Translations under genes and position numbers: made by a program
Origin: Curvibacter sp. AEP1-3
Lineage (GTDB): Bacteria > Pseudomonadota > Gammaproteobacteria > Burkholderiales > Burkholderiaceae_C
DNA length: 64,000 bases
Direction of reading: 5' to 3'
Assembly: GCF_002163715.1 (NCBI RefSeq)
Contig: NZ_CP015698.1
Span: 2,281,001 to 2,345,000 of the forward strand
Shown here: positions 1 through 64,000 of the stretch, one piece after another
Numbering within the stretch: the first letter of the stretch is position 1
Layout: the number at the start of each line of letters is the position of its first letter
Notes under the pieces: generated by a model
Database searches by the model: none
What the model was told of the DNA's origin: nothing
The model's input: the letters and a program-made list of their open reading frames with translations, nothing else

Positions 1-818
1 GACACATCGCTGCCGTAAATCAAGGCTTTCTGGCCTGGCTCCGGCTTCACGACGGCGTCAGCAGCTTCTTTTTTCATGGCAGCCCATTCCTCGGAGCGGA
101 AGGGCTTGTACTTCTCAAACGCAAACCGGCGCAGCGAACCGGCTGCGATGTTGCAGGCAATCTGCGCCGCCTCAATGACAACGGTGCCGCTGCCGCAGCA
201 AGGGTCGTACAAGGGCAGCAGATCGTCGTCTCCCGAGGCCCAGCCGCTGGCAGCGATCATGGCGGCCGCCAGGGTTTCTTTGAGTGGCGCATCGCCCTTG
301 TCCTCACGCCAGCCCCGCTTGAACAACGGTTCGCCGGAAGTGTCGATGTAGAGCGAGCAGGCATCGGTGGTCAGGTGGGCGTAAATGCGCACATCGGGCC
401 ATTGGGTATTCACGTCCGGCCGCACACCGCCCGCCACTTCGCGGAAGCGGTCGCACACGGCGTCCTTCACTTTGAGGGCCGCAAAGTTGAGCGAGGTGAG
501 CGGGCTGTGCTGGGCAGTGACTTCCACCTTGATACTTTCGCGCGGAGTGAACCAGCGCTCCCACGCCACTTGCATGGCGGCGCGGTACAGGTCCTGCTCG
601 CTGCGGTATTCGGTGTACGACACCAGCACCAACACCCGCTGGGCCAACCGGCTGTACAGGTTGAGCAGCATCGCATGCTCAAACCCGGTGCGCACGGCTA
701 CGCCCCCGCGCTGCTTGGTGATGCAGCCGGGTGGTAAGCCGGTGATCTGCAAAATCTCCGGCGCCAGATATTCCTCCACGCCGGCGGCGCAGGGGAGAAA
801 AAGTGTCAATTGGTTCAA
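1..818 (-). CDS. RlmL-type THUMP-domain RNA methyltransferase, partial (3' end beyond window)
   Basis: Class I SAM-dependent methyltransferase of the RlmL/YcbY N-terminal type, which modifies a guanine in 23S rRNA in well-studied relatives. About 272 codons are present and the frame stays open to the left edge, so the C-terminus is missing. The start is read as TTG at 818, since an in-frame TAA lies just upstream (GGA TTT GAA TTG) and AAGGAT precedes it. The N-terminal 160 residues fit a THUMP region. Motif DPCCGSGT near residues 202-209 is the SAM-binding/NPPY-family hallmark, followed by VVIEAAQIACNIAAG. The exact target base cannot be read from the sequence. Family confident, exact orthology moderate. 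Confidence 0.8.
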   Translation of the reverse strand, partial: MNQLTLFLPCAAGVEEYLAPEILQITGLPPGCITKQRGGVAVRTGFEHAMLLNLYSRLAQRVLVLVSYTEYRSEQDLYRAAMQVAWERWFTPRESIKVEVTAQHSPLTSLNFAALKVKDAVCDRFREVAGGVRPDVNTQWPDVRIYAHLTTDACSLYIDTSGEPLFKRGWREDKGDAPLKETLAAAMIAASGWASGDDDLLPLYDPCCGSGTVVIEAAQIACNIAAGSLRRFAFEKYKPFRSEEWAAMKKEAADAVVKPEPGQKALIYGSDV

Positions 819-827
819 TTCAAATCC

Positions 828-2363
828 TTAGTTGGCCACCGCATTCACTATGAGTCGGGCTTGGGGCAATGCCGCTGACTTCCACGCGGCAATACCGCCC
901 CGATACCAGGCCACTTGGGCATACCCCGCCTTGCGGGCTCTGAAAGCAGCATTCAAGCCGCGCCAATCGTCCCGATTGGAACCGATGAAGACGATCGGAC
1001 GTTGCGGATCGGGTGCCAGGAGTTTGAGCAAACTCACGATACGCTGCTCCAAAGCAGCGTCTTTGGCTGTGTCTGCATATGCAACACCGGCAAACAAGAG
1101 TGCAGACGAACCCGGAATCACATCGTCCAAACCACTCACGTCGATCAATACGGGAGCTTGAGTGGATTTCATGGCGTTGACCAAGTCTTGGGTACCGATT
1201 ACCTGAATTCCCTCTGCTTTGGACGGCGTGGCGTCGGAATATCGTTCTGTTCGCAATCCAGTCGCGGAAGAGAATCCTCCACCGAATTGTTCGTTACCGT
1301 AGAACTTCTCCGCGGGAACGGCAAGCATGGCTAATGCACTCTCGTGGCTGGCACGGGCTGCGGCAACTGTGGGTTGTATGTCGAATCCATTGACGCCGAC
1401 TACCGTACACAAACGTACAGGCCGATCCTTAATGTGATTGCAAGCAAACAAAGCCGCCAGTGCCGCCTGATTGGGTGAATCCTTGTCAGCGGTCGTCCCC
1501 ACACCGGGAGCATCAACCGCTGTAACGATCGCGCTGTGCTCTTTGAGGTTCGCATAGTTTTGCACCAGCGTCTTGCAGCCATCGGACACACAAGATTTTG
1601 CGGCAATCGCCGTGAGAAATGCCGTCCTGTCTGCAATGGGCGTGTCCAAGGTCGCCCCCAGAATTTTGGGTGAAGATTGCATGCTCGCCGGGAGCGTAAC
1701 TTTGGTGAGGGCGGTACCGGTGATCAGTCCGATACTGAGTGCATCCGCTTCGGGAAACTCTGTGCATTCGTTGCGGGGTGTCTGCTGCGAGCGGCAATGG
1801 TAAGTGACGCGCTTGGGAGTGCGCGCCATATCGAAAACTCGCAGTAACGAACCAGCATCATCCATTTCAAAAAAGGCCTTATTCATGAGCGCCGCGTTGA
1901 AACGCTCCCCCATGGTCATTTTGAAGAAGGCATAAATCTGAGGCGCATGTTCGCTGGTCACGGCACGCGTCGTTTTGCTGGATGGCCCATGAATACCGAC
2001 ATAGGTGACATTCGCGCGGAATGCGTCGGAGAACGTACGCTCCCGGCCACCCATGAACATGATGGAACAGGCTGACACGCAGTAACCCGCAGTCACCGTT
2101 TTCACACCGGAATCCGCAATGATCCGCCCCACACGCATCCCGGTCCATAAATCGCCTCCGGGCGAATTCACGAACACGATCTGCTCAAGACCAGACACCT
2201 CCAACGCATTCTTGAATTTACCAAAATCGTCTTCCACTGGGCCTGTGGCAAAGAGCGTGCTTCCCTCCCGCTCCAGGGTCATGGCCTGTGAACCTATGAA
2301 TGCACCCGACATCAGGCTGACGCAGCAGATCCACCTGACCCAGTTGCGAAAACCGTGGCCCAT
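828..2363 (-). CDS. COG3904-like (ClpP/SppA-fold) periplasmic protein fused to a degenerate rhodanese domain
   Basis: 511 residues from ATG 2363, which has AGGGAG seven bases upstream; an upstream in-frame extension lacks such a site. A hydrophobic segment ending in SGAFIGSQA (about residue 27) looks like a signal peptide. Residues 60-110 carry NSPGG (66-70) and CVSACS (95-100), with a later GIHGPSS. These are the features of the COG3904 family of predicted periplasmic proteins related to ClpP/crotonase folds. The last 110 residues resemble rhodanese (VLIDVSG, then GGIAAWK), but the catalytic cysteine loop reads IVFIGSNRDDW with no Cys, so sulfur transfer is unlikely. The middle of the protein is not recognised. 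The gene lies 23 bases downstream of rpoN on the same strand. Function unknown; envelope role inferred. Confidence 0.7.
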   Translation of the reverse strand: MGHGFRNWVRWICCVSLMSGAFIGSQAMTLEREGSTLFATGPVEDDFGKFKNALEVSGLEQIVFVNSPGGDLWTGMRVGRIIADSGVKTVTAGYCVSACSIMFMGGRERTFSDAFRANVTYVGIHGPSSKTTRAVTSEHAPQIYAFFKMTMGERFNAALMNKAFFEMDDAGSLLRVFDMARTPKRVTYHCRSQQTPRNECTEFPEADALSIGLITGTALTKVTLPASMQSSPKILGATLDTPIADRTAFLTAIAAKSCVSDGCKTLVQNYANLKEHSAIVTAVDAPGVGTTADKDSPNQAALAALFACNHIKDRPVRLCTVVGVNGFDIQPTVAAARASHESALAMLAVPAEKFYGNEQFGGGFSSATGLRTERYSDATPSKAEGIQVIGTQDLVNAMKSTQAPVLIDVSGLDDVIPGSSALLFAGVAYADTAKDAALEQRIVSLLKLLAPDPQRPIVFIGSNRDDWRGLNAAFRARKAGYAQVAWYRGGIAAWKSAALPQARLIVNAVAN

Positions 2364-2386
2364 ACTCAACTCCCTGTTTACTTGAT

Positions 2387-3985
2387 TCAAAGCGCCTTGC
2401 GCAGCGAGGCGGGGGCAATCTTCAGGCCCTCGCGGTATTTGGCCACGGTGCGCCGGGCGCATTCAATGCCCTGCTCTTTGAGCATGTCGGAAATCTGGTT
2501 GTCGCTCAAGGGCTTTTTCGGGCTCTCGGAGGCGATGAACTGCTTGATCAGCGCCCGCACCGCCGTGCTGGAGGCATTGCCGCCGGACTCCGTGCCCAGG
2601 CCGGACCCGAAGAAATACTTCAACTCAAACGTGCCGAAGGGCGTCGCCATGTATTTGGCAGTGGTCACCCGGCTGATGGTGGATTCATGCAAGCCCAGTT
2701 CGTCTGCAATTTCGCGCAGCACCAGCGGGCGCATGGCCAGTTCGCCATGGGTGAAGAAGTTTTTCTGACGCTCCACAATCGCTGTGCTCACGCGCAGGAT
2801 GGTGTCAAAGCGCTGTTGGATGTTCTTGATGAACCAGCGCGCCTCCTGCAGGCGCTGCTGCAGACCGGCGTGGCTGGAGCTGGCTTTGTGGTTGCGCAGC
2901 ACATTGGCGTAAATGTCGTGCACCTTGAGGCGCGGCATCACATCCGGATTCAGTTGCACCCGGAATTTGGGCATTCCGCCCACTTTGCCGATGGGCACCA
3001 CCATCACATCAGGTACGACGATATTGCGCTCCACATCAATGAAGCGGCGGCCGGGCTTGGGCTCCAGACGGGCTATGAGCGCAATAGCCTCGCGCACCAG
3101 AGCATCGCTACCCACACCTGCTTGCACGAGGCGCTTGATGTCGCGACGGGCCAGCAGTTCCATGGGTTGCTTGCAAATGGCCAAAGCCACCTGCAGTACC
3201 TCAGTGCGATCCAATTCGCCATCTTCATCTGCGGTGGTCAGCAATGCCCGCAGCTGCAAGCGCAAACATTCACCCAAGTCACGCGCACCGACGCCGACCG
3301 GTTCCAGGCTGTGAAGCAGGCCCAATGCCACAGTGAAGTGGTGCACCAGTTCGTGGAGCTGCTCTTCGTCGGCAGGGTGCAGACTCTGGGCTAGCTCGGC
3401 CAGCGGGTCTTCCAGGTAGCCGTCGTCGTTGAGGGACTCGATCAGGAAGCGCAGTGCGGCCGCATCCTCGGCGCTCAAGCGCAAACCGGCGGCTTGGCGG
3501 TGCAGAAAGGACTGCAAAGACTCGCCCGAACGTGCCAGTTCGGTCGCATCCTTCTGCTCGTCGTCGTCCAGGTTGTTGGTTTTGGCTTTGGCATCCACAC
3601 CCCACTCGCCGTCGTCGGGGGTCATCTCTGTGGTGCCGTCGCCCTCCCAGTCGGGTTCATCGCTGCCGGACAGCGGAGTTGTCTCATCCTCATTCGAGCT
3701 GCTAGCGCTTGTACTGCTTGCATAGTCAGCTATCGAATTAGGAGCAAAGTCGCCTTCTTCGGATAGACGGTCTCCATCACTCACCGGTGCATCTACCGCA
3801 TCCAGGCCAAAGTCTTCCCGCTCAGCACGCTCTTCGGTGAGCTCCAGGAAGGGGTTTTCGTCCAGCATCTGCTCCACCTCCTGGCTGAGCTCCAGCGTGG
3901 AGAGTTGCAGCAAGCGGATGGATTGTTGCAGCTGCGGGGTGAGCGCCAGATGCTGCGAGACGCGAAGCGAAAGACCTTGTTTCAT
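2387..3985 (-). CDS. rpoN: RNA polymerase sigma-54 factor RpoN
   Basis: Alternative sigma factor recognising GG/GC (-24/-12) promoters and requiring AAA+ activators. 532 residues from ATG 3985. Residues 1-50 are the Gln/Leu-rich activator-interacting region I, followed by an acidic, poorly conserved region II (about 55-150), the core-binding region, and the C-terminal RpoN box ARRTVAKYRE. It is the last gene of lptA-lptB-rpoN and starts 8 bases after lptB, the order seen across proteobacteria. Oddity: region II residues 81-94 are encoded by a copy of the 41-base dispersed repeat found elsewhere in the window. A longer upstream TTG start would overlap lptB and is rejected. Confidence 0.97.
   Translation of the reverse strand: MKQGLSLRVSQHLALTPQLQQSIRLLQLSTLELSQEVEQMLDENPFLELTEERAEREDFGLDAVDAPVSDGDRLSEEGDFAPNSIADYASSTSASSSNEDETTPLSGSDEPDWEGDGTTEMTPDDGEWGVDAKAKTNNLDDDEQKDATELARSGESLQSFLHRQAAGLRLSAEDAAALRFLIESLNDDGYLEDPLAELAQSLHPADEEQLHELVHHFTVALGLLHSLEPVGVGARDLGECLRLQLRALLTTADEDGELDRTEVLQVALAICKQPMELLARRDIKRLVQAGVGSDALVREAIALIARLEPKPGRRFIDVERNIVVPDVMVVPIGKVGGMPKFRVQLNPDVMPRLKVHDIYANVLRNHKASSSHAGLQQRLQEARWFIKNIQQRFDTILRVSTAIVERQKNFFTHGELAMRPLVLREIADELGLHESTISRVTTAKYMATPFGTFELKYFFGSGLGTESGGNASSTAVRALIKQFIASESPKKPLSDNQISDMLKEQGIECARRTVAKYREGLKIAPASLRKAL
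3705..3745 (-). repeat. 41-base dispersed structured repeat, copy H, inside rpoN
   Basis: Read on the minus strand: GCTCC ... ATAGC, linker TGACT, ATGC in place of the first GCGC, 11 bases, GCGC, then TAG. It is translated within sigma-54 region II, about residues 81-94 (APNSIADYASSTSA). Confidence 0.7.
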
Positions 3986-3993
3986 CGATCCGC

Positions 3994-4770
3994 TTACATC
4001 TTGAAGTTTTCGCCGAGGTAGACGCGGCGGACATCGGCGTTGTTCACGATATCCGCCGGAGTGCCTTCGGCCAGCACGTGCCCGTCGCTGATGATGTAGG
4101 CGTGGTCGCAAATACCCAGCGTTTCGCGCACGTTATGGTCCGTAATCAACACGCCAATGCCACGCGCCTTCAGGAAGTTGATGATGCGTTGGATTTCGAT
4201 CACCGCAATCGGGTCGATACCTGCAAAAGGCTCATCCAGCAGGATGAAACGCGGCCTAGTCGCCAGCGCGCGGGCTATTTCCACCCGACGGCGCTCGCCA
4301 CCGGAGAGGGCAAGCGACGGAGACTCCCGCAAATGCTCCACACGGAGCTCTTGCAGCAAATCGGTAAGCCGGTGCTCGATCTCAGCCGGCTTCAGAGGCG
4401 CACCGGCATCATCGCGCTGCAATTCCAGCACTGCACGCACGTTGTCTTCCACATTGAGCTTGCGGAAGATGGAGGCTTCTTGCGGCAGGTAGCCGAGCCC
4501 CAAGCGGGCGCGCCGGTGGATCGGCATGTGCTCGATGCTCTGGCCGTCAATGGTGATGTCGCCGGCGCTCGCGCGCAGCAGACCCACAATCATGTAAAAC
4601 GAGGTCGTTTTGCCGGCACCGTTGGGGCCCAGCAAGCCCACCACTTCACCGGTGCGCACGGCCAGAGAAACATCTTTGACGACCTGCCGCTTGCCGTAAA
4701 ACTTCTGAAGGTGGCGGGCCTCAAGCCGCCCGGTAGCGCTGTCCGGGGTATCGGGTACTGCTGCGTTCAC
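3994..4770 (-). CDS. lptB: LPS export ABC transporter ATP-binding protein LptB
   Basis: Cytoplasmic ATPase of the LptB2FGC complex that extracts lipopolysaccharide from the inner membrane and drives it across the periplasm. 258 residues, starting with GTG at 4770 that overlaps the lptA stop as GTGA, indicating translational coupling. Walker [10 protein letters not shown] at 48-56, signature LSGGERRR near 155-162, Walker B FILLDEPF, and H-loop TDHNVRET are intact. The N-terminus is extended by about 15 residues relative to the E. coli protein. Adjacent lptA and rpoN support the assignment. Confidence 0.97.
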
Positions 4771-5372
4771 GGAACAGCTTTCTCAATCTGGGTCGTGGGC
4801 TTGAGCACCGCACCTGCAGCGGGTGGTGTCGTGACCGGATCGGCCTTGGGGGTCAGCATGGCACGCACACGGCCTGCGGGTGCAGCAGCTGTCTTGGGGG
4901 TGCCATCTACGGTAAAACGATCGGTCAGGTTCTCGTACACGATGACCGCACCGGTCACCTCGTCGGCCACCGTCGCACCCCGCAAACGGCGCATCTGGGC
5001 TTTTTTGATGAAGCGCACGGTATCGGCCTTGCCGTCGTACTCAATGGTGTCCCCCTCGCCTTCGATGAACTCTTCCAGTCCATCACGCTTCTGGCGGAAG
5101 AAGGCCTGCTTGCCGGGAGCGCCGGTCACCAGACCATATTGATAGCCCTCAGGGTCCTGGCGCACCTCGATTTGCGCGCCACGGATCAGGATGGAGCCCT
5201 TGGTGAGCACCACATTGCCGGAAAACACACTGACCTGCTTGAGGTCGTCGTACCGCAACGCGTCCGACTCCACGTTCATCGGTTTGTTGCGATCAGCCTT
5301 TTCGGCCCGAATACCCTCCGCCACACCGCACAGGGCCAGCAGTACTGACAGGGAGAACAGGATTTTTTTCAT
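4767..5372 (-). CDS. lptA: Periplasmic LPS transport protein LptA
   Basis: Forms the periplasmic bridge that carries LPS from LptC to LptD. 201 residues from ATG 5372 ([16 protein letters not shown]), a clear signal peptide ending about EGIRA. A longer start would run into the upstream DHH gene. The OstA/LptA domain follows, with the typical opening [23 protein letters not shown]. The C-terminal 40 residues are Pro/Ala-rich. First gene of the lptA-lptB-rpoN unit. LptC is not visible next to it in this window. Confidence 0.94.
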
Positions 5373-5446
5373 AAGGGCACGAAACTTGCTCGAAGAGCGC
5401 TCGTTGCATTGTACCGAGCGCTTCGGGCTTCCTGCCCTTGGTGCGC

Positions 5447-6379
5447 TCAACCGTCGGCGTTAATTTTGCTGATCAGTGCTTGAAGCACATCTGCGGCCTG
5501 CGCGTTGTCGACCTGGCAGGTTCCCGCATTGGCATGGCCGCCTCCGCCGTAACTCAGCATGAGCTCCCCGATATGGGTGTTGGAACTGCGGTTGGTGATG
5601 GACTTGCCGGTGGCAAACACGGTGTTTTGCTTTTGCAAACCCCAGAGCACGTGGATGGAAATATTGGTCTGCGGGAACAATGCATAAACCATGAAACGGT
5701 TCACGGCGTAGATGGTTTCTTCATTGCGCAAGTCCAGCACCAGAAGGTTGCCATGCACTGTGGAACAGCGCAAAAGCTGCTCCTTGGCCTTTCCGGCATG
5801 TTCGAAATACAGCTCCACGCGCTCCACCACGTCCGGTAACTGCAGAATTTCGTCGATGCCGTGGTTACGGCAGTACTGAATCAAATCCATCATCAGCTGG
5901 TAATTGCTGACGCGGAACTCGCGGAAGCGACCCAAGCCCGTGCGCGAATCCATCAGATAGTTCAGGAGCACCCAACCGCTAGGATTCATGATCTCGTCAT
6001 GGCAGAAACGCGCGGAGTCGCCCTTGTCTACCGCTTCCATCATGTCGTAAAAGCGCGCCGGAAAGCGGCTGGCACCGCCGTAGTGGTCGTACACCACGCG
6101 GGCAGCAGAGTCCGCATGCGGCAGGATGATGTGGTTTGAGCGTTCGCCGGTATTGCGAATGGTCTCGGATTCGTGGTGGTCAAACGCAAGGTGCACACCC
6201 GGTACATAAGGCAGGTTGGTGGTGATGTCGCGGTTGGACACCTCCACCTTGCCGTCTTGCATGTCTTTGGGGTGAACGAACTTGATGTCGTCTATCAAGT
6301 CCAGCTCGTTGAGCAGGACGGCGCACACCAGTCCATCGAAATCGCTACGGGTAACCAGACGGAATTTCTGACTCGACAT
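5447..6379 (-). CDS. DHH-family phosphoesterase (exopolyphosphatase/nanoRNase-like)
   Basis: 310 residues from ATG 6379. N-terminal DHH domain with SDFDG near residue 12 and FDHHESE near residue 70 as metal ligands. C-terminal DHHA1 domain with SYGGGGHANAG. Enzymes of this family hydrolyse phosphodiester or phosphoanhydride bonds in nanoRNA, cyclic dinucleotides or inorganic polyphosphate using Mn2+. The sequence alone does not settle the substrate. It is followed 74 bases later by lptA and preceded by dsbA on the same strand. Confidence 0.85.
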   Translation of the reverse strand: MSSQKFRLVTRSDFDGLVCAVLLNELDLIDDIKFVHPKDMQDGKVEVSNRDITTNLPYVPGVHLAFDHHESETIRNTGERSNHIILPHADSAARVVYDHYGGASRFPARFYDMMEAVDKGDSARFCHDEIMNPSGWVLLNYLMDSRTGLGRFREFRVSNYQLMMDLIQYCRNHGIDEILQLPDVVERVELYFEHAGKAKEQLLRCSTVHGNLLVLDLRNEETIYAVNRFMVYALFPQTNISIHVLWGLQKQNTVFATGKSITNRSSNTHIGELMLSYGGGGHANAGTCQVDNAQAADVLQALISKINADG

Positions 6380-6441
6380 AGAACGAAACCCTTGACGCAA
6401 AGATAAGGAAATTCATTCTAGCCCCGCCTTTGGCGGTGTGC

Positions 6442-6468
6442 GGCGGTCAGGCACAAAGCCGGACCGCC
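6442..6468 (-). terminator. Possible stem-loop downstream of dsbA
   Basis: Inverted repeat with outer arms GGCGGTC and GACCGCC and an inner partly paired segment, 10 bases past the dsbA stop. No clear U-tract follows, so it may be a 3' stabilising hairpin rather than an intrinsic terminator. Confidence 0.35.
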
Positions 6469-6477
6469 ACGGTCGCA

Positions 6478-7134
6478 TCAACCGCGGCCGGCGCGAACGT
6501 CAGCGACCAGGGACTCCACCACTTGCAATGCGCGAGGCATGTTGCCGGCGAGAGAGCCATCGGTGTAAAAACGACCGGCAATACCCAAAGCTGGCACGCC
6601 TTCCACCTTGTAAGCGTTCTGCAACTGGGCTGCTTTACCTGCCTTGGTGGCTACCGTAAAGGAGTTGTACTGCGCCACGAACTTGTCCTTGTCCACGCCT
6701 TGCTGAGCCACCCATTCCAGGATGGCTTCAGGTCGGGCAAGGTTTTGTTTTTCGTTGTGAATGGCGTTGAACACTTTGGCGTGCAACTTCTCCACCAAGC
6801 CCATGGCTTCCAAGGTGTAGTACAGGCGCTGCTGAGGTACGAAGCTTTCCTGGAATGCAACCGGCGCGCGACGGAAGGACACGTCTTTCGGCAGGGTTTT
6901 GATCCAGCCCTGCAACAGGGGCTCAAACGCATTGCAGTGCGGGCAGTTGTACCAGAAGAACTCGACCACTTCGATCTTGCCAGCGGGGGCTTCGGTCGGT
7001 GCGCGGGGATCCAGCGGCAAGTAATCGGTTCCCGCTTGGGGCTTCTTGGCTTGGGCCTGAACCAAGGGAGACCAGGCTGTGGAAGCGACCAGAGCGGCAC
7101 CCGTGGCCACGTGAGTGAATGCGCGACGTTTCAT
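6478..7134 (-). CDS. dsbA: Thiol:disulfide interchange protein DsbA
   Basis: Periplasmic oxidoreductase that introduces disulfides into secreted proteins and is reoxidised by DsbB. 218 residues. ATG 7134 is preferred over ATG 7149 because GGAG lies at proper spacing before it. A signal peptide is followed by the mature part from about residue 29. The active site CPHC sits in FFWYNCPHCNAF (about residue 67), and the cis-proline loop reads VPALGI. Length and layout fit DsbA of Burkholderiales. It follows the SPOR gene with a 60-base gap, probably in one transcript with argS and the SPOR gene. Confidence 0.93.
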   Translation of the reverse strand: MKRRAFTHVATGAALVASTAWSPLVQAQAKKPQAGTDYLPLDPRAPTEAPAGKIEVVEFFWYNCPHCNAFEPLLQGWIKTLPKDVSFRRAPVAFQESFVPQQRLYYTLEAMGLVEKLHAKVFNAIHNEKQNLARPEAILEWVAQQGVDKDKFVAQYNSFTVATKAGKAAQLQNAYKVEGVPALGIAGRFYTDGSLAGNMPRALQVVESLVADVRAGRG

Positions 7135-7194
7135 TTCAAAAGACTCCATAGAGGCGGTGTGAGTGGACCCACCGCCGAAAGTTCCGGGAAAGAC

Positions 7195-7866
7195 TCAGCG
7201 TTGAACGCGAACCAGGGCAGTTTCCAAGCCGGCCTTGTCCATTTTTTCCTTGGCTTTGTCCGCGTCATCCTTCTTGTCGAAGGGGCCTACGCGTACGCGG
7301 AAGACCTGCTTGCCGGAAAGCTCCCGCTCCGAGATCTTGGTCTCGATGCCACTCAGTGACAACTTGGCGCGCTGGCTTTCTGCATCTTCTGCAGAGCGGA
7401 AAGACCCGACCTGCACCCAGTAGGTAAACACATCGCCATCCACCGTACCTGCTTTGGCCTTGGCCAAGTCACCCAGTGGGTCGGCGGATGCCTTGGCGTC
7501 GGCCTTCGCATCCGGCTTCGCTGCAGCTTTGGGGTCTGCCTTGGCGTCCGCTTTCGGATCGGCCTTGGCATCAGGCTTGGCCTCTACCACCTTGCCCGCG
7601 GCTTTAGCACCCGAAGCTGGCGTGCCGGGCACGGTAGCCACAGGCACTGCCGGCGCGGGATTCTTGCCATACATGGGCGCGTTGGGATCCCAATTTTTGT
7701 TCTTCTGGGCTTCAGCCGCATCCTGGTCCGCACTGCGGCTTTGGCTCTTGTTCATGAAAGGCACCGGGACCTTGGTGACGTACACCGCCACCGCCAGAGC
7801 GGCGCCCAATCCCACCACCACGCCCACGATGAACCCGACCAGGGTCCCACCACGCTCGTTCTTCAT
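7195..7866 (-). CDS. SPOR-domain membrane protein (FtsN-like)
   Basis: 223 residues. A short cytoplasmic N-terminus, one membrane segment at about 8-30, a long low-complexity linker of Ala/Lys/Pro/Asp repeats (about 90-130), then a C-terminal SPOR domain (about 145-223, YWVQVGSF to TALVRVQR). SPOR domains bind denuded septal peptidoglycan, so a role at the division site, as for FtsN or DedD, is likely. It lies 21 bases after argS, the common argS-SPOR arrangement of Burkholderiales. The linker is highly repetitive at DNA level (GCC/AAG/GAC codons). Confidence 0.88.
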   Translation of the reverse strand: MKNERGGTLVGFIVGVVVGLGAALAVAVYVTKVPVPFMNKSQSRSADQDAAEAQKNKNWDPNAPMYGKNPAPAVPVATVPGTPASGAKAAGKVVEAKPDAKADPKADAKADPKAAAKPDAKADAKASADPLGDLAKAKAGTVDGDVFTYWVQVGSFRSAEDAESQRAKLSLSGIETKISERELSGKQVFRVRVGPFDKKDDADKAKEKMDKAGLETALVRVQR

Positions 7867-7887
7867 GCCTTGCTTTCTTTGAAGGAA

Positions 7888-9585
7888 TTACATCTTTTGC
7901 GGGGCACTCACGCCCAGCACGGCCAGACCATTGTGCAGCACTTGCGCAGTCGCGGCGACCAAGGCCAGGCGGGCCAACTTGACCGCCTCATCATCCACCA
8001 GAATGCGCTCGGCATCGTAGTAGCTGTGGTAGCTGGCGGCCAGCTCGCGCAAGTAGAAGGTCACGTCGTGCGGAGCCTCGCCTTCCGTTGCAGCGGTCAG
8101 CATTTCGGGGAACTTGGCCAACAGCAGCATCAAGGCCTGTGCCTGGGGACTTTCCAATGCCGAGAGGTCCACGCCCTTGAGTGCGGCAACTTCGCCACTC
8201 CAGCTCGCCAGCACCGAACAGATGCGCGCGTGCGCGTACTGCACGTAATAGACGGGGTTGTCGTTGTTCTTCTGCACGGCCAGGTCCACATCGAAGGTGT
8301 ACTCAGTGTCCGGCTTGCGGCTCAGTAGGAAGAAGCGTACGGCATCCTTGCTGGTCCACTCGATCAGGTCGCGCAGGGTCACATAACTGCCCGCACGCTT
8401 GCTGATCTTGACCTCTTCGCCACCGCGCACCACGCGCACCATGGTGTGCAGCACATAGTCGGGGTAGCCTTGGGGAATGCCCACATCGGCCGCTTGCAAG
8501 CCGGCACGCACGCGTGCAATGGTGCCATGGTGGTCGGTGCCCTGGATGTTGACCACCTTGGCAAAACCGCGCTCCCACTTGGCGATGTGGTAAGCCACGT
8601 CCGGCACAAAGTAGGTGTAGCTACCGTCTTTCTTGCGCATGACACGGTCTTTGTCGTCGCCATAGTCGGTGCTCTTGAGCCAGAGCGCGCCGTCTTGCTC
8701 ATAAGTCTTGCCGTTGCCCACCAGCTTGTTCACGGCGGCATCTACACGACCACTGGTGTACAGGCTGGATTCCAAGTAGTACTGATCAAAGTGCAGATTG
8801 AAGGCCTGCAGGTCCTTGTCCTGCTCATTGCGCAGGTAGGCCACCGCGAATTGGCGGATGTTGTCGTAGTCGTCCACATCGCCATTCGCAGTGAACTCAC
8901 GGTCATCGGCCTTGATGGAGGCCTTGGCCTTGAAGGCTTCAGCGATGTCGGCGATGTAGTCGCCGTTGTAAAAGGCCTTGCTTTCCGGGTTGTCAGGGTC
9001 GGTAGGCCAGCAGCTGTCACCGGGCTTGAAGCCCTTGGCGCGCAGCTGGGTGCTTTTGGTCAACGTGTCGATCTGCACGCCCGCGTCGTTGTAATAAAAC
9101 TCGCGGTGCACCTTGTAGCCTTGGGTGGCAAACAGGTTGCAAATCGCGTCGCCCAGCGCGGCCTGGCGGCCGTGGCCCACGTGCAAGGGGCCGGTGGGGT
9201 TAGCCGATACAAACTCCACCAATACCGGCTTGCCACTTTCTGGCTGGTAGCCGAAACGTGCGCCGTCGCCCAGCACTTCGCGCACCACCTCCTGCTTGGC
9301 AGCAGGTTTGAGGCGGATGTTGATGAAGCCGGGGCCGGCAATTTCAATGTCCTGTACCCACTGTTGGTACACCGGCGTGGCCAGCAATTCGCCGCGCAGC
9401 GTTTCTGCGAGCTGGCGCGGGTTCATTTTCAACGGCTTGGCCAGCTGCATGGCGGCGGTGGTGGCAAAGTCGCCATGGGCGGCAACTTTGGGCGACTCGA
9501 AGGCGGCCTTGGGGCCGGCGCCGGGAGAGAGTTTTTCAAGGCAGGCGGCCAGCGCCTGCAGAAGTTCGTGTTTGACAGTAAGCAT
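7888..9585 (-). CDS. argS: Arginyl-tRNA synthetase
   Basis: Class I aminoacyl-tRNA synthetase charging tRNA-Arg with arginine. 565 residues. The N-terminal Arg-tRNA synthetase additional domain covers about 1-95. HIGH-type motif HVGH at 135-138 lies in [14 protein letters not shown], and the KMSKS-like loop is KISKRAG. The C-terminal anticodon-binding DALR domain ends the protein. Start ATG 9585. Head of the argS-SPOR-dsbA run. No sign of damage. Confidence 0.97.
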
Positions 9586-9728
9586 CCATGGATTTTACGG
9601 GCCACGGAAAACCGCAGTTTCTGTGACTTTGTCATCGCAGACTGTCATCGGGCCGTTGTATGCTGAGGTTCCCTATACGGGATTTCTGCAACGGCAGGTC
9701 GCTGCCAACTTTTCACACGGGACTACAA

Positions 9729-10034
9729 ATGAAGCAACTGATCTCTCTCATGGCTTTGGGTCTGGCTCTGGCAGTGGGCGGCGCGCACGCTGCAGATGAC
9801 AAGGCACCCACCGCACAGCAGAGCAAAATGAAGACTTGCAATGCGGATGCCAAAGACAAAAAGGGCGATGAGCGCAAAGCCTTCATGAAGGAGTGCCTGA
9901 GCGCCAAGCCCGCAGCAGCCGAAGACGGCAAGACTGCGCAGCAAAACAAAATGAAGACCTGCAACGCCGACGCCAAAGACAAAAAAGGCGACGAGCGCAA
10001 AGCTTTCATGAAAGAGTGCCTGAGCGCCAAGTAA
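9729..10034 (+). CDS. PsiF-repeat secreted protein with two tandem repeats
   Basis: 101 residues from ATG 9729. Signal peptide MKQLISLMALGLALAVGGA followed by two near-identical PsiF repeats (residues 28-60 and 69-101), each containing KMKTCNADAKDKKGDERKAF and a closing ECLSAK, so two Cys per repeat. psiF of E. coli is phosphate-starvation inducible; the molecular function is unknown. The frame extends 23 codons further upstream, but that part has no signal-peptide sense and is rejected. Monocistronic, with a strong terminator after it. Confidence 0.85.
   Translation: MKQLISLMALGLALAVGGAHAADDKAPTAQQSKMKTCNADAKDKKGDERKAFMKECLSAKPAAAEDGKTAQQNKMKTCNADAKDKKGDERKAFMKECLSAK
9810..10031 (+). repeat. 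Two 99-base in-frame direct repeats in the PsiF gene
   Basis: Copies 9810-9908 and 9933-10031 (33 codons each) are separated by 24 bases. Differences are mostly synonymous third positions, so the duplication is not brand new and protein sequence has been conserved. Confidence 0.85.
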
Positions 10035-10060
10035 TCCAACTTCGCGAACTGCACCCAACG

Positions 10061-10086
10061 ACCCGGCCCCTGGCCGGGTTTTTTGT
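10061..10086 (+). terminator. Rho-independent terminator after the PsiF gene
   Basis: Arms ACCCGGCC and GGCCGGGT with a short loop, followed by a run of T. It lies 26 bases past the stop codon and just before the end of the convergent GGDEF/EAL gene. Confidence 0.85.
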
Positions 10087-10096
10087 TGGCCTGAGC

Positions 10097-11977
10097 CTAA
10101 AGAAAGCTGGTGGCGAACATGTCTGCCGCCAAAGGCCGTGCGAACCAATAGCCCTGCCCGGTGCGGCAACCCATCTCCAATAGCAAGGCGCGGGCATCGT
10201 CGCTCTCCACGCCCTCGGCATGGGGTAGCAACTTGAGACTCTTGCCCATCTGGATGATGGCCGTCACGATGGCTTGCTGCCCAGGCTCCGCCAACATGGC
10301 GCGGACGAAGGACTGATCAATCTTGATTTTGTCGGCAGCAAATCGCTGCAAATAGCCCAGGTTGGAATAGCCCGTTCCGAAGTCATCAACGGCAATGGAC
10401 ACGCCGAGCGCCTTCAGGTGGCGGATGGTGTCGGCGAGCGTAGTCGCATCTCCCATCAGTACCGATTCGGTGATCTCGAGCTCCAGGCAAGCGCCGGGCA
10501 GGTCGGAGTTTGCCAGTGCCGTGCGTACGGCACTCTCCAGGTCCCCCCGGTGCAATTGCACCGGTGAAATGTTCACCGCGACCACCAGAGGCTGACCCAG
10601 TCGCTGCCATTTCGCGGCCTGCCGGCAGGCCTCTTCCAGCACCCAGCGCCCGATATCCACGATCAGGCCGGATCGCTCTGCCGCGGGAATAAACTCCACC
10701 GGCCCCAACAAACCCCGCACCGGGTGCTGCCAGCGTATCAGCGCCTCGGCGCCCAATAAGCGGTGATCCTGCATATCGACCACCGGTTGGTAGTGCAATA
10801 CAAACTCACCTCGCACCAAGGCCGTCTGCAGTTCCGCCACGAGTCGCGGGTTTGCGCTCAAGTCGTCCTGCATCATCACATCAAAGAAACGGAAAGTATT
10901 GCGGCCCGCCTGCTTGGCCTGGTACATAGCCAAGTCCGCATGCCGCAACAAGGTGTCGAAATCGTGCCCGTCCCGGGGGTACACGGCCAATCCGATGGAG
11001 CAGGAGCTCGACAACTCCGAACCCTGCACGCGATATACACCCCCGAGGTGTTCCAGCACCTCGTTCGCCGCCTTGCTGGCGGCCTGAATATCCGGCACGT
11101 CGAGCAAGCCGACCAGAAACTCGTCGCCACTCTGTCGCATCACCACGTCCGTTTCTCGCACTGCAGACCGCAAGCGCGAGGCAATCTGTTGCAGAAACTC
11201 GTCGCCTGCTGCGTGGCCCACCGAATCATTGATGAACTTGAAGTTATCCAGATCCACGAACATCAGAGCCAGATGGCTACCGGTGGTTCGCGCACGACCG
11301 ATGGCCGCCTCCATTAGTTGACGCCCCAAGCTGCGATTGGGTAATTCGGTCAATGCATCGTGTTGCGAGAGATAGGTCAGATGCGCCTGGGATTGCCGGT
11401 ACTCGTCAATGCGGATGTGCAACTCCCCGAGCAACTTCCGCCAGTCAGACACAGTGATCCACACCGCAAAGGCGCTGGCCACCAACACTACCCACACGTC
11501 ACGCAACAGCTCCAGCTTGGTGCTATTCATGACATCGCTTCTCCAATGCAACACCGAAGTGGCGTACTGCAGAAACGCGCTGAAAAGCAGCATGGCTGCG
11601 AGGTAATAAATGAAATGCCTGCCCCCAAGCAACAGGCCCGCGACAACCAGAATAATGGGATAGGCCAACAGGGCGACGTCTTGGAGACCATTGCTGATCC
11701 ACATCAGGCCGGACACCGTCGCCCAGATGATCCACAGGATGATCACAAATCCGCGGTCGCTCTCGTACTCCGCTTGAGCGTGCAGGCTGTAGGCGGTCGC
11801 AGCGGTTCCTGTGAGCAGGAGGCCCGCCACCCACCAGTTTTGCTGCAGGAGATAACTGACTCCGATCAACCCGAAAGCCCCCATGACCGACCAGGCCAGC
11901 TGGCGCATACGGCGCGCCCGGAAAGGCAGCCGCGCACCCCGTACAGCGGAGTCTTGCGGCGGTACGGGGGTGTTCAT
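10097..11977 (-). CDS. Membrane-bound GGDEF/EAL protein, probably a c-di-GMP phosphodiesterase
   Basis: 626 residues. Several membrane segments in the first 180 residues, no recognisable periplasmic sensor, then GGDEF (about 205-365) and EAL (about 380-620). The GGDEF signature reads SGDEF (RQSGDEFLVGL), so cyclase activity is doubtful and the domain may act as a GTP-binding regulator. The EAL domain has EALIRW, DDFGTGYSN and IKIDQSF, consistent with active hydrolysis of c-di-GMP. It starts 21 bases after ubiA on the same strand. Role in motility/biofilm switching is inference. Confidence 0.88.
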   Translation of the reverse strand: MNTPVPPQDSAVRGARLPFRARRMRQLAWSVMGAFGLIGVSYLLQQNWWVAGLLLTGTAATAYSLHAQAEYESDRGFVIILWIIWATVSGLMWISNGLQDVALLAYPIILVVAGLLLGGRHFIYYLAAMLLFSAFLQYATSVLHWRSDVMNSTKLELLRDVWVVLVASAFAVWITVSDWRKLLGELHIRIDEYRQSQAHLTYLSQHDALTELPNRSLGRQLMEAAIGRARTTGSHLALMFVDLDNFKFINDSVGHAAGDEFLQQIASRLRSAVRETDVVMRQSGDEFLVGLLDVPDIQAASKAANEVLEHLGGVYRVQGSELSSSCSIGLAVYPRDGHDFDTLLRHADLAMYQAKQAGRNTFRFFDVMMQDDLSANPRLVAELQTALVRGEFVLHYQPVVDMQDHRLLGAEALIRWQHPVRGLLGPVEFIPAAERSGLIVDIGRWVLEEACRQAAKWQRLGQPLVVAVNISPVQLHRGDLESAVRTALANSDLPGACLELEITESVLMGDATTLADTIRHLKALGVSIAVDDFGTGYSNLGYLQRFAADKIKIDQSFVRAMLAEPGQQAIVTAIIQMGKSLKLLPHAEGVESDDARALLLEMGCRTGQGYWFARPLAADMFATSFL

Positions 11978-11998
11978 GGGGTGGGTTAAAAAGAAAGA

Positions 11999-12859
11999 CT
12001 AGGCCAATGTGCTGGAAATGACGATTCCTGCAAAGACGGCAAACCCCACCCAGTGGTTGAGGCGGAAGGCCTTGAAGCAACCCTCGCGCGAGCGGTCTTT
12101 GATCAGGGTGCCGTGCCACACCACCTGGACGATGGCGGCTGCCACGCCCAGCCACCAGCCCCAAGCCTCCCGCAAGTCGGGCAAAACCAGCCAAGTCCAA
12201 ACCAGCAGATACACCCCGTAAAAGGCCAACACGGCCGCGACATCCCAGCGCCCCAAAGTGATGGCAGATGTCTTGATGCCGATGCGCAAATCATCATCAC
12301 GATCGACCATCGCGTATTCGGTGTCATAGGCCAGCACCCAAAAAAGGTTACCGACCAGCAAAGCCCAGGCCTGCCAAGGCACATCTGCCCGCACTGCCGC
12401 ATAGGCCATGGGAATGCCGAAGCTGAAAGCCACCCCCAGCACTGCTTGCGGCATGGACACGTGGCGCTTGGCATACGGATAGACCAGTGCTACCGCCAGC
12501 GCTGCAAAGGACCACGCGATCGTCACGGTATTGGTGGTGAGCACCAGACCAAACGCCACCAGCGCCAGCACCGCTCCCACAGCCAAGGCCTCGCGGCTGG
12601 AAATCCGGCCACTGGTGACGGGGCGCTGTGCCGTGCGCTTGACGTGCTTGTCGAACTCGCGGTCTGCCACGTCATTCACACAACAGCCCGCACTGCGCAT
12701 GAGGATGGTGCCCAAGGTGAACACGATGATGAGGTGCCAACCGGGAAAGCCACCAGCTGCCAGCCAGAGAGCCGACAGCGTGGGCCAGAGCAACAGCAAC
12801 CAACCGGCAGGCCGGTTCCAGCGGATCAGGTCAAGGTAGAGGCGGAGTTTGTCTTGCAC
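11999..12859 (-). CDS. ubiA: 4-hydroxybenzoate octaprenyltransferase UbiA
   Basis: Integral membrane prenyltransferase joining the polyprenyl tail to 4-hydroxybenzoate in ubiquinone synthesis. 286 residues beginning with GTG at 12859. Both Asp-rich motifs are present: NDVADREFD (about residue 70) and [12 protein letters not shown] (about 185). Seven to nine membrane segments. The position after oxyR is common in Comamonadaceae. Repeat copy B lies in the 69-base gap upstream of it. Confidence 0.95.
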
Positions 12860-12865
12860 AAAATT

Positions 12866-12906
12866 ACTATTAATTTCATAGCTGCTTGCGCGTATTCCAC
12901 GAGCGC
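12866..12906 (+). repeat. 41-base dispersed structured repeat, copy B
   Basis: 17-base arm pair (ACTAT ... ATAGC), linker TGCTT, GCGC, 11 bases, GCGC, then CAG. It lies between the ubiA start and the oxyR stop, 22 bases past the oxyR stop codon. Confidence 0.85.
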
Positions 12907-12928
12907 CAGCAGCACTTTTTATTCAAAA

Positions 12929-13900
12929 TCAGGAGAGTCGACTCACACCCGGCAATTCACAGCTGTAGATGGCATTGCGCAACGCGGCAATCGCCTCATA
13001 GCGGGTAAAGCTGCGGCGCCAAGCCAGCACTACGCGGCGGGTGGGAGGCGGCAGGCTGCTGCCATCGGAGCGCGTGTCCAACACCGGCAGGTACTTCACA
13101 AAGCTTTCTTCGCCCCCCCGCTTTTTGGGCTCCAGGACCTCCTTGGGCACGCTCAGGCGCGGAACCAAAGTAATGCCCATGCCAGCCGCCACCATGTGCT
13201 TGATGGTCTCCAGCGAGGAGCCTTCGAAGCTCTTGCGAATGCCTTCGGCATCGCTGGAGAAGCGGGCGAACTCGGGGCAGACTTCGAGCACGTGGTCACG
13301 GAAGCAATGGCCGTTGCCCAGCAGCAGCATGGTCTCGCTCTTGAGTTGCTCGGCGGTCACCGAGGCCTGCTGAGCCAATGCATGGCTGGAGGGCACCGCG
13401 GCAAAAAAGGGCTCGTCATACAGTGGAGCCAGGGCCAGACCCGTGTCGGGAAAAGGCTCGGCCAGAATGGCGCAATCGATCTCGCCGGTGCGCAGCATCT
13501 CCAGCAGCTTGACGGTGAAGTTCTCCTGCAGCACCAGCGGCATCTGCGGGCTTTTGGTGATCACCTGGCGCACCAGGGCCGGCAGCAAATAGGGGGCAAT
13601 GGTGTAGATCACGCCCAGCTTCAAAGGCCCGGCCAGCGGGTCTTTGCCACGCTTGGCGATGTCCTTGATATTGGCCGCCTGCTCGAGCACGCTCTGGGCT
13701 TGACGCACGATTTCCTCGCCCAGGGGAGTCACGGTCACTTCGTTCGCGCTGCGCTCGAAGAGCTTTACATCCAACTCTTCTTCGAGTTTTTTAACCGCCA
13801 CCGACAGCGTAGGTTGCGAGACAAAACAGGCGTCCGCCGCCTTGCCGAAATGGCGCTCGCGGGCGACGGCGACGATGTACTTGAGTTCTGTGAGCGTCAT
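12929..13900 (-). CDS. oxyR: Hydrogen peroxide-sensing LysR regulator OxyR
   Basis: LysR-type regulator of the peroxide stress regulon. 323 residues, N-terminal winged helix-turn-helix (about 1-60) and effector domain. The redox cysteines fall exactly at Cys199 and Cys208 in GNGHCFRDHVLEVC, matching the E. coli numbering, so peroxide sensing by disulfide formation is well supported. Followed on the same strand by ubiA. The divergent-regulated target often found next to oxyR is not seen here. Confidence 0.95.
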   Translation of the reverse strand: MTLTELKYIVAVARERHFGKAADACFVSQPTLSVAVKKLEEELDVKLFERSANEVTVTPLGEEIVRQAQSVLEQAANIKDIAKRGKDPLAGPLKLGVIYTIAPYLLPALVRQVITKSPQMPLVLQENFTVKLLEMLRTGEIDCAILAEPFPDTGLALAPLYDEPFFAAVPSSHALAQQASVTAEQLKSETMLLLGNGHCFRDHVLEVCPEFARFSSDAEGIRKSFEGSSLETIKHMVAAGMGITLVPRLSVPKEVLEPKKRGGEESFVKYLPVLDTRSDGSSLPPPTRRVVLAWRRSFTRYEAIAALRNAIYSCELPGVSRLS

Positions 13901-13949
13901 AACAGCATTCCCTCCGGGTCAACCATGATGCCACGGTCGATAGTCTGAA

Positions 13950-14840
13950 TCAATGAGCGTGTCCTTTGGGTTCGATGATGACCAGGGCGATACCGCACAC
14001 CAGCAAACCCGCCCCGCCCCAGAAAGCGGCATCCGGCGCTTCGCTAAAGAACACCGCACCCAGCGCCGGGCTGAAGAGCAAGAGAGAGAAGCTGCCCGCC
14101 TCTACCGCCGAGGCGTCGCCTGCCCGGTAGGCGAAAAAATAGCCCAGGTAAATGCCCGCTGCAGCGAAGCCCACCAAAGGCAGCAGAGGCCACAAATTGC
14201 TGGCCACCGCAGGCAACTCAAACCCGGTGAACAACCCAAAAGTCAGCCAACAAGCGACCTGGCTCCAGGTGAGGACGGCAATCGGATGCTCGGTGCCGGA
14301 GTACTTTTTGAGCACGATACCCAGCATGGACTCCATCAAGGCACCGAACAAGGCCACCAGAGCCGCGGGACGGAAGGCCTCTGCCCCGGGTTGCAAAATC
14401 ACCAGCACCCCGCCAAAACCAACCGCAACCCCGGTCCACCGCAACCAGTGCGGCTTCTCACCCAGAAAGAACACTCCCAAGGGCAACATGAACAGCGAGC
14501 CCGTCATCAAAAACGCGCTGGCTTCCGCAAGCGGCAGATGCGACACCGCATACGCCGCGCACCAGGCCGAGGTCACGATGAAACAGGCCCGCAGCATGTG
14601 AAGCCAGGGCTGACGGGTGCGCACCACCCGCCCACGGGTAGCGATCCACACCGGCACCAGCATGGCCAGCACCACCGTGGCTTGCAAAAACAACACCTGT
14701 TTGGGCAGGATGCCCTGCCCCATCAACTGCTTGTTGCAGGCGTCCAGGACCGACCAGCAGAACATGGCCAGAACCACCAGCATCACGCCGCGGGTGTTGC
14801 CGGACAGCGCGTTCCAGCGCATAAGAAAACGAGAAACCAT
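13950..14840 (-). CDS. EamA/DMT-family drug-metabolite transporter
   Basis: 296 residues from ATG 14840, about ten membrane helices in two EamA repeats (about 15-145 and 155-290). ATG 14822 is an alternative start. Members export amino acids, drugs or metabolites; this substrate is unknown. An upstream extension of the frame would overlap the neighbouring gene and is rejected. Same strand as oxyR, 49 bases before it. Confidence 0.85.
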   Translation of the reverse strand: MVSRFLMRWNALSGNTRGVMLVVLAMFCWSVLDACNKQLMGQGILPKQVLFLQATVVLAMLVPVWIATRGRVVRTRQPWLHMLRACFIVTSAWCAAYAVSHLPLAEASAFLMTGSLFMLPLGVFFLGEKPHWLRWTGVAVGFGGVLVILQPGAEAFRPAALVALFGALMESMLGIVLKKYSGTEHPIAVLTWSQVACWLTFGLFTGFELPAVASNLWPLLPLVGFAAAGIYLGYFFAYRAGDASAVEAGSFSLLLFSPALGAVFFSEAPDAAFWGGAGLLVCGIALVIIEPKGHAH

Positions 14841-14907
14841 AAATGAGGGAAACCTGTGCGGACGCCGCTGGAAAAGCGCTCCACTATAGCGAGGCGGAAT
14901 GACGCGC

Positions 14908-15861
14908 TCAGGTTGTGATGGCGTTGGGCCTTTTGAAACTGTCGCGCAGCATTTCCAGACGCTCTTTCCATGCGCGCCGAACATCCGGCGGCATGTTCTT
15001 GAGCACGCGGAAGGAGTGTGGGTCCGGATTGCCTTCCGCATCCAGGACATTGATTTCCAGCTCACCACCCAGCGAGGTGATGGTGGCGCCCTTCAAAGTG
15101 GTGTGGGCCGTTTGCTTGCCCGAATGCAGGGTGATGCGCCCGGTGGCATCCAGATCAATGAACCATTCAATGCCGCCCTTGCCGTCCAACCCGGTCTCCG
15201 TGTTGGTACCCGTAAAGCCTGCCACCCTGCGCCACTGAGCGATCTGTTCCTCAGGTGGAATGGCTACGGCCTTGCCTTTGGCCTTGGCAGCGGCGCGCAT
15301 GGCTGCCACCTCTTCGGCCTCACGTTTGGCGGCTTCTTCGGCTTCCAAACGCGCCTTGCGTTGGTGCTCCAGCCGCTCCACCCAGACTTGGATTTGTTTG
15401 GCAAAGCCGATGAACTGATCTGCCACTTTGGTGGGCACATGGTCCAGACGCAATACCGCGTCCTCTTCGGTGGCCTGAAAGGCCATGCTGTGCCAACCGG
15501 TGGGCAAAGTCGGGTCCTGCCCGGGTTTGGGGTTGTTGATGGTGCGCACCATGCGGGACAGCTCAATGCGCAAACCCAAGGCGTCGAAGGTCACGTCCAG
15601 CGCTCCGGACTTTTCCATGGCCACCTGCTTGGCGTTGGCTTTCTGGCTGTAATGGGCCTTGCGGGCCTTGACGCGCACCTTGCCGGCGCCCTTGAGCATG
15701 TCGACGCTGAATCCATGTGCTTCAAATCGCTGACCACCGGGGATTTTGGCAACCGTAGTGCGTAGCCAGAATGCCTGCAACTCCGCATACAGGTATGCGG
15801 ATACCGACAGCACAAAAATTGCGCCCAGGCTCCACCAGATCCAATCCATTTGTCCACTCAT
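14908..15861 (-). CDS. Hypothetical membrane-anchored protein with coiled coil
   Basis: 317 residues. One N-terminal membrane segment (about 6-25), an alpha/beta region to about 160, an Ala/Glu/Arg/Lys-rich coiled coil (about 160-205) and a C-terminal beta-rich region. I do not recognise a family. Strongly biased like its neighbours, intact, so expressed rather than decayed. Lies between an EamA transporter and a periplasmic binding protein on the same strand. Probably an inner-membrane protein with a large soluble domain; no function assigned. Confidence 0.7.
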   Translation of the reverse strand: MSGQMDWIWWSLGAIFVLSVSAYLYAELQAFWLRTTVAKIPGGQRFEAHGFSVDMLKGAGKVRVKARKAHYSQKANAKQVAMEKSGALDVTFDALGLRIELSRMVRTINNPKPGQDPTLPTGWHSMAFQATEEDAVLRLDHVPTKVADQFIGFAKQIQVWVERLEHQRKARLEAEEAAKREAEEVAAMRAAAKAKGKAVAIPPEEQIAQWRRVAGFTGTNTETGLDGKGGIEWFIDLDATGRITLHSGKQTAHTTLKGATITSLGGELEINVLDAEGNPDPHSFRVLKNMPPDVRRAWKERLEMLRDSFKRPNAITT

Positions 15862-15889
15862 CCGGCGATGTTAATCGGACTGCGACGGC

Positions 15890-16699
15890 TCAACGGCAGG
15901 ACACGGTTTCCGCGGATGTCACACAGGGCACAAACCGCTCCCGGATGCGCTTGTAACTGCCGTCGTTCATCATGGCCTGCAGCGCACGGTCCAGCGCCGC
16001 CACGAAATCCGGCGTGTTGCTCAGGCGGCTCAAAGCGAGCAGCCCGGGGTCATCCGAAGTCACCACGCGCGTTCGGACCACGGCGTTGCTCAGCCCCAAG
16101 CTCTGCAACTCCACCCAGGCACTGACCTCGTCAGAAATCAGTCCGTCCAGACGCCCCATTTGCAGCAGGCCCCAGGCACTGCGGCGGGAGGTCAATGGCT
16201 GCGTGCGGGCCATGAACTCCGGGTTCTTGATGAGTTCGTCATATTCGGCGCCATACGCCACGCCAAGCTGGATGCCCAGCTTGAAGTCCGTACCCACCAT
16301 GTCCGCCAGGCGGGTGAAGGCAAAGCGCTGACCCGCCGCCTTGCTCATGAACAGCACATTCGGCGAGCGATTGACCGGTCTGGAGAAATACGCAAACTTC
16401 TCGCGCTCCGGGGTTTTGCGGGCGCCGGGCAAGATGTCCAACTTGCCGACCTCCAGCTCCACCAAGCCGCGTGCCCAAGGCATTTCCTGCCACTGTGCTG
16501 AACAATCCATGCGGCGCAAGGCCTCACGCACCAGCTCCACATAGAGTCCGGTCGGCTGCCCGTCGGCACCCCGGAACGAATAGGCGCCGTCGTCATACCA
16601 ACGCACGGACTTGCTGCACGCTGCCGCCATGGCGCCCGAATGCAACGCCCAGCAAATCAGCAGCACCCATGCAGGGCGCCATGTAGTCCAGTAGCTCAT
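15890..16699 (-). CDS. Periplasmic solute-binding protein, family 3
   Basis: 269 residues from ATG 16699, preceded by GGGAGG. Signal peptide (WVLLICWALHSGAMAA). Fold of amino-acid-binding family 3 proteins: an early YSFRGADGQPTGLYVELVREAL segment split over the first lobe, and a C-terminal DGSYKRIRERF. No permease or ATPase genes are adjacent, so it may act alone as a sensor or with a distant transporter. Ligand unknown. Confidence 0.78.
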   Translation of the reverse strand: MSYWTTWRPAWVLLICWALHSGAMAAACSKSVRWYDDGAYSFRGADGQPTGLYVELVREALRRMDCSAQWQEMPWARGLVELEVGKLDILPGARKTPEREKFAYFSRPVNRSPNVLFMSKAAGQRFAFTRLADMVGTDFKLGIQLGVAYGAEYDELIKNPEFMARTQPLTSRRSAWGLLQMGRLDGLISDEVSAWVELQSLGLSNAVVRTRVVTSDDPGLLALSRLSNTPDFVAALDRALQAMMNDGSYKRIRERFVPCVTSAETVSCR

Positions 16700-16782
16700 G
16701 CCTCCCGCCTTCACTTCATGGCTAAGCCCGCATGGTTCCATGGCAGGGCGCACCCTGTCAATACGCTGTTCTGCGCATATAT

Positions 16783-16823
16783 GCTACAAATTTCATAGCC
16801 ACTCGCGCACGCACACCATGCGC
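16783..16823 (+). repeat. 41-base dispersed structured repeat, copy C
   Basis: GCTAC ... ATAGC arm pair, linker CACTC, GCGC, 11 bases, GCGC, then CAA. The core ends 16 bases from the recG stop codon. Confidence 0.85.
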
Positions 16824-16839
16824 CAAGGCCAGATTTCAT

Positions 16840-18942
16840 TCAGGCCTTGAGAAATTCTGCTTTCCCCCCCAACCAGCGGGCCACATGCTTGGCCGCCAAG
16901 TGCGGGTAGGTATCGAGCAGCATGGGCGCTTCGGCTTTGGCCCAGTCCAGCAGCTCGGTGTCGGTGGCCAGGTCCGCAAAGCGCAGCATGGCCTCGCCGC
17001 TCTGCCGTGCGCCCAAAAATTCACCGGGACCACGGATCTCCAAGTCACGCCGGGCAATCTCAAACCCGTCATTGGTCTCGGCCATGGCCTTCAGCCGCTC
17101 CCGAGCCGCTTCGCCCAATCGTGGGGCGTCGCCGGTGGAATACAGCAGCACGCAAGCCGATGCCGCAGCGCCCCGCCCTACCCGCCCGCGCAACTGGTGC
17201 AGCTGGCTGAGGCCGAAACGCTCGGCATGTTCAATCACCATCAGCGAGGCATTGGGCACATCCACACCCACTTCAATCACCGTCGTGCTTACCAGCACCG
17301 ACATCAGCCCCGCGGTGAAGGCGCCCATGACGGCCTTTTTGTCATCCACATGCATGCGCGAGTGCAGCAGCCCGATCAGCACCGGCTGACCATCTGAACG
17401 GGTAGCGCCCTGCAAAGCTTCTGCCAAGTCCGCGTGGGTCTGGGTGGCATTGCTCAGGTCCAAAGCTTCACTCTCTTCAATCAGCGGGCAGACCCAATAG
17501 ACCTGCCGGCCTTGGCTGATCTGTGCGCGGATGCGCTCAATCACCTCGTCGCGCCGCGCGTCGTTGACCACTTTGGTGACGATGGGCGTGCGCCCGGGAG
17601 GCAGCTCGTCCAGGGTGGATACATCGAGGTCTGCGTAGTAGCTCATCGCCAATGTTCTTGGAATCGGGGTGGCCGTCATCATGAGTAGATGGGGCTCCAT
17701 ATCCTCGTGGTGCAATTTGTTGCGAAGGGCCAGGCGTTGCGCCACGCCGAAGCGGTGCTGCTCATCGATGATGGCCAGGGCCAGGTTCTTGAACTTCACC
17801 TTGTCCTGGATGATGGCGTGGGTGCCCACCACCAGCTGGGCTTCACCACTCTCGATCAAGGCCAGCATGGCCCGCCGCTCCTTGGCCTTTTGTGTGCCGG
17901 TGAGCCAGGCGGTGGTAATGCCCAAGGGCTCCAGCCAGCCCAGCAGCTTGCGGAAGTGCTGCTCGGCCAAAATTTCGGTGGGCGCCATCAAGGCGCACTG
18001 CCAGCCCGCATCCATGCAGATCGCGGCAGCCAACGCTGCCACCACGGTCTTGCCGGCACCCACATCGCCCTGCAGCAAACGGTGCATGGGGATGCGGCGC
18101 GCCATGTCCTTGGCAATCTCTTCACCCACCCGCTTCTGGGCGTTCGTCAGGCCAAAAGGAAGCGCTGCCAGCAGGCGGGCGTGCAAAGTGCCGCCATCCA
18201 CCGCCTGGAGCTGCGGGGCCTTGAGGCTGGCGCGTTCTCGCCGGCTTTGCAACTGACTAATTTGTTGGGCCAACAGCTCCTCGGCCTTGAGCCGTTGCCA
18301 AGCGGGGTGGCTGTGGTCCATCAAGGTGTCGAGCGACACATCCGGCGTGGGGTGGTGCAAAAACTGTAGCGCGTCGCGCAGTGTCCACAAGGGCTGGTGC
18401 CCGTTTTTATGCTGACGGTGTTGCAACCACTCCAGATCGCCGGGCGCAAAGGTGTCGCTCAAATCGGCGCGCGCCAGGCCGGAGAGTACCGCCTTGCGCA
18501 GGTAGGCCTGGGGCAGGCCTGCCACCGTGGGGTAGACCGGTGTGAGCGCGGTCGGCAGATCCCCCCCGGCGGCTTTGAATGCGGGGTGCAGCATGGTGCG
18601 CCCCAGAAAACCGCCTTTGACTTCACCACGCACCCGCACCTTGTTGCCCACCGCGAGCGCCTTTTGCTGCGAGCCGTAGAAACTGAAGAAACGCAGGGTG
18701 CAGGTGTCGGTGCCGTCATCCACAGTCACGATGAGCTGGCGGCGCGGCCGGTAGCTCACTTCCTGGTGGGTGACCGTGGCTTCAATCTGGACCGGGGTGC
18801 TATCGCGCACGTCGATGAGCTTGACGATACGGGTTTCATCCTCGTAGCGCAGCGGCAAGTGCAAAGCCAGGTCGATGTCCCGGCGCAGGCCCAGCTTTTC
18901 GAGGGCTTTTTGCGACTCGGTTTTGGGCTTGGTGTCAGACAT
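16840..18942 (-). CDS. recG: ATP-dependent DNA helicase RecG
   Basis: Branch-migrating helicase that regresses stalled replication forks and processes Holliday junctions. 700 residues from ATG 18942; a longer frame overlaps the divergent Bug gene and is rejected. N-terminal wedge/OB domain (about 40-170), Walker A GDVGAGKT, DEQH box IDEQHRFG, helicase motif III MTATPIPRT, and C-terminal QLRGRVGRG. Full family length, intact. The gene order recG, oxyR, ubiA is typical of the order, though three other genes lie between recG and oxyR here. Confidence 0.97.
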   Translation of the reverse strand: MSDTKPKTESQKALEKLGLRRDIDLALHLPLRYEDETRIVKLIDVRDSTPVQIEATVTHQEVSYRPRRQLIVTVDDGTDTCTLRFFSFYGSQQKALAVGNKVRVRGEVKGGFLGRTMLHPAFKAAGGDLPTALTPVYPTVAGLPQAYLRKAVLSGLARADLSDTFAPGDLEWLQHRQHKNGHQPLWTLRDALQFLHHPTPDVSLDTLMDHSHPAWQRLKAEELLAQQISQLQSRRERASLKAPQLQAVDGGTLHARLLAALPFGLTNAQKRVGEEIAKDMARRIPMHRLLQGDVGAGKTVVAALAAAICMDAGWQCALMAPTEILAEQHFRKLLGWLEPLGITTAWLTGTQKAKERRAMLALIESGEAQLVVGTHAIIQDKVKFKNLALAIIDEQHRFGVAQRLALRNKLHHEDMEPHLLMMTATPIPRTLAMSYYADLDVSTLDELPPGRTPIVTKVVNDARRDEVIERIRAQISQGRQVYWVCPLIEESEALDLSNATQTHADLAEALQGATRSDGQPVLIGLLHSRMHVDDKKAVMGAFTAGLMSVLVSTTVIEVGVDVPNASLMVIEHAERFGLSQLHQLRGRVGRGAAASACVLLYSTGDAPRLGEAARERLKAMAETNDGFEIARRDLEIRGPGEFLGARQSGEAMLRFADLATDTELLDWAKAEAPMLLDTYPHLAAKHVARWLGGKAEFLKA

Positions 18943-19010
18943 GGGCGCATTGTGCCGCACTACACTGGGGTGTTTGCCTGCACGCGCAGGCCCACCCCTA
19001 AGGAGACCCC

Positions 19011-19994
19011 ATGAAAAAATGGATTGCACCACTGGCCGTCGTGGCCACCCTGCTGGGCGGCGCTGCCAGCGCCCCCAGCTATGCCCAAACCGCCGCCTAC
19101 CCGTCCAAGCCTATCCGGCTGGTCATACCCTTCCCGCCCGGGGGCGGCACCGACATCCTGTCCCGCCTGGTCGCAAGCAAGCTAACCGAAAACTTCCAGT
19201 GGACCGTGGTGCCCGACAACAAGGCTGGTGCCGGCGGCACCATAGGCATTGCCGAAGCCATCAAGGCGGCACCCACAGGGTATGACATGGTCATGGGCCA
19301 GAAAGACAACCTGGTCGTGGCCCCTTGGCTCTACGGCAACCTGCCCTGGGACCCGACCAAAGACCTGGTACCCGTGGCCCACGTGGCGTATACCCCGGTG
19401 GTCATTGCCACCGCCGCCAACTCCAGGTTCAAGACACTGGCCGATGTGGTTGCAGCCGCCAAAGCAGCACCCGACACCATCACCTACGGCGCGCCCGGCA
19501 ACGGCACCACCATTCACCTCGCGGGCAACCTGTTCGAAAAGGCCGCCAAGGTCGACATCCGCCACATCCCCTACAAAGGCTCCAATCCCGCACTGATGGA
19601 TGCACTGGCCGGTAATGTGGATTTGTTGGTGTCCTCTGTGCCTTCAGCAATCGCCCAGATCAAGGCGGGGAAACTGCGCGCGCTGGCTGTGACGTCTGCG
19701 GCCCGCAGCACCTCGCTGCCTGATGTGCCCACCGTGGCCGAGTCCGGCTACAAGGACTTTGATGTGAGCACCTGGTACGGCCTCTTCATGCCGGCCGGCA
19801 CACCTGCCAATGTGGTCTCGCTGATGAACAACAAGGTCAACGAGCTGCTGGCCAAGCCTGAATTCAAAGAAGCCATCCACGCCCAAGGGGCGGAGCCTCA
19901 GGCCATGAAGCCAGAGCAATTCGGCAACCTGCTGAAAGCCGACTACGCCAAGTGGAAGGGCATCGTGCAGGCATCGGGCGCCAAGGTGGAATAG
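19011..19994 (+). CDS. Bug-family (TctC-like) periplasmic solute-binding protein
   Basis: 327 residues with a strong AAGGAG ribosome site before ATG 19011. Signal peptide ending SYAQ. Bug/TctC hallmarks: YPSKPIRLVIPFPPGGGTD, later IPYKGSNPAL and LPDVPTVAESG. These proteins deliver carboxylates to tripartite tricarboxylate transporters; many are orphans with no TctAB nearby, as here. Divergent from recG. Ligand unknown. Confidence 0.88.
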   Translation: MKKWIAPLAVVATLLGGAASAPSYAQTAAYPSKPIRLVIPFPPGGGTDILSRLVASKLTENFQWTVVPDNKAGAGGTIGIAEAIKAAPTGYDMVMGQKDNLVVAPWLYGNLPWDPTKDLVPVAHVAYTPVVIATAANSRFKTLADVVAAAKAAPDTITYGAPGNGTTIHLAGNLFEKAAKVDIRHIPYKGSNPALMDALAGNVDLLVSSVPSAIAQIKAGKLRALAVTSAARSTSLPDVPTVAESGYKDFDVSTWYGLFMPAGTPANVVSLMNNKVNELLAKPEFKEAIHAQGAEPQAMKPEQFGNLLKADYAKWKGIVQASGAKVE

Positions 19995-20055
19995 CCCGGA
20001 AGAAGCCGCAAAACACAGTTGCTTCAGGTTTGCCATTTCCTGCCGATATCAAGGC

Positions 20056-20670
20056 ATGGAAATGGCTTACTCCGAACTCGAAGCGTGCCCGTCAGAAACC
20101 TCGCCGCTCACGCTGCGCATGCGGTCTGCGATTGCCCTGAGTGTGCGCAATTGCCTGTGCCACTGGTTTCCCCACAATTTCCACTCCCTGTGCCACGCGT
20201 TTGCAGTGGTGGGCTCGAATGTGGCGAGCATCGCGCTTGACCGCAACTACCGCCCGGTTGCGGGCTTGGCGGCTATTGATGCGGGCAATGACCAGATCAT
20301 TGTGATGGCCGATGAGCAGGCATTCAGCCACCCGCTGGGCGGTGCCTACCACTGCTGGATCGAGTCGGATGACGCGGCTCCGGTGGAGCTGGTCGACTTC
20401 ACTTTTGAACATAACCACGTCTATGCCGAAGCCAACGGATACCCCTGGACCGGAGAGGCATCGCCGGCGTATCTGTGGGGCCCTTCCGACGTCGTATCGA
20501 TCCGCACGCCCCTGGCCAGCCTCCGCGCGGGCTTTGGCAAGGACAAAATCTGGGTGAGCGAACCGCAGGCAGGCGCGCGTTGGATGCAAGCGCACATTGC
20601 CAACAACACCAACGCCTATGTGCAGCTCACCTCTGACGCTTTGGCCCGCTATCAAGAGCTGATGGTTTGA
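20056..20670 (+). CDS. Unrecognised protein with possible Cys-His-Asp catalytic order
   Basis: 204 residues (ATG 20056; ATG 20062 has better-spaced AAGG). No family identified with confidence; it may belong to one of the small DUF families with a papain/transglutaminase-like fold. Seen: an N-terminal helix-like half ending SLCHAFAVVG, then beta-rich segment with YHCWIES and VELVDFTFEH. Cys, His-x-Trp and Asp in that order are the layout of NlpC/transglutaminase-type enzymes. That reading is inference. It stands alone between a Bug gene and queA. Confidence 0.6.
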   Translation: MEMAYSELEACPSETSPLTLRMRSAIALSVRNCLCHWFPHNFHSLCHAFAVVGSNVASIALDRNYRPVAGLAAIDAGNDQIIVMADEQAFSHPLGGAYHCWIESDDAAPVELVDFTFEHNHVYAEANGYPWTGEASPAYLWGPSDVVSIRTPLASLRAGFGKDKIWVSEPQAGARWMQAHIANNTNAYVQLTSDALARYQELMV

Positions 20671-20675
20671 ATCGC

Positions 20676-20704
20676 TTGGCATTCTGCAAAAGCACCACTA
20701 TGGG
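20676..20704 (+). promoter_or_regulatory. Possible sigma-70 promoter for queA-tgt
   Basis: TTGGCA and TATGGG separated by 17 bases, 52 bases upstream of the queA ATG. The -35 is good, the -10 weak. Confidence 0.3.
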
Positions 20705-20755
20705 AAAATAACGGCCTTTCAACCTTGGAACGGGCCTGTCCGGCCCTCAAGCACC

Positions 20756-21838
20756 ATGTCTTTACCCTCCCCTGACGCGCAACGCGTCTTCACCCTCAGC
20801 GACTTTGACTTTGAACTCCCCGAAGCGCTGATTGCCCAGCACCCCGCCGCAGAACGCAGTGCGTCCCGATTGCTGGACGGCACGGGCGAAGTGTCTGTAG
20901 ACCGCATCTTCAAAGACCTTCCCGGCCTGCTGCGTGCGGGTGACTTGCTGGTGTTCAACGACACCAAGGTCATCAACGCCCGCCTCTTCGGCGAAAAAAC
21001 CACCGGCGGCAAGGTGGAACTGCTGATTGAGCGCGTGCTGGGCGGCAACCAGGTGGCAGCCCACATGCGGGTCAGCAAAAAGCCCGAGGTGGGCGCCACC
21101 ATCAAGATGACCTGTGCGTCCGGCCAGGAAGACGGCCTTTGCGCCACCCTGTTGGGCCGCTGGCCGAATGTGGACGGGCCGATTTACCGCTTTGTGCTCA
21201 GCAACGACCGCGGCGACGACCCCTACACCCTGATGGAGCGCCACGGCCATGTGCCCCTGCCGCCCTACATCACCCACAGCGACTCACCGGAGGATGTTCA
21301 GCGCTACCAGACGGTGTTTGCCAAGAACCCTGGCGCTGTGGCCGCGCCCACAGCCGCCTTGCATTTTGACGAAGCTGTGTTCGCGCAGCTCGATGCCATG
21401 GGCGTACAGTGCGCACACGTAACGCTGCACGTGGGCGCAGGCACTTTTCAGCCGGTCAAGACCGAAAACATCGCCGAACACCAGATGCACAGCGAGTGGT
21501 ACAACGTGCCGCTGGAGACTCAGGAGGCCATTGCTGCTTGCAAGGCGCGCGGCGGGCGCATCGTGGCGGTAGGAACCACCAGTGTGCGCACCCTGGAGAG
21601 CTGGGCCAAAACAGGTGTTTCCAGTGGCGACACCAACATCTTCATTACGCCCGGTTTTGACTTCAAGCTGGTCGATGTGCTGGTCACCAACTTCCACCTG
21701 CCCAAGAGCAGCCTGATGATGCTGGTCAGCGCCTTCACGGGTCACGACCACGTGATGGGCCTGTACCGCGACGCCATCGCCCGCGGCTACCGCTTCTTCA
21801 GCTATGGCGACTCCATGCTGCTGACACGCCGCACTTGA
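20756..21838 (+). CDS. queA: S-adenosylmethionine:tRNA ribosyltransferase-isomerase QueA
   Basis: Transfers and isomerises the ribosyl part of SAM onto preQ1-modified tRNA, giving epoxyqueuosine in GUN-anticodon tRNAs. 360 residues, full length. Typical segments include FDFELPEALIAQHPA at the N-terminus, VFNDTKVINARLFG, THVTLHVGAGTFQPV-like VTLHVGAGTFQPV, and SYGDSMLL at the end. Followed 30 bases later by tgt, so both queuosine steps are co-transcribed. Confidence 0.97.
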   Translation: MSLPSPDAQRVFTLSDFDFELPEALIAQHPAAERSASRLLDGTGEVSVDRIFKDLPGLLRAGDLLVFNDTKVINARLFGEKTTGGKVELLIERVLGGNQVAAHMRVSKKPEVGATIKMTCASGQEDGLCATLLGRWPNVDGPIYRFVLSNDRGDDPYTLMERHGHVPLPPYITHSDSPEDVQRYQTVFAKNPGAVAAPTAALHFDEAVFAQLDAMGVQCAHVTLHVGAGTFQPVKTENIAEHQMHSEWYNVPLETQEAIAACKARGGRIVAVGTTSVRTLESWAKTGVSSGDTNIFITPGFDFKLVDVLVTNFHLPKSSLMMLVSAFTGHDHVMGLYRDAIARGYRFFSYGDSMLLTRRT

Positions 21839-23080
<1,242 letters not shown>

Positions 23081-23108
23081 GTAGCGCCCGAACGCTTGCA
23101 GAAAAGAG

Positions 23109-23134
23109 AAGGGGGCCATCAGCCCCCTTTTTTT
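23109..23134 (+). terminator. Rho-independent terminator after tgt
   Basis: GGGGGC and GCCCCC arms around a short loop, flanked by AA/TT and followed by eight T, 29 bases past the tgt stop. Confidence 0.9.
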
Positions 23135-23138
23135 ATTT

Positions 23139-23179
23139 GCTATTCATTTAATAGCTACTCGCGCAAACTCCACGGGCGC
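23139..23179 (+). repeat. 41-base dispersed structured repeat, copy A
   Basis: GCTAT ... ATAGC perfect 5-base arms, linker TACTC, GCGC, 11 bases, GCGC, then CAGAG. It sits directly after the tgt terminator and 27 bases past the stop of the convergent chemoreceptor. Confidence 0.88.
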
Positions 23180-23206
23180 CAGAGCCCGATTGGAGCCTGA
23201 TTCTGC

Positions 23207-24787
23207 TCATAGCTTGAAGGTTGCCACCACCTGCACCAGATCATTGGCCTGACTCTTCAGGCTGCTGGCAGCAGCTGCCATCTCTTCCACCAAGGCGGCG
23301 TTCTGTTGCGTAGCCTGATCCATCTGGGTGACCGCTTCTCCGACTTGGGAGACACCTGCACTCTGTTCTGAGCTGGCGGCGCTGATTTCTCCCATGATGT
23401 CTGTCACCCGGCGGATGCTGCTGACCACTTCGGTCATGGTTTCACCGGCTTTGTCTACCAGGCTGCTGCCCTGTTCCACACGCTCTACGCTGGCGTTGAT
23501 CAGGGTTTTGATTTCTTTGGCAGCTTCGGCAGACCGTCCTGCCAGCGACCGGACTTCAGAAGCGACGACTGCAAAGCCACGCCCTTGTTCTCCGGCACGG
23601 GCCGCTTCTACCGCTGCATTCAGGGCAAGGATGTTGGTCTGGAAGGCAATTCCATCAATGACGCTGATGATGTCTGCAATCTTGCGGCTGGACTCATTAA
23701 TGCCTTTCATGGTCTCTACGACCTGGCCAACGACTTCTCCGCCTTGAATAGCCACGGTAGAGGCATTCATGGCCAGTTGATTGGCTTGACGGGCGGAGTC
23801 GGCGTTTTGTTTGACGGTGGAGCCGAGTTCTTCCATGGACGCTGCGGTTTCTTCCAGAGCGCTGGCTTGTTGTTCGGTGCGGGCGGAGAGGTCGTTGTTG
23901 CCTTGGGCGATTTCGGCGCTGGCGGTGGCTACGGATTCGGAGCCTTCCCGAACGCGGGACACCACATGAGCCAGCTTGGACTGCATTTGCTCCAGACTGC
24001 TCAACAACCGCCCCAGCTCGTCCGAGCCTTTGGCCAACACCTGGCCGCTCAAGTCGCCATCGGCAATGCGACCGGCCAGTTCCATGGCCTGACGCACCGG
24101 CTGGATCACGCTGGTGGGAATAATCCAAATGAGCGCCAAGCCCACCACCACAATAACCAACAGGGCGCCCAACATCGCGCGCTCTGCCGATGCCACTGTA
24201 TCTTTCACCTTGAGGGCCGCATTGGCGGTGCCGTCCAGATTGAACTTGAGGATTTTCTCCATCGCCGTGTAGGCCTGATGGAATGCCGCTGGTGCTTTTT
24301 CGGCAAAGTCTTTGCGCGCCAAAGTCAGCATTTCTTCGGCGCCGCCAGCACCCTCCACCGCATCCAGCCCCACGCTGACCACCTTGAAATACGTGTCACG
24401 CTTGGCCTGGTAGTCCGCAAAAAGCGCTTTTTCTGCATCCGCCTGCGGGTCTCCCGCCTCGTAAGTAAGCAAAGTTGCGGCATACACCTCGGTGGCCTTG
24501 GTCAAGGCTTCGTCGTTCTCTTTCAAGCGCTTTTTGAAGGCAGCTGCGTCTTCCAGATCACGCCCACCTACCCGGTCGCTGACCAGCAGGTAGTGGTCTG
24601 CCACGTAGCCCTTCATATTGCCGAGGTTCTCAATGGCCGGAATCCAGGAGGTGGCTACTTCGCCCGACTCAAACTTCACCGACACATTGCGGTAGAGCGA
24701 GTTTGCCGCGCTCAGAATGGCCAGCGCCAGAATGATGGCCAGACCCAAGGTGATGCGTGCGCGAATGCCCAGACGGTTCAGGTTCAT
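23207..24787 (-). CDS. Methyl-accepting chemotaxis protein (four-helix-bundle sensor)
   Basis: 526 residues. Transmembrane segment about 10-30, periplasmic helical domain of the 4HB type (about 31-190), second membrane segment (about 192-212), HAMP (about 213-265), cytoplasmic methylation and signalling region with the conserved tip [19 protein letters not shown]. It ends shortly after the last coiled coil and has no CheR-binding pentapeptide. Ligand unknown. Next to another receptor of the same type, 103 bases away and in the same direction. Confidence 0.92.
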
Positions 24788-24890
24788 GTGTTTCCTCGGT
24801 GGCTAACGCTTCCAACGCGCATTTGTATGAAAAACGGTATCAATTTACGTAATTTCGACCAAACCCACAAGAACTGAACCGGGTCTGGCG

Positions 24891-26648
24891 TCAAAAGGTT
24901 TCCCAGTCATCGTCCCCGCCTGCTGGCGTTACCCGCGGTGCCGGCTTGGGAAGCGAGGCCACCTTGGAGGCAGGGGTCGGAGCAGGCGCTTTGGTGGCCG
25001 GAGGTAATGAAGCGGCAGGCTTTGCAGCCGGGGCGGCCGCAGGCTTGCTTATGGCTTTGGGCACCGACGCTGTCAGCACGGGTGCAGCCGCCTTGCTGGG
25101 CTCCTGACCGGCCGTGAGTTTGAAGACCGACACCACCTGCACCAGGTCTTGGGCCTGGCTCTTCAGGCTGCTGGCTGCGGCGGCCATTTCTTCCACCAGA
25201 GCAGCGTTTTGCTGGGTGGTCTGGTCCATGGAGGCGACCGCCTCACCCACCTGCGCCACACCGGCACTTTGCTCGTTGCTGGCCGCACTGATCTCGCCCA
25301 TGATGTCCGTCACCCGACGGATGCTGCTGACCACTTCAGTCATGGTCTCGCCCGCCTTGTCGACCAGGGCGGTGCCTTGCTCCACCCGTTCGACGCTGGC
25401 GTTGATCAGGCTCTTGATTTCTTTGGCGGCCTCTGCACTGCGGCCTGCGAGAGAACGGACTTCGCTGGCCACCACCGCAAAGCCACGCCCCTGCTCCCCG
25501 GCACGGGCCGCCTCCACAGCAGCGTTCAGCGCGAGAATGTTCGTTTGGAAAGCGATGCCATCAATCACGCTGATGATGTCGCTGATCTTGCGGCTGGCGT
25601 CATTGATACCCTTCATGGTGTTCACCACTTCGCCCACCACCTCTCCGCCCTGCACTGCGACCGTTGAGGCATTCATGGCCAATTGGTTGGCTTGGCGGGC
25701 GTTGTCCGCGTTTTGCTTCACGGCGGAGTTCAGCTCTTCCATGCTGGCCGCGGTTTCCTCCAAGGCGCTGGCTTGCTGTTCGGTGCGGGCACTCAGGTCA
25801 TTGTTGCCCTGGGCAATTTCCGCGCTGGCGTTGGACACACTGTCTGACCCGTTTCGCACTTGCGACACGACCCGGACCAAGCCCTCCTGCATGCCCCGCA
25901 TGGCCTGCAAGAGTTTGCCCACTTCATCGTTGCTCTGGCTTTCAATCCGGCCTGTCAAATCACCTGCAGCCACACTGGTAGCCACCGTCAATGCTTCATC
26001 CAAAGGTTTGGTGATGGAGCGGGTGATGTAGGTCGCAGCAAACACAGCGAACAGCACAGCCACCACCAGTGAGCCCAGCAATACATTGCGGGCAAGTTGA
26101 TAAGTGCGCTCCGCCGCCGCGGCTGAGTTGTCCGCCCCCTTGCGATTCATTTCAATCAGCTTGTCTAGAGACGCGCCCGAACGCTCGAACATGGTCTTGG
26201 ATTCGGCTTCCAGAAGCATCGCAGCGCCTGCTGCGTCGTTGCGACGTGAATAGTCCTTGATGTCCTTGTGCAGATCGAGGTACAGCTTGCGGTATTTGTT
26301 GAACTCCTCATATCCCGCACGCTCCTCTGGACTGCTGATCAACGGCTCATAACGCGCCTTGGTTTCCTTGATCGCTTCCTGGGTCTTGTCGAGCCGTTTT
26401 TCAAGGTCTTGCTTGGTACCCTCTTCGATCGAAAGCGCGTGCTGCATTTCCAAGATACGGAAATCCGAAATCTGGGTATTCAGCCTGTTCGTTTCCTGCA
26501 CGCTGGGTAGCGCGTTGGTTGCAATTTCGTTGGCTGCCGCTCTCAAAGAGTTCATTTCTATGAACGCGACTGACACGATCGCCACCATGACGGCAATCAG
26601 TAAGGTGAAGCCTGCGTACAGGCGAGTGCTGATTTTCAAGTTACCCAT
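24891..26648 (-). CDS. Methyl-accepting chemotaxis protein with C-terminal CheR-tether pentapeptide
   Basis: 585 residues from ATG 26648 (GGAG six bases upstream; an in-frame TTG four codons earlier overlaps that site). 4HB-type periplasmic domain, HAMP, and signalling tip as in its neighbour. An Ala/Pro/Lys-rich tail of about 55 residues follows and ends in DWETF, matching the WETF/WESF-type tether that docks CheR/CheB in major receptors. It is the only one of the five receptors here with this tail, so it may help methylate the others. Ligand unknown. Confidence 0.93.
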
Positions 26649-26710
26649 GCGTGTCTCCAAGTCGGGCCAGCCCCAAAGGCCTAATATAACCCGAATAATG
26701 ATTTTTTATG

Positions 26711-27973
26711 TTATTCAGTAAAAACAGTTAAAACACCCGTATACCCATAGACGTGGTCTGCCGCAATCTCCCCGGCGGCAAAAAACCCGACCAGCGGCAC
26801 ATCGCCCAAAGCGCGGCGCACTATCTGCATTTCGGCACTTGCGCTGCCAAAGTGAGGGCCACCACGGCCCGAGCAGCTCACATACACCGCACCGGCAATG
26901 CGCCGAGCGGGGTGCGGGGCAGCCTGAGCCTCATCGGGCTGCAGGGCGACCGCCAATTCAAGGCCCAGCTCCTGGGGCTCCAGTTCTTCGCGGATTTCGG
27001 CACAAATGCGCACCAGATCGGCTCTGGCAGCCTCCCGGTTGCGCTTGCAGAAGGCCAACTGGGCACCGGGCTCCACCACCTCGGCCACGGCAATACCGCG
27101 GCGCCCCGGGTCCAGCCCGATGATGTGGCGCACCGTCACCTCGCTGCCCAGATTCCCGGTGTTGCGCACCATGCCCGGGGCCATGTCCTGCGCGGGCTCC
27201 GCCAAGGCCACCAAGGTGGCACGAACCACCTCCAGAGCCTCCTGGGGCTGGTCGAGCGAAATCTTGAGGTCGCGCAGCATGACGTCCAGCGCAGGCTCTC
27301 CGTCCAGTGTTACCACCACGTTGTGGTCAGCATCGGTCACCGTGCGCGCCTTGGATACCGGGCTGCAACCTTGTGTAACACGTGACACCAAAGCCACCTC
27401 TTCCGAAAAAGCAACCCCGCTCAAGCCACCCGAAAACACGCCGCTAGCGGACCCATGCCCTCTCAGGTTGCCATCAGCCGCTATAGCGAACTGCACACTG
27501 TCACCGCGGCTGCTGGTGAGCCCCCCAAACAGGTAGCCTGCACTGGTGCGCCCGGCCATCTCGCGGACCAGCTCTGCCAACTCAATCGTGCTGCCATCGG
27601 CATGCACCAGTGCTGTATGGGCCTCAAAGCCCAGGCCCAAAGGCGCCACTCCTGAAAACACCCGGTACTGGTCAGACGGCACATCCATCAGCATCACGGC
27701 CATGGCGGGCTCGTCGAAATATTCCACGTTGTTGCTCGCAATTCCCACCCCCACGGTGCCGGACCAATCGGTAACCAAGGGCAGCTCGCCACTCAGGTGC
27801 TCCAGGATGTCTTTGGCGTGCGCGGCGTAATGGTCCGTGACATACAGCAATGCCAAGGTCGGGTTGGCCGCATAGTCAGCCAAGGCCATTTGAGCCCGCA
27901 GCTGCGCGAGCACCAAAGCAGCAGCCATCTGCCACTGCGGATGCGTGGCATGGGCATAGGGAAACATTCGCAT
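26711..27973 (-). CDS. FIST-domain sensory protein
   Basis: About 420 residues; start taken at ATG 27973, with ATG 27967 possible and no strong ribosome site for either. N-terminal FIST domain (about 30-220, including VTDWSGTVGVGI and GYLFGGLTSSR) and C-terminal FIST_C domain (about 225-400, with CSGRG and PLVGFFAAGEI). FIST domains are predicted to bind small ligands such as amino acids and often occur with chemoreceptors or two-component genes. It is immediately upstream of two chemoreceptors on the same strand, which fits a signalling role. No membrane segment. Confidence 0.85.
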   Translation of the reverse strand: MRMFPYAHATHPQWQMAAALVLAQLRAQMALADYAANPTLALLYVTDHYAAHAKDILEHLSGELPLVTDWSGTVGVGIASNNVEYFDEPAMAVMLMDVPSDQYRVFSGVAPLGLGFEAHTALVHADGSTIELAELVREMAGRTSAGYLFGGLTSSRGDSVQFAIAADGNLRGHGSASGVFSGGLSGVAFSEEVALVSRVTQGCSPVSKARTVTDADHNVVVTLDGEPALDVMLRDLKISLDQPQEALEVVRATLVALAEPAQDMAPGMVRNTGNLGSEVTVRHIIGLDPGRRGIAVAEVVEPGAQLAFCKRNREAARADLVRICAEIREELEPQELGLELAVALQPDEAQAAPHPARRIAGAVYVSCSGRGGPHFGSASAEMQIVRRALGDVPLVGFFAAGEIAADHVYGYTGVLTVFTE

Positions 27974-28012
27974 GAGAGGTGGCGGCAATGCCGTCCGGAA
28001 AGGGGTTGGGCG

Positions 28013-28681
28013 CTAACGGCCGGTTGATTTCTTGGTAGGCGCTTTGCGGGGCGCCGCCCGCTTGGCCACTGCCTTTTTGGTTGCCGCCTTGGCCGTCTTG
28101 ATGGCGTCTTTGGCCAGACCGGTGGCCATGTTTTTGGTGATGTCGGCGGCGGTCTTGCTGGTAGCTTCCTTCAAGGCGCTGGCAGCAATGTTTTGGAACT
28201 GTTGCGTCAGCGAACCCCAGAGCTGCAGCGGGTCCACCAGAGATGGGGTCGCCGTGGTTTTGGCAGCCTTGTCGTCTGACTTGCCGGTGGCAACATCACT
28301 GATGGTCTTGGCCGTCGCCGCGGCTTTTTCGGTGGCTTTTTGCACGCCGCTGTAGACCGAATCAGCGGCTTTGAGCTTGAGCGCGTTGGCCATGTCACCG
28401 ATGTTGAAATTCATGCCCTTCAGGGTGGCCAGCGTCATTTTCTGGACCTCCAACGCCTGGATGGTGGCACCCAGCGCGCGGGAGTTTTGCTCCAGCCAGA
28501 AGTGCACGTTTTTGAGTTCTTCAATCCGCTTGTCCAGCTCTTCCACATTCAAGGTGGGCGCGACCCAGTTGCCCAAGTTAGGCATCTGGGGGATGCTGGT
28601 GCTGGCGCCCTTGGCCAGGTTCTGCAGGAAGTCAAACCCGGGAACGAATTTGCCGAAACCGGAGGTGTCTGAATCGCTCAT
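28013..28681 (-). CDS. phaM: PhaM-type polyhydroxyalkanoate granule regulatory protein
   Basis: 222 residues from ATG 28681 (AGGAG upstream). An N-terminal conserved region with GKFVPGFDFLQNL and NVEELDKRIEELKNV (PhaM/PHA granule family), a central Ala-rich coiled part, and a basic C-terminus of KKAVAKR/APTKKSTGR type resembling histone-like tails. In Ralstonia, PhaM activates PHB synthase PhaC1 and links granules to the nucleoid. Suggests the host stores PHB. Other pha genes are not in the window. Confidence 0.82.
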   Translation of the reverse strand: MSDSDTSGFGKFVPGFDFLQNLAKGASTSIPQMPNLGNWVAPTLNVEELDKRIEELKNVHFWLEQNSRALGATIQALEVQKMTLATLKGMNFNIGDMANALKLKAADSVYSGVQKATEKAAATAKTISDVATGKSDDKAAKTTATPSLVDPLQLWGSLTQQFQNIAASALKEATSKTAADITKNMATGLAKDAIKTAKAATKKAVAKRAAPRKAPTKKSTGR

Positions 28682-28793
28682 GAATGCTCCTAGAGGCTTG
28701 CACAAAGGGCCCTGCGCACAGCTTACTCCAAGCTGCGGCGGCTGAGGAGCGGAAAAGCGCGGCTTTCGGGGCCCCTGTGGCAAACCCCATGCT

Positions 28794-30200
28794 TTATGAC
28801 AAGGCGTTCTTGAGTGCCGGCACCCGGGATATCAGCAGCCAGTCCAACACCACCACGGCCAGCAAGACGCCGCCGGCCAATGGGAATGCCAGCCCGGTGA
28901 TCACCATTACCAGCGCGCCGGTTTTCCACAAAGGCGCCTGCCCAGGGACTGCGGGTGCCGCCAAGCGACCGCTGCCCGTGGGACGGCGAATCCACCACAT
29001 CACGATGCCGCTCACGCATAGCAAGACAATCGCCAGGCAGGCCAGGATGTTGGCCCATGCGCTCAACAGGCCGATATCGCCCTGGTGCAGTGCAATGCCT
29101 ATGGCCATGCCTTTGGCAAGCACCGAATAGTCCGCAAACGCCACATCGGCCAGCACCCGTCCGGTAGAGCGGTCCACATGCACGGTGCGGTCCTTGAAGG
29201 GATTGGTCAAATCACCGCTCATGGTGTCGGCAGAGACGGTGTACACGCCCTTCTCGTCTTGCGGCACATTGATGTGGAACTGCCCGACAAAGCCCAAGCG
29301 GTTTGCCAAAGCCGCCACGCCGTCGAGGTTGACCGGCTCCCCGGCGGCTACGCCCAGAACGCCTGCGTCAGAGCCGGATGCGGGCAGCGGGGTTTGCTCC
29401 AGGCCCCAGGGCACATCGCGAATGCCTGCTGTGTTCAGGCTGGCATGTGTGAGGTCGGAGGTGGGCACCGCGTCCCACTTGGCCGCAGGGAAAGTACCCC
29501 AAGGCTGCACAAACTTGCCACCCCACACTTCGGTCCAGGACATACCGGTCAGCAAAAAGGAGAACAGCACCACGCTGATCCAAAAGCCGATACTTGTGTG
29601 CAAAGACTTCCACCACCGGCGCCCGGTGGCCCGCCATTCAGGCACCAGCGCCTGCGCCCAGCCGCCACCGTTACGCGGCCAGAACAGGTACAGGCCGGTC
29701 ACGATCATCACGATGCCCAAGCCGGCGGCGACTTCCATCACGCGCTTGCCCGTGTCCCCCAGCAACAAGCTGGCATGGATTTTCCGGGCCCAGGCGAAAC
29801 CTGTGCTTTCTTTGTCTGTGGACTTGATTACCTTGGCGGTGTAAGGGTCCACAGCAACAGCCTCGGTCGTGCCGCCACGTGCCACGATGAACCAAGCCGC
29901 CAAATCTGTTGACTTGGGCGCGATGTATTCCTGCAGCTTGGCGTCCGGAAACTGTGCGAACACTGCTTGAGCCTGGGCCGTTACCGCTTGTGTGGTGTTT
30001 TGTGCTTGTACGTACACCAGATTACCGAGGCGGCTCTGAAAGCCGGTGAAGTACACCATTACCAAGCCGGTGACAGCCAGGATGGTGAGGAACGGAACCA
30101 CGAACAGGCCCGAATAGAAATGCCAACGCCATGCGGCGGCATAGAAACGGGACGATGACGGCGCACGCGCAGGCGCAGGAGCCGAAGTAGAAGACGACAT
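28794..30200 (-). CDS. PepSY-associated membrane protein (PiuB-like)
   Basis: 468 residues from ATG 30200. Four membrane segments and PepSY regions, with the N-terminal WRWHFYSGLFVVPF typical of iron-regulated PiuB/PepSY_TM proteins and LYLFWPR after helix two. The family is tied to uptake or reduction of siderophore-bound iron or copper. Last gene of the copper-type cluster on the minus strand, after DUF2946, PCuAC, YcnI and a second DUF2946-like gene. Substrate inferred from the neighbours only. Confidence 0.85.
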   Translation of the reverse strand: MSSSTSAPAPARAPSSSRFYAAAWRWHFYSGLFVVPFLTILAVTGLVMVYFTGFQSRLGNLVYVQAQNTTQAVTAQAQAVFAQFPDAKLQEYIAPKSTDLAAWFIVARGGTTEAVAVDPYTAKVIKSTDKESTGFAWARKIHASLLLGDTGKRVMEVAAGLGIVMIVTGLYLFWPRNGGGWAQALVPEWRATGRRWWKSLHTSIGFWISVVLFSFLLTGMSWTEVWGGKFVQPWGTFPAAKWDAVPTSDLTHASLNTAGIRDVPWGLEQTPLPASGSDAGVLGVAAGEPVNLDGVAALANRLGFVGQFHINVPQDEKGVYTVSADTMSGDLTNPFKDRTVHVDRSTGRVLADVAFADYSVLAKGMAIGIALHQGDIGLLSAWANILACLAIVLLCVSGIVMWWIRRPTGSGRLAAPAVPGQAPLWKTGALVMVITGLAFPLAGGVLLAVVVLDWLLISRVPALKNALS

Positions 30201-30293
30201 AGGAAGGACATCCAAAAAGCAGGAACACAGGTCTGTTCGCGGTTGGCGCGAGCAGCCCCTCGGGTGAACGCTGCCGTCAAAGGCAGCACATGC

Positions 30294-30710
30294 TCACGCC
30301 TGTGCAGGCGGGCCACGCGCCGGAGGCGCCCGCTGAATGTCAGTGAAGAAGAAAAACGCCTGCCGGACCGGGCGCGCCTGGTTTCCGCCAATCTCCAAGA
30401 AGAGGTAAGGCTGATGGGGCGGCGGGGCCGCGCTGCGGTCCGTAGCTTGCAGGCAAAACGGGCAATGGTCGAGAGAAGGGAGCGGAGCTTGCCCGTTAGC
30501 AGTTCCATCCTTCATCGCTTCGGGTGAGGCACTCACCCAGACTGCACCGCCGTCAGCGGTACAGATTTCCTGCATGGGCCCCGATGCATACCAGGCCCAC
30601 GCACGTGACACCGTGGGTGCCAGCGCCCCCAGCACGAGCACGCACAACACCAGCCACATCGCCCAGGGGCGGTGGATGGTGTTGTGGCGGATATGGCTTT
30701 GGGCGCGCAT
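30294..30710 (-). CDS. DUF2946 family protein
   Basis: 138 residues from ATG 30710. One N-terminal membrane/signal segment (WAMWLVLCVLVLGALAPTV), a Cys in EICTADGG, then the family signature SLDHCPFCL and a Pro-rich C-terminus. The three conserved Cys plus His suggest metal binding. DUF2946 genes commonly stand next to PepSY, PCuAC and TonB-receptor genes, and the function is not known. Part of the copper-type cluster. Confidence 0.82.
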   Translation of the reverse strand: MRAQSHIRHNTIHRPWAMWLVLCVLVLGALAPTVSRAWAWYASGPMQEICTADGGAVWVSASPEAMKDGTANGQAPLPSLDHCPFCLQATDRSAAPPPHQPYLFLEIGGNQARPVRQAFFFFTDIQRAPPARGPPAQA

Positions 30711-30742
30711 CTTCAAATCATGAGGAAGTGACTACTAAATGC

Positions 30743-31654
30743 TCAGTGTTTGTGTTCACCGTGGCCCGCAGCAGCGCCATGCCCTGCTGGCCCCACCTTC
30801 AACATGCCTTCAAAGCTGGCAAACAAGGCCAATTGATCTTTGCTCAGCTTCGCTTCAGCCGCTTTCACAGCAGTGGCCAGCTTCGCAGCATGGTCAGCGG
30901 GCATGCCGGTGGTTTGCAGAACCTTGGCATCTTTCAATCCATCACCTGCGCAGACCGAGATGAACCAGCCATTTGCGTCCTTTTGCATCAAGGCACGGCC
31001 GCCCTTGCCCCCCTGAATCCATCCAGCCACTGCATAGTTGCCCAGCACAGTCACTGGCGCAACACTCAAGGGCGCGTCCGGCCGATCAAATTGCTTCTTC
31101 ATAACTGCGGAGATCTGCTCGGAGTCCGAGCCTTTGGGAGCAGGCACAGCGCCATGTCCCTTCGCACCGTGATCACCATGCATTCCGCCTGCAGCCGCAC
31201 CAGCAGGTGCTGTTTGCGACACCGGTACCTTGAGCTCTTTCTTGGTCTCCACGCCCTTGGCGTCTTTGAATGTCAGGATGAGCGGAATGGTGGTGTCTTT
31301 CTGCAGGGGCAGCTTCAGGTCCATCAGCATGACGTGGTAGCCGCCTGGCTTGAGCTCCACCGGCTTGCCCGCGGGCAAGTCCAGACCCGCGGCGAGGGCG
31401 CGCATTTTCATGACATCGCCTTCCATCTTCATCTCGTGCACCTCGGCAACACCTGCCACGGGCGAGCTCACGCTCACCAGTTTGGATGCAGCGGGCGCAG
31501 TCAGTGTCATGAAGGCACCGGTGGCCTTTTGGCCCTGCACGGTGGCGCGGGCCCAGGCGTTTTGCACATCCACGGCTTGGGCCAAAGCGCCTGAAGCCAT
31601 CACAGAGAGTCCGGCAGCCAAGGCGGCGGACAAGGTCCAACGGGAAAAAGTCAT
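30743..31654 (-). CDS. Periplasmic copper chaperone PCu(A)C fused to an extra C-terminal domain
   Basis: 303 residues. Signal peptide ending SGALAQ. The N-terminal half (about 27-145) is PCu(A)C: VQNAWARATV, the ligands in EVHEMKMEGDVMKMR (His and two Met) and the final GGYHVMLMDLK. PCu(A)C passes Cu(I) to cytochrome oxidase. A His/Gly/Met-rich linker (GGMHGDHGAKGHG) leads to a second domain (about 175-290) resembling the stand-alone copper-uptake-associated proteins, and a His-rich tail HGAAAGHGEHKH. The fusion and the two His clusters argue for extra copper capacity. Confidence 0.88.
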   Translation of the reverse strand: MTFSRWTLSAALAAGLSVMASGALAQAVDVQNAWARATVQGQKATGAFMTLTAPAASKLVSVSSPVAGVAEVHEMKMEGDVMKMRALAAGLDLPAGKPVELKPGGYHVMLMDLKLPLQKDTTIPLILTFKDAKGVETKKELKVPVSQTAPAGAAAGGMHGDHGAKGHGAVPAPKGSDSEQISAVMKKQFDRPDAPLSVAPVTVLGNYAVAGWIQGGKGGRALMQKDANGWFISVCAGDGLKDAKVLQTTGMPADHAAKLATAVKAAEAKLSKDQLALFASFEGMLKVGPAGHGAAAGHGEHKH

Positions 31655-31672
31655 AAAAACTCCTCGTAAAAA

Positions 31673-32221
31673 TCAGTGGGCGTGAGCGCCGGCGGCCTGG
31701 ACGTCCAGCACATCCAAACGGGCTGCGGGGGACTTCAGGCTGTGGGCATCCTGCCCGGCAGCAGGAATCTCGACCCAGGCGTTAGTGCCTTTGTCGCAGC
31801 CTTGCACGACCTTGAACCACAGGGTACCGGGCTTTTTGGGCGTGGTGCCGCGGAACATGAATTCATCGGCAAATGCGTCAGGTAATGCGTTCTCAGCGCC
31901 CTTGGCCGTCCAGGTGATTTCCTGCACGCCTTCGGTGTATTTGGTCCCGTGCATTTCATAGGGTTGGTCCAGCTTGCCGACCTTGGTGCTCACAGTCCAA
32001 CCAGCTTTCACCAAGGGCTGCGCGCCGTTAAAACCTGCAGGGATGGTGACGGTGATGGATGTGGTGGGCGCTCCGGCACAACCATGGCCCACCCGCAGTA
32101 CACCCCGATAGCCGGCGCCGGCAGCGGCAGCCTGGTCTTGCAGCGTTACATGAGAAAAAGCGGCGGTAGCGCCCATGGACATTGCGCAAGCAGCTACCAA
32201 TTGCATAGCAAAACGATTCAT
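31673..32221 (-). CDS. YcnI-like copper-binding protein (DUF1775)
   Basis: 182 residues. Signal peptide ending ATAAFS, so the mature protein begins HVTLQ with the N-terminal His that binds Cu(II) in YcnI proteins. The DUF1775 domain fills the rest and a C-terminal AGAHAH adds His. Lies 18 bases upstream of the PCuAC gene, so co-translated copper trafficking is likely. Membrane anchor of the usual YcnI C-terminus is absent. Confidence 0.88.
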   Translation of the reverse strand: MNRFAMQLVAACAMSMGATAAFSHVTLQDQAAAAGAGYRGVLRVGHGCAGAPTTSITVTIPAGFNGAQPLVKAGWTVSTKVGKLDQPYEMHGTKYTEGVQEITWTAKGAENALPDAFADEFMFRGTTPKKPGTLWFKVVQGCDKGTNAWVEIPAAGQDAHSLKSPAARLDVLDVQAAGAHAH

Positions 32222-32344
32222 AACAACCTCGAAACAATCGCCAGGCCGCCACGTACAGGCGCACCCAAGCAGAAATACAAAATCTGGATAGGAAGAAAAG
32301 ACTGACGCGGCCGGGCAGTCAGCGCCAAGCGCTGTCAGCGGCGC

Positions 32345-32722
32345 TCAGAGCTGCGCAGGCGGGCCGCGGGCAGAAGCTGCTTTGGCGAAGCGGGCCGGGA
32401 CACGCTCGGGCAGCGCTGCCGGTTGCGGGCTACTCACTGCCGGACCGGCATGCAGTACCGCCGATGTTGCCGGCGGTGCGCCGGCGGGCAGGCACATTAC
32501 GCAGTCCAGCGCGTGAGTCTGCATGCCCGAGGGTGCGCCGTCTGCGTTGTCGCCGACCGATTCGGCGACGAATTTGACGTTGCCTGCGGTCGTGCAAATC
32601 AACGTCAATGCCTGCGGGTTGACCACAGGGGCCGCCACCGCTACCCCGATGGACAAAGCAAACCACACCAGCATCCAACGGACGATGGAGCGTGCTTCGC
32701 GCAGGGATTGGAGGGAGGCCAT
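32345..32722 (-). CDS. Second DUF2946-like protein of the copper-type cluster
   Basis: 125 residues from ATG 32722. One N-terminal hydrophobic segment (VRWMLVWFALSIGVAVAAP), Cys in LICTTAGN and DCVMC near the middle. Its tail ends ARGPPAQL, much like the ARGPPAQA tail of the DUF2946 protein at 30294-30710, so the two are probably diverged paralogs. First gene of the minus-strand cluster. Function unknown; metal binding by the CxxC-type motif is inferred. Confidence 0.7.
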   Translation of the reverse strand: MASLQSLREARSIVRWMLVWFALSIGVAVAAPVVNPQALTLICTTAGNVKFVAESVGDNADGAPSGMQTHALDCVMCLPAGAPPATSAVLHAGPAVSSPQPAALPERVPARFAKAASARGPPAQL

Positions 32723-32775
32723 GGGTGGCGATTATGTACGAGCCAGCAAACGCGTTCCCGGTCATCGCCCGGAAC

Positions 32776-32789
32776 TTGACCCGCATCAA
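32776..32789 (+). promoter_or_regulatory. FNR/ANR-type box upstream of the DksA-like gene
   Basis: TTGACCCGCATCAA matches the consensus TTGAT-N4-ATCAA in nine of ten half-site bases. Centre 32782.5, so a -41.5 class II activator position predicts a start near 32824, 19 bases before ATG 32843. A TAGAGC element lies at about the expected -10. It also lies 54 bases upstream of the divergent DUF2946-like gene. Confidence 0.55.
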
Positions 32790-32842
32790 AGCTTTTGTAT
32801 CCCGAAGGTAGAGCATGAGAGGTGCAAACCACAGGAAACACC

Positions 32843-33202
32843 ATGACACACCCCGACCTTCACAGTTACCAGAAGCAACTGCTCCAGCAACGCGATGCCT
32901 TGCGCGCCCGCCTGAACCAACTGCGCGGTGGCGAACCCAGCCGGGCTTTGGCCTCGGCAGCGCATTTCAGCCGGCACGAAGATACGCCCGCCCAGACCAA
33001 TACCGAGCGCGACTTGGAGCTGGCACTGGACGAGCACGAAACGGCCGAACTGCGTCGCATCGATGCCGCGCTGCAGCGCTTGGAGACAGGCACCTACGGC
33101 CATTGCGTAGCCTGCGGCACCACCATCCCCGAAGCCCGGCTGCGCGCCACCCCGGACGCTGAGCGCTGCATTGATTGCCAAAGCGCCCTGGAAGACGCCT
33201 GA
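32843..33202 (+). CDS. DksA/TraR-family zinc-finger protein
   Basis: 119 residues from ATG 32843 (AGGAAAC upstream). A helical hairpin of about 75 residues and a C4-type zinc finger, CVACG ... CIDCQ with 17 residues between the pairs. DksA/TraR proteins enter the RNA polymerase secondary channel and change the response to ppGpp. The protein is shorter than DksA (about 150 residues) and lacks its usual coiled-coil tip motif DxxDxA in the normal form, so it is a paralog rather than DksA itself. An FNR-type box upstream suggests induction under low oxygen. Confidence 0.82.
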   Translation: MTHPDLHSYQKQLLQQRDALRARLNQLRGGEPSRALASAAHFSRHEDTPAQTNTERDLELALDEHETAELRRIDAALQRLETGTYGHCVACGTTIPEARLRATPDAERCIDCQSALEDA

Positions 33203-33256
33203 CGCCCATGCCCGCAAGGTCACCGGGCTGGTATTCTCTGCCGCTCTCTCCCGAAC

Positions 33257-33275
33257 ACGCCGGTAACACCGGCGT
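33257..33275 (+). other. Hairpin just upstream of the MarC start codon
   Basis: Arms ACGCCGGT and ACCGGCGT around AAC, ending 8 bases before ATG 33284. No U-run follows, so it is not a classic terminator. No ribosome-binding site is evident before the MarC ATG. Confidence 0.4.
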
Positions 33276-33283
33276 TACGCGCC

Positions 33284-33892
33284 ATGATGAATTACACCTT
33301 CGCCTCTGCGACCATCCTGCTGATCCTGATTACCGACCCGGTCGGCAACATTCCGATTTTTGCCAACGCGCTCAAGCATGTAGCGCCTGAGCGCCGGCCC
33401 AAGGTGATCCTGCGGGAAATCCTGATCGCATTCACGCTGCTCCTCACCTTCATGTTTGTGGGTGAGAGCTTTTTGCGGGTCATGAACCTGAGCGAACTGT
33501 CCTTGCAGATCGGCGGCGGCGTGATCCTGTTTTTGATTGCCCTGCGCATGGTGTTCCCGCCGGCCGCAACTGCAGAGACAGAGATCAAGACAGAACCACT
33601 GATTGTTCCCCTGGCCATTCCAGCCGTCGCGGGCCCCTCTGCGCTGGCGACCGTACTGCTGCTGGTATCTCAGCAACCGGACCGCCGCATGGAGTGGATA
33701 GGCGCGCTGTGCGTCACCATGCTGGTCAGCGCCGTCGTGCTGGTGTCGGCAGAGCGGATTCAGCGCATCATCGGCGACCGTCTGGTGGTCGCTGCCGAGC
33801 GGTTGATGGGCTTGGTGCTGGTGTCTGTGGCCATTGAGATGATGCTGCGCGGCATCAAGACTTTTGTGCAGCAGGTGGCGGCTGCCACCTGA
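33284..33892 (+). CDS. MarC-family integral membrane protein
   Basis: 202 residues, six membrane segments, with LLILITDPVGNIPIF near the N-terminus and AIPAVAGPSALATV after helix three, the two signature loops of MarC/UPF0056. The family was once linked to multiple antibiotic resistance, but no transport substrate has been settled. Follows the DksA-like gene by 81 bases and converges with the S-formylglutathione hydrolase gene. Confidence 0.9.
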   Translation: MMNYTFASATILLILITDPVGNIPIFANALKHVAPERRPKVILREILIAFTLLLTFMFVGESFLRVMNLSELSLQIGGGVILFLIALRMVFPPAATAETEIKTEPLIVPLAIPAVAGPSALATVLLLVSQQPDRRMEWIGALCVTMLVSAVVLVSAERIQRIIGDRLVVAAERLMGLVLVSVAIEMMLRGIKTFVQQVAAAT

Positions 33893-33901
33893 CGCCGCCG
33901 C

Positions 33902-34768
33902 TTAACTCGTCAGCCCAAGTCCTCGCGCGTGATGGCGCAGGTGGTCGTCCATGAAGGTGCTGATGAAATAGTAGCCGTGGTCGTAGCCCGCATGGCGCCG
34001 TAACGTGAGCGGCTGCCCGGCCTTGGCGCAGGCCGCTTCCAGCAGGTGCGGGTGCAACTGCTCCTCCAAAAACTTGTCCGCCAGCCCCTGGTCCACCAGA
34101 ATGCCGCCGGGGAATGGCGCACTGGTTTGCGCCTCCATCAAGGCCACTGCGTCATGGGCCGCCCACAGGCTCTCGTCTTGACCGAAATAACCGGTGAACG
34201 CTTTTTTGCCCCAAGGGCACTGGGTAGGCGCACAAATGGGGGCAAAGGCAGACAGGGTCTGAAACACACCAGGGTGTCGCTGGGCCAGCGTCAAGGCGCC
34301 GTGCCCGCCCATGGAGTGGCCGAACAGCCCCAGCCGCGCAGCATCCACTGGTAGGTCGCGCGCAATGTGGGGTAGCAACTCTTTGATCAAGTAGCTTTCC
34401 ATGCACCAGTGCCCGCTCCACGGTGCTTGCGTGGCGTCAAGATAAAAGCCGGCGCCCACCCCGAAGTCCCAATGGTCCGCCTCGCCCACCAGCCCCGCAC
34501 CACGCGGGCTGGTGTCCGGGGTGATGAGCGCCATCCCCGGCTCGGCAGCCAAGCGCTGGGCACCCGCCTTGAAGGCAAAGGTTTCTTCGGTACAGGTCAG
34601 GCCCGCCAGGTACACCAGCGCAGGCACCGGCCCCACGGAGGCTTGCGGCGGCAAAAACAACCCGAACCGCATGGGCAGGCCGATTTCTTCGGACATGTGT
34701 TTGTAAAACCGTTGCACACCACCAAAGCAAGCGTGCTCGCTTTGCAGTTCAAAAGAGGAATCAGACAT
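33902..34768 (-). CDS. fghA: S-formylglutathione hydrolase
   Basis: Last step of glutathione-dependent formaldehyde oxidation: hydrolyses S-formylglutathione to formate and glutathione. 288 residues, esterase D family alpha/beta hydrolase. Nucleophile Ser in GHSMGGHGAL, acid loop VDQGLADKFL, catalytic His in RHAGYDHGYYF. The partner dehydrogenase gene (adhC/frmA) is not adjacent. Starts 56 bases downstream of an FAH-family gene on the same strand, with repeat copy D in the gap upstream. Confidence 0.94.
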   Translation of the reverse strand: MSDSSFELQSEHACFGGVQRFYKHMSEEIGLPMRFGLFLPPQASVGPVPALVYLAGLTCTEETFAFKAGAQRLAAEPGMALITPDTSPRGAGLVGEADHWDFGVGAGFYLDATQAPWSGHWCMESYLIKELLPHIARDLPVDAARLGLFGHSMGGHGALTLAQRHPGVFQTLSAFAPICAPTQCPWGKKAFTGYFGQDESLWAAHDAVALMEAQTSAPFPGGILVDQGLADKFLEEQLHPHLLEAACAKAGQPLTLRRHAGYDHGYYFISTFMDDHLRHHARGLGLTS

Positions 34769-34773
34769 GATTT

Positions 34774-34814
34774 GCTATCAAAAGTAGAGCTGCTCGCGCA
34801 ATCAATACGTGCGC
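34774..34814 (+). repeat. 41-base dispersed structured repeat, copy D
   Basis: GCTAT ... AGAGC arm pair (partly unpaired), linker TGCTC, GCGC, 11 bases, GCGC, then CAAGG. Core ends 10 bases from the FAH-family stop codon and lies 5 bases upstream of the fghA ATG, so it covers the fghA leader. Confidence 0.83.
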
Positions 34815-34824
34815 CAAGGGAAAA

Positions 34825-35898
34825 TCAAGAGGTCACGTCCTGGGCCGGATCGGCCTCGGGAACGGATGGAGCCGCGGTACTGCGGGACCGCACATCCAGA
34901 GGCACCACTTCCTGATTGATAGCGCCGAACACGCTGCCTCCGTCCCGGCCTTTGACTTCGATGCGGATGGTGTCACCGAACTTCATGTACTCGGTGCTGG
35001 GCTGGCCATCCTGCAGGGTTTCCATAGCGCGCTTTTCCGCAATGCAGCTGTAGCCATGGGGCCATTCCGTGCGGTTCTTGCGGGCCACGCCTTTGTTGCT
35101 GACGGTGCCGGAACCAACAATGGTGCCTGCCCGCAAACGACGGGTTTTGGCCGCATGGGCAATCAATTGACCGAAGTGGAAGTGCATGTCGCTTCCGGCC
35201 TCGCACATGCCGACCTTGCGACCGTTCCAGACGCATTGCACCGGCAGGTGCACCCGGCCACGCGCCCAGGCATCGCCCAGCTCGTCGGGTGTTACGACCA
35301 CCGGCGCAAACGCGGTGGCAGGTTTGCTCTGGACAAAGCCGAAGCCCTTGGCCAGTTCATCCGGCACCAGATTACGCAGGGTCACGTCGTTGACCAAGGC
35401 CAGAAGGCGCACAGCGTCCAGCGCGCGGTCCGACGCGCAACCCATGGGTACGTCGCCCGTGATCACTGCCAACTCAGCCTCGAAGTCCACGCCCCATGAC
35501 TCGCAGGCGCAAACGATCTCTGCATGAGGCCCGGCTAGGTCGTCGCTGCCACCTTGGTACATCAAGGGATCAGTCTGGGCACTCTCGGGCATGTCAGCAC
35601 CCCGTGCCTGACGCACCAGCTCCACATGGTTGAGGTAGGCCGAGCCGTCCAGCCACTGGTAGGCGCGCGGCAAAGGTGCCATGCATTGCGCAGGGTCAAA
35701 CGGAAATGCATGTCGCGCCCTACCCTGGTTGAGCTGGTGGTAGATGTCTTGCAGCGCGGGGGAAAGGTAGTTCCAGTCGTCCAGCACCTGTTGCAGGCGG
35801 TTGGCGATGTGGGTGGCGTAATGCGCCTGGCTCAGATCCCGGGATACGACGACCAGCTGGCCATCACGGGAACCGTCCTGATAGGTTGCGAGTTTCAT
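34825..35898 (-). CDS. Fumarylacetoacetate hydrolase family protein
   Basis: 357 residues, two-domain FAH fold (N-terminal about 1-90, C-terminal about 100-340). Metal ligands in the ACESWGVDFEAELAVI block (Glu/Glu/Asp) and further GTVSNKGVARKN near the end. Family members cleave C-C bonds of diketoacids, for example in aromatic-ring degradation. The exact substrate is open: homogentisate-pathway genes are not nearby. Divergent from the DUF3108 genes. A Ser/Pro-rich tail of about 20 residues extends past the fold. Confidence 0.85.
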   Translation of the reverse strand: MKLATYQDGSRDGQLVVVSRDLSQAHYATHIANRLQQVLDDWNYLSPALQDIYHQLNQGRARHAFPFDPAQCMAPLPRAYQWLDGSAYLNHVELVRQARGADMPESAQTDPLMYQGGSDDLAGPHAEIVCACESWGVDFEAELAVITGDVPMGCASDRALDAVRLLALVNDVTLRNLVPDELAKGFGFVQSKPATAFAPVVVTPDELGDAWARGRVHLPVQCVWNGRKVGMCEAGSDMHFHFGQLIAHAAKTRRLRAGTIVGSGTVSNKGVARKNRTEWPHGYSCIAEKRAMETLQDGQPSTEYMKFGDTIRIEVKGRDGGSVFGAINQEVVPLDVRSRSTAAPSVPEADPAQDVTS

Positions 35899-35976
35899 GC
35901 CGGCATTTTCGCTGGGTTTGGGCGCCAGACGGTTGCAAGTGTCTACCGTACACTGACCTTTTGCGTTCTATGGAAC

Positions 35977-37095
35977 ATGGCTGCGGCTTTATCCGGGACT
36001 CCTTTGCGCCCATCTTTGACCCTTCTGTCCTTGCGAAGCTTTGTGGCGGTGCTGGTGACTGTGCTCGCCTTGCATTGGTGGCTGCTGGGCGGTTTTAGGC
36101 TCGGGTTATGGCCGGGTGAGTCCGATAGTGCCGATGAAACGGTAGCTCCCCTAAGTACCCGCATGATTGCGGCCCCGCAGGATAGTCCGGCACCACAACC
36201 GCCGCCCGTTCCGTCGGCACCGGAGCCCACCGCCCCTGCGGTGAAAGCCGTTCCCACGCAACCCAACGGGACAGCAGAGGGCGGATCGGTACAGCCGGCA
36301 TTGGTGCCTGAATCGGAATCATCCGGCACGACGGCAGACCCTGCGCCCGTTAATCACCCTGCCACAGAAAGCGCGACGCTTGCACCACCGGCAGAACCGG
36401 CGCCTCCGGTCGCGGAACCGGTAGCCAGCAGCGACCGATTGCCCCGGTTTGCCTTCCCCCCGCCCGTGGTATTGAATTACGACGTGTTCGGCATGAGCGA
36501 TGGTCAACAAAATGTGGTGGGCGCGGCCATCACCTGGAAGCATGACGGCGAGAACTACCAAGCCAGTCTGGTGGTGACCAAGTTTTTGATCAACTTGCGC
36601 CAATGGACCAGCAAAGGCGCACTGACAGCCGCCGGCCTGGCACCGGTACGCTTTGGTGAAAAAGGCTTTCGCAGGGCAGAGGTGGCATCCCACTTTGTGC
36701 GCGATGAAGGTCGGGTGATTTTCAGTGCCAATTCGGCGCCGGCCCCTTTGCTGCCGGGGGCGCAGGACTATTTGAGCGTATTCATACAACTTGCCAGCCT
36801 CTGGGAGGGCGAACCCAGCCGGTTGACCAGCGGTGACACCCTCTCGTTCCAGACCATAGGCCCCCGGCAGGCAGAAAGCTGGATGTTTGTGGTGTCGCCC
36901 GAAGAGCGCGTCACCGTGCCGGGCGGCAATTTGCAAGCCATCAAACTGACCCGTGAGGCGACCGGCGACTACAGCACCAAAGCCGAGATCTGGCTCGCGC
37001 CTCAACTGGCCTACCTGCCTGCCCACATCCGGCTGTCCGAACCCAACGGCAATGTGCTGGACATGGTGTGGACAGACAGCCAAATCCCCCAATAA
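35977..37095 (+). CDS. DUF3108 protein with membrane anchor and Pro/Ala-rich linker
   Basis: 372 residues from ATG 35977; the frame is open further upstream but only opposite the FAH gene. Membrane segment at about 18-40, a 100-residue Pro/Ala/Glu/Thr-rich linker, then DUF3108 (about 160-365) with LSVFIQLASLW and IRLSEPNGNVLDMVW. The linker probably spans the periplasm, as in TonB-like or LPS-handling envelope proteins. Function unknown. Two bases before the next paralog. Confidence 0.85.
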   Translation: MAAALSGTPLRPSLTLLSLRSFVAVLVTVLALHWWLLGGFRLGLWPGESDSADETVAPLSTRMIAAPQDSPAPQPPPVPSAPEPTAPAVKAVPTQPNGTAEGGSVQPALVPESESSGTTADPAPVNHPATESATLAPPAEPAPPVAEPVASSDRLPRFAFPPPVVLNYDVFGMSDGQQNVVGAAITWKHDGENYQASLVVTKFLINLRQWTSKGALTAAGLAPVRFGEKGFRRAEVASHFVRDEGRVIFSANSAPAPLLPGAQDYLSVFIQLASLWEGEPSRLTSGDTLSFQTIGPRQAESWMFVVSPEERVTVPGGNLQAIKLTREATGDYSTKAEIWLAPQLAYLPAHIRLSEPNGNVLDMVWTDSQIPQ

Positions 37096-37097
37096 GC

Positions 37098-37856
37098 ATG
37101 ACACAGAGAAGCTACCTTGGTCTGATGAAACCACTTGCAGCATGGGCAATGGCTTTCGCCTTTACTTGCTCGCCGCTGGCCGCACAAACGGCAGCCACGG
37201 ATGTCGCCATTACCTACAAAGCGCCGGCCCCGGTCCGTATGGCCTACGACGTAGAGGGCGTGATCTCATCCGCTTACACCGGCACGGCCGAGTTAGTCTG
37301 GTCACACGACGGCAAGGCCTACCAATCGCAGTTGCTGATCCGCAAATTCGGCCTCACCCTTCAGGCGTGGACCAGTCAAGGCACCTTGACGGAACGCGGC
37401 CTGGAGCCTGACAAGTTCACCAGCAAGCGCCTGGGGCAATCTGAAATCAATGCACGCTTTCAGCGCAGCGCCGGACGGATTTCCTTCAGCGAGGGAACCC
37501 CCGATGCGCCCTTACAGGCCGGCGCCCAGGACCAGCTGAGTGTGTTTATGCAATTGGCCAGCTTGCTGGCGGGCAACAGCGCACAGGGTGCTGCAGGGAA
37601 AAGCATCAGCCTGCAGGCCATCGGGGACCGCTATGCCGAGCAATGGACGTTCAAAGCGGGCGCTCCGGAAATGGTCAAGCTTGCCAACGGGCCTGTATCG
37701 GCCATCAAGTTCACGCATGAGCCCAGTGCAGAACGCAAACAAAGACTGGAGCTCTGGTACGCACCGAATTTGCAGTTTTTGCCGGTTCGAATCCGCATTA
37801 CGGAATCCAACGGCGATTACCTGGATTTAGTGTGGGCAAATAGCCATAACCGTTGA
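37098..37856 (+). CDS. DUF3108 protein, secreted paralog of the upstream gene
   Basis: 252 residues from ATG 37098 (ATG 37125 also possible and gives a neater signal peptide, MKPLAAWAMAFAFTCSPLAA). The mature part is a single DUF3108 domain. LSVFMQLASLL and IRITESNGDYLDLVW align with the upstream protein, so the pair arose by tandem duplication. Here the linker and anchor are replaced by a signal peptide. Periplasmic or outer-envelope location is inferred; function unknown. Confidence 0.85.
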   Translation: MTQRSYLGLMKPLAAWAMAFAFTCSPLAAQTAATDVAITYKAPAPVRMAYDVEGVISSAYTGTAELVWSHDGKAYQSQLLIRKFGLTLQAWTSQGTLTERGLEPDKFTSKRLGQSEINARFQRSAGRISFSEGTPDAPLQAGAQDQLSVFMQLASLLAGNSAQGAAGKSISLQAIGDRYAEQWTFKAGAPEMVKLANGPVSAIKFTHEPSAERKQRLELWYAPNLQFLPVRIRITESNGDYLDLVWANSHNR

Positions 37857-37941
37857 GATTTGCACAGACACGCATTTTTGCTGCTACTCTTGAATCGGTG
37901 CAGATGGCATCTATTTACGGATCATCTCTCTGAAATCACCT

Positions 37942-38244
37942 ATGCATACGCTCTACGAATCCGATTCTTTCTCCGTCACGCACATGCTCGCCAACGGCGA
38001 AGCCGAAGATCAGGCACCGGAAAAAACCGAGCGCTATCCTTTGGGCGTACCCAGCCTGGCCCGCCATGGCTTTGAAATCGTGGACAAACGCTCCAACAAA
38101 GAGGTGTACCTGGACGGCTCATGGGCCGAACTCTTTCAGCAACACATCATGGCCTGGCAGGTGAATACTCCGACCCAGGAAGAGGTGGAAGACACGCTGG
38201 AACAGTACGCCGAGCTCGCGCAGACGCCTGTCCAAGTGCACTGA
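37942..38244 (+). CDS. DUF3567 family protein
   Basis: 100 residues. Small acidic soluble protein found mainly in Burkholderiales, with the family start MHTLYESDSFSVTHM, a central RHGFEIVDKRSNKEVYLDG and a C-terminal helix. No known function. Alone between the DUF3108 pair and purU. Confidence 0.8.
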   Translation: MHTLYESDSFSVTHMLANGEAEDQAPEKTERYPLGVPSLARHGFEIVDKRSNKEVYLDGSWAELFQQHIMAWQVNTPTQEEVEDTLEQYAELAQTPVQVH

Positions 38245-38299
38245 ACGGGCAAGCGGCTCACGGCCTGCCCCCGTTGCGCGGAACTGCGACAATCGGGGG

Positions 38300-39148
38300 A
38301 TGAGCCAGACCTACATCCTTACGTTTTCCTGCCCCGACCGCTTGGGGCTTGTCCACGCTGTTTCGGGTTTTTTGCTGGAACGCGGTGGCAACATTGAAGA
38401 AGCAGCCCAGTACAACGACCACGATACCGGTCTGTTTTTCATGCGGGTGCAATTCAGCTGCAGTCAGCTGAGCCACGCAGAGCTGAAGTCCCAACTGGGC
38501 ACTTTTGCCGAACCTCTCAAGCTCCAGTGGAACCTGCAGACCATGGCGCAGCCCATGCGCACGGTCATCATGGTCAGCAAGGAAGGCCATTGCCTGAATG
38601 ACTTGCTGTTCCGCTGGAAGAGCGGCCTGCTGCCCTTGGACATCCGAGCCATCGTGTCCAACCACCGCGAGTTTTACCAACTCGCCGCAAGCTACAACGT
38701 GCCCTTCCACCACATTCCGGTGACTGCAGCCACCAAAGAACAGGCCGAAGCCAAACAGCTGGAAATCATTGAAGCAGAAGGTGCAGAACTGGTGGTTTTG
38801 GCCCGTTACATGCAAATCCTGAGTGACAACATGTGCCGGCAACTTAACGGCCGCGCCATCAACATCCACCACAGCTTTCTGCCCAGCTTCAAAGGCGCCA
38901 AGCCCTACTACCAGGCCCATGACCGCGGTGTGAAGCTGATTGGTGCAACCGCCCATTACGTGACGGCAGACTTGGATGAGGGTCCCATCATTGAGCAGGA
39001 TGTTGCCCGCGTGGACCACAGCCGTACCGTGGAAGACCTGACCACCCTGGGCCGCGACACCGAAAGCCAGGTGCTGGCTCGCGCCGTCAAATGGCATAGC
39101 GAACACCGCGTGCTCTTGAATGGCCACAAGACCGTGATCTTCCGGTAA
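38300..39148 (+). CDS. purU: Formyltetrahydrofolate deformylase PurU
   Basis: Hydrolyses 10-formyl-THF to THF and formate, balancing one-carbon pools and feeding formate to PurT (a purT gene is also in the window). 282 residues. N-terminal ACT domain (about 1-80), C-terminal formyltransferase domain with NIHHSFLPSF and the catalytic Asp in LDEGPIIEQD. Ends at a bidirectional terminator. Confidence 0.96.
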   Translation: MSQTYILTFSCPDRLGLVHAVSGFLLERGGNIEEAAQYNDHDTGLFFMRVQFSCSQLSHAELKSQLGTFAEPLKLQWNLQTMAQPMRTVIMVSKEGHCLNDLLFRWKSGLLPLDIRAIVSNHREFYQLAASYNVPFHHIPVTAATKEQAEAKQLEIIEAEGAELVVLARYMQILSDNMCRQLNGRAINIHHSFLPSFKGAKPYYQAHDRGVKLIGATAHYVTADLDEGPIIEQDVARVDHSRTVEDLTTLGRDTESQVLARAVKWHSEHRVLLNGHKTVIFR

Positions 39149-39162
39149 GGAATCATCGGATA

Positions 39163-39193
39163 CAAAAACGGCGGCCCAAGGCCGCCGTTTTTG
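39163..39193. terminator. Bidirectional terminator between purU and a chemoreceptor gene
   Basis: Symmetric hairpin: arms AACGGCGGCC and GGCCGCCGTT around CAA, with A-run before and T-run after. Can serve purU (+) and the convergent chemoreceptor (-). Confidence 0.9.
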
Positions 39194-39211
39194 TTGATAC
39201 CTACGGTGGGC

Positions 39212-40876
39212 TTAACTGCGCAAGTGGAAGCGCCCGACCAGCTGATCCAGAGACTGCGCCTGTTCATCCAGCGATTGCGCTGCGGCTGCAGCTTCTTCGA
39301 CCAGTGCAGCGTTCTGCTGGGTGCTGTCGTCCAGCTGCGCGACCGCCCGGTTGATCTCTTCAATGCCGTGGCTCTGCTGGGCCGAGGCACCGGAAATTTC
39401 TTCCATCACAGCGCTGGTTTGTTGAACGGTGTCCGCCATTTCACTGATGGTCTGACCGGCTTTGCTCGCCAGCTCTGCGCCCTCTTTCACTTGGCGCGTG
39501 GACTCTTCGATCAGTGCATTGATTTCACGGGCCGCCTTGGCACTGCGTTCCGCGAGCGAGCGCACCTCTTGCGCCACCACCGCGAAACCACGCCCCTGCT
39601 CCCCGGCGTGCGCGGCCTCGACCGCTGCATTGAGCGCCAGGATATTGGTCTGGAACGCAATGCCCTCGATCACACTGATGTTGCCGTGGATGGCCTGGGT
39701 GCTCTTGCTGATCTTCTCCATGGTGCTGACGACGTCAGCGACTACTTCGCCACCCAAACGGGCTGAGCGGCTGGCATTGCCGGAAAGTTGTGCAGCCTCC
39801 GCAGCGCTTTCTGCATAGCGCCGGGTAAGCGCAGCCATTTGTTCCACGTTGGTGCTTGTTTTTTCGAGCGATGCACTTTGTTGCTCCGTGCGCTGTGACA
39901 AGTCCAGGTTCCCCATGGAGATCTCGCGTGAGGCATTCGCCACTTGCTTGGAGCTGTCTGCAATATCACGCATGGTGTCAGACAACTTCATCTGCATGTC
40001 ACGCAGCGAATAGAGCAAGCTGTCGTTATCTTTGGGTGCGAGCTGGATTTGCATCGTCAGATCGCCATCCGCGATCCGGCTAGCAATGGACTTGGCGTAA
40101 GCCGGTTCACCGCCCAGTTGACGGGAGAGGCGCCCCGTAACCCACGCACTGATGACCAGCGACAGAATCAGCAGCAGCACCATGATGCCGACCACCCACA
40201 TCTGGGAAGACTTGTAGATCTGGCCGGCATTTTCAATGGTGGCCTTGGCAGACTGTGCGCGCTGCTCCACCAAGGTATCGACCAGTTTCTCCAGCTTGCG
40301 GGTGTCATTGAGCAAACGGGCGTCTTCAGTAGGAACGTCGGTGCTCATTTGCATCAGGTCCAGCGGTTGCTCCTTCACGAGAGCGATATAGGCGCTTTGA
40401 CGTTTAGCCCACTTGCCCATGGCCTCAATCAATTCCTGGCTGGTCGCAATCGTTTCCTCAGAGGTCGACAAGCCCTTGATGATGTCAAGGCGCTTTGAAA
40501 TATCACCCAGGCTGGTTTCAATGGCGGCACCCAAGGTGTTGCGTTCAGCCGCTGTAGTGGCTGTTAGTAACTGGGTCTGGGCGCGGCTGGCACGCAAGAT
40601 CAGGCCGCGCGCCTCTTCGGCAGCTTGGCCGGCTGCGTATTCCTGTTCATAAATGGCCTTAGTGGACGCATTCAAGCGGCCCATCTGGAACAGGGAAAAC
40701 ACACCAATGACCACCGCCCCCAACAACACACTGGCGAATGCGAGCCACAAGCTGGAGCGTACCGTCATGTTTTCCAGCGCGGTGATGCGGGTGCGCTGAT
40801 ACGGCGCGGGTTCAGGGGTGCCACTCTCTCCAACGACGGAAACGGGTGATTCGTTCAGGATGGCAACGTTATTCAT
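39212..40876 (-). CDS. Methyl-accepting chemotaxis protein (4HB-type, diverged signalling domain)
   Basis: 554 residues from ATG 40876 (AGGGAAAG upstream); the longer frame overlaps psd and is rejected. Membrane segments at about 42-62 and 228-248, helical periplasmic domain between, HAMP, then signalling region with the tip [21 protein letters not shown]. Its coiled-coil differs from the other four receptors here (for example [19 protein letters not shown]), so it belongs to a different subgroup. No C-terminal pentapeptide. Shares a 61-base gap with psd. Confidence 0.92.
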
Positions 40877-40937
40877 ACTTTCCCTCTTTGGGGTTTCAAA
40901 AAACTCAGGATACTGAATTTCAGCCCCCTTTGCTCGC

Positions 40938-41777
40938 CTAAATACCCATACTTTCACCCAGCTGTACAGGTTTGGCCGGCGCCCAATCGGGATTGAAGTG
41001 CAGTGCGTCCTTGCGGAACAGCAAGACCACGGTCGACCCAAGCAAGAACCGGCCCATCTCTTCGCCCTGTTTCAACACCACCTTGCCAGCGTCATAGCGC
41101 CACTCGGTCACCTGTGGCATGCGCGGCGGATTCACCACCCCGTGCCAGGTGGTGGCCATGCTGCCCACCACGGTGGCGCCGACCAGGGTCAGCACAAATT
41201 CGCCATGAGGTGAATCAAACACGCACACCACCCGCTCGTTGCGGGCAAACAAGCCCGGCACGCCACGCGCAGTCGTGGGGTTGACCGAAAACAAGTCGCC
41301 CGGCACATAGATCATGCGGCGTAACTCACCATCACACGGCATGTGAATGCGGTGGTAGTCCCGTGGGCTCAGATAGATGGTGGCGAAAGTACCGTTGTCG
41401 AACTGCGCCGCCAATTGGGCATCGCCTCCGACCAATGCGGTGCTGCTGTAGCGGTGACCTTTGGCTTGAAAAATCTGGTCTTTGTCGATCGCGCCGAATT
41501 GGCTGATGGCGCCATCCACAGGACACACAAAAGGCACGTTGGCCAGCGGACGGGCACCCGGTTTCAGGGCCCGCGTAAAGAATTCGTTGAATGTGGGGTA
41601 GGCCGCGGGATCAGGGTTGGCCGCTTCGGCCATGTTTACCTTGTATTTCCCGATGAACCAGCGGATCAGTGCCGTGGTTGCTTTGCCACCCCGTGCACCG
41701 GCAATCACCCCCGCAAAGGCGGTCAGTGCTTTTTTGGGGAGAAGGTATTGCGGGAGTACAGCGAGGGCGTCGGACAC
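40938..41777 (-). CDS. psd: Phosphatidylserine decarboxylase proenzyme
   Basis: Membrane-associated pyruvoyl enzyme that makes phosphatidylethanolamine. 279 residues. Self-cleavage motif LGST at 246-249 (cut between Gly and Ser, giving the pyruvoyl group on the alpha chain), plus PVDG (Asp88) and SPRDYHRIH for proenzyme processing. Length fits the short proteobacterial Psd. Gap of 139 bases upstream to the Bug gene shows nothing clear. Confidence 0.96.
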
Positions 41778-41916
41778 AGGGGGGCTCCCGAGAGAAAAAG
41801 AGGGCCATTCTACTGACGCTTCTTTTTCTCCATAGAGCGTTTCCCCCTAGGCGCAGCAGACGGTGCCTGCTTAGCGCTCGACAGAGAAAAAAGTACCAAT
41901 TAGCCTTGCTGGCGTC

Positions 41917-42903
41917 TCAAGAATCAGCGGTAAATCCGATTTTTTTGATCAGCGGCCCCCAAGTATCGAACTCTGACTTTTGCCAGCGCGCCTGTTCTTC
42001 GGGTGTGGAGCCGCGGGGAATCAAGCCTACCAGTGCAAGACTTTCGATCACCGATTTTTCCTTCAACGCGGCATTGATGGCTGCATTGGCGGCCATTACG
42101 ACCGGCTTGGGGGTATTGGCGGGGGCATAGAAGCCGAACCACTCTTCTGTCGTGAGCTCCGGGAAGCCCTGCTCTGCGAATGTGGGCACTTCAGGTGCGT
42201 AAGGTGAGCGATTGGGGCCGGAAGTACCCAGAATCCGCAATTTACCGGCCTTGTAGTTGGCCAGGTAGTCGCCATGGGGCGTCACCATGGCAGCGACCTG
42301 CCCGCCCACCAGATCGGTAACCCCGGGCACTGAACCGCGGTAAGGCACATGCCGGAGCTCTACCCCACTGTTAATGCCCAGCAATGCCCCGATGAAATGC
42401 GGTGTGGAACCGGCACCGGGTGATCCATAGCTCGCATCTTTAGGGTTGGCCTTGGCCCATGCCAGAAAATCCTTCACCGTTTTTACATTGGCCGGCACCA
42501 TGGGGCCGACCGCCAGCCCATGGTGCATGATGGCGGCGATGGAGACAGGTGCGAAGTCCTTGTCTGCATATGGCATCTTGCTGAAGATATGCGGATAGCT
42601 CGCCAGGGCCGACACCTGTGACAGCGCCAGCACCGATCCATCAGCGGGCGCGTTCTTGAGAGCCTCCAAGGCGATGCGTCCGCCTGCACCGGGTTTGTTT
42701 TCCACAATGCCTGCGTTTTTGCTAAACGGGGTTCCCGCCCATTTCTCAGCAACACGGCGGGCTACCGTGTCGCCGGAACTGCCCGGTGGGAAGCCGAAGT
42801 ACACCTTGACTTGGTCTACCTGCGCTTGCGCAGTGAGTGGATACAGCGCGCCCAAAGCAGCGCTGCTGCCAAAGGCCTGGATGAGTTGCCTGCGTGTGAA
42901 CAT
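41917..42903 (-). CDS. Bug-family substrate-binding protein of the hydroxycinnamate operon
   Basis: 328 residues. Twin-arginine-like leader MFTRRQLIQAFGSS. Bug/TctC fold with VYFGFPPGSSGDTVARR, VENKPGAGGRIA and HVPYRGSVPGVTD. Last gene of the four-gene operon headed by the crotonase. It may bind a hydroxycinnamate or related aromatic acid for uptake, but no TctAB is present here. Assignment of ligand is from context only. Confidence 0.87.
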   Translation of the reverse strand: MFTRRQLIQAFGSSAALGALYPLTAQAQVDQVKVYFGFPPGSSGDTVARRVAEKWAGTPFSKNAGIVENKPGAGGRIALEALKNAPADGSVLALSQVSALASYPHIFSKMPYADKDFAPVSIAAIMHHGLAVGPMVPANVKTVKDFLAWAKANPKDASYGSPGAGSTPHFIGALLGINSGVELRHVPYRGSVPGVTDLVGGQVAAMVTPHGDYLANYKAGKLRILGTSGPNRSPYAPEVPTFAEQGFPELTTEEWFGFYAPANTPKPVVMAANAAINAALKEKSVIESLALVGLIPRGSTPEEQARWQKSEFDTWGPLIKKIGFTADS

Positions 42904-42956
42904 GGTTGTCTCCTATTTTTAGTTAGCAGCTTGCAGAGGGAAAAATGTGGTGGTGC

Positions 42957-43742
42957 TCAGCGCGGGGCCATTCGCAATGCGCCATCTAGCCGGATCACTT
43001 CGCCATTGAGGTGTCCATTGGTCACGATGTGGCAGGCCAACTCGGCGAACTCTTGCGGTTTACCCAAACGCGGCGGAAAAGGAATGCTGGCCGCGAGGGA
43101 CTGCTGCACGGCTTCCGGCAACTCCTTCATCAAGGGGGTGGCAAACAAGCCCGGCGCCACCGTGCACACTCGAATCGCGTGCTGCGCGAGATCTCGGGCC
43201 ATGGGCAGGGTCATGCCGACCAGACCGCCTTTGGATGCGCTGTAGGCCTGCTGGCCCACCTGCCCGTCAAAAGCCGCCACGGATGCCGTGAACATCATCA
43301 CGCCACGCTCGCCGTTGTCCAGCGGCGCCAGCTTGCTGCAGGCTGCCGCGAACAGGCGACTGATGTTGTATGAGCCAATGAGGTTGATAGACACCACACG
43401 CGCAAAGTCCTCTAGGGGCGCTGCTGTGCCATCCCGCTGCACCACGCGCTTGGCGCTGCCGATGCCGGCCACATTCATGAGGATGCGGGCAGCACCCAGT
43501 GCTTGCTCCGATGCGGCAAGTGCGGCTTGCACGCTATCGGTCTGCGTAATGTCGCAACGCAGCCCGATGGCACGGTCTTCCCCGAACTCTGCCCTGATCG
43601 CGGACGCCACGGCTTCTGCTTGTGCCTCGTTAATGTCCAGCACGGCGACTTTCGCACCCAGCTTGGCCAGTTCACGGGCAGTCGCCTCCCCCAAACCCGA
43701 TGCTGCACCGGTGACCAGTGCGGTTTGCCCTTGAATATTCAT
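42957..43742 (-). CDS. SDR-family 3-hydroxyacyl-CoA dehydrogenase (CouN-like role)
   Basis: 261 residues. NAD-binding TGAASGLG at the N-terminus, NVAGIG, active-site YSASKGG with Ser upstream (MMFTASVAAFD). Close in style to type-2 3-hydroxyacyl-CoA dehydrogenases. In the hydroxycinnamate pathway it would oxidise 3-hydroxy-3-arylpropanoyl-CoA to the beta-keto form. Sits 24 bases after the CoA ligase gene and 53 before the Bug gene. Family certain, role from context. Confidence 0.86.
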   Translation of the reverse strand: MNIQGQTALVTGAASGLGEATARELAKLGAKVAVLDINEAQAEAVASAIRAEFGEDRAIGLRCDITQTDSVQAALAASEQALGAARILMNVAGIGSAKRVVQRDGTAAPLEDFARVVSINLIGSYNISRLFAAACSKLAPLDNGERGVMMFTASVAAFDGQVGQQAYSASKGGLVGMTLPMARDLAQHAIRVCTVAPGLFATPLMKELPEAVQQSLAASIPFPPRLGKPQEFAELACHIVTNGHLNGEVIRLDGALRMAPR

Positions 43743-43766
43743 GTGTGTTCCTTCGGCGCGACGCGC

Positions 43767-45638
43767 TCAGACCGTGGGCTTGATGATGAAAGGGAGGGTG
43801 TCGTCGTGCAGGCCTTCGACCAGTGCATGACGATGTTTCAGCACTGCGCGCTGGTTCAGGGAGCCCTTGTCGGTGATCTCGCCCTTTACGGCGGAAGGTG
43901 GCTCCACCATCAAAAGTACGCGGGCGACTCGGCTTGCACTGCCAGTGGCCTCACGAGCCAGCTGGTCGACGATGGCTTCGATGCGCTGGCGCACTGGGGC
44001 ACTCTGAACCACGTCAGCCCAAGGCGCTTCAGCAGGCAGGTTGGCCACGTCGCGGCAGGCCGCTGACAGGAATAGCAAGGCACCGACCTCTTTGCGGTTC
44101 AGTCCGGTAATCACCGCATCTTGAATGTAGGGAGCACCCGACACCACGATCTTGGCGCGCATGGGCCCCACGCTCACAAACGTGCCCGTAGAGAGCTTGA
44201 AGTCCTCGGCAATCCGACCGTCAAAACGCAGGCCCCGGTGAATATCAGCCTCGCTGATCCACTTCACCGCATCTCCGGTGCACAGATAGCCTTCTTCATC
44301 AAACGCATCCCGCGTAGCCGCATCTGACCGCCAGTAGCCCGGGGTCACGTTGGGTCCGCGGTAGCGCACCTCGGTTTTGCCATCCACATCCACCAGTTTG
44401 AGCGTCATGCCGGGCACTGGCACGCCGATGTCGCCGGACGCCACATCCGGGCTGTTGACGAACATGGCGGAGGGCGAAGACTCGGTCATGCCCAGCCCGG
44501 TGGCCATTACGATCCGCTCGCCGATGGCGGACTCCTGAATGGCATGCAGCTTGTCCCACACGGGTTGGGACAAACCTGCACCGGAATAGAAAAACACCTT
44601 CAGGCGAGACAGCAAGGTAGTGCGCAATGCCGAATCCGACTCCATGGCAGATGCGATCATCTCGAAGCCGGTGGGCACATTGAAGTACACCGTCGGCGCA
44701 ATCTCGCGCAGGTTGCGCAGCGTCTCCCCGATCAGGGCTGCAGTGGGCTTGCCGTCGTCGATGTAGAGGGTGCCGCCATGCTGTAGCGTAAGCCCGAAGT
44801 TGTGGTTACCCCCGAAGGTGTGATTCCAGGGCAGCCAGTCCACCAACACTGGCGGTGCTTCAGCAAACACGGGTAAGGACAAGGAAATCTGCTGCAGGTT
44901 TGCGCACCACATGCGCTGCGTGTTGATGACCGGTTTGGGAAGCTTGGTGGAACCGCTAGTGAACAAGAACTTGACGATCGTCCCCGGGCCGGTGGCATGC
45001 ATAGCCGCATCTATGGCAGGCGTGGCTGGTGTGGCGAGCAGGGATGCGTAAGAGGTAGCCTCCCGACTTTGCAATTGCCCTAGTGCAGCCACCACCTCAA
45101 CATCCGGGCCTACGGTGGCGGCAACTCCCGCGCCATAGCGAGTGGCATCCGCCACGAATACCAGCCCCGGGGTCAGGGTATCCATCACATGGCGCAGCTT
45201 TTCGTAGTCCTGGCTCACGGTGGCATAGGCTGGAGACACCGGGCAGTAGGGCACGCCGGCATACAGACAACCCAGCGCCATCATGGCGTGCTCGAGGCTG
45301 TTTTCGCTCAGGATGACGACTGGCCGTTCCGGGCTCAAGCCCCGGTCTAGCAGCGCCTGCCCGATGCTGCGAGCACTCGCGAGTGCTTGGGCATAAGAGA
45401 TGTGCTGCCATTCGCCGGTCGTGCCATCCGGCATCTGCTGGCGTCGGGCCAGAAAGGTCTGGTCCGGTGTGGTCTCTGCCCAATGCACGAGGAAGTCAGT
45501 AATCCGGCGGGCGTATGCGCCTAATGCCAGATCAGCCTGCAGATAGCGAACGCCGGGGGCACCGTCTGACACCGTAATGCGAGTGACGCCAAACTTGGTG
45601 GCGCGGTAGCGGGGGGCGGGGAGTTGCATGTCGCTCAT
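43767..45638 (-). CDS. fcs: Feruloyl-CoA (hydroxycinnamoyl-CoA) synthase
   Basis: Activates ferulate/coumarate to CoA thioesters with ATP. 623 residues. AMP-binding P-loop FTSGSTKLPKP, adenylate motif GLGMTESSP, and a C-terminal EITDKGSLNQR. Full length matches feruloyl-CoA synthases of Burkholderiales. Start ATG 45638 lies 4 bases after the crotonase stop, so the two are coupled. CouL plays this step in Rhodococcus. Substrate range not readable from the sequence. Confidence 0.87.
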   Translation of the reverse strand: MSDMQLPAPRYRATKFGVTRITVSDGAPGVRYLQADLALGAYARRITDFLVHWAETTPDQTFLARRQQMPDGTTGEWQHISYAQALASARSIGQALLDRGLSPERPVVILSENSLEHAMMALGCLYAGVPYCPVSPAYATVSQDYEKLRHVMDTLTPGLVFVADATRYGAGVAATVGPDVEVVAALGQLQSREATSYASLLATPATPAIDAAMHATGPGTIVKFLFTSGSTKLPKPVINTQRMWCANLQQISLSLPVFAEAPPVLVDWLPWNHTFGGNHNFGLTLQHGGTLYIDDGKPTAALIGETLRNLREIAPTVYFNVPTGFEMIASAMESDSALRTTLLSRLKVFFYSGAGLSQPVWDKLHAIQESAIGERIVMATGLGMTESSPSAMFVNSPDVASGDIGVPVPGMTLKLVDVDGKTEVRYRGPNVTPGYWRSDAATRDAFDEEGYLCTGDAVKWISEADIHRGLRFDGRIAEDFKLSTGTFVSVGPMRAKIVVSGAPYIQDAVITGLNRKEVGALLFLSAACRDVANLPAEAPWADVVQSAPVRQRIEAIVDQLAREATGSASRVARVLLMVEPPSAVKGEITDKGSLNQRAVLKHRHALVEGLHDDTLPFIIKPTV

Positions 45639-45642
45639 GTCC

Positions 45643-46440
45643 TCAGTCCTGCTTGCGCACCTTGGCGGCGCGACCTTCCAGAAAGTCGTTCAGCCGTGTC
45701 TTGGCTTCCGGTGCGCTCTGGGCAATGGCCGCCATCATGGCCTCGGTGAAGAAGCCCTGGTCAGCCGGCTGTTCTGCAATGCGCGGCAAGGCGTGCATCA
45801 AGGCGTAGTTCGTCAGGGGTGCGTTCTGCGCCACGCGCACCGCCAGCTCCAGCGCCTTGTCGAAGGCTGCGCCTTCCGGCACCAGGTATTGCGCAAGACC
45901 AATGCGCTCACCATCCTGCGCGTTGTACACACGGCCGGTGAGCATCATGTCGGTCATACGGGCCGCACCGATCAATTTAGGAATACGTACGGCACCGCCG
46001 CCGCCCACAAAAATGCCGCGGGAACCTTCCGGCAAGGCATAAAAAGTGGACGCATCCGCAACACGAATATGGCAAGCGCTTGCCAACTCCAAGCCTCCAC
46101 CGACCACAGCGCCTTGCAGAGCTGCGATGACCGGAACAGGCCCGTATTGCACACGCTCCAGTGCGGCGTGCCACATGCGGGAGTGATGCAAGCCCTGGCC
46201 CGCGTCCCGCTCTTTGAGCTCACTCAAGTCCAGGCCTGCACAGAAGTGCGGGCCCTCGCCGGCGATCACCGCGGCGCGCACTCCCTCGGGCATGTTTTCG
46301 AACAGATCCCGCAGCGCGAGGATGAGTCCGTCGTTCAGGGCGTTGCGCTTGGCGCCGCGGGTCAGGCGGATCACCGCCACTTCTTGTTCCTCACCGAGGC
46401 GTTCGAAATGGATATCGGGGTGTTGCGTAAAAGTTTTCAT
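45643..46440 (-). CDS. Crotonase-family enoyl-CoA hydratase (CouM-like role)
   Basis: 265 residues from ATG 46440; no ribosome site is visible and the likely transcript leader is very short. Oxyanion-hole segments HFCAGLDLSEL and GAVVGGGLEL, and a catalytic Glu in ALPEGSRGIF. It is a normal hydratase rather than the feruloyl-CoA hydratase-lyase type (Ech/HCHL), so vanillin release is not predicted; hydration of the feruloyl-CoA double bond is. First gene of the minus-strand operon, with operator palindrome 46453-46473 in front. Confidence 0.85.
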   Translation of the reverse strand: MKTFTQHPDIHFERLGEEQEVAVIRLTRGAKRNALNDGLILALRDLFENMPEGVRAAVIAGEGPHFCAGLDLSELKERDAGQGLHHSRMWHAALERVQYGPVPVIAALQGAVVGGGLELASACHIRVADASTFYALPEGSRGIFVGGGGAVRIPKLIGAARMTDMMLTGRVYNAQDGERIGLAQYLVPEGAAFDKALELAVRVAQNAPLTNYALMHALPRIAEQPADQGFFTEAMMAAIAQSAPEAKTRLNDFLEGRAAKVRKQD

Positions 46441-46452
46441 AATGGCGCAATT

Positions 46453-46473
46453 TTGGTTATAGTTAATAACCAA
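46453..46473. promoter_or_regulatory. Perfect palindrome, probable MarR operator for the hydroxycinnamate genes
   Basis: Arms TTGGTTAT and ATAACCAA around AGTTA, so 8+5+8 bases with no mismatch, a size typical of MarR-family sites. It ends 13 bases from the crotonase ATG and covers a TATAAC -10-like element on the minus strand (46457-46462). The MarR gene at 47482-48015 is the obvious candidate binder. Confidence 0.7.
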
Positions 46474-46588
46474 ATCAAGACATTTGAAAACTCTTTTTCT
46501 AGGTAGTTTCCCTCGACTCTCTTCCCCGGAAGACCGCAATGAGGGAGGCTGCCTCCGTGCGTCCAAAGACAACCCACAGGAGACAACC

Positions 46589-47473
46589 ATGGACTACAAA
46601 AACCTGCGCGCCATCGATATCCACACCCACGCGGAAGTGAGTTGCTGGAACCCGTTTGACAACTACGGCGAGGAATACGACCGGGCCGCCGACAAGTACT
46701 TCAAGAACGGGCGACGCCCCACGATTGCGGAAACCGTGGCGTATTACCGGGAACAGAAAATCGGCTTAGTCATGTTCACCGTGGACGCGGAGTCCAAAAT
46801 GGGCCGCCGCCGCATCCCCAACGAAGAGATTGCCGAAGCCGCCAAAGCCAATAGCGACATGATGACCGCCTTTGCCAGCATCGACCCGCACAAAGGCAAG
46901 ATGGGCGCGCGCGAGGCGCGAAAGCTGATTGAGGAGCACGGCATCAAGGGCTTCAAGTTCCACCCCACGGTGCAGGCCTACCACCCCTACGACAAGATGG
47001 CCTGGCCCATCTATGAAGTGATTGCCGAGTACGGCATGCCCGCCATTTTTCACACCGGCCACAGTGGCATCGGCAGCGGCATGCGCTGCGGCGGCGGACT
47101 GCGGCTCGAATACAGCAACCCCATGCACCTGGACGATGTGGCCATTGATTTCCCGGACATGCAGATCGTGATGGCCCACCCCAGCTTCCCTTGGCAGGAC
47201 GAGGCCTTGAGTGTGGCCACCCACAAGCCCAATGTCTGGATCGACCTCTCCGGTTGGAGCCCCAAATACTTTCCCAAGCAACTGGTGCAATACGCCAACA
47301 CCTTGCTCAAAGACCGCGTCTTGTTCGGCTCGGACTACCCGCTCATTACCCCGGAGCGGTGGATGAAAGATTTCCAGGAGGCGGGCTTCAAACCCGAGGT
47401 GATGCCCGGCATCCTGAAAGACAACGCGGTGCGTTTGCTGCGCCTGGACCCCACGGCGGTAGCCGGCGAGTAA
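46589..47473 (+). CDS. Amidohydrolase-family C-C hydrolase/decarboxylase (CouO-like role)
   Basis: 294 residues from ATG 46589 (CAGGAGAC upstream). Metal site DIHTHAE at the N-terminus, later FKFHPT, FHTGHSG, MAHPSFPW and the catalytic GSDYP. Belongs to the amidohydrolase_2 family with gamma-resorcylate decarboxylase. In R. jostii the homologous CouO hydrolyses the beta-keto-acyl-CoA to the benzoate and acetyl-CoA, and the same family and position here suggest the same step, giving vanillate or 4-hydroxybenzoate. Divergent from the crotonase operon and convergent with marR. Confidence 0.8.
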   Translation: MDYKNLRAIDIHTHAEVSCWNPFDNYGEEYDRAADKYFKNGRRPTIAETVAYYREQKIGLVMFTVDAESKMGRRRIPNEEIAEAAKANSDMMTAFASIDPHKGKMGAREARKLIEEHGIKGFKFHPTVQAYHPYDKMAWPIYEVIAEYGMPAIFHTGHSGIGSGMRCGGGLRLEYSNPMHLDDVAIDFPDMQIVMAHPSFPWQDEALSVATHKPNVWIDLSGWSPKYFPKQLVQYANTLLKDRVLFGSDYPLITPERWMKDFQEAGFKPEVMPGILKDNAVRLLRLDPTAVAGE

Positions 47474-47481
47474 AGCGCCGC

Positions 47482-48015
47482 TCAGTCGGCCGGGGTGTAA
47501 ACCTTTTGCAGCAGGCGGATCAGGGTTTTGCGTTCTGCATCCGTCAAACGGGAGGTCGCATCCATCTCCAGGTCGAATGCCGTTTTCTCCGCCTGCACCA
47601 TTAGCTCTAGACCTTGGGGCGTGAGGTGCACGCCCATGGCCCGGCCGTCACTCGGGTGGGGCAGACGTTCGATCAGTCCCCGCCGTTCCAGTGTCGCAAT
47701 CAAACCCACCAAGTTGGGTGGCAGCACGTTGAGCGCTGCGCACAGCTGGCGGGACGTGATGCCCGGGTTGTGGGCGACCAGCGAGAGCACCGAGAAGTCC
47801 ACCACCTTCAGGTCATAGGGCGCCATGCGCACCATAAAGGACTCGATGATCGCAAGGGACGCGCGGCGGGCGTTGTAGCCCACCAGCGTACGCAAGTAGC
47901 TGGTGTCTACAGGTTCTACCGGAGCAGCCTCAGGTACAGCAACTTTGCGCACGCGGGCCGGCACCGCCTTGGGTTTGGCGGCGGCTGACGGGGCAGAGGT
48001 AGCGTTTTTCTTCAA
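47482..48015 (-). CDS. MarR-family regulator of the hydroxycinnamate genes (CouR-like)
   Basis: 177 residues, starting with TTG at 48015 (no strong ribosome site; a downstream start is possible). A 40-residue Ala/Pro/Lys tail, then the MarR domain: helix-turn-helix LSLVAHNPGITSRQLCAALN and wing with HPSDGRAMGV. CouR-type repressors release DNA on binding the acyl-CoA of the hydroxycinnamate. Converges with the amidohydrolase (9-base gap) and is likely to act at palindrome 46453-46473. Repeat copy E lies just upstream. Confidence 0.82.
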   Translation of the reverse strand: MKKNATSAPSAAAKPKAVPARVRKVAVPEAAPVEPVDTSYLRTLVGYNARRASLAIIESFMVRMAPYDLKVVDFSVLSLVAHNPGITSRQLCAALNVLPPNLVGLIATLERRGLIERLPHPSDGRAMGVHLTPQGLELMVQAEKTAFDLEMDATSRLTDAERKTLIRLLQKVYTPAD

Positions 48016-48224
48016 AGGATTGAGTGCTTAATCAGGGTCTAGCGCCCACAAAATATGCGCGAAAAGCTATCAAAAAGAGAGCATTTCGAATACCGGGGCA
48101 CATCTGACGTATTGCGCAAGATGCTGAATCCTAACGGGTGAACCTTGCCGCAAGCTGGCTGTGCGGTGATACGGCTCTTTGAAGGGGTAGATAAGCGCAA
48201 GGGTTCAGTGGCATCATCCCCGCC
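48016..48224. other. Divergent intergenic region between the marR and lysR genes
   Basis: Holds repeat copy E at 48042-48082, and 142 further bases with no recognisable promoter, operator or small gene. It separates the ferulate cluster from the glcD cluster. Confidence 0.6.
48042..48082 (-). repeat. 41-base dispersed structured repeat, copy E
   Basis: Read on the minus strand: GCTCT ... ATAGC, linker TTTTC, GCGC, 11 bases, GCGC, then TAG. It lies 26 bases upstream of the marR start. Confidence 0.78.
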
Positions 48225-49097
48225 ATGAGTGCCTCCCGCATCCCCCCGATTCAGTGCCTGTTGACCTTTGAAGCCCTGGCGCGCCTGCGCTCGGTCACCC
48301 TGGCGGCAGAAGAACTCTTTGTCACACCCAGCGCGGTGAGCCACCGGGTGCGGCAGCTGGAGCAAATCATCGGCACCAAGCTGTTCGGCCGCGCGGACTT
48401 TTCGCTGACCACTGAGGGCAGCGAATACCTGGCCCATGTGCGTGAAGGGCTCACCATCCTCCAGAAGTTTCCCAGCGCCGCTGCGGCACCGGGCAAGCGC
48501 AAGCTGCGCCTCGCGGTCACGCCCACGTTTTCGCGCTCCATTTTGATCCCGCGGCTGCGCCAGTTCACCGACGCCTACCCCGAGATCGACCTGACGCTGC
48601 AGGTCTCCATTCCCTTGTTGGACGTGGTGGCCGAAGATGCAGACCTGATGGTGCGCTTCGGGGCTGGCCGCTATGCCGACATGGAGCATGTGTGCCTCAT
48701 GAAGGACGAGATCACGCCCCTGGCCTCACCCGCTTTTGTGCGGGAACACGGCCCGTTCGAAACCCCGCAAGACCTGGCCAACCTGCCCCTGTTGCGCAGC
48801 CCGCTGGAACCCTGGCGCACCTGGTTTGCCGCCAACGGGCTGGACTGGCCGGAGCCGGTAGAGGGCTCGCAGTTCAACGACATCGGCCTCATGTGCGATG
48901 GCGCCGCCGCCGGCATGGGCGTGGGCCTGATCCGCCTGAAGCTGGGTTCGCCCTGGCTGGACAACGGCTCGCTGGTGCGGCTGTATGCCCACAATGCACC
49001 CAGCCCCCACGCGCACTACCTGTGCTGGCGCACCGGGGCCATGGACCGCTGGGAAGTGGCGGCCTTTGCCGAATGGCTCAAAAAAGCCGTGGGTTAG
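48225..49097 (+). CDS. LysR-type regulator (GcvA-like)
   Basis: 290 residues. N-terminal winged helix-turn-helix with LAAEELFVTPSAVSHRVRQLE at about 27-47 and effector domain. Sequence style is that of the GcvA/AmpR branch. Located 124 bases upstream of glcD on the same strand and probably its regulator, though it is not divergent. Inducer unknown. Confidence 0.85.
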   Translation: MSASRIPPIQCLLTFEALARLRSVTLAAEELFVTPSAVSHRVRQLEQIIGTKLFGRADFSLTTEGSEYLAHVREGLTILQKFPSAAAAPGKRKLRLAVTPTFSRSILIPRLRQFTDAYPEIDLTLQVSIPLLDVVAEDADLMVRFGAGRYADMEHVCLMKDEITPLASPAFVREHGPFETPQDLANLPLLRSPLEPWRTWFAANGLDWPEPVEGSQFNDIGLMCDGAAAGMGVGLIRLKLGSPWLDNGSLVRLYAHNAPSPHAHYLCWRTGAMDRWEVAAFAEWLKKAVG

Positions 49098-49221
49098 TCG
49101 CCCCAGCGGCCTTTGACTAGCCCTTTTTCACGCAGCGCTGCAAGTTTCTTCACACCACGGGGCTTCGCTTTCTTTTAGAGTGAGGCTTTCCGTCATTTCC
49201 TCTTAAGCACCGGACTCCTCC

Positions 49222-50724
49222 ATGAACGCCCCACTTGATCCAACCGCCCGGGAAATGCTACAAAAAAGAGAGCTGCTTGCGCTGATTCTGCCGGCGCTAG
49301 AGGCTTATTTACCCAAGCATGCGCTGCTCTACCAGACGGAAGACACCACGCCCTATGAATGCGACGGCCTGACTGCCTACCGCCAGCGCCCCTTGCTGGT
49401 GGCCCTGCCGGAAACCGAAGACCAAGTGGCTGCGGTGCTGCGGGTGTGCCATGACTTGAATGTGCCGGTGGTGGCTCGCGGCGCGGGCACCGGCCTGTCG
49501 GGTGGAGCCATGCCCCACGCCATGGGGGTCACACTCTCGCTGGCCAAGTTCAACAAAATCCTGAAGGTAGACAAGCGCAGCCGTACAGCGGTGGTGCAGT
49601 GCGGCGTGCGCAACCTGGCCATCAGCGAAGCGGCCGCACCCTACGGGCTGTATTACGCGCCGGACCCCAGCAGCCAGATTGCCTGCACGATTGGCGGCAA
49701 CGTGGCCGAGAACTCGGGCGGCGTGCACTGCCTGAAATACGGGCTGACGCTGCACAACGTGCTCAAAGTGCGTGGCTTCACCATGGAAGGTGCGCCCATC
49801 GAATTTGGTGGTGATGCGCTCGACGCGCCCGGCTACGACCTGATGAGCGTGGTGGTCGGCAGCGAGGGCATGCTGGCCGTGACCACCGAGGTTACTGTCA
49901 AACTGGTGCCCAAGCCCCAGCTGGCCCGCTGCATCATGGCCAGCTTTGACGACTTGCGCAAAGCGGGTGATGCGGTGGCCGCGGTGATCGCCGCCGGCAT
50001 CATCCCCGCCGGGCTGGAGATGATGGACAAGCCCATGACCGCCGCCGTAGAAGACTTTGTGCATGCGGGCTACGACCTGAGTGCCGAAGCGATTTTGCTT
50101 TGCGAAAGCGACGGTACACCCGAAGAAGTGGAAGAGGAAATCGGCCGCATGAGCGAAGTGCTGCGCGCCGCCGGCGCCACCGGCATTGCGGTGAGCAACA
50201 GCGAGGCAGAACGCCTGCGCTTCTGGAGCGGGCGCAAGAACGCCTTCCCCGCCAGCGGCCGCATCAGCCCTGACTACATGTGCATGGACAGCACCATTCC
50301 CCGCGCGCGGCTGGCCGACATCCTGCTGGCCATTGCAGAGATGGAGAAGAAATACCAACTGCGCTGCGCCAACGTGTTCCACGCCGGGGACGGCAACCTG
50401 CACCCGCTGATCTTGTTCGATGCGAATGACCCCGACCAACTGCACCGCTGCGAGCTGTTCGGCGCCGAAATTCTGGAAACCAGCGTCGCCATGGGCGGCA
50501 CCGTGACCGGCGAGCATGGCGTGGGCGTGGAAAAGCTCAACAGCATGTGCGTGCAGTTCAGCGCGCAAGAGAACGCCCAGATGTTCGCCCTCAAAGAGGC
50601 GTTCGACCCCAAGAGCCTGCTCAACCCCGGCAAGGTGATTCCTACCCTGCACCGCTGTGCGGAGTACGGCAAGGAACTGGTGCGCGGCGGCAAGATCAAG
50701 CACCCGGACCTGCCCCGGTTCTAG
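49222..50724 (+). CDS. glcD: FAD-linked glycolate oxidase subunit GlcD
   Basis: FAD enzyme that oxidises glycolate (or D-lactate) to glyoxylate. 500 residues. PP-loop FAD domain with RGAGTGLSGGAMP (about 92-104), PDPSSQIACTIGGNVAENSGG (about 150-170), and C-terminal GTVTGEHGVGVEK. Similar along its whole length to E. coli GlcD; glcE and glcF are not adjacent. Residues 12-26 are encoded by a copy of the 41-base dispersed repeat, in a region that is poorly conserved in the family. Followed 5 bases later by lrgA. Confidence 0.92.
   Translation: MNAPLDPTAREMLQKRELLALILPALEAYLPKHALLYQTEDTTPYECDGLTAYRQRPLLVALPETEDQVAAVLRVCHDLNVPVVARGAGTGLSGGAMPHAMGVTLSLAKFNKILKVDKRSRTAVVQCGVRNLAISEAAAPYGLYYAPDPSSQIACTIGGNVAENSGGVHCLKYGLTLHNVLKVRGFTMEGAPIEFGGDALDAPGYDLMSVVVGSEGMLAVTTEVTVKLVPKPQLARCIMASFDDLRKAGDAVAAVIAAGIIPAGLEMMDKPMTAAVEDFVHAGYDLSAEAILLCESDGTPEEVEEEIGRMSEVLRAAGATGIAVSNSEAERLRFWSGRKNAFPASGRISPDYMCMDSTIPRARLADILLAIAEMEKKYQLRCANVFHAGDGNLHPLILFDANDPDQLHRCELFGAEILETSVAMGGTVTGEHGVGVEKLNSMCVQFSAQENAQMFALKEAFDPKSLLNPGKVIPTLHRCAEYGKELVRGGKIKHPDLPRF
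49257..49297 (+). repeat. 41-base dispersed structured repeat, copy G, inside glcD
   Basis: GCTAC ... AGAGC, linker TGCTT, GCGC, 11 bases, GCGC, then TAGAGGC. It is translated in frame as part of glcD residues 12-26 (about MLQKRELLALILPAL). Confidence 0.83.
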
Positions 50725-50729
50725 CCGCC

Positions 50730-51095
50730 ATGCAAGGCTTGCGCGGCTTGGCCTGGCTCCTGGCGCTGCAAAGCGCCGGTGAGTTGCTGGCCCGCGGTCT
50801 GCACCTGCCGTTTCCGGGCCCGGTGGTCGGCATGGTCTTGCTGATTCCGGCCCTTCAGTGGCCCCTGGTGCGTGAGCCCGTCAGCCAGTGCGCGGACTTT
50901 CTGCTCAGTCATCTCTCGCTTTTGTTCATACCGGTCGGGGTGGGCGTCATGACCCACTTGGCCCTGCTCAGCCAATATGGCGGGCGCATGCTGGTGGTGC
51001 TGGTGCTTTCCACCTGGATAGGTCTTGCCGTCACGGCACTGACCCTGTACACCCTGAGCCGCCGGGACACGGAAGACGAGGCTCCCCATGGCTGA
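50730..51095 (+). CDS. lrgA: LrgA/CidA-family membrane protein
   Basis: 121 residues from ATG 50730, four membrane segments, with LPFPGPVVGMVLL near the N-terminus and LFIPVGVGVM in the middle, the LrgA/CidA family marks. In B. subtilis this family works with LrgB as a pyruvate carrier, and the plant LrgAB fusion PLGG1 carries glycolate/glycerate. Its coupling to glcD favours a carboxylate role here. Overlaps lrgB by 8 bases. Confidence 0.88.
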   Translation: MQGLRGLAWLLALQSAGELLARGLHLPFPGPVVGMVLLIPALQWPLVREPVSQCADFLLSHLSLLFIPVGVGVMTHLALLSQYGGRMLVVLVLSTWIGLAVTALTLYTLSRRDTEDEAPHG

Positions 51096-51807
51096 CGTCG
51101 TGGCCCTGTGGGTCTACCTGTCGGCCACACCACTTTTCGGCCTGACGGCCACCCTGGTGACCTATGTGCTGGCGCACGCTGTGTACCAGCGCACCGGCCA
51201 AGCCGTCTGGGCCAACCCGGTGCTCTGGAGCGTGCTCATCCTCGCCAGCCTCTTGCTGGCCACCGGGGTGAGCTACCCGGGATACTTCTCGGGTGCGCAG
51301 TTCATCCACTTTTTGCTGGGACCGGCGGTCGTTGCCTTGGGCTGGCCCCTGTGGCAACGCAGGGTCGAAGTGCAAAAACGTTTGGGGCGTTTGCTCGTGG
51401 CCGCCTTGGTCGGCGGCACGGCGGCCAGCGGATCCGCACTGGCACTGGGCTGGGCCCTGGGTTTGCCCGGCGATGTGCTGTTGTCCATGGCGCCCAAGTC
51501 CGTAACCGCGCCCGTGGCGATGGGCATCGCTGAAAAGATAGGTGGTATTCCTGCGCTGTCAGCCGTGTTTGCCGTGCTCACCGGCCTGATCGGGGCACTG
51601 AGCGGCAGGCTCATTTTTGGCCTGCTGCGCCTTCCCTATAGTGGCAACGGCTGGGCCGCACGCGGCTTTGCGCTGGGCACCGCCTCGCACGGCATAGGCG
51701 CGGCACGCGCGCTCCAGGTAAATGCGGATGCCGGCGCCTACGCCGGGCTGGCGCTGGGCCTGCAAGTGGTATTGGCGTCGCTGTTGATGCCCTTGTTTTT
51801 CCGCTGA
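51088..51807 (+). CDS. lrgB: LrgB/CidB-family membrane protein
   Basis: 239 residues. Seven or more membrane segments, with YFSGAQFIHFLLGPAVVALGWP, APKSVTAPVAMGIAEKIGG and the closing FALGTASHGIGAARAL, all canonical LrgB signatures. Overlap with lrgA shows translational coupling. Together with LrgA probably moves glycolate, lactate or pyruvate; the older holin-like reading is less likely next to glcD. Confidence 0.9.
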   Translation: MADVVALWVYLSATPLFGLTATLVTYVLAHAVYQRTGQAVWANPVLWSVLILASLLLATGVSYPGYFSGAQFIHFLLGPAVVALGWPLWQRRVEVQKRLGRLLVAALVGGTAASGSALALGWALGLPGDVLLSMAPKSVTAPVAMGIAEKIGGIPALSAVFAVLTGLIGALSGRLIFGLLRLPYSGNGWAARGFALGTASHGIGAARALQVNADAGAYAGLALGLQVVLASLLMPLFFR

Positions 51808-51826
51808 ACGCCGAAGCGGATCGCCA

Positions 51827-52237
51827 TTAGAACTTCGAGCTGATCACGAAGTTGATGGTGCCGGACTCGCCCACGAATGCCTGGTACTGAAAGGACTGTC
51901 CCGCTGCGGTGGTGTAAACCGAACGCCATTGGGCCATCAGGTTTTTGCCGTTGGGGTCATAGGCCAGTTCCAAGGGGATGCTGCTGAACGAAGTCAGTGC
52001 CACACCCAGTTTTTTCCGGGCCCCGTCGTGCCGGGTGTCATAAGCCACCAGGGTGTTTTGCAGGGATGCTTCGATAGATTTGCGGTCCGAGTCCGATTTG
52101 GCCAAGAGGCTGCGGTCCGACTGATTGAGGGAGGGCGCTGCACCGGATGGCAGGCGCGTGAGTGAAATCAGCTCCTGCGCGCACACAGGCCCCGCCAGCA
52201 CGGCACAGCTTAGGGATGCGAAGGCTAGGACTTTCAT
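51827..52237 (-). CDS. Hypothetical secreted protein
   Basis: 136 residues from ATG 52237 (AGGAG upstream). Signal peptide ending VCAQ, then a beta-rich soluble domain with FQYQAFVGESGTINFVISS at the C-terminus. No family recognised. Converges with lrgB. Periplasmic or extracellular location inferred. Confidence 0.65.
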   Translation of the reverse strand: MKVLAFASLSCAVLAGPVCAQELISLTRLPSGAAPSLNQSDRSLLAKSDSDRKSIEASLQNTLVAYDTRHDGARKKLGVALTSFSSIPLELAYDPNGKNLMAQWRSVYTTAAGQSFQYQAFVGESGTINFVISSKF

Positions 52238-52390
52238 GGCGCACTCCTGACACACTCAGGAACCTACTGTGGCACAAGCCTGCCGGCTTGAAAAGCCGAA
52301 AAAGCCCGCTGAATGCAACAGTTTGTAGGCCCTGGCACCCTATAGCCTTGGATACGCCCCGCCTAACTTCAGGTAACAAATAAGCCACTG

Positions 52391-52431
52391 GCGCCCATAC
52401 CATATGCGCCAGTAGCTATCTAATTCATAGC
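52391..52431 (-). repeat. 41-base dispersed structured repeat, copy F (best paired copy)
   Basis: Read on the minus strand: GCTAT ... ATAGC with perfect 5-base arms, linker TACTG, GCGC, 11 bases, GCGC, then CAGTGGC. ACTGGCGC and GCGCCAGT form an 8-base second stem. It ends 2 bases from the PhyH stop codon. Confidence 0.9.
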
Positions 52432-52433
52432 AA

Positions 52434-53288
52434 TCAGATCAAGAAACCGCGTACCGGCTGATTTGCATTCCGTTGCAGCCAGTTGGTGGCCGCGTACTCG
52501 GTGCCGGCATCCGTCACATGCAGGGTGTAAGCATGGCGCGAAACCGCAGAGCGGTTGGGCGCGCTGTAATGGGGCAACAACCCGTGGAACACCACCAGCG
52601 CACCGGCCTTCACCTCCAGTGGAATCGCATTCACATTGCTGGCAGGCCACGGAGTGGCATCGAGTTTGTTCATGGTGACCATATCGCCATGGCGCTCAAA
52701 GCGCTCTCGCAGCACACCGCGGGGGCCCCGATGACCACCGGGCTCGGTCCACAGGCAACCATTGGACAGCGTGGCGTGTTCCAGTGCGAACCAGAAGGTG
52801 GTCACGCTGATGGGCGTGGTGTCAAAGAAGGTGGCGTCCTGGTGCCAGCCTACTTCACCGCCGATACCGGGCTGCTTGAAGATGTACATGGACTGCCATA
52901 CCTGCGGGCGGGCAAGCCCCACATCCGCGGCGACCTCCGCCAGTGCCGAGCCATGCGAAAAGGCCTCGAACACCGGGTCCTGGTCGTGCATGGCGTGGCC
53001 GATTTTGTTGATCGACAGGGCTTTGGCCTGGCGCAGCTCACCATCGGGACCGAACGCCTCCTCTTCAAAGAAGCAGCTGATGCGCTCGGCTGAGTCCAGG
53101 AAGTAGCGGTCCACCTTGCGGGCCTGTTCATTGGTGGTGAAGACGGTTTTGCTTTCAGCAGGGTCAAAGGCCTCGACGATGGCCTCGGCCCTTGCGCGCA
53201 AGGCGGCGATCTCGGCAGCAGACTTGAAATCCGGCAGGATGATGTAGCCGTCCTGCGCGTAGCGGGTTTTCTGTTCGGGTGTCAGCAT
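52434..53288 (-). CDS. Phytanoyl-CoA dioxygenase (PhyH) family protein
   Basis: Fe(II)/2-oxoglutarate dioxygenase family. 284 residues. Iron ligands WHQD near residue 155 and the distal His in LLPHYSAPNRS (about 240), with the 2OG-binding Arg/Ser in NRSAVSRHAYTLH. Members hydroxylate fatty acyl-CoAs, antibiotics or small metabolites; the substrate is not evident. Single gene; repeat copy F lies just after its stop. Confidence 0.87.
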   Translation of the reverse strand: MLTPEQKTRYAQDGYIILPDFKSAAEIAALRARAEAIVEAFDPAESKTVFTTNEQARKVDRYFLDSAERISCFFEEEAFGPDGELRQAKALSINKIGHAMHDQDPVFEAFSHGSALAEVAADVGLARPQVWQSMYIFKQPGIGGEVGWHQDATFFDTTPISVTTFWFALEHATLSNGCLWTEPGGHRGPRGVLRERFERHGDMVTMNKLDATPWPASNVNAIPLEVKAGALVVFHGLLPHYSAPNRSAVSRHAYTLHVTDAGTEYAATNWLQRNANQPVRGFLI

Positions 53289-53391
53289 GGGCTATGCAAA
53301 TGTTGGCAGTGGCAATAGCGTTTCAGTATAGACAGGGTATGGGCCTGTGGAAGCGAATTCGGCTACGCTCTGGCTTAGGAGAGCACTGCCC

Positions 53392-54399
53392 TTGAACCTC
53401 ACACCCCTGATCCAACTCACCCGTGGCGGCACGCCCGAATGTTTGCACTTCGGCGCCGTCGCCGTGACCGACCGCGCCGGCAGCCTCAAAGCTTTTGCCG
53501 GCGACCCGCATCTGGTGACCTTCACCCGTTCCACGCTCAAGGCCTTGCAAGCATTGCCTTTTGTAGAAGCCGGTGGCCCGGCGCAGTTTGGCTTTAACCA
53601 AGCCGAGAACGCGTTGCTCTGCGCCAGCCATAACGGCGAAGCCATGCATGTGGATGCCGCCAACAGCATGCTGGCCAAGGCCGGGCACAGCTACAAAACC
53701 TTGCGTTGCGGCTGCCATGTGCCGCTGCTCTTCAGCTACTTTGACAAGGGCGCCCCCGAGGGCGCCACCTACACCGAGGCCCATAACAACTGCAGCGGTA
53801 AGCATGCGGGTTTTGTGGCGTACTGCGAGCAGCATGGCCTGCCGCTGGACGACTACACCGCACCTGAGCACCCTTTACAGCAGGCCATTGCCCGCGATGT
53901 GGCACGCGCTGTGGGAATGGATGTGCAAGACATGCCTCGCGGCATCGACGGCTGCTCGGCGCCCAACTTCGCCATGCCCCTCTCCAAGCTGGCGCGTGGC
54001 TATGCACGCTTGGCCAGTGGCGCACAAGACCCGGAGTTTGGTGCCAGCTTTGCCCTCCTGAGCGAGGCCATGACAGCCTACCCTGAGATGGTGAGCGGTA
54101 CCGGCCGCAACGACCTGGACTTTATGCGCGTGGGCCGGGGCGACTGGGTCAGCAAGGTCGGTGCCGACGGTGTGCAGGTGGTCGGCAGCAAAAGCCGTGG
54201 CGAGGCTTTTGCCCTCAAGATCATTGACGGCAACAAACCCGCCCTGTTTGCCGCCAGCGTCGAGGTGCTGGACCAACTGGGTTGGCTGGATGATGCGCAA
54301 CGCGCCGCACTGAAGCCCTGGCGAGCCGCCGAAATCCGCAACGCACGCGGCCTGCTGGTCGGCGAGCGTCTTCCTGCATTCCAGTTGCAAACACCATGA
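53392..54399 (+). CDS. Class 3 (Rhizobium etli-type) L-asparaginase
   Basis: Hydrolyses asparagine to aspartate and ammonia. 335 residues from TTG 53392, with AGGAGAG eight bases before it; an upstream GTG at 53347 is possible. Catalytic set of the ReAV family is complete: Ser47 and Lys50 (RSTLK), Cys134 and Lys137 (NNCSGKHAG), and Asp186/Cys188 in GIDGCSAPNF, all shifted by one from ReAV numbering. Overlaps the arginase start in an ATGA pair, so the two form one nitrogen-release unit. The overlap and motif spacing support this start. Confidence 0.86.
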   Translation: MNLTPLIQLTRGGTPECLHFGAVAVTDRAGSLKAFAGDPHLVTFTRSTLKALQALPFVEAGGPAQFGFNQAENALLCASHNGEAMHVDAANSMLAKAGHSYKTLRCGCHVPLLFSYFDKGAPEGATYTEAHNNCSGKHAGFVAYCEQHGLPLDDYTAPEHPLQQAIARDVARAVGMDVQDMPRGIDGCSAPNFAMPLSKLARGYARLASGAQDPEFGASFALLSEAMTAYPEMVSGTGRNDLDFMRVGRGDWVSKVGADGVQVVGSKSRGEAFALKIIDGNKPALFAASVEVLDQLGWLDDAQRAALKPWRAAEIRNARGLLVGERLPAFQLQTP

Positions 54400-55310
54400 A
54401 CCACAAGATAAGCCTGATTGGCGCACCTACCGACATCGGCGCGGGCAGCCGTGGCGCCAGCATGGGCCCGGAAGCCCTGCGCGTAGCCAACATCACCAGC
54501 GTGCTGCAAAGCCATGGCCTGGAAGTGCTGGACAAGGGGAACCTGAGCGGCCCGAGTAACCCGTGGCAACCGCCGGTAAACGGCTACCGCCACCTGCCCG
54601 AAGTGACCGCCTGGAACCGCAGTCTGCATGACGCGGTGTACGCCGAGCTGCAGGACGGCCGCCTGCCCATCGTGCTGGGCGGGGATCACTGCCTGGGCAT
54701 AGGGTCCATCAGTGCTGTGGCACGTCACTGCCGCGATACCGGCAGAAAACTGCGGGTGCTGTGGCTGGACGCCCACGCTGACTTCAATACCAACACGCTC
54801 ACCCCCAGCGGCAACATCCACGGCATGCCGGTGGCCTGTCTGTGTGGCTTCGGGCCGCAAGAGCTGATTGAGATCGGTGGGCAGGTGCCGGCCATCAGCC
54901 CTAAGTGGGTGCGCCAGATCGGCATCCGCAGCGTGGACGAGGGCGAAAAGCGCTTTGTGCATGAGCAGGACCTGGAGGTCTTTGACATGCGTTACATCGA
55001 TGAGATGGGCATGCGCGCCGCGATGGAGTTGGCCTTGGCCTTGATCGACAGCAACACCCACTTGCATGTGAGCTTTGACGTGGACTTTCTGGACCCCGAC
55101 ATCGCCCCCGGCGTGGGCACCACCGTCCGGGGTGGCCCCACCTACCGCGAAGCGCAGCTGTGCATGGAGATGATTGCCGACACCGGTCGCATGGCCAGCC
55201 TCGATGTGTTTGAGCTCAACCCCGCGCTGGATGAGCGCAACCGCACGGCGGAGGTGGCGGTGGACTTGATCGAGTCGCTTTTTGGCAAGAGCACCTTAAT
55301 GCGCAAGTAG
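54396..55310 (+). CDS. rocF: Arginase
   Basis: Manganese enzyme splitting arginine to ornithine and urea. 304 residues. Mn-binding motifs GGDHCLG, DAHADFNT and DVDFLDPDIAPGVGT are all present, as is the C-terminal ELNPALDERNRTA. Translationally coupled to the asparaginase gene. Its last 15 bases overlap the 3' end of the convergent chemoreceptor gene. No agmatinase-type differences noted, but agmatinase cannot be fully excluded by motif alone. Confidence 0.9.
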   Translation: MNHKISLIGAPTDIGAGSRGASMGPEALRVANITSVLQSHGLEVLDKGNLSGPSNPWQPPVNGYRHLPEVTAWNRSLHDAVYAELQDGRLPIVLGGDHCLGIGSISAVARHCRDTGRKLRVLWLDAHADFNTNTLTPSGNIHGMPVACLCGFGPQELIEIGGQVPAISPKWVRQIGIRSVDEGEKRFVHEQDLEVFDMRYIDEMGMRAAMELALALIDSNTHLHVSFDVDFLDPDIAPGVGTTVRGGPTYREAQLCMEMIADTGRMASLDVFELNPALDERNRTAEVAVDLIESLFGKSTLMRK

Positions 55311-57302
55311 ACGCGGGGACGCACTGCCGTCTCCGCTGCCGGTGCGGAACACCGAGACCGTGTTCACCAGCTCCCCGGCCTGGGTACGCAGGCTGCTCGC
55401 AGCAGCGGCCATTTCTTCGACCAGCGCCGCGTTTTGCTGAGTGGTCTGGTCCATCTGGTTGACCGCCTCACTGACCTGACTGACCCCGTTGCTCTGTTCT
55501 GAACTGGCCGCTGTGATTTCGCCCATGATGTCGTTCACCCGGCGAATGGATGCCACCACCTCGGTCATGGTCTCGCCCGCTTGATTGACCAGTTGCGTGC
55601 CCTGCTCCACGCGGCCCACGCTGTCGCTGATCAGGGTTTTGATTTCTTTGGCGGCCTCTGCACTTCGGCCCGCCAATGACCTCACCTCGCTGGCCACCAC
55701 AGCAAATCCACGCCCCTGCTCGCCGGCCCGGGCTGCCTCCACCGCCGCATTGAGCGCGAGGATGTTGGTCTGGAAGGCAATCCCGTCGATCACGCCGATG
55801 ATGTCGGCAATGCGGGCGGAAGACTGGTTGATGCCCTTCATGGTCTCCACCACCTGCTCCATCACTTGTCCGCCGCGCATGGCCACATCTGACGCGCTGA
55901 TGGCCAACTGGTTCGCTTGCTTCGCGTTGTCCACGTTGTGGCTCACCGTACCACTCAGGGTGGCCATGCTGCTGGCGGTTTGCTGCAAAGCACTCGCCTG
56001 CTGCTCGGTTCGCATGGACAGATCCTGGTTACCTTGGGCAATTTCTGAGCTGGCATTGGCCACGCTTTCTGAGCCCTCCCGCACGGACTCGACCACGCTA
56101 GCCAGACCTGAACCAATCTGATTGATGGCATCCACCATTTGGCCGATTTCGTCACTGCTGCGTTTGCTCAGTTGCACTGTAAGGTCACCACCGGCAATAC
56201 GGCTCGCGGCGCTTTGCACCTCTTTCAAAGGCCGGGTCACTGTGCGCTTGACCATGTAGAACAGAACCATGGCCGTGAATACGACCACCACCAGCCCCGA
56301 CATCGCAAAGATGTTTCGTACTGAGCGGACTTCGCTGGTGTATTCATCCACATAGGTTCCGCCCGCAACAACCCAGTTCCAGGGCTTCAGGAAGGTGAAG
56401 GCCACCACTTTTTCGCGTGCTTTGGTTTCGCCCATGCTGGCATTGATCCACGGGTAGCGGATAGTCCCGGACTTTTGCTCAAGGATGTCCTTGATGAACT
56501 CCCGTCCGTCCGGATCCTTGGAGTCCAGAATGTTTTTACCTTCCGATGCGGGGTGCACGATAAGGTTGCCGTAGTTGGCGCCCGGTCGCGCATCGAGCAC
56601 ATAAAAGTACCCGGAGTTGCCGATCTTCATGGCCCGGATGGTGTCTTTGAGACTCTTGAGGTAATCCGTGAAGTCCAACCCCACAAATGCCAGGCCGACC
56701 ACCTTGCCCGTGCCATCTTTGATGGGTTCGTAGTGCGTCATGTACTGGCGGCCGAACAATGCTGCAAGGCCGGTGAAGCTGTTGCCCTCGCGGACCGCCT
56801 TGTAACCCGGGTGGGCCCGGTCGAGTTGCGTACCCACCACCCGCTCACCTTTGTCGTTCTTGAGGGAGGTGGTCACACGGACGAAGTCCTCTCCACTGCT
56901 CGCAAAGACGGTCGCTACAGCGCCGGTAGCCTCTGTGAACTGGTCCACCAGACCGAAATCCATGTTGACCGGCTTGCCCGCGAGTGTCAGGACGGGTGTG
57001 GGTTTGTCCCCGATGTTGACGGTCTCGCCGCTGAGCGCAAAGCCCCCACTCAACTTGGCCGCGAAGGTTTTGGAGAGGCCGACCGCACGTTTACGCAAGT
57101 CAGCGTCTGTGGCCTCCACCAGATCGACGATGAGTTTGGTTTTGTCTCCCACCTCACGGTTGGCACGGCTTTCGATCACCTGCCCCAAGGTGTATCCGAT
57201 GCTGCCGACCAGCACCGCCACAAAGACACCAACCAGCGCGACGATGCTCAATGAGAGCTTGCCCCCCACACCCAGACGGGAATACCACGGCGTTTTGTTC
57301 AT
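55296..57302 (-). CDS. Methyl-accepting chemotaxis protein with periplasmic Cache sensor
   Basis: 668 residues from ATG 57302. Membrane segment about 18-40, a large periplasmic region (about 41-335) of the Cache_3/Cache_2 type, with ATVFASSGEDFVRVTTSL, VGLAFVGLDF, GYFYVLDARPG and a second-lobe WNWVVAGGTY. Then membrane segment, HAMP and signalling hairpin with [19 protein letters not shown]. Cache receptors sense organic acids, amino acids or purines. Ends without a pentapeptide. Overlaps rocF by 15 bases tail to tail. Confidence 0.92.
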   Translation of the reverse strand: MNKTPWYSRLGVGGKLSLSIVALVGVFVAVLVGSIGYTLGQVIESRANREVGDKTKLIVDLVEATDADLRKRAVGLSKTFAAKLSGGFALSGETVNIGDKPTPVLTLAGKPVNMDFGLVDQFTEATGAVATVFASSGEDFVRVTTSLKNDKGERVVGTQLDRAHPGYKAVREGNSFTGLAALFGRQYMTHYEPIKDGTGKVVGLAFVGLDFTDYLKSLKDTIRAMKIGNSGYFYVLDARPGANYGNLIVHPASEGKNILDSKDPDGREFIKDILEQKSGTIRYPWINASMGETKAREKVVAFTFLKPWNWVVAGGTYVDEYTSEVRSVRNIFAMSGLVVVVFTAMVLFYMVKRTVTRPLKEVQSAASRIAGGDLTVQLSKRSSDEIGQMVDAINQIGSGLASVVESVREGSESVANASSEIAQGNQDLSMRTEQQASALQQTASSMATLSGTVSHNVDNAKQANQLAISASDVAMRGGQVMEQVVETMKGINQSSARIADIIGVIDGIAFQTNILALNAAVEAARAGEQGRGFAVVASEVRSLAGRSAEAAKEIKTLISDSVGRVEQGTQLVNQAGETMTEVVASIRRVNDIMGEITAASSEQSNGVSQVSEAVNQMDQTTQQNAALVEEMAAAASSLRTQAGELVNTVSVFRTGSGDGSASPRLLAH

Positions 57303-57501
57303 GAGAACTTCTCCACAAAGAGACTTCAGGCAACACAAATTTATATTATTTAATTAAATTACACAAATAGATTAATTAAATCCTGCATTTGGTTAAATCA
57401 ATGATCGCTGTGTGGACACTCAAACGCGCATCGTGAGTGGTCCAAGGGCCTGACGGGCGGCAAGCGACAATAGAGTCCCGCCCTCTCATCACACACCTGA
57501 T

Positions 57502-58719
57502 ATGACCACCCTAGGAACCCCACTGTCCCCCAATGCCACCAAAGTCATGCTGCTGGGCAGCGGAGAACTGGGCAAGGAAGTACTGATTGCACTGCAGCGT
57601 CTGGGCGTGGAGACCATTGCCGTGGACCGCTACGAAAACGCACCCGGCCAGCAGGTGGCCCACCATGCACGCACCATCACCATGAGCGACCCCGCTCAGC
57701 TCAAGGCGCTGGTGGAAGCCGAGCGCCCCATGCTGGTGGTCCCCGAAATTGAAGCCATTGCCACGCCCATGCTTGAAGAGCTGGAGGCCGCTGGCACCGT
57801 CCGCGTGATTCCGACAGCACGCGCTGCGCGCCTGACCATGGACCGCGAAGGCATACGCCGCCTTGCGGCGGAAACACTGGGCTTGCCAACCAGCCCCTAC
57901 CAATTCTGCGACTCACTGGCTGAACTCCAGGCTGCGATTGAAGGTGTGAATGGCAAGCCGGGCATCGGCTACCCCTGTATCGTCAAGCCGGTGATGAGCA
58001 GCTCCGGCAAGGGCCAAAGCAAAATCGACGGCCCGGCTGACGTACAAAAAGCATGGGACTACGCCATGGCTGGCGGCCGCGTCAGCCATGGTCGAGTGAT
58101 CGTGGAAGGCTTCATCGACTTCGACTATGAAATCACACAACTGACCGTGCGCTCTGTGGGCGCGGATGGAAACATCGTGACCAGTTTCTGCGATCCTATC
58201 GGCCACATCCAGGTCAGTGGTGACTATGTGGAAAGCTGGCAACCCATGGCGATGCACCCCACCGCGTTGGAGCGCGCGCGTGAAGTGTCCAAGACCGTGA
58301 CCGACAACCTCGGTGGGCAGGGCTTGTTCGGTGTGGAATTGTTTGTGAAGGGTGACCAGGTGTGGTTCAGCGAAGTAAGCCCGCGCCCGCATGACACCGG
58401 TCTTGTGACTTTGTGCACGCAGCACCAAAGCGAGTTTGAACTGCATGCCCGCGCCATTCTGGGTTTGCCGGTGGACACCTCTTTGCGCAACCCGGGTGCC
58501 AGCGCTGTGATTTACGGCGGCGTGGAAGCACAGGGCATAGTGTTTGATGGTGTGGAAGAGGCCCTGCGTGTGCCCAACACAGACCTGCGCCTGTTCGGCA
58601 AACCCGAGAGCTTCACCAAGCGACGCATGGGCGTGGCCTTGGCGCGCGCCACTGATACCGACACGGCCCGCGCCAACGCGAAGTTGGCAGCCTCCAAGGT
58701 CAAGCCCCGCGCGGTATAA
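57502..58719 (+). CDS. purT: Formate-dependent phosphoribosylglycinamide formyltransferase PurT
   Basis: Uses ATP and formate for the third step of purine synthesis, bypassing folate. 405 residues, ATP-grasp protein. N-terminal [17 protein letters not shown], central [11 protein letters not shown] (P-loop-like turn) and [19 protein letters not shown]-terminal [11 protein letters not shown]. The 199-base gap to the divergent chemoreceptor is AT-rich near the receptor side; no clear operator seen. Confidence 0.95.
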
Positions 58720-58725
58720 CGCCGT

Positions 58726-59772
58726 TCAGGCAGGCAGCGGTATGGCGCGGGTTTCGCCATGCCGCAACAACCACACGCGGTCTTGCGCCAGCCCTTGCGC
58801 TTGCAGCGCAGCGGCCAGATCGCGTGGTGGTTGGTCGAAGGCCTCTTGAGTGAGCATGAAGGTGCCCCAATGCACCCCCATGGCCAGCGGCGCATCCAGA
58901 TCCAGCAGCATCTGTACGGCATCGGTCGGGTTCACATGCATTGGTTTCATGAAGTCTCGTGGCAGATAAGCGCCTATGGGCAATGCCACAAAGTCCATGG
59001 CGCCTATGCGCTGGCGTATGGTTTTGAAGTCCTTGCTGTAGCCCGTATCGCCGGGGAATAGAAAGCGCCAAGGCTGAGCCCCGGGGCGTGACCACTCCAG
59101 ACAATATCCGCCCCACAGCGATGCATTGGTATCCCAAGGTGTGCGCCGGCTCCAATGCTGCGATGGTGTGAAGTGCAGCTTGACCTTGTGGGGCATGTCC
59201 ACGGACTGCCACCAATCCAACTCGGTCACGTTGGCAATACCCCGGCGATCAAACCAGGCTTTCAAGCCCTTGGGCACCAGAAACTCGGGCGTTTGGCCCG
59301 AGGCCAACAGGCGCGTGATGGTGGCATCGCACAAGTGGTCGTAATGGTTGTGCGAAATAAGCACCAGATCGATGGGCGGCAATTGCTCAGGGCTGATGGG
59401 AGCACGCACTCTGCGGCGCGCGCCAAACTTGCCCATGGGTCCGGCAAAATCGGAGAGGGTCGGATCCATCAACACATTGAGTCCGGCCACTTGCAACAGA
59501 ACCGTTACATGACCCAGCCAGGTCACGCGAGGCGCGTCCTGCCGCTGCAGCAGCCGCGCATGGTCCACCGGCACCGACCAGGCCTTTTCAAATCCAGCAT
59601 ACCCGTCCGCGGGTTCGGTCTGGGGCTTGAAATCGCCACGGAGTGAGCGCCAGACCATCTCGTACCATGGGAAATTGCCGATCACGACCCCAGGATCGGA
59701 GTTGGCGTACCGGTGTGCAGGGCGGAGTTCAGAGGACATAACGCGACCAGAAGCGATGGACGCGCTGATCAT
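58726..59772 (-). CDS. Metallo-beta-lactamase-fold hydrolase (NAPE-PLD/UlaG-like)
   Basis: 348 residues; ATG 59772 is used, ATG 59739 is an alternative. Metal-binding HNHYDHL at about residue 126 (HxHxDH type) and later FPGDTGYS and HWGTFMLT. This branch includes N-acyl-phosphatidylethanolamine phospholipase D and RomA-like enzymes. Cytoplasmic, no signal peptide. Substrate not identifiable. Convergent with purT, 6 bases apart. Confidence 0.85.
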   Translation of the reverse strand: MISASIASGRVMSSELRPAHRYANSDPGVVIGNFPWYEMVWRSLRGDFKPQTEPADGYAGFEKAWSVPVDHARLLQRQDAPRVTWLGHVTVLLQVAGLNVLMDPTLSDFAGPMGKFGARRRVRAPISPEQLPPIDLVLISHNHYDHLCDATITRLLASGQTPEFLVPKGLKAWFDRRGIANVTELDWWQSVDMPHKVKLHFTPSQHWSRRTPWDTNASLWGGYCLEWSRPGAQPWRFLFPGDTGYSKDFKTIRQRIGAMDFVALPIGAYLPRDFMKPMHVNPTDAVQMLLDLDAPLAMGVHWGTFMLTQEAFDQPPRDLAAALQAQGLAQDRVWLLRHGETRAIPLPA

Positions 59773-59826
59773 GCCTCAGCCGGAAAAGACCGGGAGACAC
59801 AAGGGCGGATTCAGATCCGTTGCCGC

Positions 59827-61242
59827 TTATTGGTGAAACACCGAAACCGTCTGCACCAGCTCCTGGGCCTGGCTGCGCAAGCTGCCGGCTGCCGCTGCCA
59901 TCTCCTCCACCAACGCCGCGTTCTGTTGCGTCGCTTGGTCCATCTCGGTGACCGCTTCACTGACCTCGCTGACGCCTTGGGCCTGAGCGGTACTGGCGGC
60001 GCTGATCTCACCCATGATGTCGGTCACACGGCGGATGCTGGTCACGACTTCCGTCATGGTCTCCCCTGCATGGTTCACCAGTGCGCTGCCTTGTTCCACA
60101 CGCTCGACACTGGCGTTGATGAGGGTCTTGATTTCCTTTGCGGCTTCTGCGCTTCGGCCAGCGAGTGAGCGGACCTCACTTGCCACCACGGCAAAGCCAC
60201 GGCCTTGCTCGCCGGCACGTGCAGCCTCCACCGCCGCATTCAAAGCAAGAATATTGGTTTGGAAAGCGATGCCGTCGATCACGCTGATGATGTCGCTGAT
60301 CTTGCGGCTGGCTTCGTTGATGCCCTGCATGGTCTGCACCACTTGGCCCACCACTTCACCCCCCTTGGTGGCGGTAGTGCTGGCCGTCATGGCCAGTTGG
60401 TTAGCCTCGCGCGCATTTTCTGCGGACTGTTGCACCGCACTGGTCAGCTGGGTCATGCTGCTGGAGGTACGCTGCAAATTGGCAGCCGTCTGCTCTGTCC
60501 GGTTGCTGAGGTCCTGATTACCGCTGGCGATTTCAGAGCAAGCCACCTCGATGCTCGCAGAGTTACTGCGCACCGCCGCCACTGCGGCTTCCATACGCGC
60601 CAAGGTTTCGCGCAACATGTCACCACCTTTGGTCGTGGTTTTCACGTCGTGGACATTCAAGTCAATGGTGGCATCACGATTGACTTGGGCCACGAGCACC
60701 CGCAACTCGTCGCCCTCGCGGGCAGCACGCGCCATGTTGATCGCCATGACCGACTCCACACTCGTCTGGATGATGACGTACACAGCATGGATCACGATGC
60801 GCCCGAAATCAGGTTCGCTGATGCAATACAAACCGAAACCTGCCGCCTGCAGACGGTCAAACACCACATGGTGAACGGCGAACAATACGGCGCCGAACAC
60901 GATGACACGCCAATCCCGGTAGGTCAAAAATAGCGCGAGTGACACGAAGACACCGAAGTGCATTTCCTCCATGCCGCGCGCCAATTGAATGTGCAAAACC
61001 ACGAAGGCAACGAGCACAAAAGCCAATACAAAACGGCTTAGCACGGTGTATCGGGCGGCAGCAAAAACGCCGACAGCAGCCGCCAGCAGCACAACCGTGG
61101 CGCCTATGGCCAACCCGCTGTCCACAAAGGAAAAACCCAAAACTACAGCCGCTATCGCAGAAAGGACGATGTAGCTCAGGAGAACGCGATCCCCCAACAT
61201 GGCGAGCGCTTCAGTACTGGTACGGGTTCGAGCATGGGTCAT
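59827..61242 (-). CDS. Methyl-accepting chemotaxis protein with membrane-embedded sensor region
   Basis: 471 residues. The first 170 residues form about five to six hydrophobic segments with only short loops, so no periplasmic ligand domain. No typical HAMP domain is seen between the membrane part and the coiled coil. The signalling hairpin is standard, with [19 protein letters not shown]. Such receptors may sense membrane state, redox or light rather than soluble ligands. Divergent from the PAS-GGDEF-EAL-REC gene. Confidence 0.88.
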
Positions 61243-61368
61243 GGCTCATCCTAACATTTTTAACAATTTAAATAAATTATATTTCACTCTGTCTAAGTTA
61301 TCGTTCAAAAGAGCCCCTGAAATCCAAGGCTTTTTGCATGTCGGCACCTCATAAATTTCACACTTCAC

Positions 61369-61388
61369 GGTGCATCAATGGATGCACC
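61369..61388 (+). promoter_or_regulatory. Perfect 8-base hairpin with the start codon in its loop
   Basis: GGTGCATC and GATGCACC pair around AATG, so the ATG of the downstream gene (61378) lies in the loop and the last arm is coding. An outer CACTT/AAGTG match at 61361-61365 and 61397-61401 could extend it. Could limit initiation or be a protein-binding dyad. Confidence 0.5.
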
Positions 61389-64000
61389 TTCGGGTAAAGT
61401 GAAAAATATCACTCAGCACACGACTGTGACCCCTCCAAAACCCTTCTCCGCTGACTCCGCACCTGCAGGCGGGGAAGATCGTTTTGATGAAAACGATGCC
61501 AGTCTGTGGAAGCTTGCGTTGGAGGGATCGGGTGCCGGTGCGTGGGACTGGAACCTGGAAACCGGCGACCAGGTCCACTCCCGCCGATGGCAGGAAATGC
61601 TGGGCTATGAATATGGCGAGATAGTGGCACGCAACCGGAGCTTTGTGGAGCGCATCCACCCGGAGGACCGCGAGCGGGTCGAAAGATCCTTCAACCAGTA
61701 CCTCGAAGGCAAAACCGCCTCTTATTCCACCGAGCTCAGGCTCCGGTGCAAGGACGGCACTTGGAAGTGGATTTTGACCAGCGGCATGGTGGTCCGCAGA
61801 AGCGCAGACGGAAAGCCGCTGCGGATGATCGGCACCCACGTCGATATCCAGGAACGCAAAGAAGCAGAGGCGCTGCTCCAGCAAAGTGAAGAGCGATGGA
61901 AATTGGCGATGGAGAGCACAGGGGACGGCATCTGGGACTGGCATATCCCCGAGGGACGGGAGTTTTACTCCAAGCGACTGGTTGAGATGTATGGCTTCAC
62001 GGAAAAAGAGCTCCATCAGCACCCGGACGCCTTGGATAGCCGGACGCACCCCGACGATCTGCCGCAGATGCTCAATGACAGGCAGGCGCATTTTGATGGC
62101 TTGACGCCGACTTATCACAACGAACACAGAGTCCGGTGCAAAGACAACACCTGGAAATGGGTTCTCACCCGCGGCATGGTCGTCAGCCGTGATGCCGAAG
62201 GCAGGCCTCGGCGCATGGTCGGAACCCACACCGACATCTCTGCCCGCAAACAAGCCGAAGCGCTGGTACGCCAACAGGCCTACTTTGATCCGCTCACCGG
62301 CCTGCCCAACCGCCGCATGCTGCGGGACCGTATCGAGCAGGAGATCAAGCGGAACCGGCGTGATGGTCGCAAGATGGCCGTCCTCTTCATTGACCTGGAC
62401 CACTTCAAGGAAGTCAATGACACCATGGGGCACGACGCGGGCGACTTGCTGCTCATGGAAGCAGCCCGGCGACTGCGGGCGTGTGTGCGGGAACACGACA
62501 CCGTGGCGCGCATGGGCGGTGACGAATTCACCTTGTTGATTACCGAACTGGAAACAGACTCTCATCTGGAACACCTGCTGCAAAAACTGTTGCACACGCT
62601 CTCAAGTCCGTTTGAGTTACACCGCGAGCGCGTATTCGTGTCAGCCAGCATAGGTGTCACGCTGTGCCCTGACGATGGCTCAGAGGTCGAAGCACTTTAT
62701 AAAAATGCGGACCAGGCGATGTACGAAGCCAAGGGAGCAGGACGTAACCGATTCAGCTTCTTCACGCCCGCCTTGCACGAGGCTGCGGTACAGCGTGCCC
62801 GCATTACCAACGACCTGCACGACGCGCTCGCACAACAGCAGTTTGAGCTGCACTTCCAACCGATTGTGGATTTGAGTAGCGGCCAGGTCCGCAAGGCGGA
62901 GGCTCTCTTGCGGTGGCGCCACCCCAAACGTGGAATGATCAGTCCGGCAGACTTCATCCCGGTGGCCGAGGCCAGCGAGTTGATAGTCGAGATAGGAGAT
63001 TGGGTTTTCTCTGAGGTGTCGCGGCAACTGCTGGTGTGGCGCAACACGCTACACCCGCACTTCCAAATCAGCATGAACAGTTCCCCGGTGCAGTTCCGCA
63101 GACGCTGTCCTGCAGAGAAATCGTGGGTCAAGCGCCTGGAAGCAATGGGACTTCCCGGCATGAGCCTGGTCGTTGAAATCACCGAAGGCCTGCTGCTGGA
63201 GACCAATGCATCGGTCTCCGAGCAATTGCTCGAATGGCGGGATGCTGGCATCCAAGTCGCACTGGACGATTTCGGTACGGGCTATTCGTCGCTGGCCTAC
63301 CTGCAACAGCTGGACATCGACTACATCAAGATCGACAAATCTTTTGTGCAGGGCTTGGACCCGGGGGGCACCCAATTTATTTTGTGCAAAGCCATGGTGG
63401 TCATGGCGCATGCGTTGGGCCTGCGCGTGGTGGCTGAAGGGGTTGAAACTTCACAACAACGCGATCTGCTCATCGAAGCGGGATGCGATTTCGCCCAAGG
63501 CTATTTTTTCTCACGGCCCATGCCCGCAGATGCGCTGCAAACACTGCTTTCCACGCCGCAATTAAGCCAGCAATGGATACCCACGACTACACTCCACGGC
63601 ATGCAACTGCTTGTGATTGATGACCACCCTATCGTGCGCCAAGGCATGGTGGCGGCGCTGCGTCAACTTCAAGCGGGTATAGAGGTGCTGGAGGCCAGCG
63701 ATGGTGCCCATGGGCTTGAACTGCTGGAAGCGAACCCGCGCATCAAAGCGGTGCTGATCGACCTGGAAATGCAACCCTTGGGTGGCATTCCGACCATACG
63801 CCAGATCCGTCAAATGCAACCTGCCTTGCCGGTGTTGGTCGTCGCAGGCTCCGAGCAGCCCGAAGACTTTCACGCGGCGATTCAGGCCGGCGCTAACGGG
63901 TATTGCCCCAAATCTGCGGGATTGCGCACCATGCGGCATGCGCTGCGCCAGGTGCTGGATGGCACCTTGTATGTGCCAACATTCATGGGACCTGCCTCAC
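61378..64000 (+). CDS. PAS-PAS-GGDEF-EAL-REC fusion protein, partial (runs off window)
   Basis: Over 874 residues, open to the right edge. Two PAS/PAC regions (about 40-170 and 170-300), GGDEF (about 300-470) with MGGDEF, EAL (about 490-730) with EALLRW and DDFGTGYSS, then a short linker and a receiver domain from residue 742 (LLVIDDHPIVRQGM, acceptor Asp in VLIDLEMQP, Lys in GYCPKSAG). The receiver is of NarL type, so a LuxR helix-turn-helix could follow beyond the window. Frame checked continuous from ATG 61378 through the receiver. c-di-GMP turnover plus DNA or protein output is inferred. Confidence 0.85.
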   Translation, partial: MDAPSGKVKNITQHTTVTPPKPFSADSAPAGGEDRFDENDASLWKLALEGSGAGAWDWNLETGDQVHSRRWQEMLGYEYGEIVARNRSFVERIHPEDRERVERSFNQYLEGKTASYSTELRLRCKDGTWKWILTSGMVVRRSADGKPLRMIGTHVDIQERKEAEALLQQSEERWKLAMESTGDGIWDWHIPEGREFYSKRLVEMYGFTEKELHQHPDALDSRTHPDDLPQMLNDRQAHFDGLTPTYHNEHRVRCKDNTWKWVLTRGMVVSRDAEGRPRRMVGTHTDISARKQAEALVRQQAYFDPLTGLPNRRMLRDRIEQEIKRNRRDGRKMAVLFIDLDHFKEVNDTMGHDAGDLLLMEAARRLRACVREHDTVARMGGDEFTLLITELETDSHLEHLLQKLLHTLSSPFELHRERVFVSASIGVTLCPDDGSEVEALYKNADQAMYEAKGAGRNRFSFFTPALHEAAVQRARITNDLHDALAQQQFELHFQPIVDLSSGQVRKAEALLRWRHPKRGMISPADFIPVAEASELIVEIGDWVFSEVSRQLLVWRNTLHPHFQISMNSSPVQFRRRCPAEKSWVKRLEAMGLPGMSLVVEITEGLLLETNASVSEQLLEWRDAGIQVALDDFGTGYSSLAYLQQLDIDYIKIDKSFVQGLDPGGTQFILCKAMVVMAHALGLRVVAEGVETSQQRDLLIEAGCDFAQGYFFSRPMPADALQTLLSTPQLSQQWIPTTTLHGMQLLVIDDHPIVRQGMVAALRQLQAGIEVLEASDGAHGLELLEANPRIKAVLIDLEMQPLGGIPTIRQIRQMQPALPVLVVAGSEQPEDFHAAIQAGANGYCPKSAGLRTMRHALRQVLDGTLYVPTFMGPAS

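Follow-up and report, generated by a model that had tools for sequence, protein, structure and literature searches.

A rigidly spaced 67-bp motif in Comamonadaceae genomes most resembles a novel, exceptionally long DNA uptake signal

The window analysed here, a 64-kb stretch of the genome of Curvibacter sp. AEP1-3 (G000), carries ten copies of a 67-bp motif, on both strands and both within and between genes (Table 1). A first-pass annotation, made from the letters alone, had described eight of them (A to H) as a gapless 41-base repeat. All eight fit its search pattern exactly, with positions and strands as given, and they do align without gaps; the pattern has eight matches in the window and none in 100 dinucleotide shuffles. 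Two copies had been overlooked: a strong one, which departs from that pattern by a single mismatch (GGTAGC), and a weak one within recG, which scores only 10.8 bits in a second species, G007. Copy A lies between the activator-interacting and core-binding domains of sigma-54 (Pfam) and is common to G007, where it scores 32.3 bits, whilst the reading frame overlapped by copy F has no Pfam match. The start of the FAD-linked oxidase gene was set at 49255, with an upstream ATG at 49222 as a possible alternative. Copies A and G are the two of the eight assigned to genes; of the six counted as intergenic, five had been placed 2-27 bases past a minus-strand stop codon, which is correct within the window (B 22, C 16, D 27, E 10 and H 2 bases) but does not carry over to a larger sample, where neighbouring genes lie on both strands and copies occur in both orientations.

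Table 1. Copies of the 67-bp motif in the 64-kb window, scored with the G000 matrix; rpoN with its domains, and recG, by Pfam.
Copy	Coordinates	Strand	Score (bits)	Setting
A	3683..3749	-	28.9	in rpoN (sigma-54)
B	12862..12928	+	78.2	minus-strand gene start on one side, stop of LysR-type gene 12929-13900 (-) on the other
C	16779..16845	+	48.8	flanked by solute-binding protein gene and recG stop
	18350..18416	+	27.7	in recG, antisense
D	23135..23201	+	72.8	directly beyond stop of chemotaxis receptor gene 23207-24787 (-)
	32147..32213	-	65.0	
E	34770..34836	+	38.8	esterase gene and FAA-hydrolase gene on either side
F	48020..48086	-	62.2	overlaps end of ORF 48039-48689 (-)
G	49253..49319	+	58.9	across start of FAD-linked oxidase gene
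H	52369..52435	-	65.8	at stop of PhyH-family gene 52434-53288 (-)

Alignment of the copies shows that 41 bases understate the unit: conservation extends over 67 bp, from -16 to +50 relative to an ATAGC anchor, with G or C at 26 of the 67 consensus positions. In G000 the base blocks GCTAY, ATAGCT, GCGC and GCGC stand at rigid distances from one another, and the best copies reach up to 80 bits. The invariant spacing seen in the window holds throughout the genome, where a strict core pattern with its gap left free at 9-13 finds 83 matches, all 83 identically spaced, at 82 places (one palindromic place being matched on both strands); the reversed control finds none. A matrix scan of a 464-kb G000 sample recovered 74 copies, 72 of them above 25 bits, against a best score of -6.6 bits in the shuffled control, and in 200 kb of the motif-free congener G035, our null for motif scores, the best score was only -2.4 bits. 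Extrapolation from 74 copies in 464 kb predicts roughly 700 in the whole genome, and the hundreds anticipated from the window are borne out; density is one per 6-10 kb.

In the same sample, with genes predicted by a simple gene finder made for this analysis, 34 of the 74 copies fall inside genes, or 33 when only the 72 scoring over 25 bits are counted; 18 of the 34 are sense and the other 16 antisense. Intergenic DNA is nonetheless enriched: copies often adjoin stop codons and their number per kb peaks between convergent genes, with six of 36 intergenic copies between divergent ones. All 30 copies lying wholly within genes outscored 2000 synonymous recodings; these sites had, however, been selected by their high scores, and even after every gene was recoded scores up to 39 remained, since some of the motif is fixed by the amino acids encoded. 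Given these limits, we therefore relied on G035 as the null. Across the chromosome there is no bias among deciles (P 0.40). Spacing is more even than random in G000, G007 and G063, the first two not being independent since their copies are orthologous, and this evenness is not seen in G015, G299, G167 or G098; we give it little weight, because USS spacing itself has been called uneven (PMC7811141). Species-specific DNA is devoid of the motif: for the one species pair compared, 46.6 kb of G000-specific stretches hold no copy, against 67 in the remaining 379 kb, and 4.3 kb of G007-specific DNA likewise hold none, a single 34.6-kb stretch making up the bulk of the species-specific DNA.

Elsewhere the two species share their copies almost completely, 67 of 68 testable ones lying at the same site in G007. 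Columns 1-4, 11-13 and 25 are unchanged in 37 intergenic G000/G007 pairs, and each changes in only 0-2 of 30 in-gene pairs. Two copies in the compared stretches are unshared, R1 69560 (in a putA-type gene) and S2 72158; both sit in regions of complex length change, and neither qualifies as a clean insertion. As for how copies come about, all 30 yggS loci compared within the genus (out of 42 genomes with a match) align without an indel, whilst 16 of them carry a strong motif and 14 none; it was therefore made by substitution there. For lipB, 27 of 30 loci (out of 40 genomes with a match) are free of indels, as are hemD (65.5 bits), an acyltransferase gene and an HpcH/HpaI-type gene relative to G035, and a 3-hydroxyisobutyrate-dehydrogenase-type gene relative to G026. 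Only R2_88009 (peptidase S49) meets a 9-residue gap in its motif-free homologue, so that length is unchanged at six of the seven in-gene sites compared. Against motif-bearing relatives, hemD (versus L104) and R2_154619 (versus L098) differ by 13 and 23 residues, respectively, near the site. These gene alignments show that copies arose by point substitution at several gene sites, whereas at other sites insertion may have played a part. In Neisseria, many DUS appear via recombination and not point mutation (PMC2397512), so an origin by substitution is no universal mark of uptake sequences.

Two functions had been proposed from the window, a role at mRNA 3' ends and REP-like spreading, and both fare poorly. 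An RNA element acting as a terminator, stabiliser or processing signal would suit the adjoining stop codons and the peak between convergent genes, and the sole copy found only in G007 overlaps, by eye, a terminator-like hairpin. Yet nearly half of the copies sit inside genes, in both orientations, others lie between divergent genes, and the two stems suggested by the first-pass annotation show no covariation on either axis: fold and pair counts over 38 copies give covariation no higher than shuffles, permutation tests of both axes in five lineages yield scattered nominal values only (lowest P 0.017), and none of 22 copies of the G098 dialect can form the innermost GCGC/GCGC pair. Considering also that an Rfam scan of the window returned no match, we hold this reading to be very unlikely. 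REP sequences, associated with RAYT transposases, exist as hundreds of dispersed, mostly extragenic copies, and a non-autonomous REP- or MITE-like repeat, moved by such a transposase and later kept for some function, would resemble our motif in its dispersal, its intergenic enrichment and its proximity to stop codons. The recommended search for a RAYT-type transposase did find one Y1 transposase gene (Y1_Tnp; RAYT-like is our own label) in G000, with a weak copy over its stop codon; this copy scores 19.9 with the G000 matrix and 45.4 with that of G167, and is therefore of a foreign dialect. It is the only adjacent copy, the next being 4-5 kb off, and we rejected this gene as the mover of the resident dialect. 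The great similarity of G098 copies in their middle part, and the length differences close to a few in-gene sites, could also speak for insertion; on the other hand, most gene sites tested bear no insertion signature, truncation is hardly visible (half-matrix scans for truncated or gapped copies gave seven half-matches over control in 864 kb from two species), almost every site is common to both species, and there is no covarying palindrome. We thus disfavour mobility as improbable, and the present sequence evidence supports neither an RNA hairpin nor the insertion of a REP-like repeat.

TpA steps are depleted at the tract 38..41 in six of six lineages, and at -6..-2 depletion is clear in G000, G299 and G167 and lacking in G015, G098 and G063. 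No such depletion is seen at another short tract, 48..50, in any of the four lineages examined there. From this we infer a rigid duplex shape of the A/T tracts. The same six lineages share one 67-bp frame whose middle differs from one to the next, giving lineage dialects, and this middle is highly alike among the copies of G098. Ten copies from G026 have their own, fairly consistent dialect of the core, and motif decay in that genome is thus not supported.

As the first-pass annotation had surmised, the motif reaches beyond Curvibacter: 100 of 250 genomes of the family match at E 1e-6, a lower bound considering that the model was built on the G000 dialect with strict filters, and 150 have no match at that threshold. 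An order-wide draw of 200 genomes gave five positives within the family and two single weak matches elsewhere, and the motif is thus nearly confined to the Comamonadaceae. ComEC is present in all 67 genomes with at least 10 motif matches (hand count), and in 244 of the 250 family genomes irrespective of motif status; motif-free congeners such as G035 have both ComEC and the ComP_DUS pilin family, and when ComEC and ComP_DUS pilins were compared, neither tracked the presence of the motif. In motif-bearing G026 (99% complete, 90 contigs) there is no PF03772 match, and no PF13567 match above cut-off. G098 had seemed to be a motif-rich genome with a broken comEC; however, the match to the N-terminal part of ComEC is at the end of a contig, so the gene is interrupted by an assembly break.

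Substitution origin, restriction to the core genome, a TpA-poor tract, dialects and restriction to one family are genomic hallmarks of DNA uptake sequences, to which can be added copy numbers far above chance, in the hundreds to thousands. Strong sequence-biased uptake had been described, as of 2020, for two bacterial families, the Pasteurellaceae and Neisseriaceae (PMC7811141). The USS of H. influenzae has a 9-bp core in ~2,200 copies, ~1 per kb, and originates by point mutation, not as inserted elements; with its GC-containing core, rigid AT tracts that matter and lineage variants, it is in these respects like our motif (PMC7811141). It differs in sequence, family, length and density (a 9-bp core at ~1 per kb, versus 67 bp at ~1 per 6-10 kb), and biased uptake, described for the USS (PMC7811141), is a prediction for the Comamonadaceae motif. 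The DUS, 10 bp long (PMC7811141) and with dialects between species (PMC3630211), is likewise enriched in the core genome, absent from recently acquired genes, found in permissive places and itself conserved (PMC2397512, PMC3630211), but it is short, present in thousands of copies and partly arranged as inverted pairs in terminators (PMC2397512), whereas our motif occurs as single long copies. A ~10-bp core with AT tracts is far from 67 bp, and we do not class the motif as either a DUS or a USS, treating length as a difference and not as a defining feature.

Part of the motif has been seen before. In Polaromonas naphthalenivorans CJ2, Tong et al. (2017, PMC5217627) reported a pair at fixed spacing, ATAGCT(N)22CAAAAG, in 125 copies (101 intergenic, 18 in genes and six overlapping; 34 between convergent genes), and found the largest number of such pairs (140), among the genomes they scanned, in Rhodoferax ferrireducens T118. 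Compared through this published description, the pair maps to columns 0-5 and 28-33 of our frame; in 120 loci of other genomes (897 kb) we find it twice, each time within a full copy (42.7 and 68.6 bits). The portions of that report used here leave the pair unexplained in one species, and offer no 67-bp extension, cross-species comparison, substitution origin, A-tracts or function (PMC5217627). The BRE repeats, dispersed in Bordetella and some Comamonadaceae in both intergenic and intragenic places, are described as 75-91 bp long, 69% GC on average in Bordetella, at some loci in tandem arrays of variable number, and in at most 29 copies (PMC3110155); length, GC content and tandem arrangement set them apart from our ~700 single copies. 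Stretches of the motif sequence had no match in the literature searched, in which we likewise found nothing on DNA uptake sequences in Comamonadaceae, and one unrelated match for Burkholderiales.

The motif thus looks most like a new, unusually long uptake signal of the Haemophilus/Neisseria kind, and we consider it somewhat probable that it works like a DNA uptake sequence. We further infer that a protein reads it, that this protein belongs to the uptake machinery, and that the copies are maintained by drive and not by a cellular function. A DNA receptor of the competence or type IV pilus machinery would read the motif on double-stranded DNA, contacting the rigidly spaced base blocks and the TpA-avoiding A/T tracts. 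Cells would import fragments of kin DNA bearing it in preference to others and integrate them by recombination, and mutations improving the match would spread through biased conversion. Substitution would create copies at any place that neighbouring genes can accommodate and, once made, these would be kept; they would build up in the core genome, be missing from newly acquired DNA, and drift in separate genera to separate dialects within the one frame. Counting against this uptake reading are the persistence of the motif in G026 with no comEC detected, the near-universal ComEC of the family, a length (67 bp) and information content (up to 80 bits) far exceeding those of known uptake sequences, and a density below that of USS.

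Could the same features serve the chromosome itself? The motif could be the site of a protein that organises the chromosome or acts on its topology, such as a nucleoid protein or condensin loader, or else a strong site of gyrase type, recurring at intervals of a few kb and preserved because chromosome structure is under selection. This would accord with the duplex-shape signature, the lack of decile bias, the rather even spacing in G000/G007 and G063 and the absence from species-specific DNA, and 67 bp is about what a wrapping protein complex might cover. However, selection would have to act on each of ~700 sites, many of them in genes, the motif seems dispensable given the family genomes in which it has no match (carriers being a lower bound), and so strong a change of dialect among genera would presumably be unusual; we think this explanation unlikely. 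A biased-conversion drive with another reader, in which, say, a nuclease or recombinase initiates repair on or next to the motif and motif alleles win gene conversion with no link to competence, would account equally well for substitution origin, conservation and dialects, and for G026. Kin DNA would presumably still have to enter the cell somehow, and we know of no such system for a 67-bp duplex motif; this strikes us as extremely unlikely.

Returning to the uptake reading, we put it at about even that the Comamonadaceae possess a third, independently evolved self-DNA language: a 67-bp duplex address, partly read by shape, kept by drive at ~700 sites, core genes included, with genus dialects biasing exchange towards kin. 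If so, self-DNA recognition would have evolved repeatedly, this third and unrelated instance using a motif several-fold longer, and the family could serve as a further natural experiment for asking if uptake sequences are selfish drive or serve repair. The dialects would predict gene-exchange partners within a widespread family of environmental bacteria, and a DNA signal that has nothing to do with the proteins themselves would have shaped parts of many conserved ones (YggS, HemD, LipB, the RpoN linker). Should something other than the uptake machinery be the reader, a new explanation would be needed for a 67-bp address that recurs at 700 sites. With regard to mobile DNA, plasmid and phage records queried with one copy gave no match, a weak test since the motif is variable; among viral contigs, the strict core pattern has seven matches.

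The eight copies that the first-pass annotation had picked out in the window are exact and not a product of chance, as the regular expression gives eight matches there and none in 100 shuffles; the total in the window is ten, two copies having been missed. In an alignment of 38 copies (30 from the genome and 8 from the window), conservation is gapless over 67 bp, starting 16 bases ahead of the first base of an ATAGC anchor and ending 50 bases past it, and the columns outside this motif are near random. With a matrix of these 67 columns, a 464-kb sample of the Curvibacter sp. AEP1-3 genome (G000), made up of the window and 400 kb more, yields 74 copies scoring over 5 bits, of which 72 exceed 25 bits; the maximum is -6.6 bits in an order-2 shuffled control of five times 464 kb, and -2.4 bits in 200 kb of a motif-free congener (G035). 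This density, about one copy per 6 kb, extrapolates to some 700 copies in the 4.38-Mb genome. Genome-wide, a strict core pattern has 83 matches at 82 places, and a covariance model finds at least 150 motif matches, all 150 of the best candidates scored (from 3408) being positive. There is little middle ground between full motif copies and none: when 864 kb of DNA belonging to two species was scanned with half-matrices, seven half-matches exceeded the control. One copy (G000:C1:2432600-2432670) fits the strict pattern on both strands, i.e. its core is palindromic.

How did so many copies arise? Spreading of a REP-like element had been proposed, and the copies inside genes allow this to be weighed. 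Of the 74 copies in the sample, 34 lie within predicted genes, favouring sense frame 0 (15 copies) and antisense frame 1 (11); by Pfam, these genes include RpoN, RecG, PolA, HemD, alanine racemase, KDPG aldolase, YggS (Ala_racemase_N), LipB and a PutA-type protein, the last three names being assigned from domain sets. At the yggS site, compared across 30 genomes of the genus including G000 (30 loci out of 42 genomes with a match), the motif is present at 33-58 bits in 16 and absent (-14 to -83 bits) in 14, and none of the 30 has an indel across the site. At the lipB site (30 loci out of 40 genomes with a match), nine loci score above 25 bits, four at 9-19 bits and 17 below 0; there is no indel in 27, and the other three, all without the motif, share a 4-codon deletion. 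Likewise, no indel was found at the motif in hemD (65.5 bits), in an HpcH/HpaI-type gene or in an acyltransferase gene, which we take to be FabD-like, when each was aligned with its motif-free homologue from G035, nor in a hydroxyisobutyrate-dehydrogenase-type gene aligned with a motif-free homologue from another congener (G026). On the other side, a peptidase-S49 gene (R2_88009) shows a 9-residue gap in a linker relative to a motif-free homologue, and differences of 13 and 23 residues adjoin the site in hemD and gene R2_154619, respectively, relative to the motif-bearing loci L104 and L098; four homologue comparisons at 23-32% identity were left out of the indel count. Because motif-bearing and motif-free homologues mostly align without an indel, the motif was written into existing sequence by substitutions at most of the gene sites open to this comparison. 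REP-like spreading is not supported, in that the motif is not mainly an inserted repeat.

Once present, copies are kept. In a second species of the genus (G007), 67 of 68 testable copies were found at the orthologous place, six more lying past the end of the stretches compared. The two species yield 37 intergenic and 30 in-gene pairs, in which high-information columns are changed at 7.1% and 5.5%, respectively, and low-information columns at 14.3% and 11.3%; columns 1-4, 11-13 and 25 are changed in none of the 37 intergenic pairs and in 0-2 of the 30 in-gene pairs. The whole element differs by 9.6% against 5.6% in its flanks for intergenic copies, and by 7.5% against 6.7% for in-gene copies (flanks being 100 bp on each side, coding and non-coding taken together). 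Since the whole element is no more conserved than its flanks, it is the column pattern, not overall identity, that shows constraint on the motif.

As for what is being read, the two stems suggested for the shorter 41-base element show no covariation, and in one further lineage of the Comamonadaceae (G098) the GCGC pairing is mostly lost though the motif is strong. At columns -6..-2 and 38..41 lie tracts of A/T built from runs of A, runs of T or AATT-like steps, in which TpA is avoided: G000 has 6 TpA steps against 20.7 expected in the former and 1 against 10 in the latter; the depletion at 38..41 holds in six of six lineages, and that at -6..-2 is clear in G000, G299 and G167 only. This avoidance points to a reading through the shape of double-stranded DNA.

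Taken together, the properties of the motif match what has been described for DNA uptake sequences. For the USS of H. influenzae a point-mutation origin and rigid AT tracts are described (PMC7811141), and for the neisserial DUS a core-genome bias with none in acquired genes, permissive positions and a conservation of their own, as well as many that arise by recombination and an enrichment of DUS in recombination tracts (PMC2397512); dialects within one family are also described (PMC3630211). We lean modestly towards the view that the 67-bp motif works, by analogy, like an uptake sequence. We do not class it as a DUS or USS, since its role in uptake is putative and its length far greater. The link to competence genes is weak: ComEC is present, by a hand count, in all 67 genomes with at least 10 motif matches (the best 20 matches per genome being scored) and in 244 of 250 family genomes overall, so in nearly all, motif-rich or not, and ComP_DUS pilins occur both with and without the motif. 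No ComEC domain was found in G026, which bears the motif in its own dialect (99% complete, 90-contig assembly); this reflects a gap in the assembly or else a loss in recent times.

Five stretches specific to G000, each 1.5 kb or longer (46.6 kb in all), contain no copy where about 8 are expected, and the remaining 379 kb compared with G007 contain 67. Intergenic DNA is enriched in the motif about eight-fold per base, most between convergent genes; the in-gene share in other lineages is 3/12 (G015), 2/21 (G299), 11/23 (G167), 5/22 (G098) and 7/20 (G063). There is no clear replication-related pattern, strict places being divided 50 to 32 between the strands (P 0.06) and spread evenly over chromosome deciles (P 0.40). 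Spacing is more even than random in G000 and G007, whose copies are orthologous (CV 0.56-0.70, P 0.0002-0.016), and in G063 (P 0.001); this was not found in G015, G299, G167 or G098. A 34.6-kb stretch, G000:C1:2398021-2432578 (L153-L155), has no match in the fetched G007 DNA and no motif copy; it is a probable genomic island, with one reading integrase-type-transposase-like by eye.

Between lineages, the frame is constant and the middle varies: GCGCAnATTCnACGGGCGC in G000, GCGCATnTnnnACTAGCGC in G299, GCGCTTG...AAGCGC in G167, a GGGC form in G015, mostly RTGCA in G026 and AAACTAT...CCATTTGACGGGGGCTAA in G098. Contig C6 of the last (L298-L307; 66% GC genome) carries a strongly deviating dialect, ATAGCAAACTAT...CCATTTGACGGGGGCTAA, in very uniform copies; this may be a new dialect that has recently re-spread. 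The copy at the Y1_Tnp gene of G000 reaches 19.9 bits with the G000 matrix but 45.4 when the G167 matrix is used; by comparison, 7 of the 74 sampled G000 copies score higher with the latter. The copy is of a foreign dialect, which suggests that the gene came from another Comamonadaceae lineage; dialect mismatch could mark recent transfers.

Coordinates of two genes of the Curvibacter sp. AEP1-3 genome and of their motif copies
Feature	Position in fetched locus	Position in genome	Motif copies
Y1_Tnp gene, 240-aa open frame, sole Y1_Tnp match of the genome	L319:9709-10431	G000:C1:3624709-3625431	
Motif copy over the Y1_Tnp stop codon	L319:10422-10488	G000:C1:3625422-3625488	
comEC open reading frame with two motif copies	L321:6911-9415	G000:C1:1086911-1089415	C1:1088156 (68.5 bits), C1:1089230 (56.7 bits)

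Part of the motif has been seen before. Tong and colleagues (PMC5217627) described two blocks at constant distance, ATAGCT(N)22CAAAAG, which occur 125 times in Polaromonas naphthalenivorans, and counted the most such pairs in Rhodoferax ferrireducens; they doubted a role in transcription initiation and gave no other function. The pair corresponds to columns 0-5 and 28-33 of our frame, and its two occurrences in the loci examined are both full motif copies. The BRE repeat (PMC3110155) is longer, GC-rich and partly tandem. In the open-licence literature we found no paper on an uptake sequence in the Comamonadaceae, and none matching stretches of the motif. Across the family, a model in the G000 dialect has a match at E 1e-6 in 100 of 250 genomes and 59 of 126 genera; an order-wide draw gave matches in 7 of 200, five within the same family and two single weak ones outside. 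Among the 80 of 120 stretches listed, the strict pattern occurs in genera such as Rhodoferax, Polaromonas, Acidovorax, Simplicispira, Ottowia, Curvibacter, Giesbergeria and Xenophilus. Seven viral contigs (L271-L277), perhaps through flanking host DNA of prophages, also have a strict motif match.
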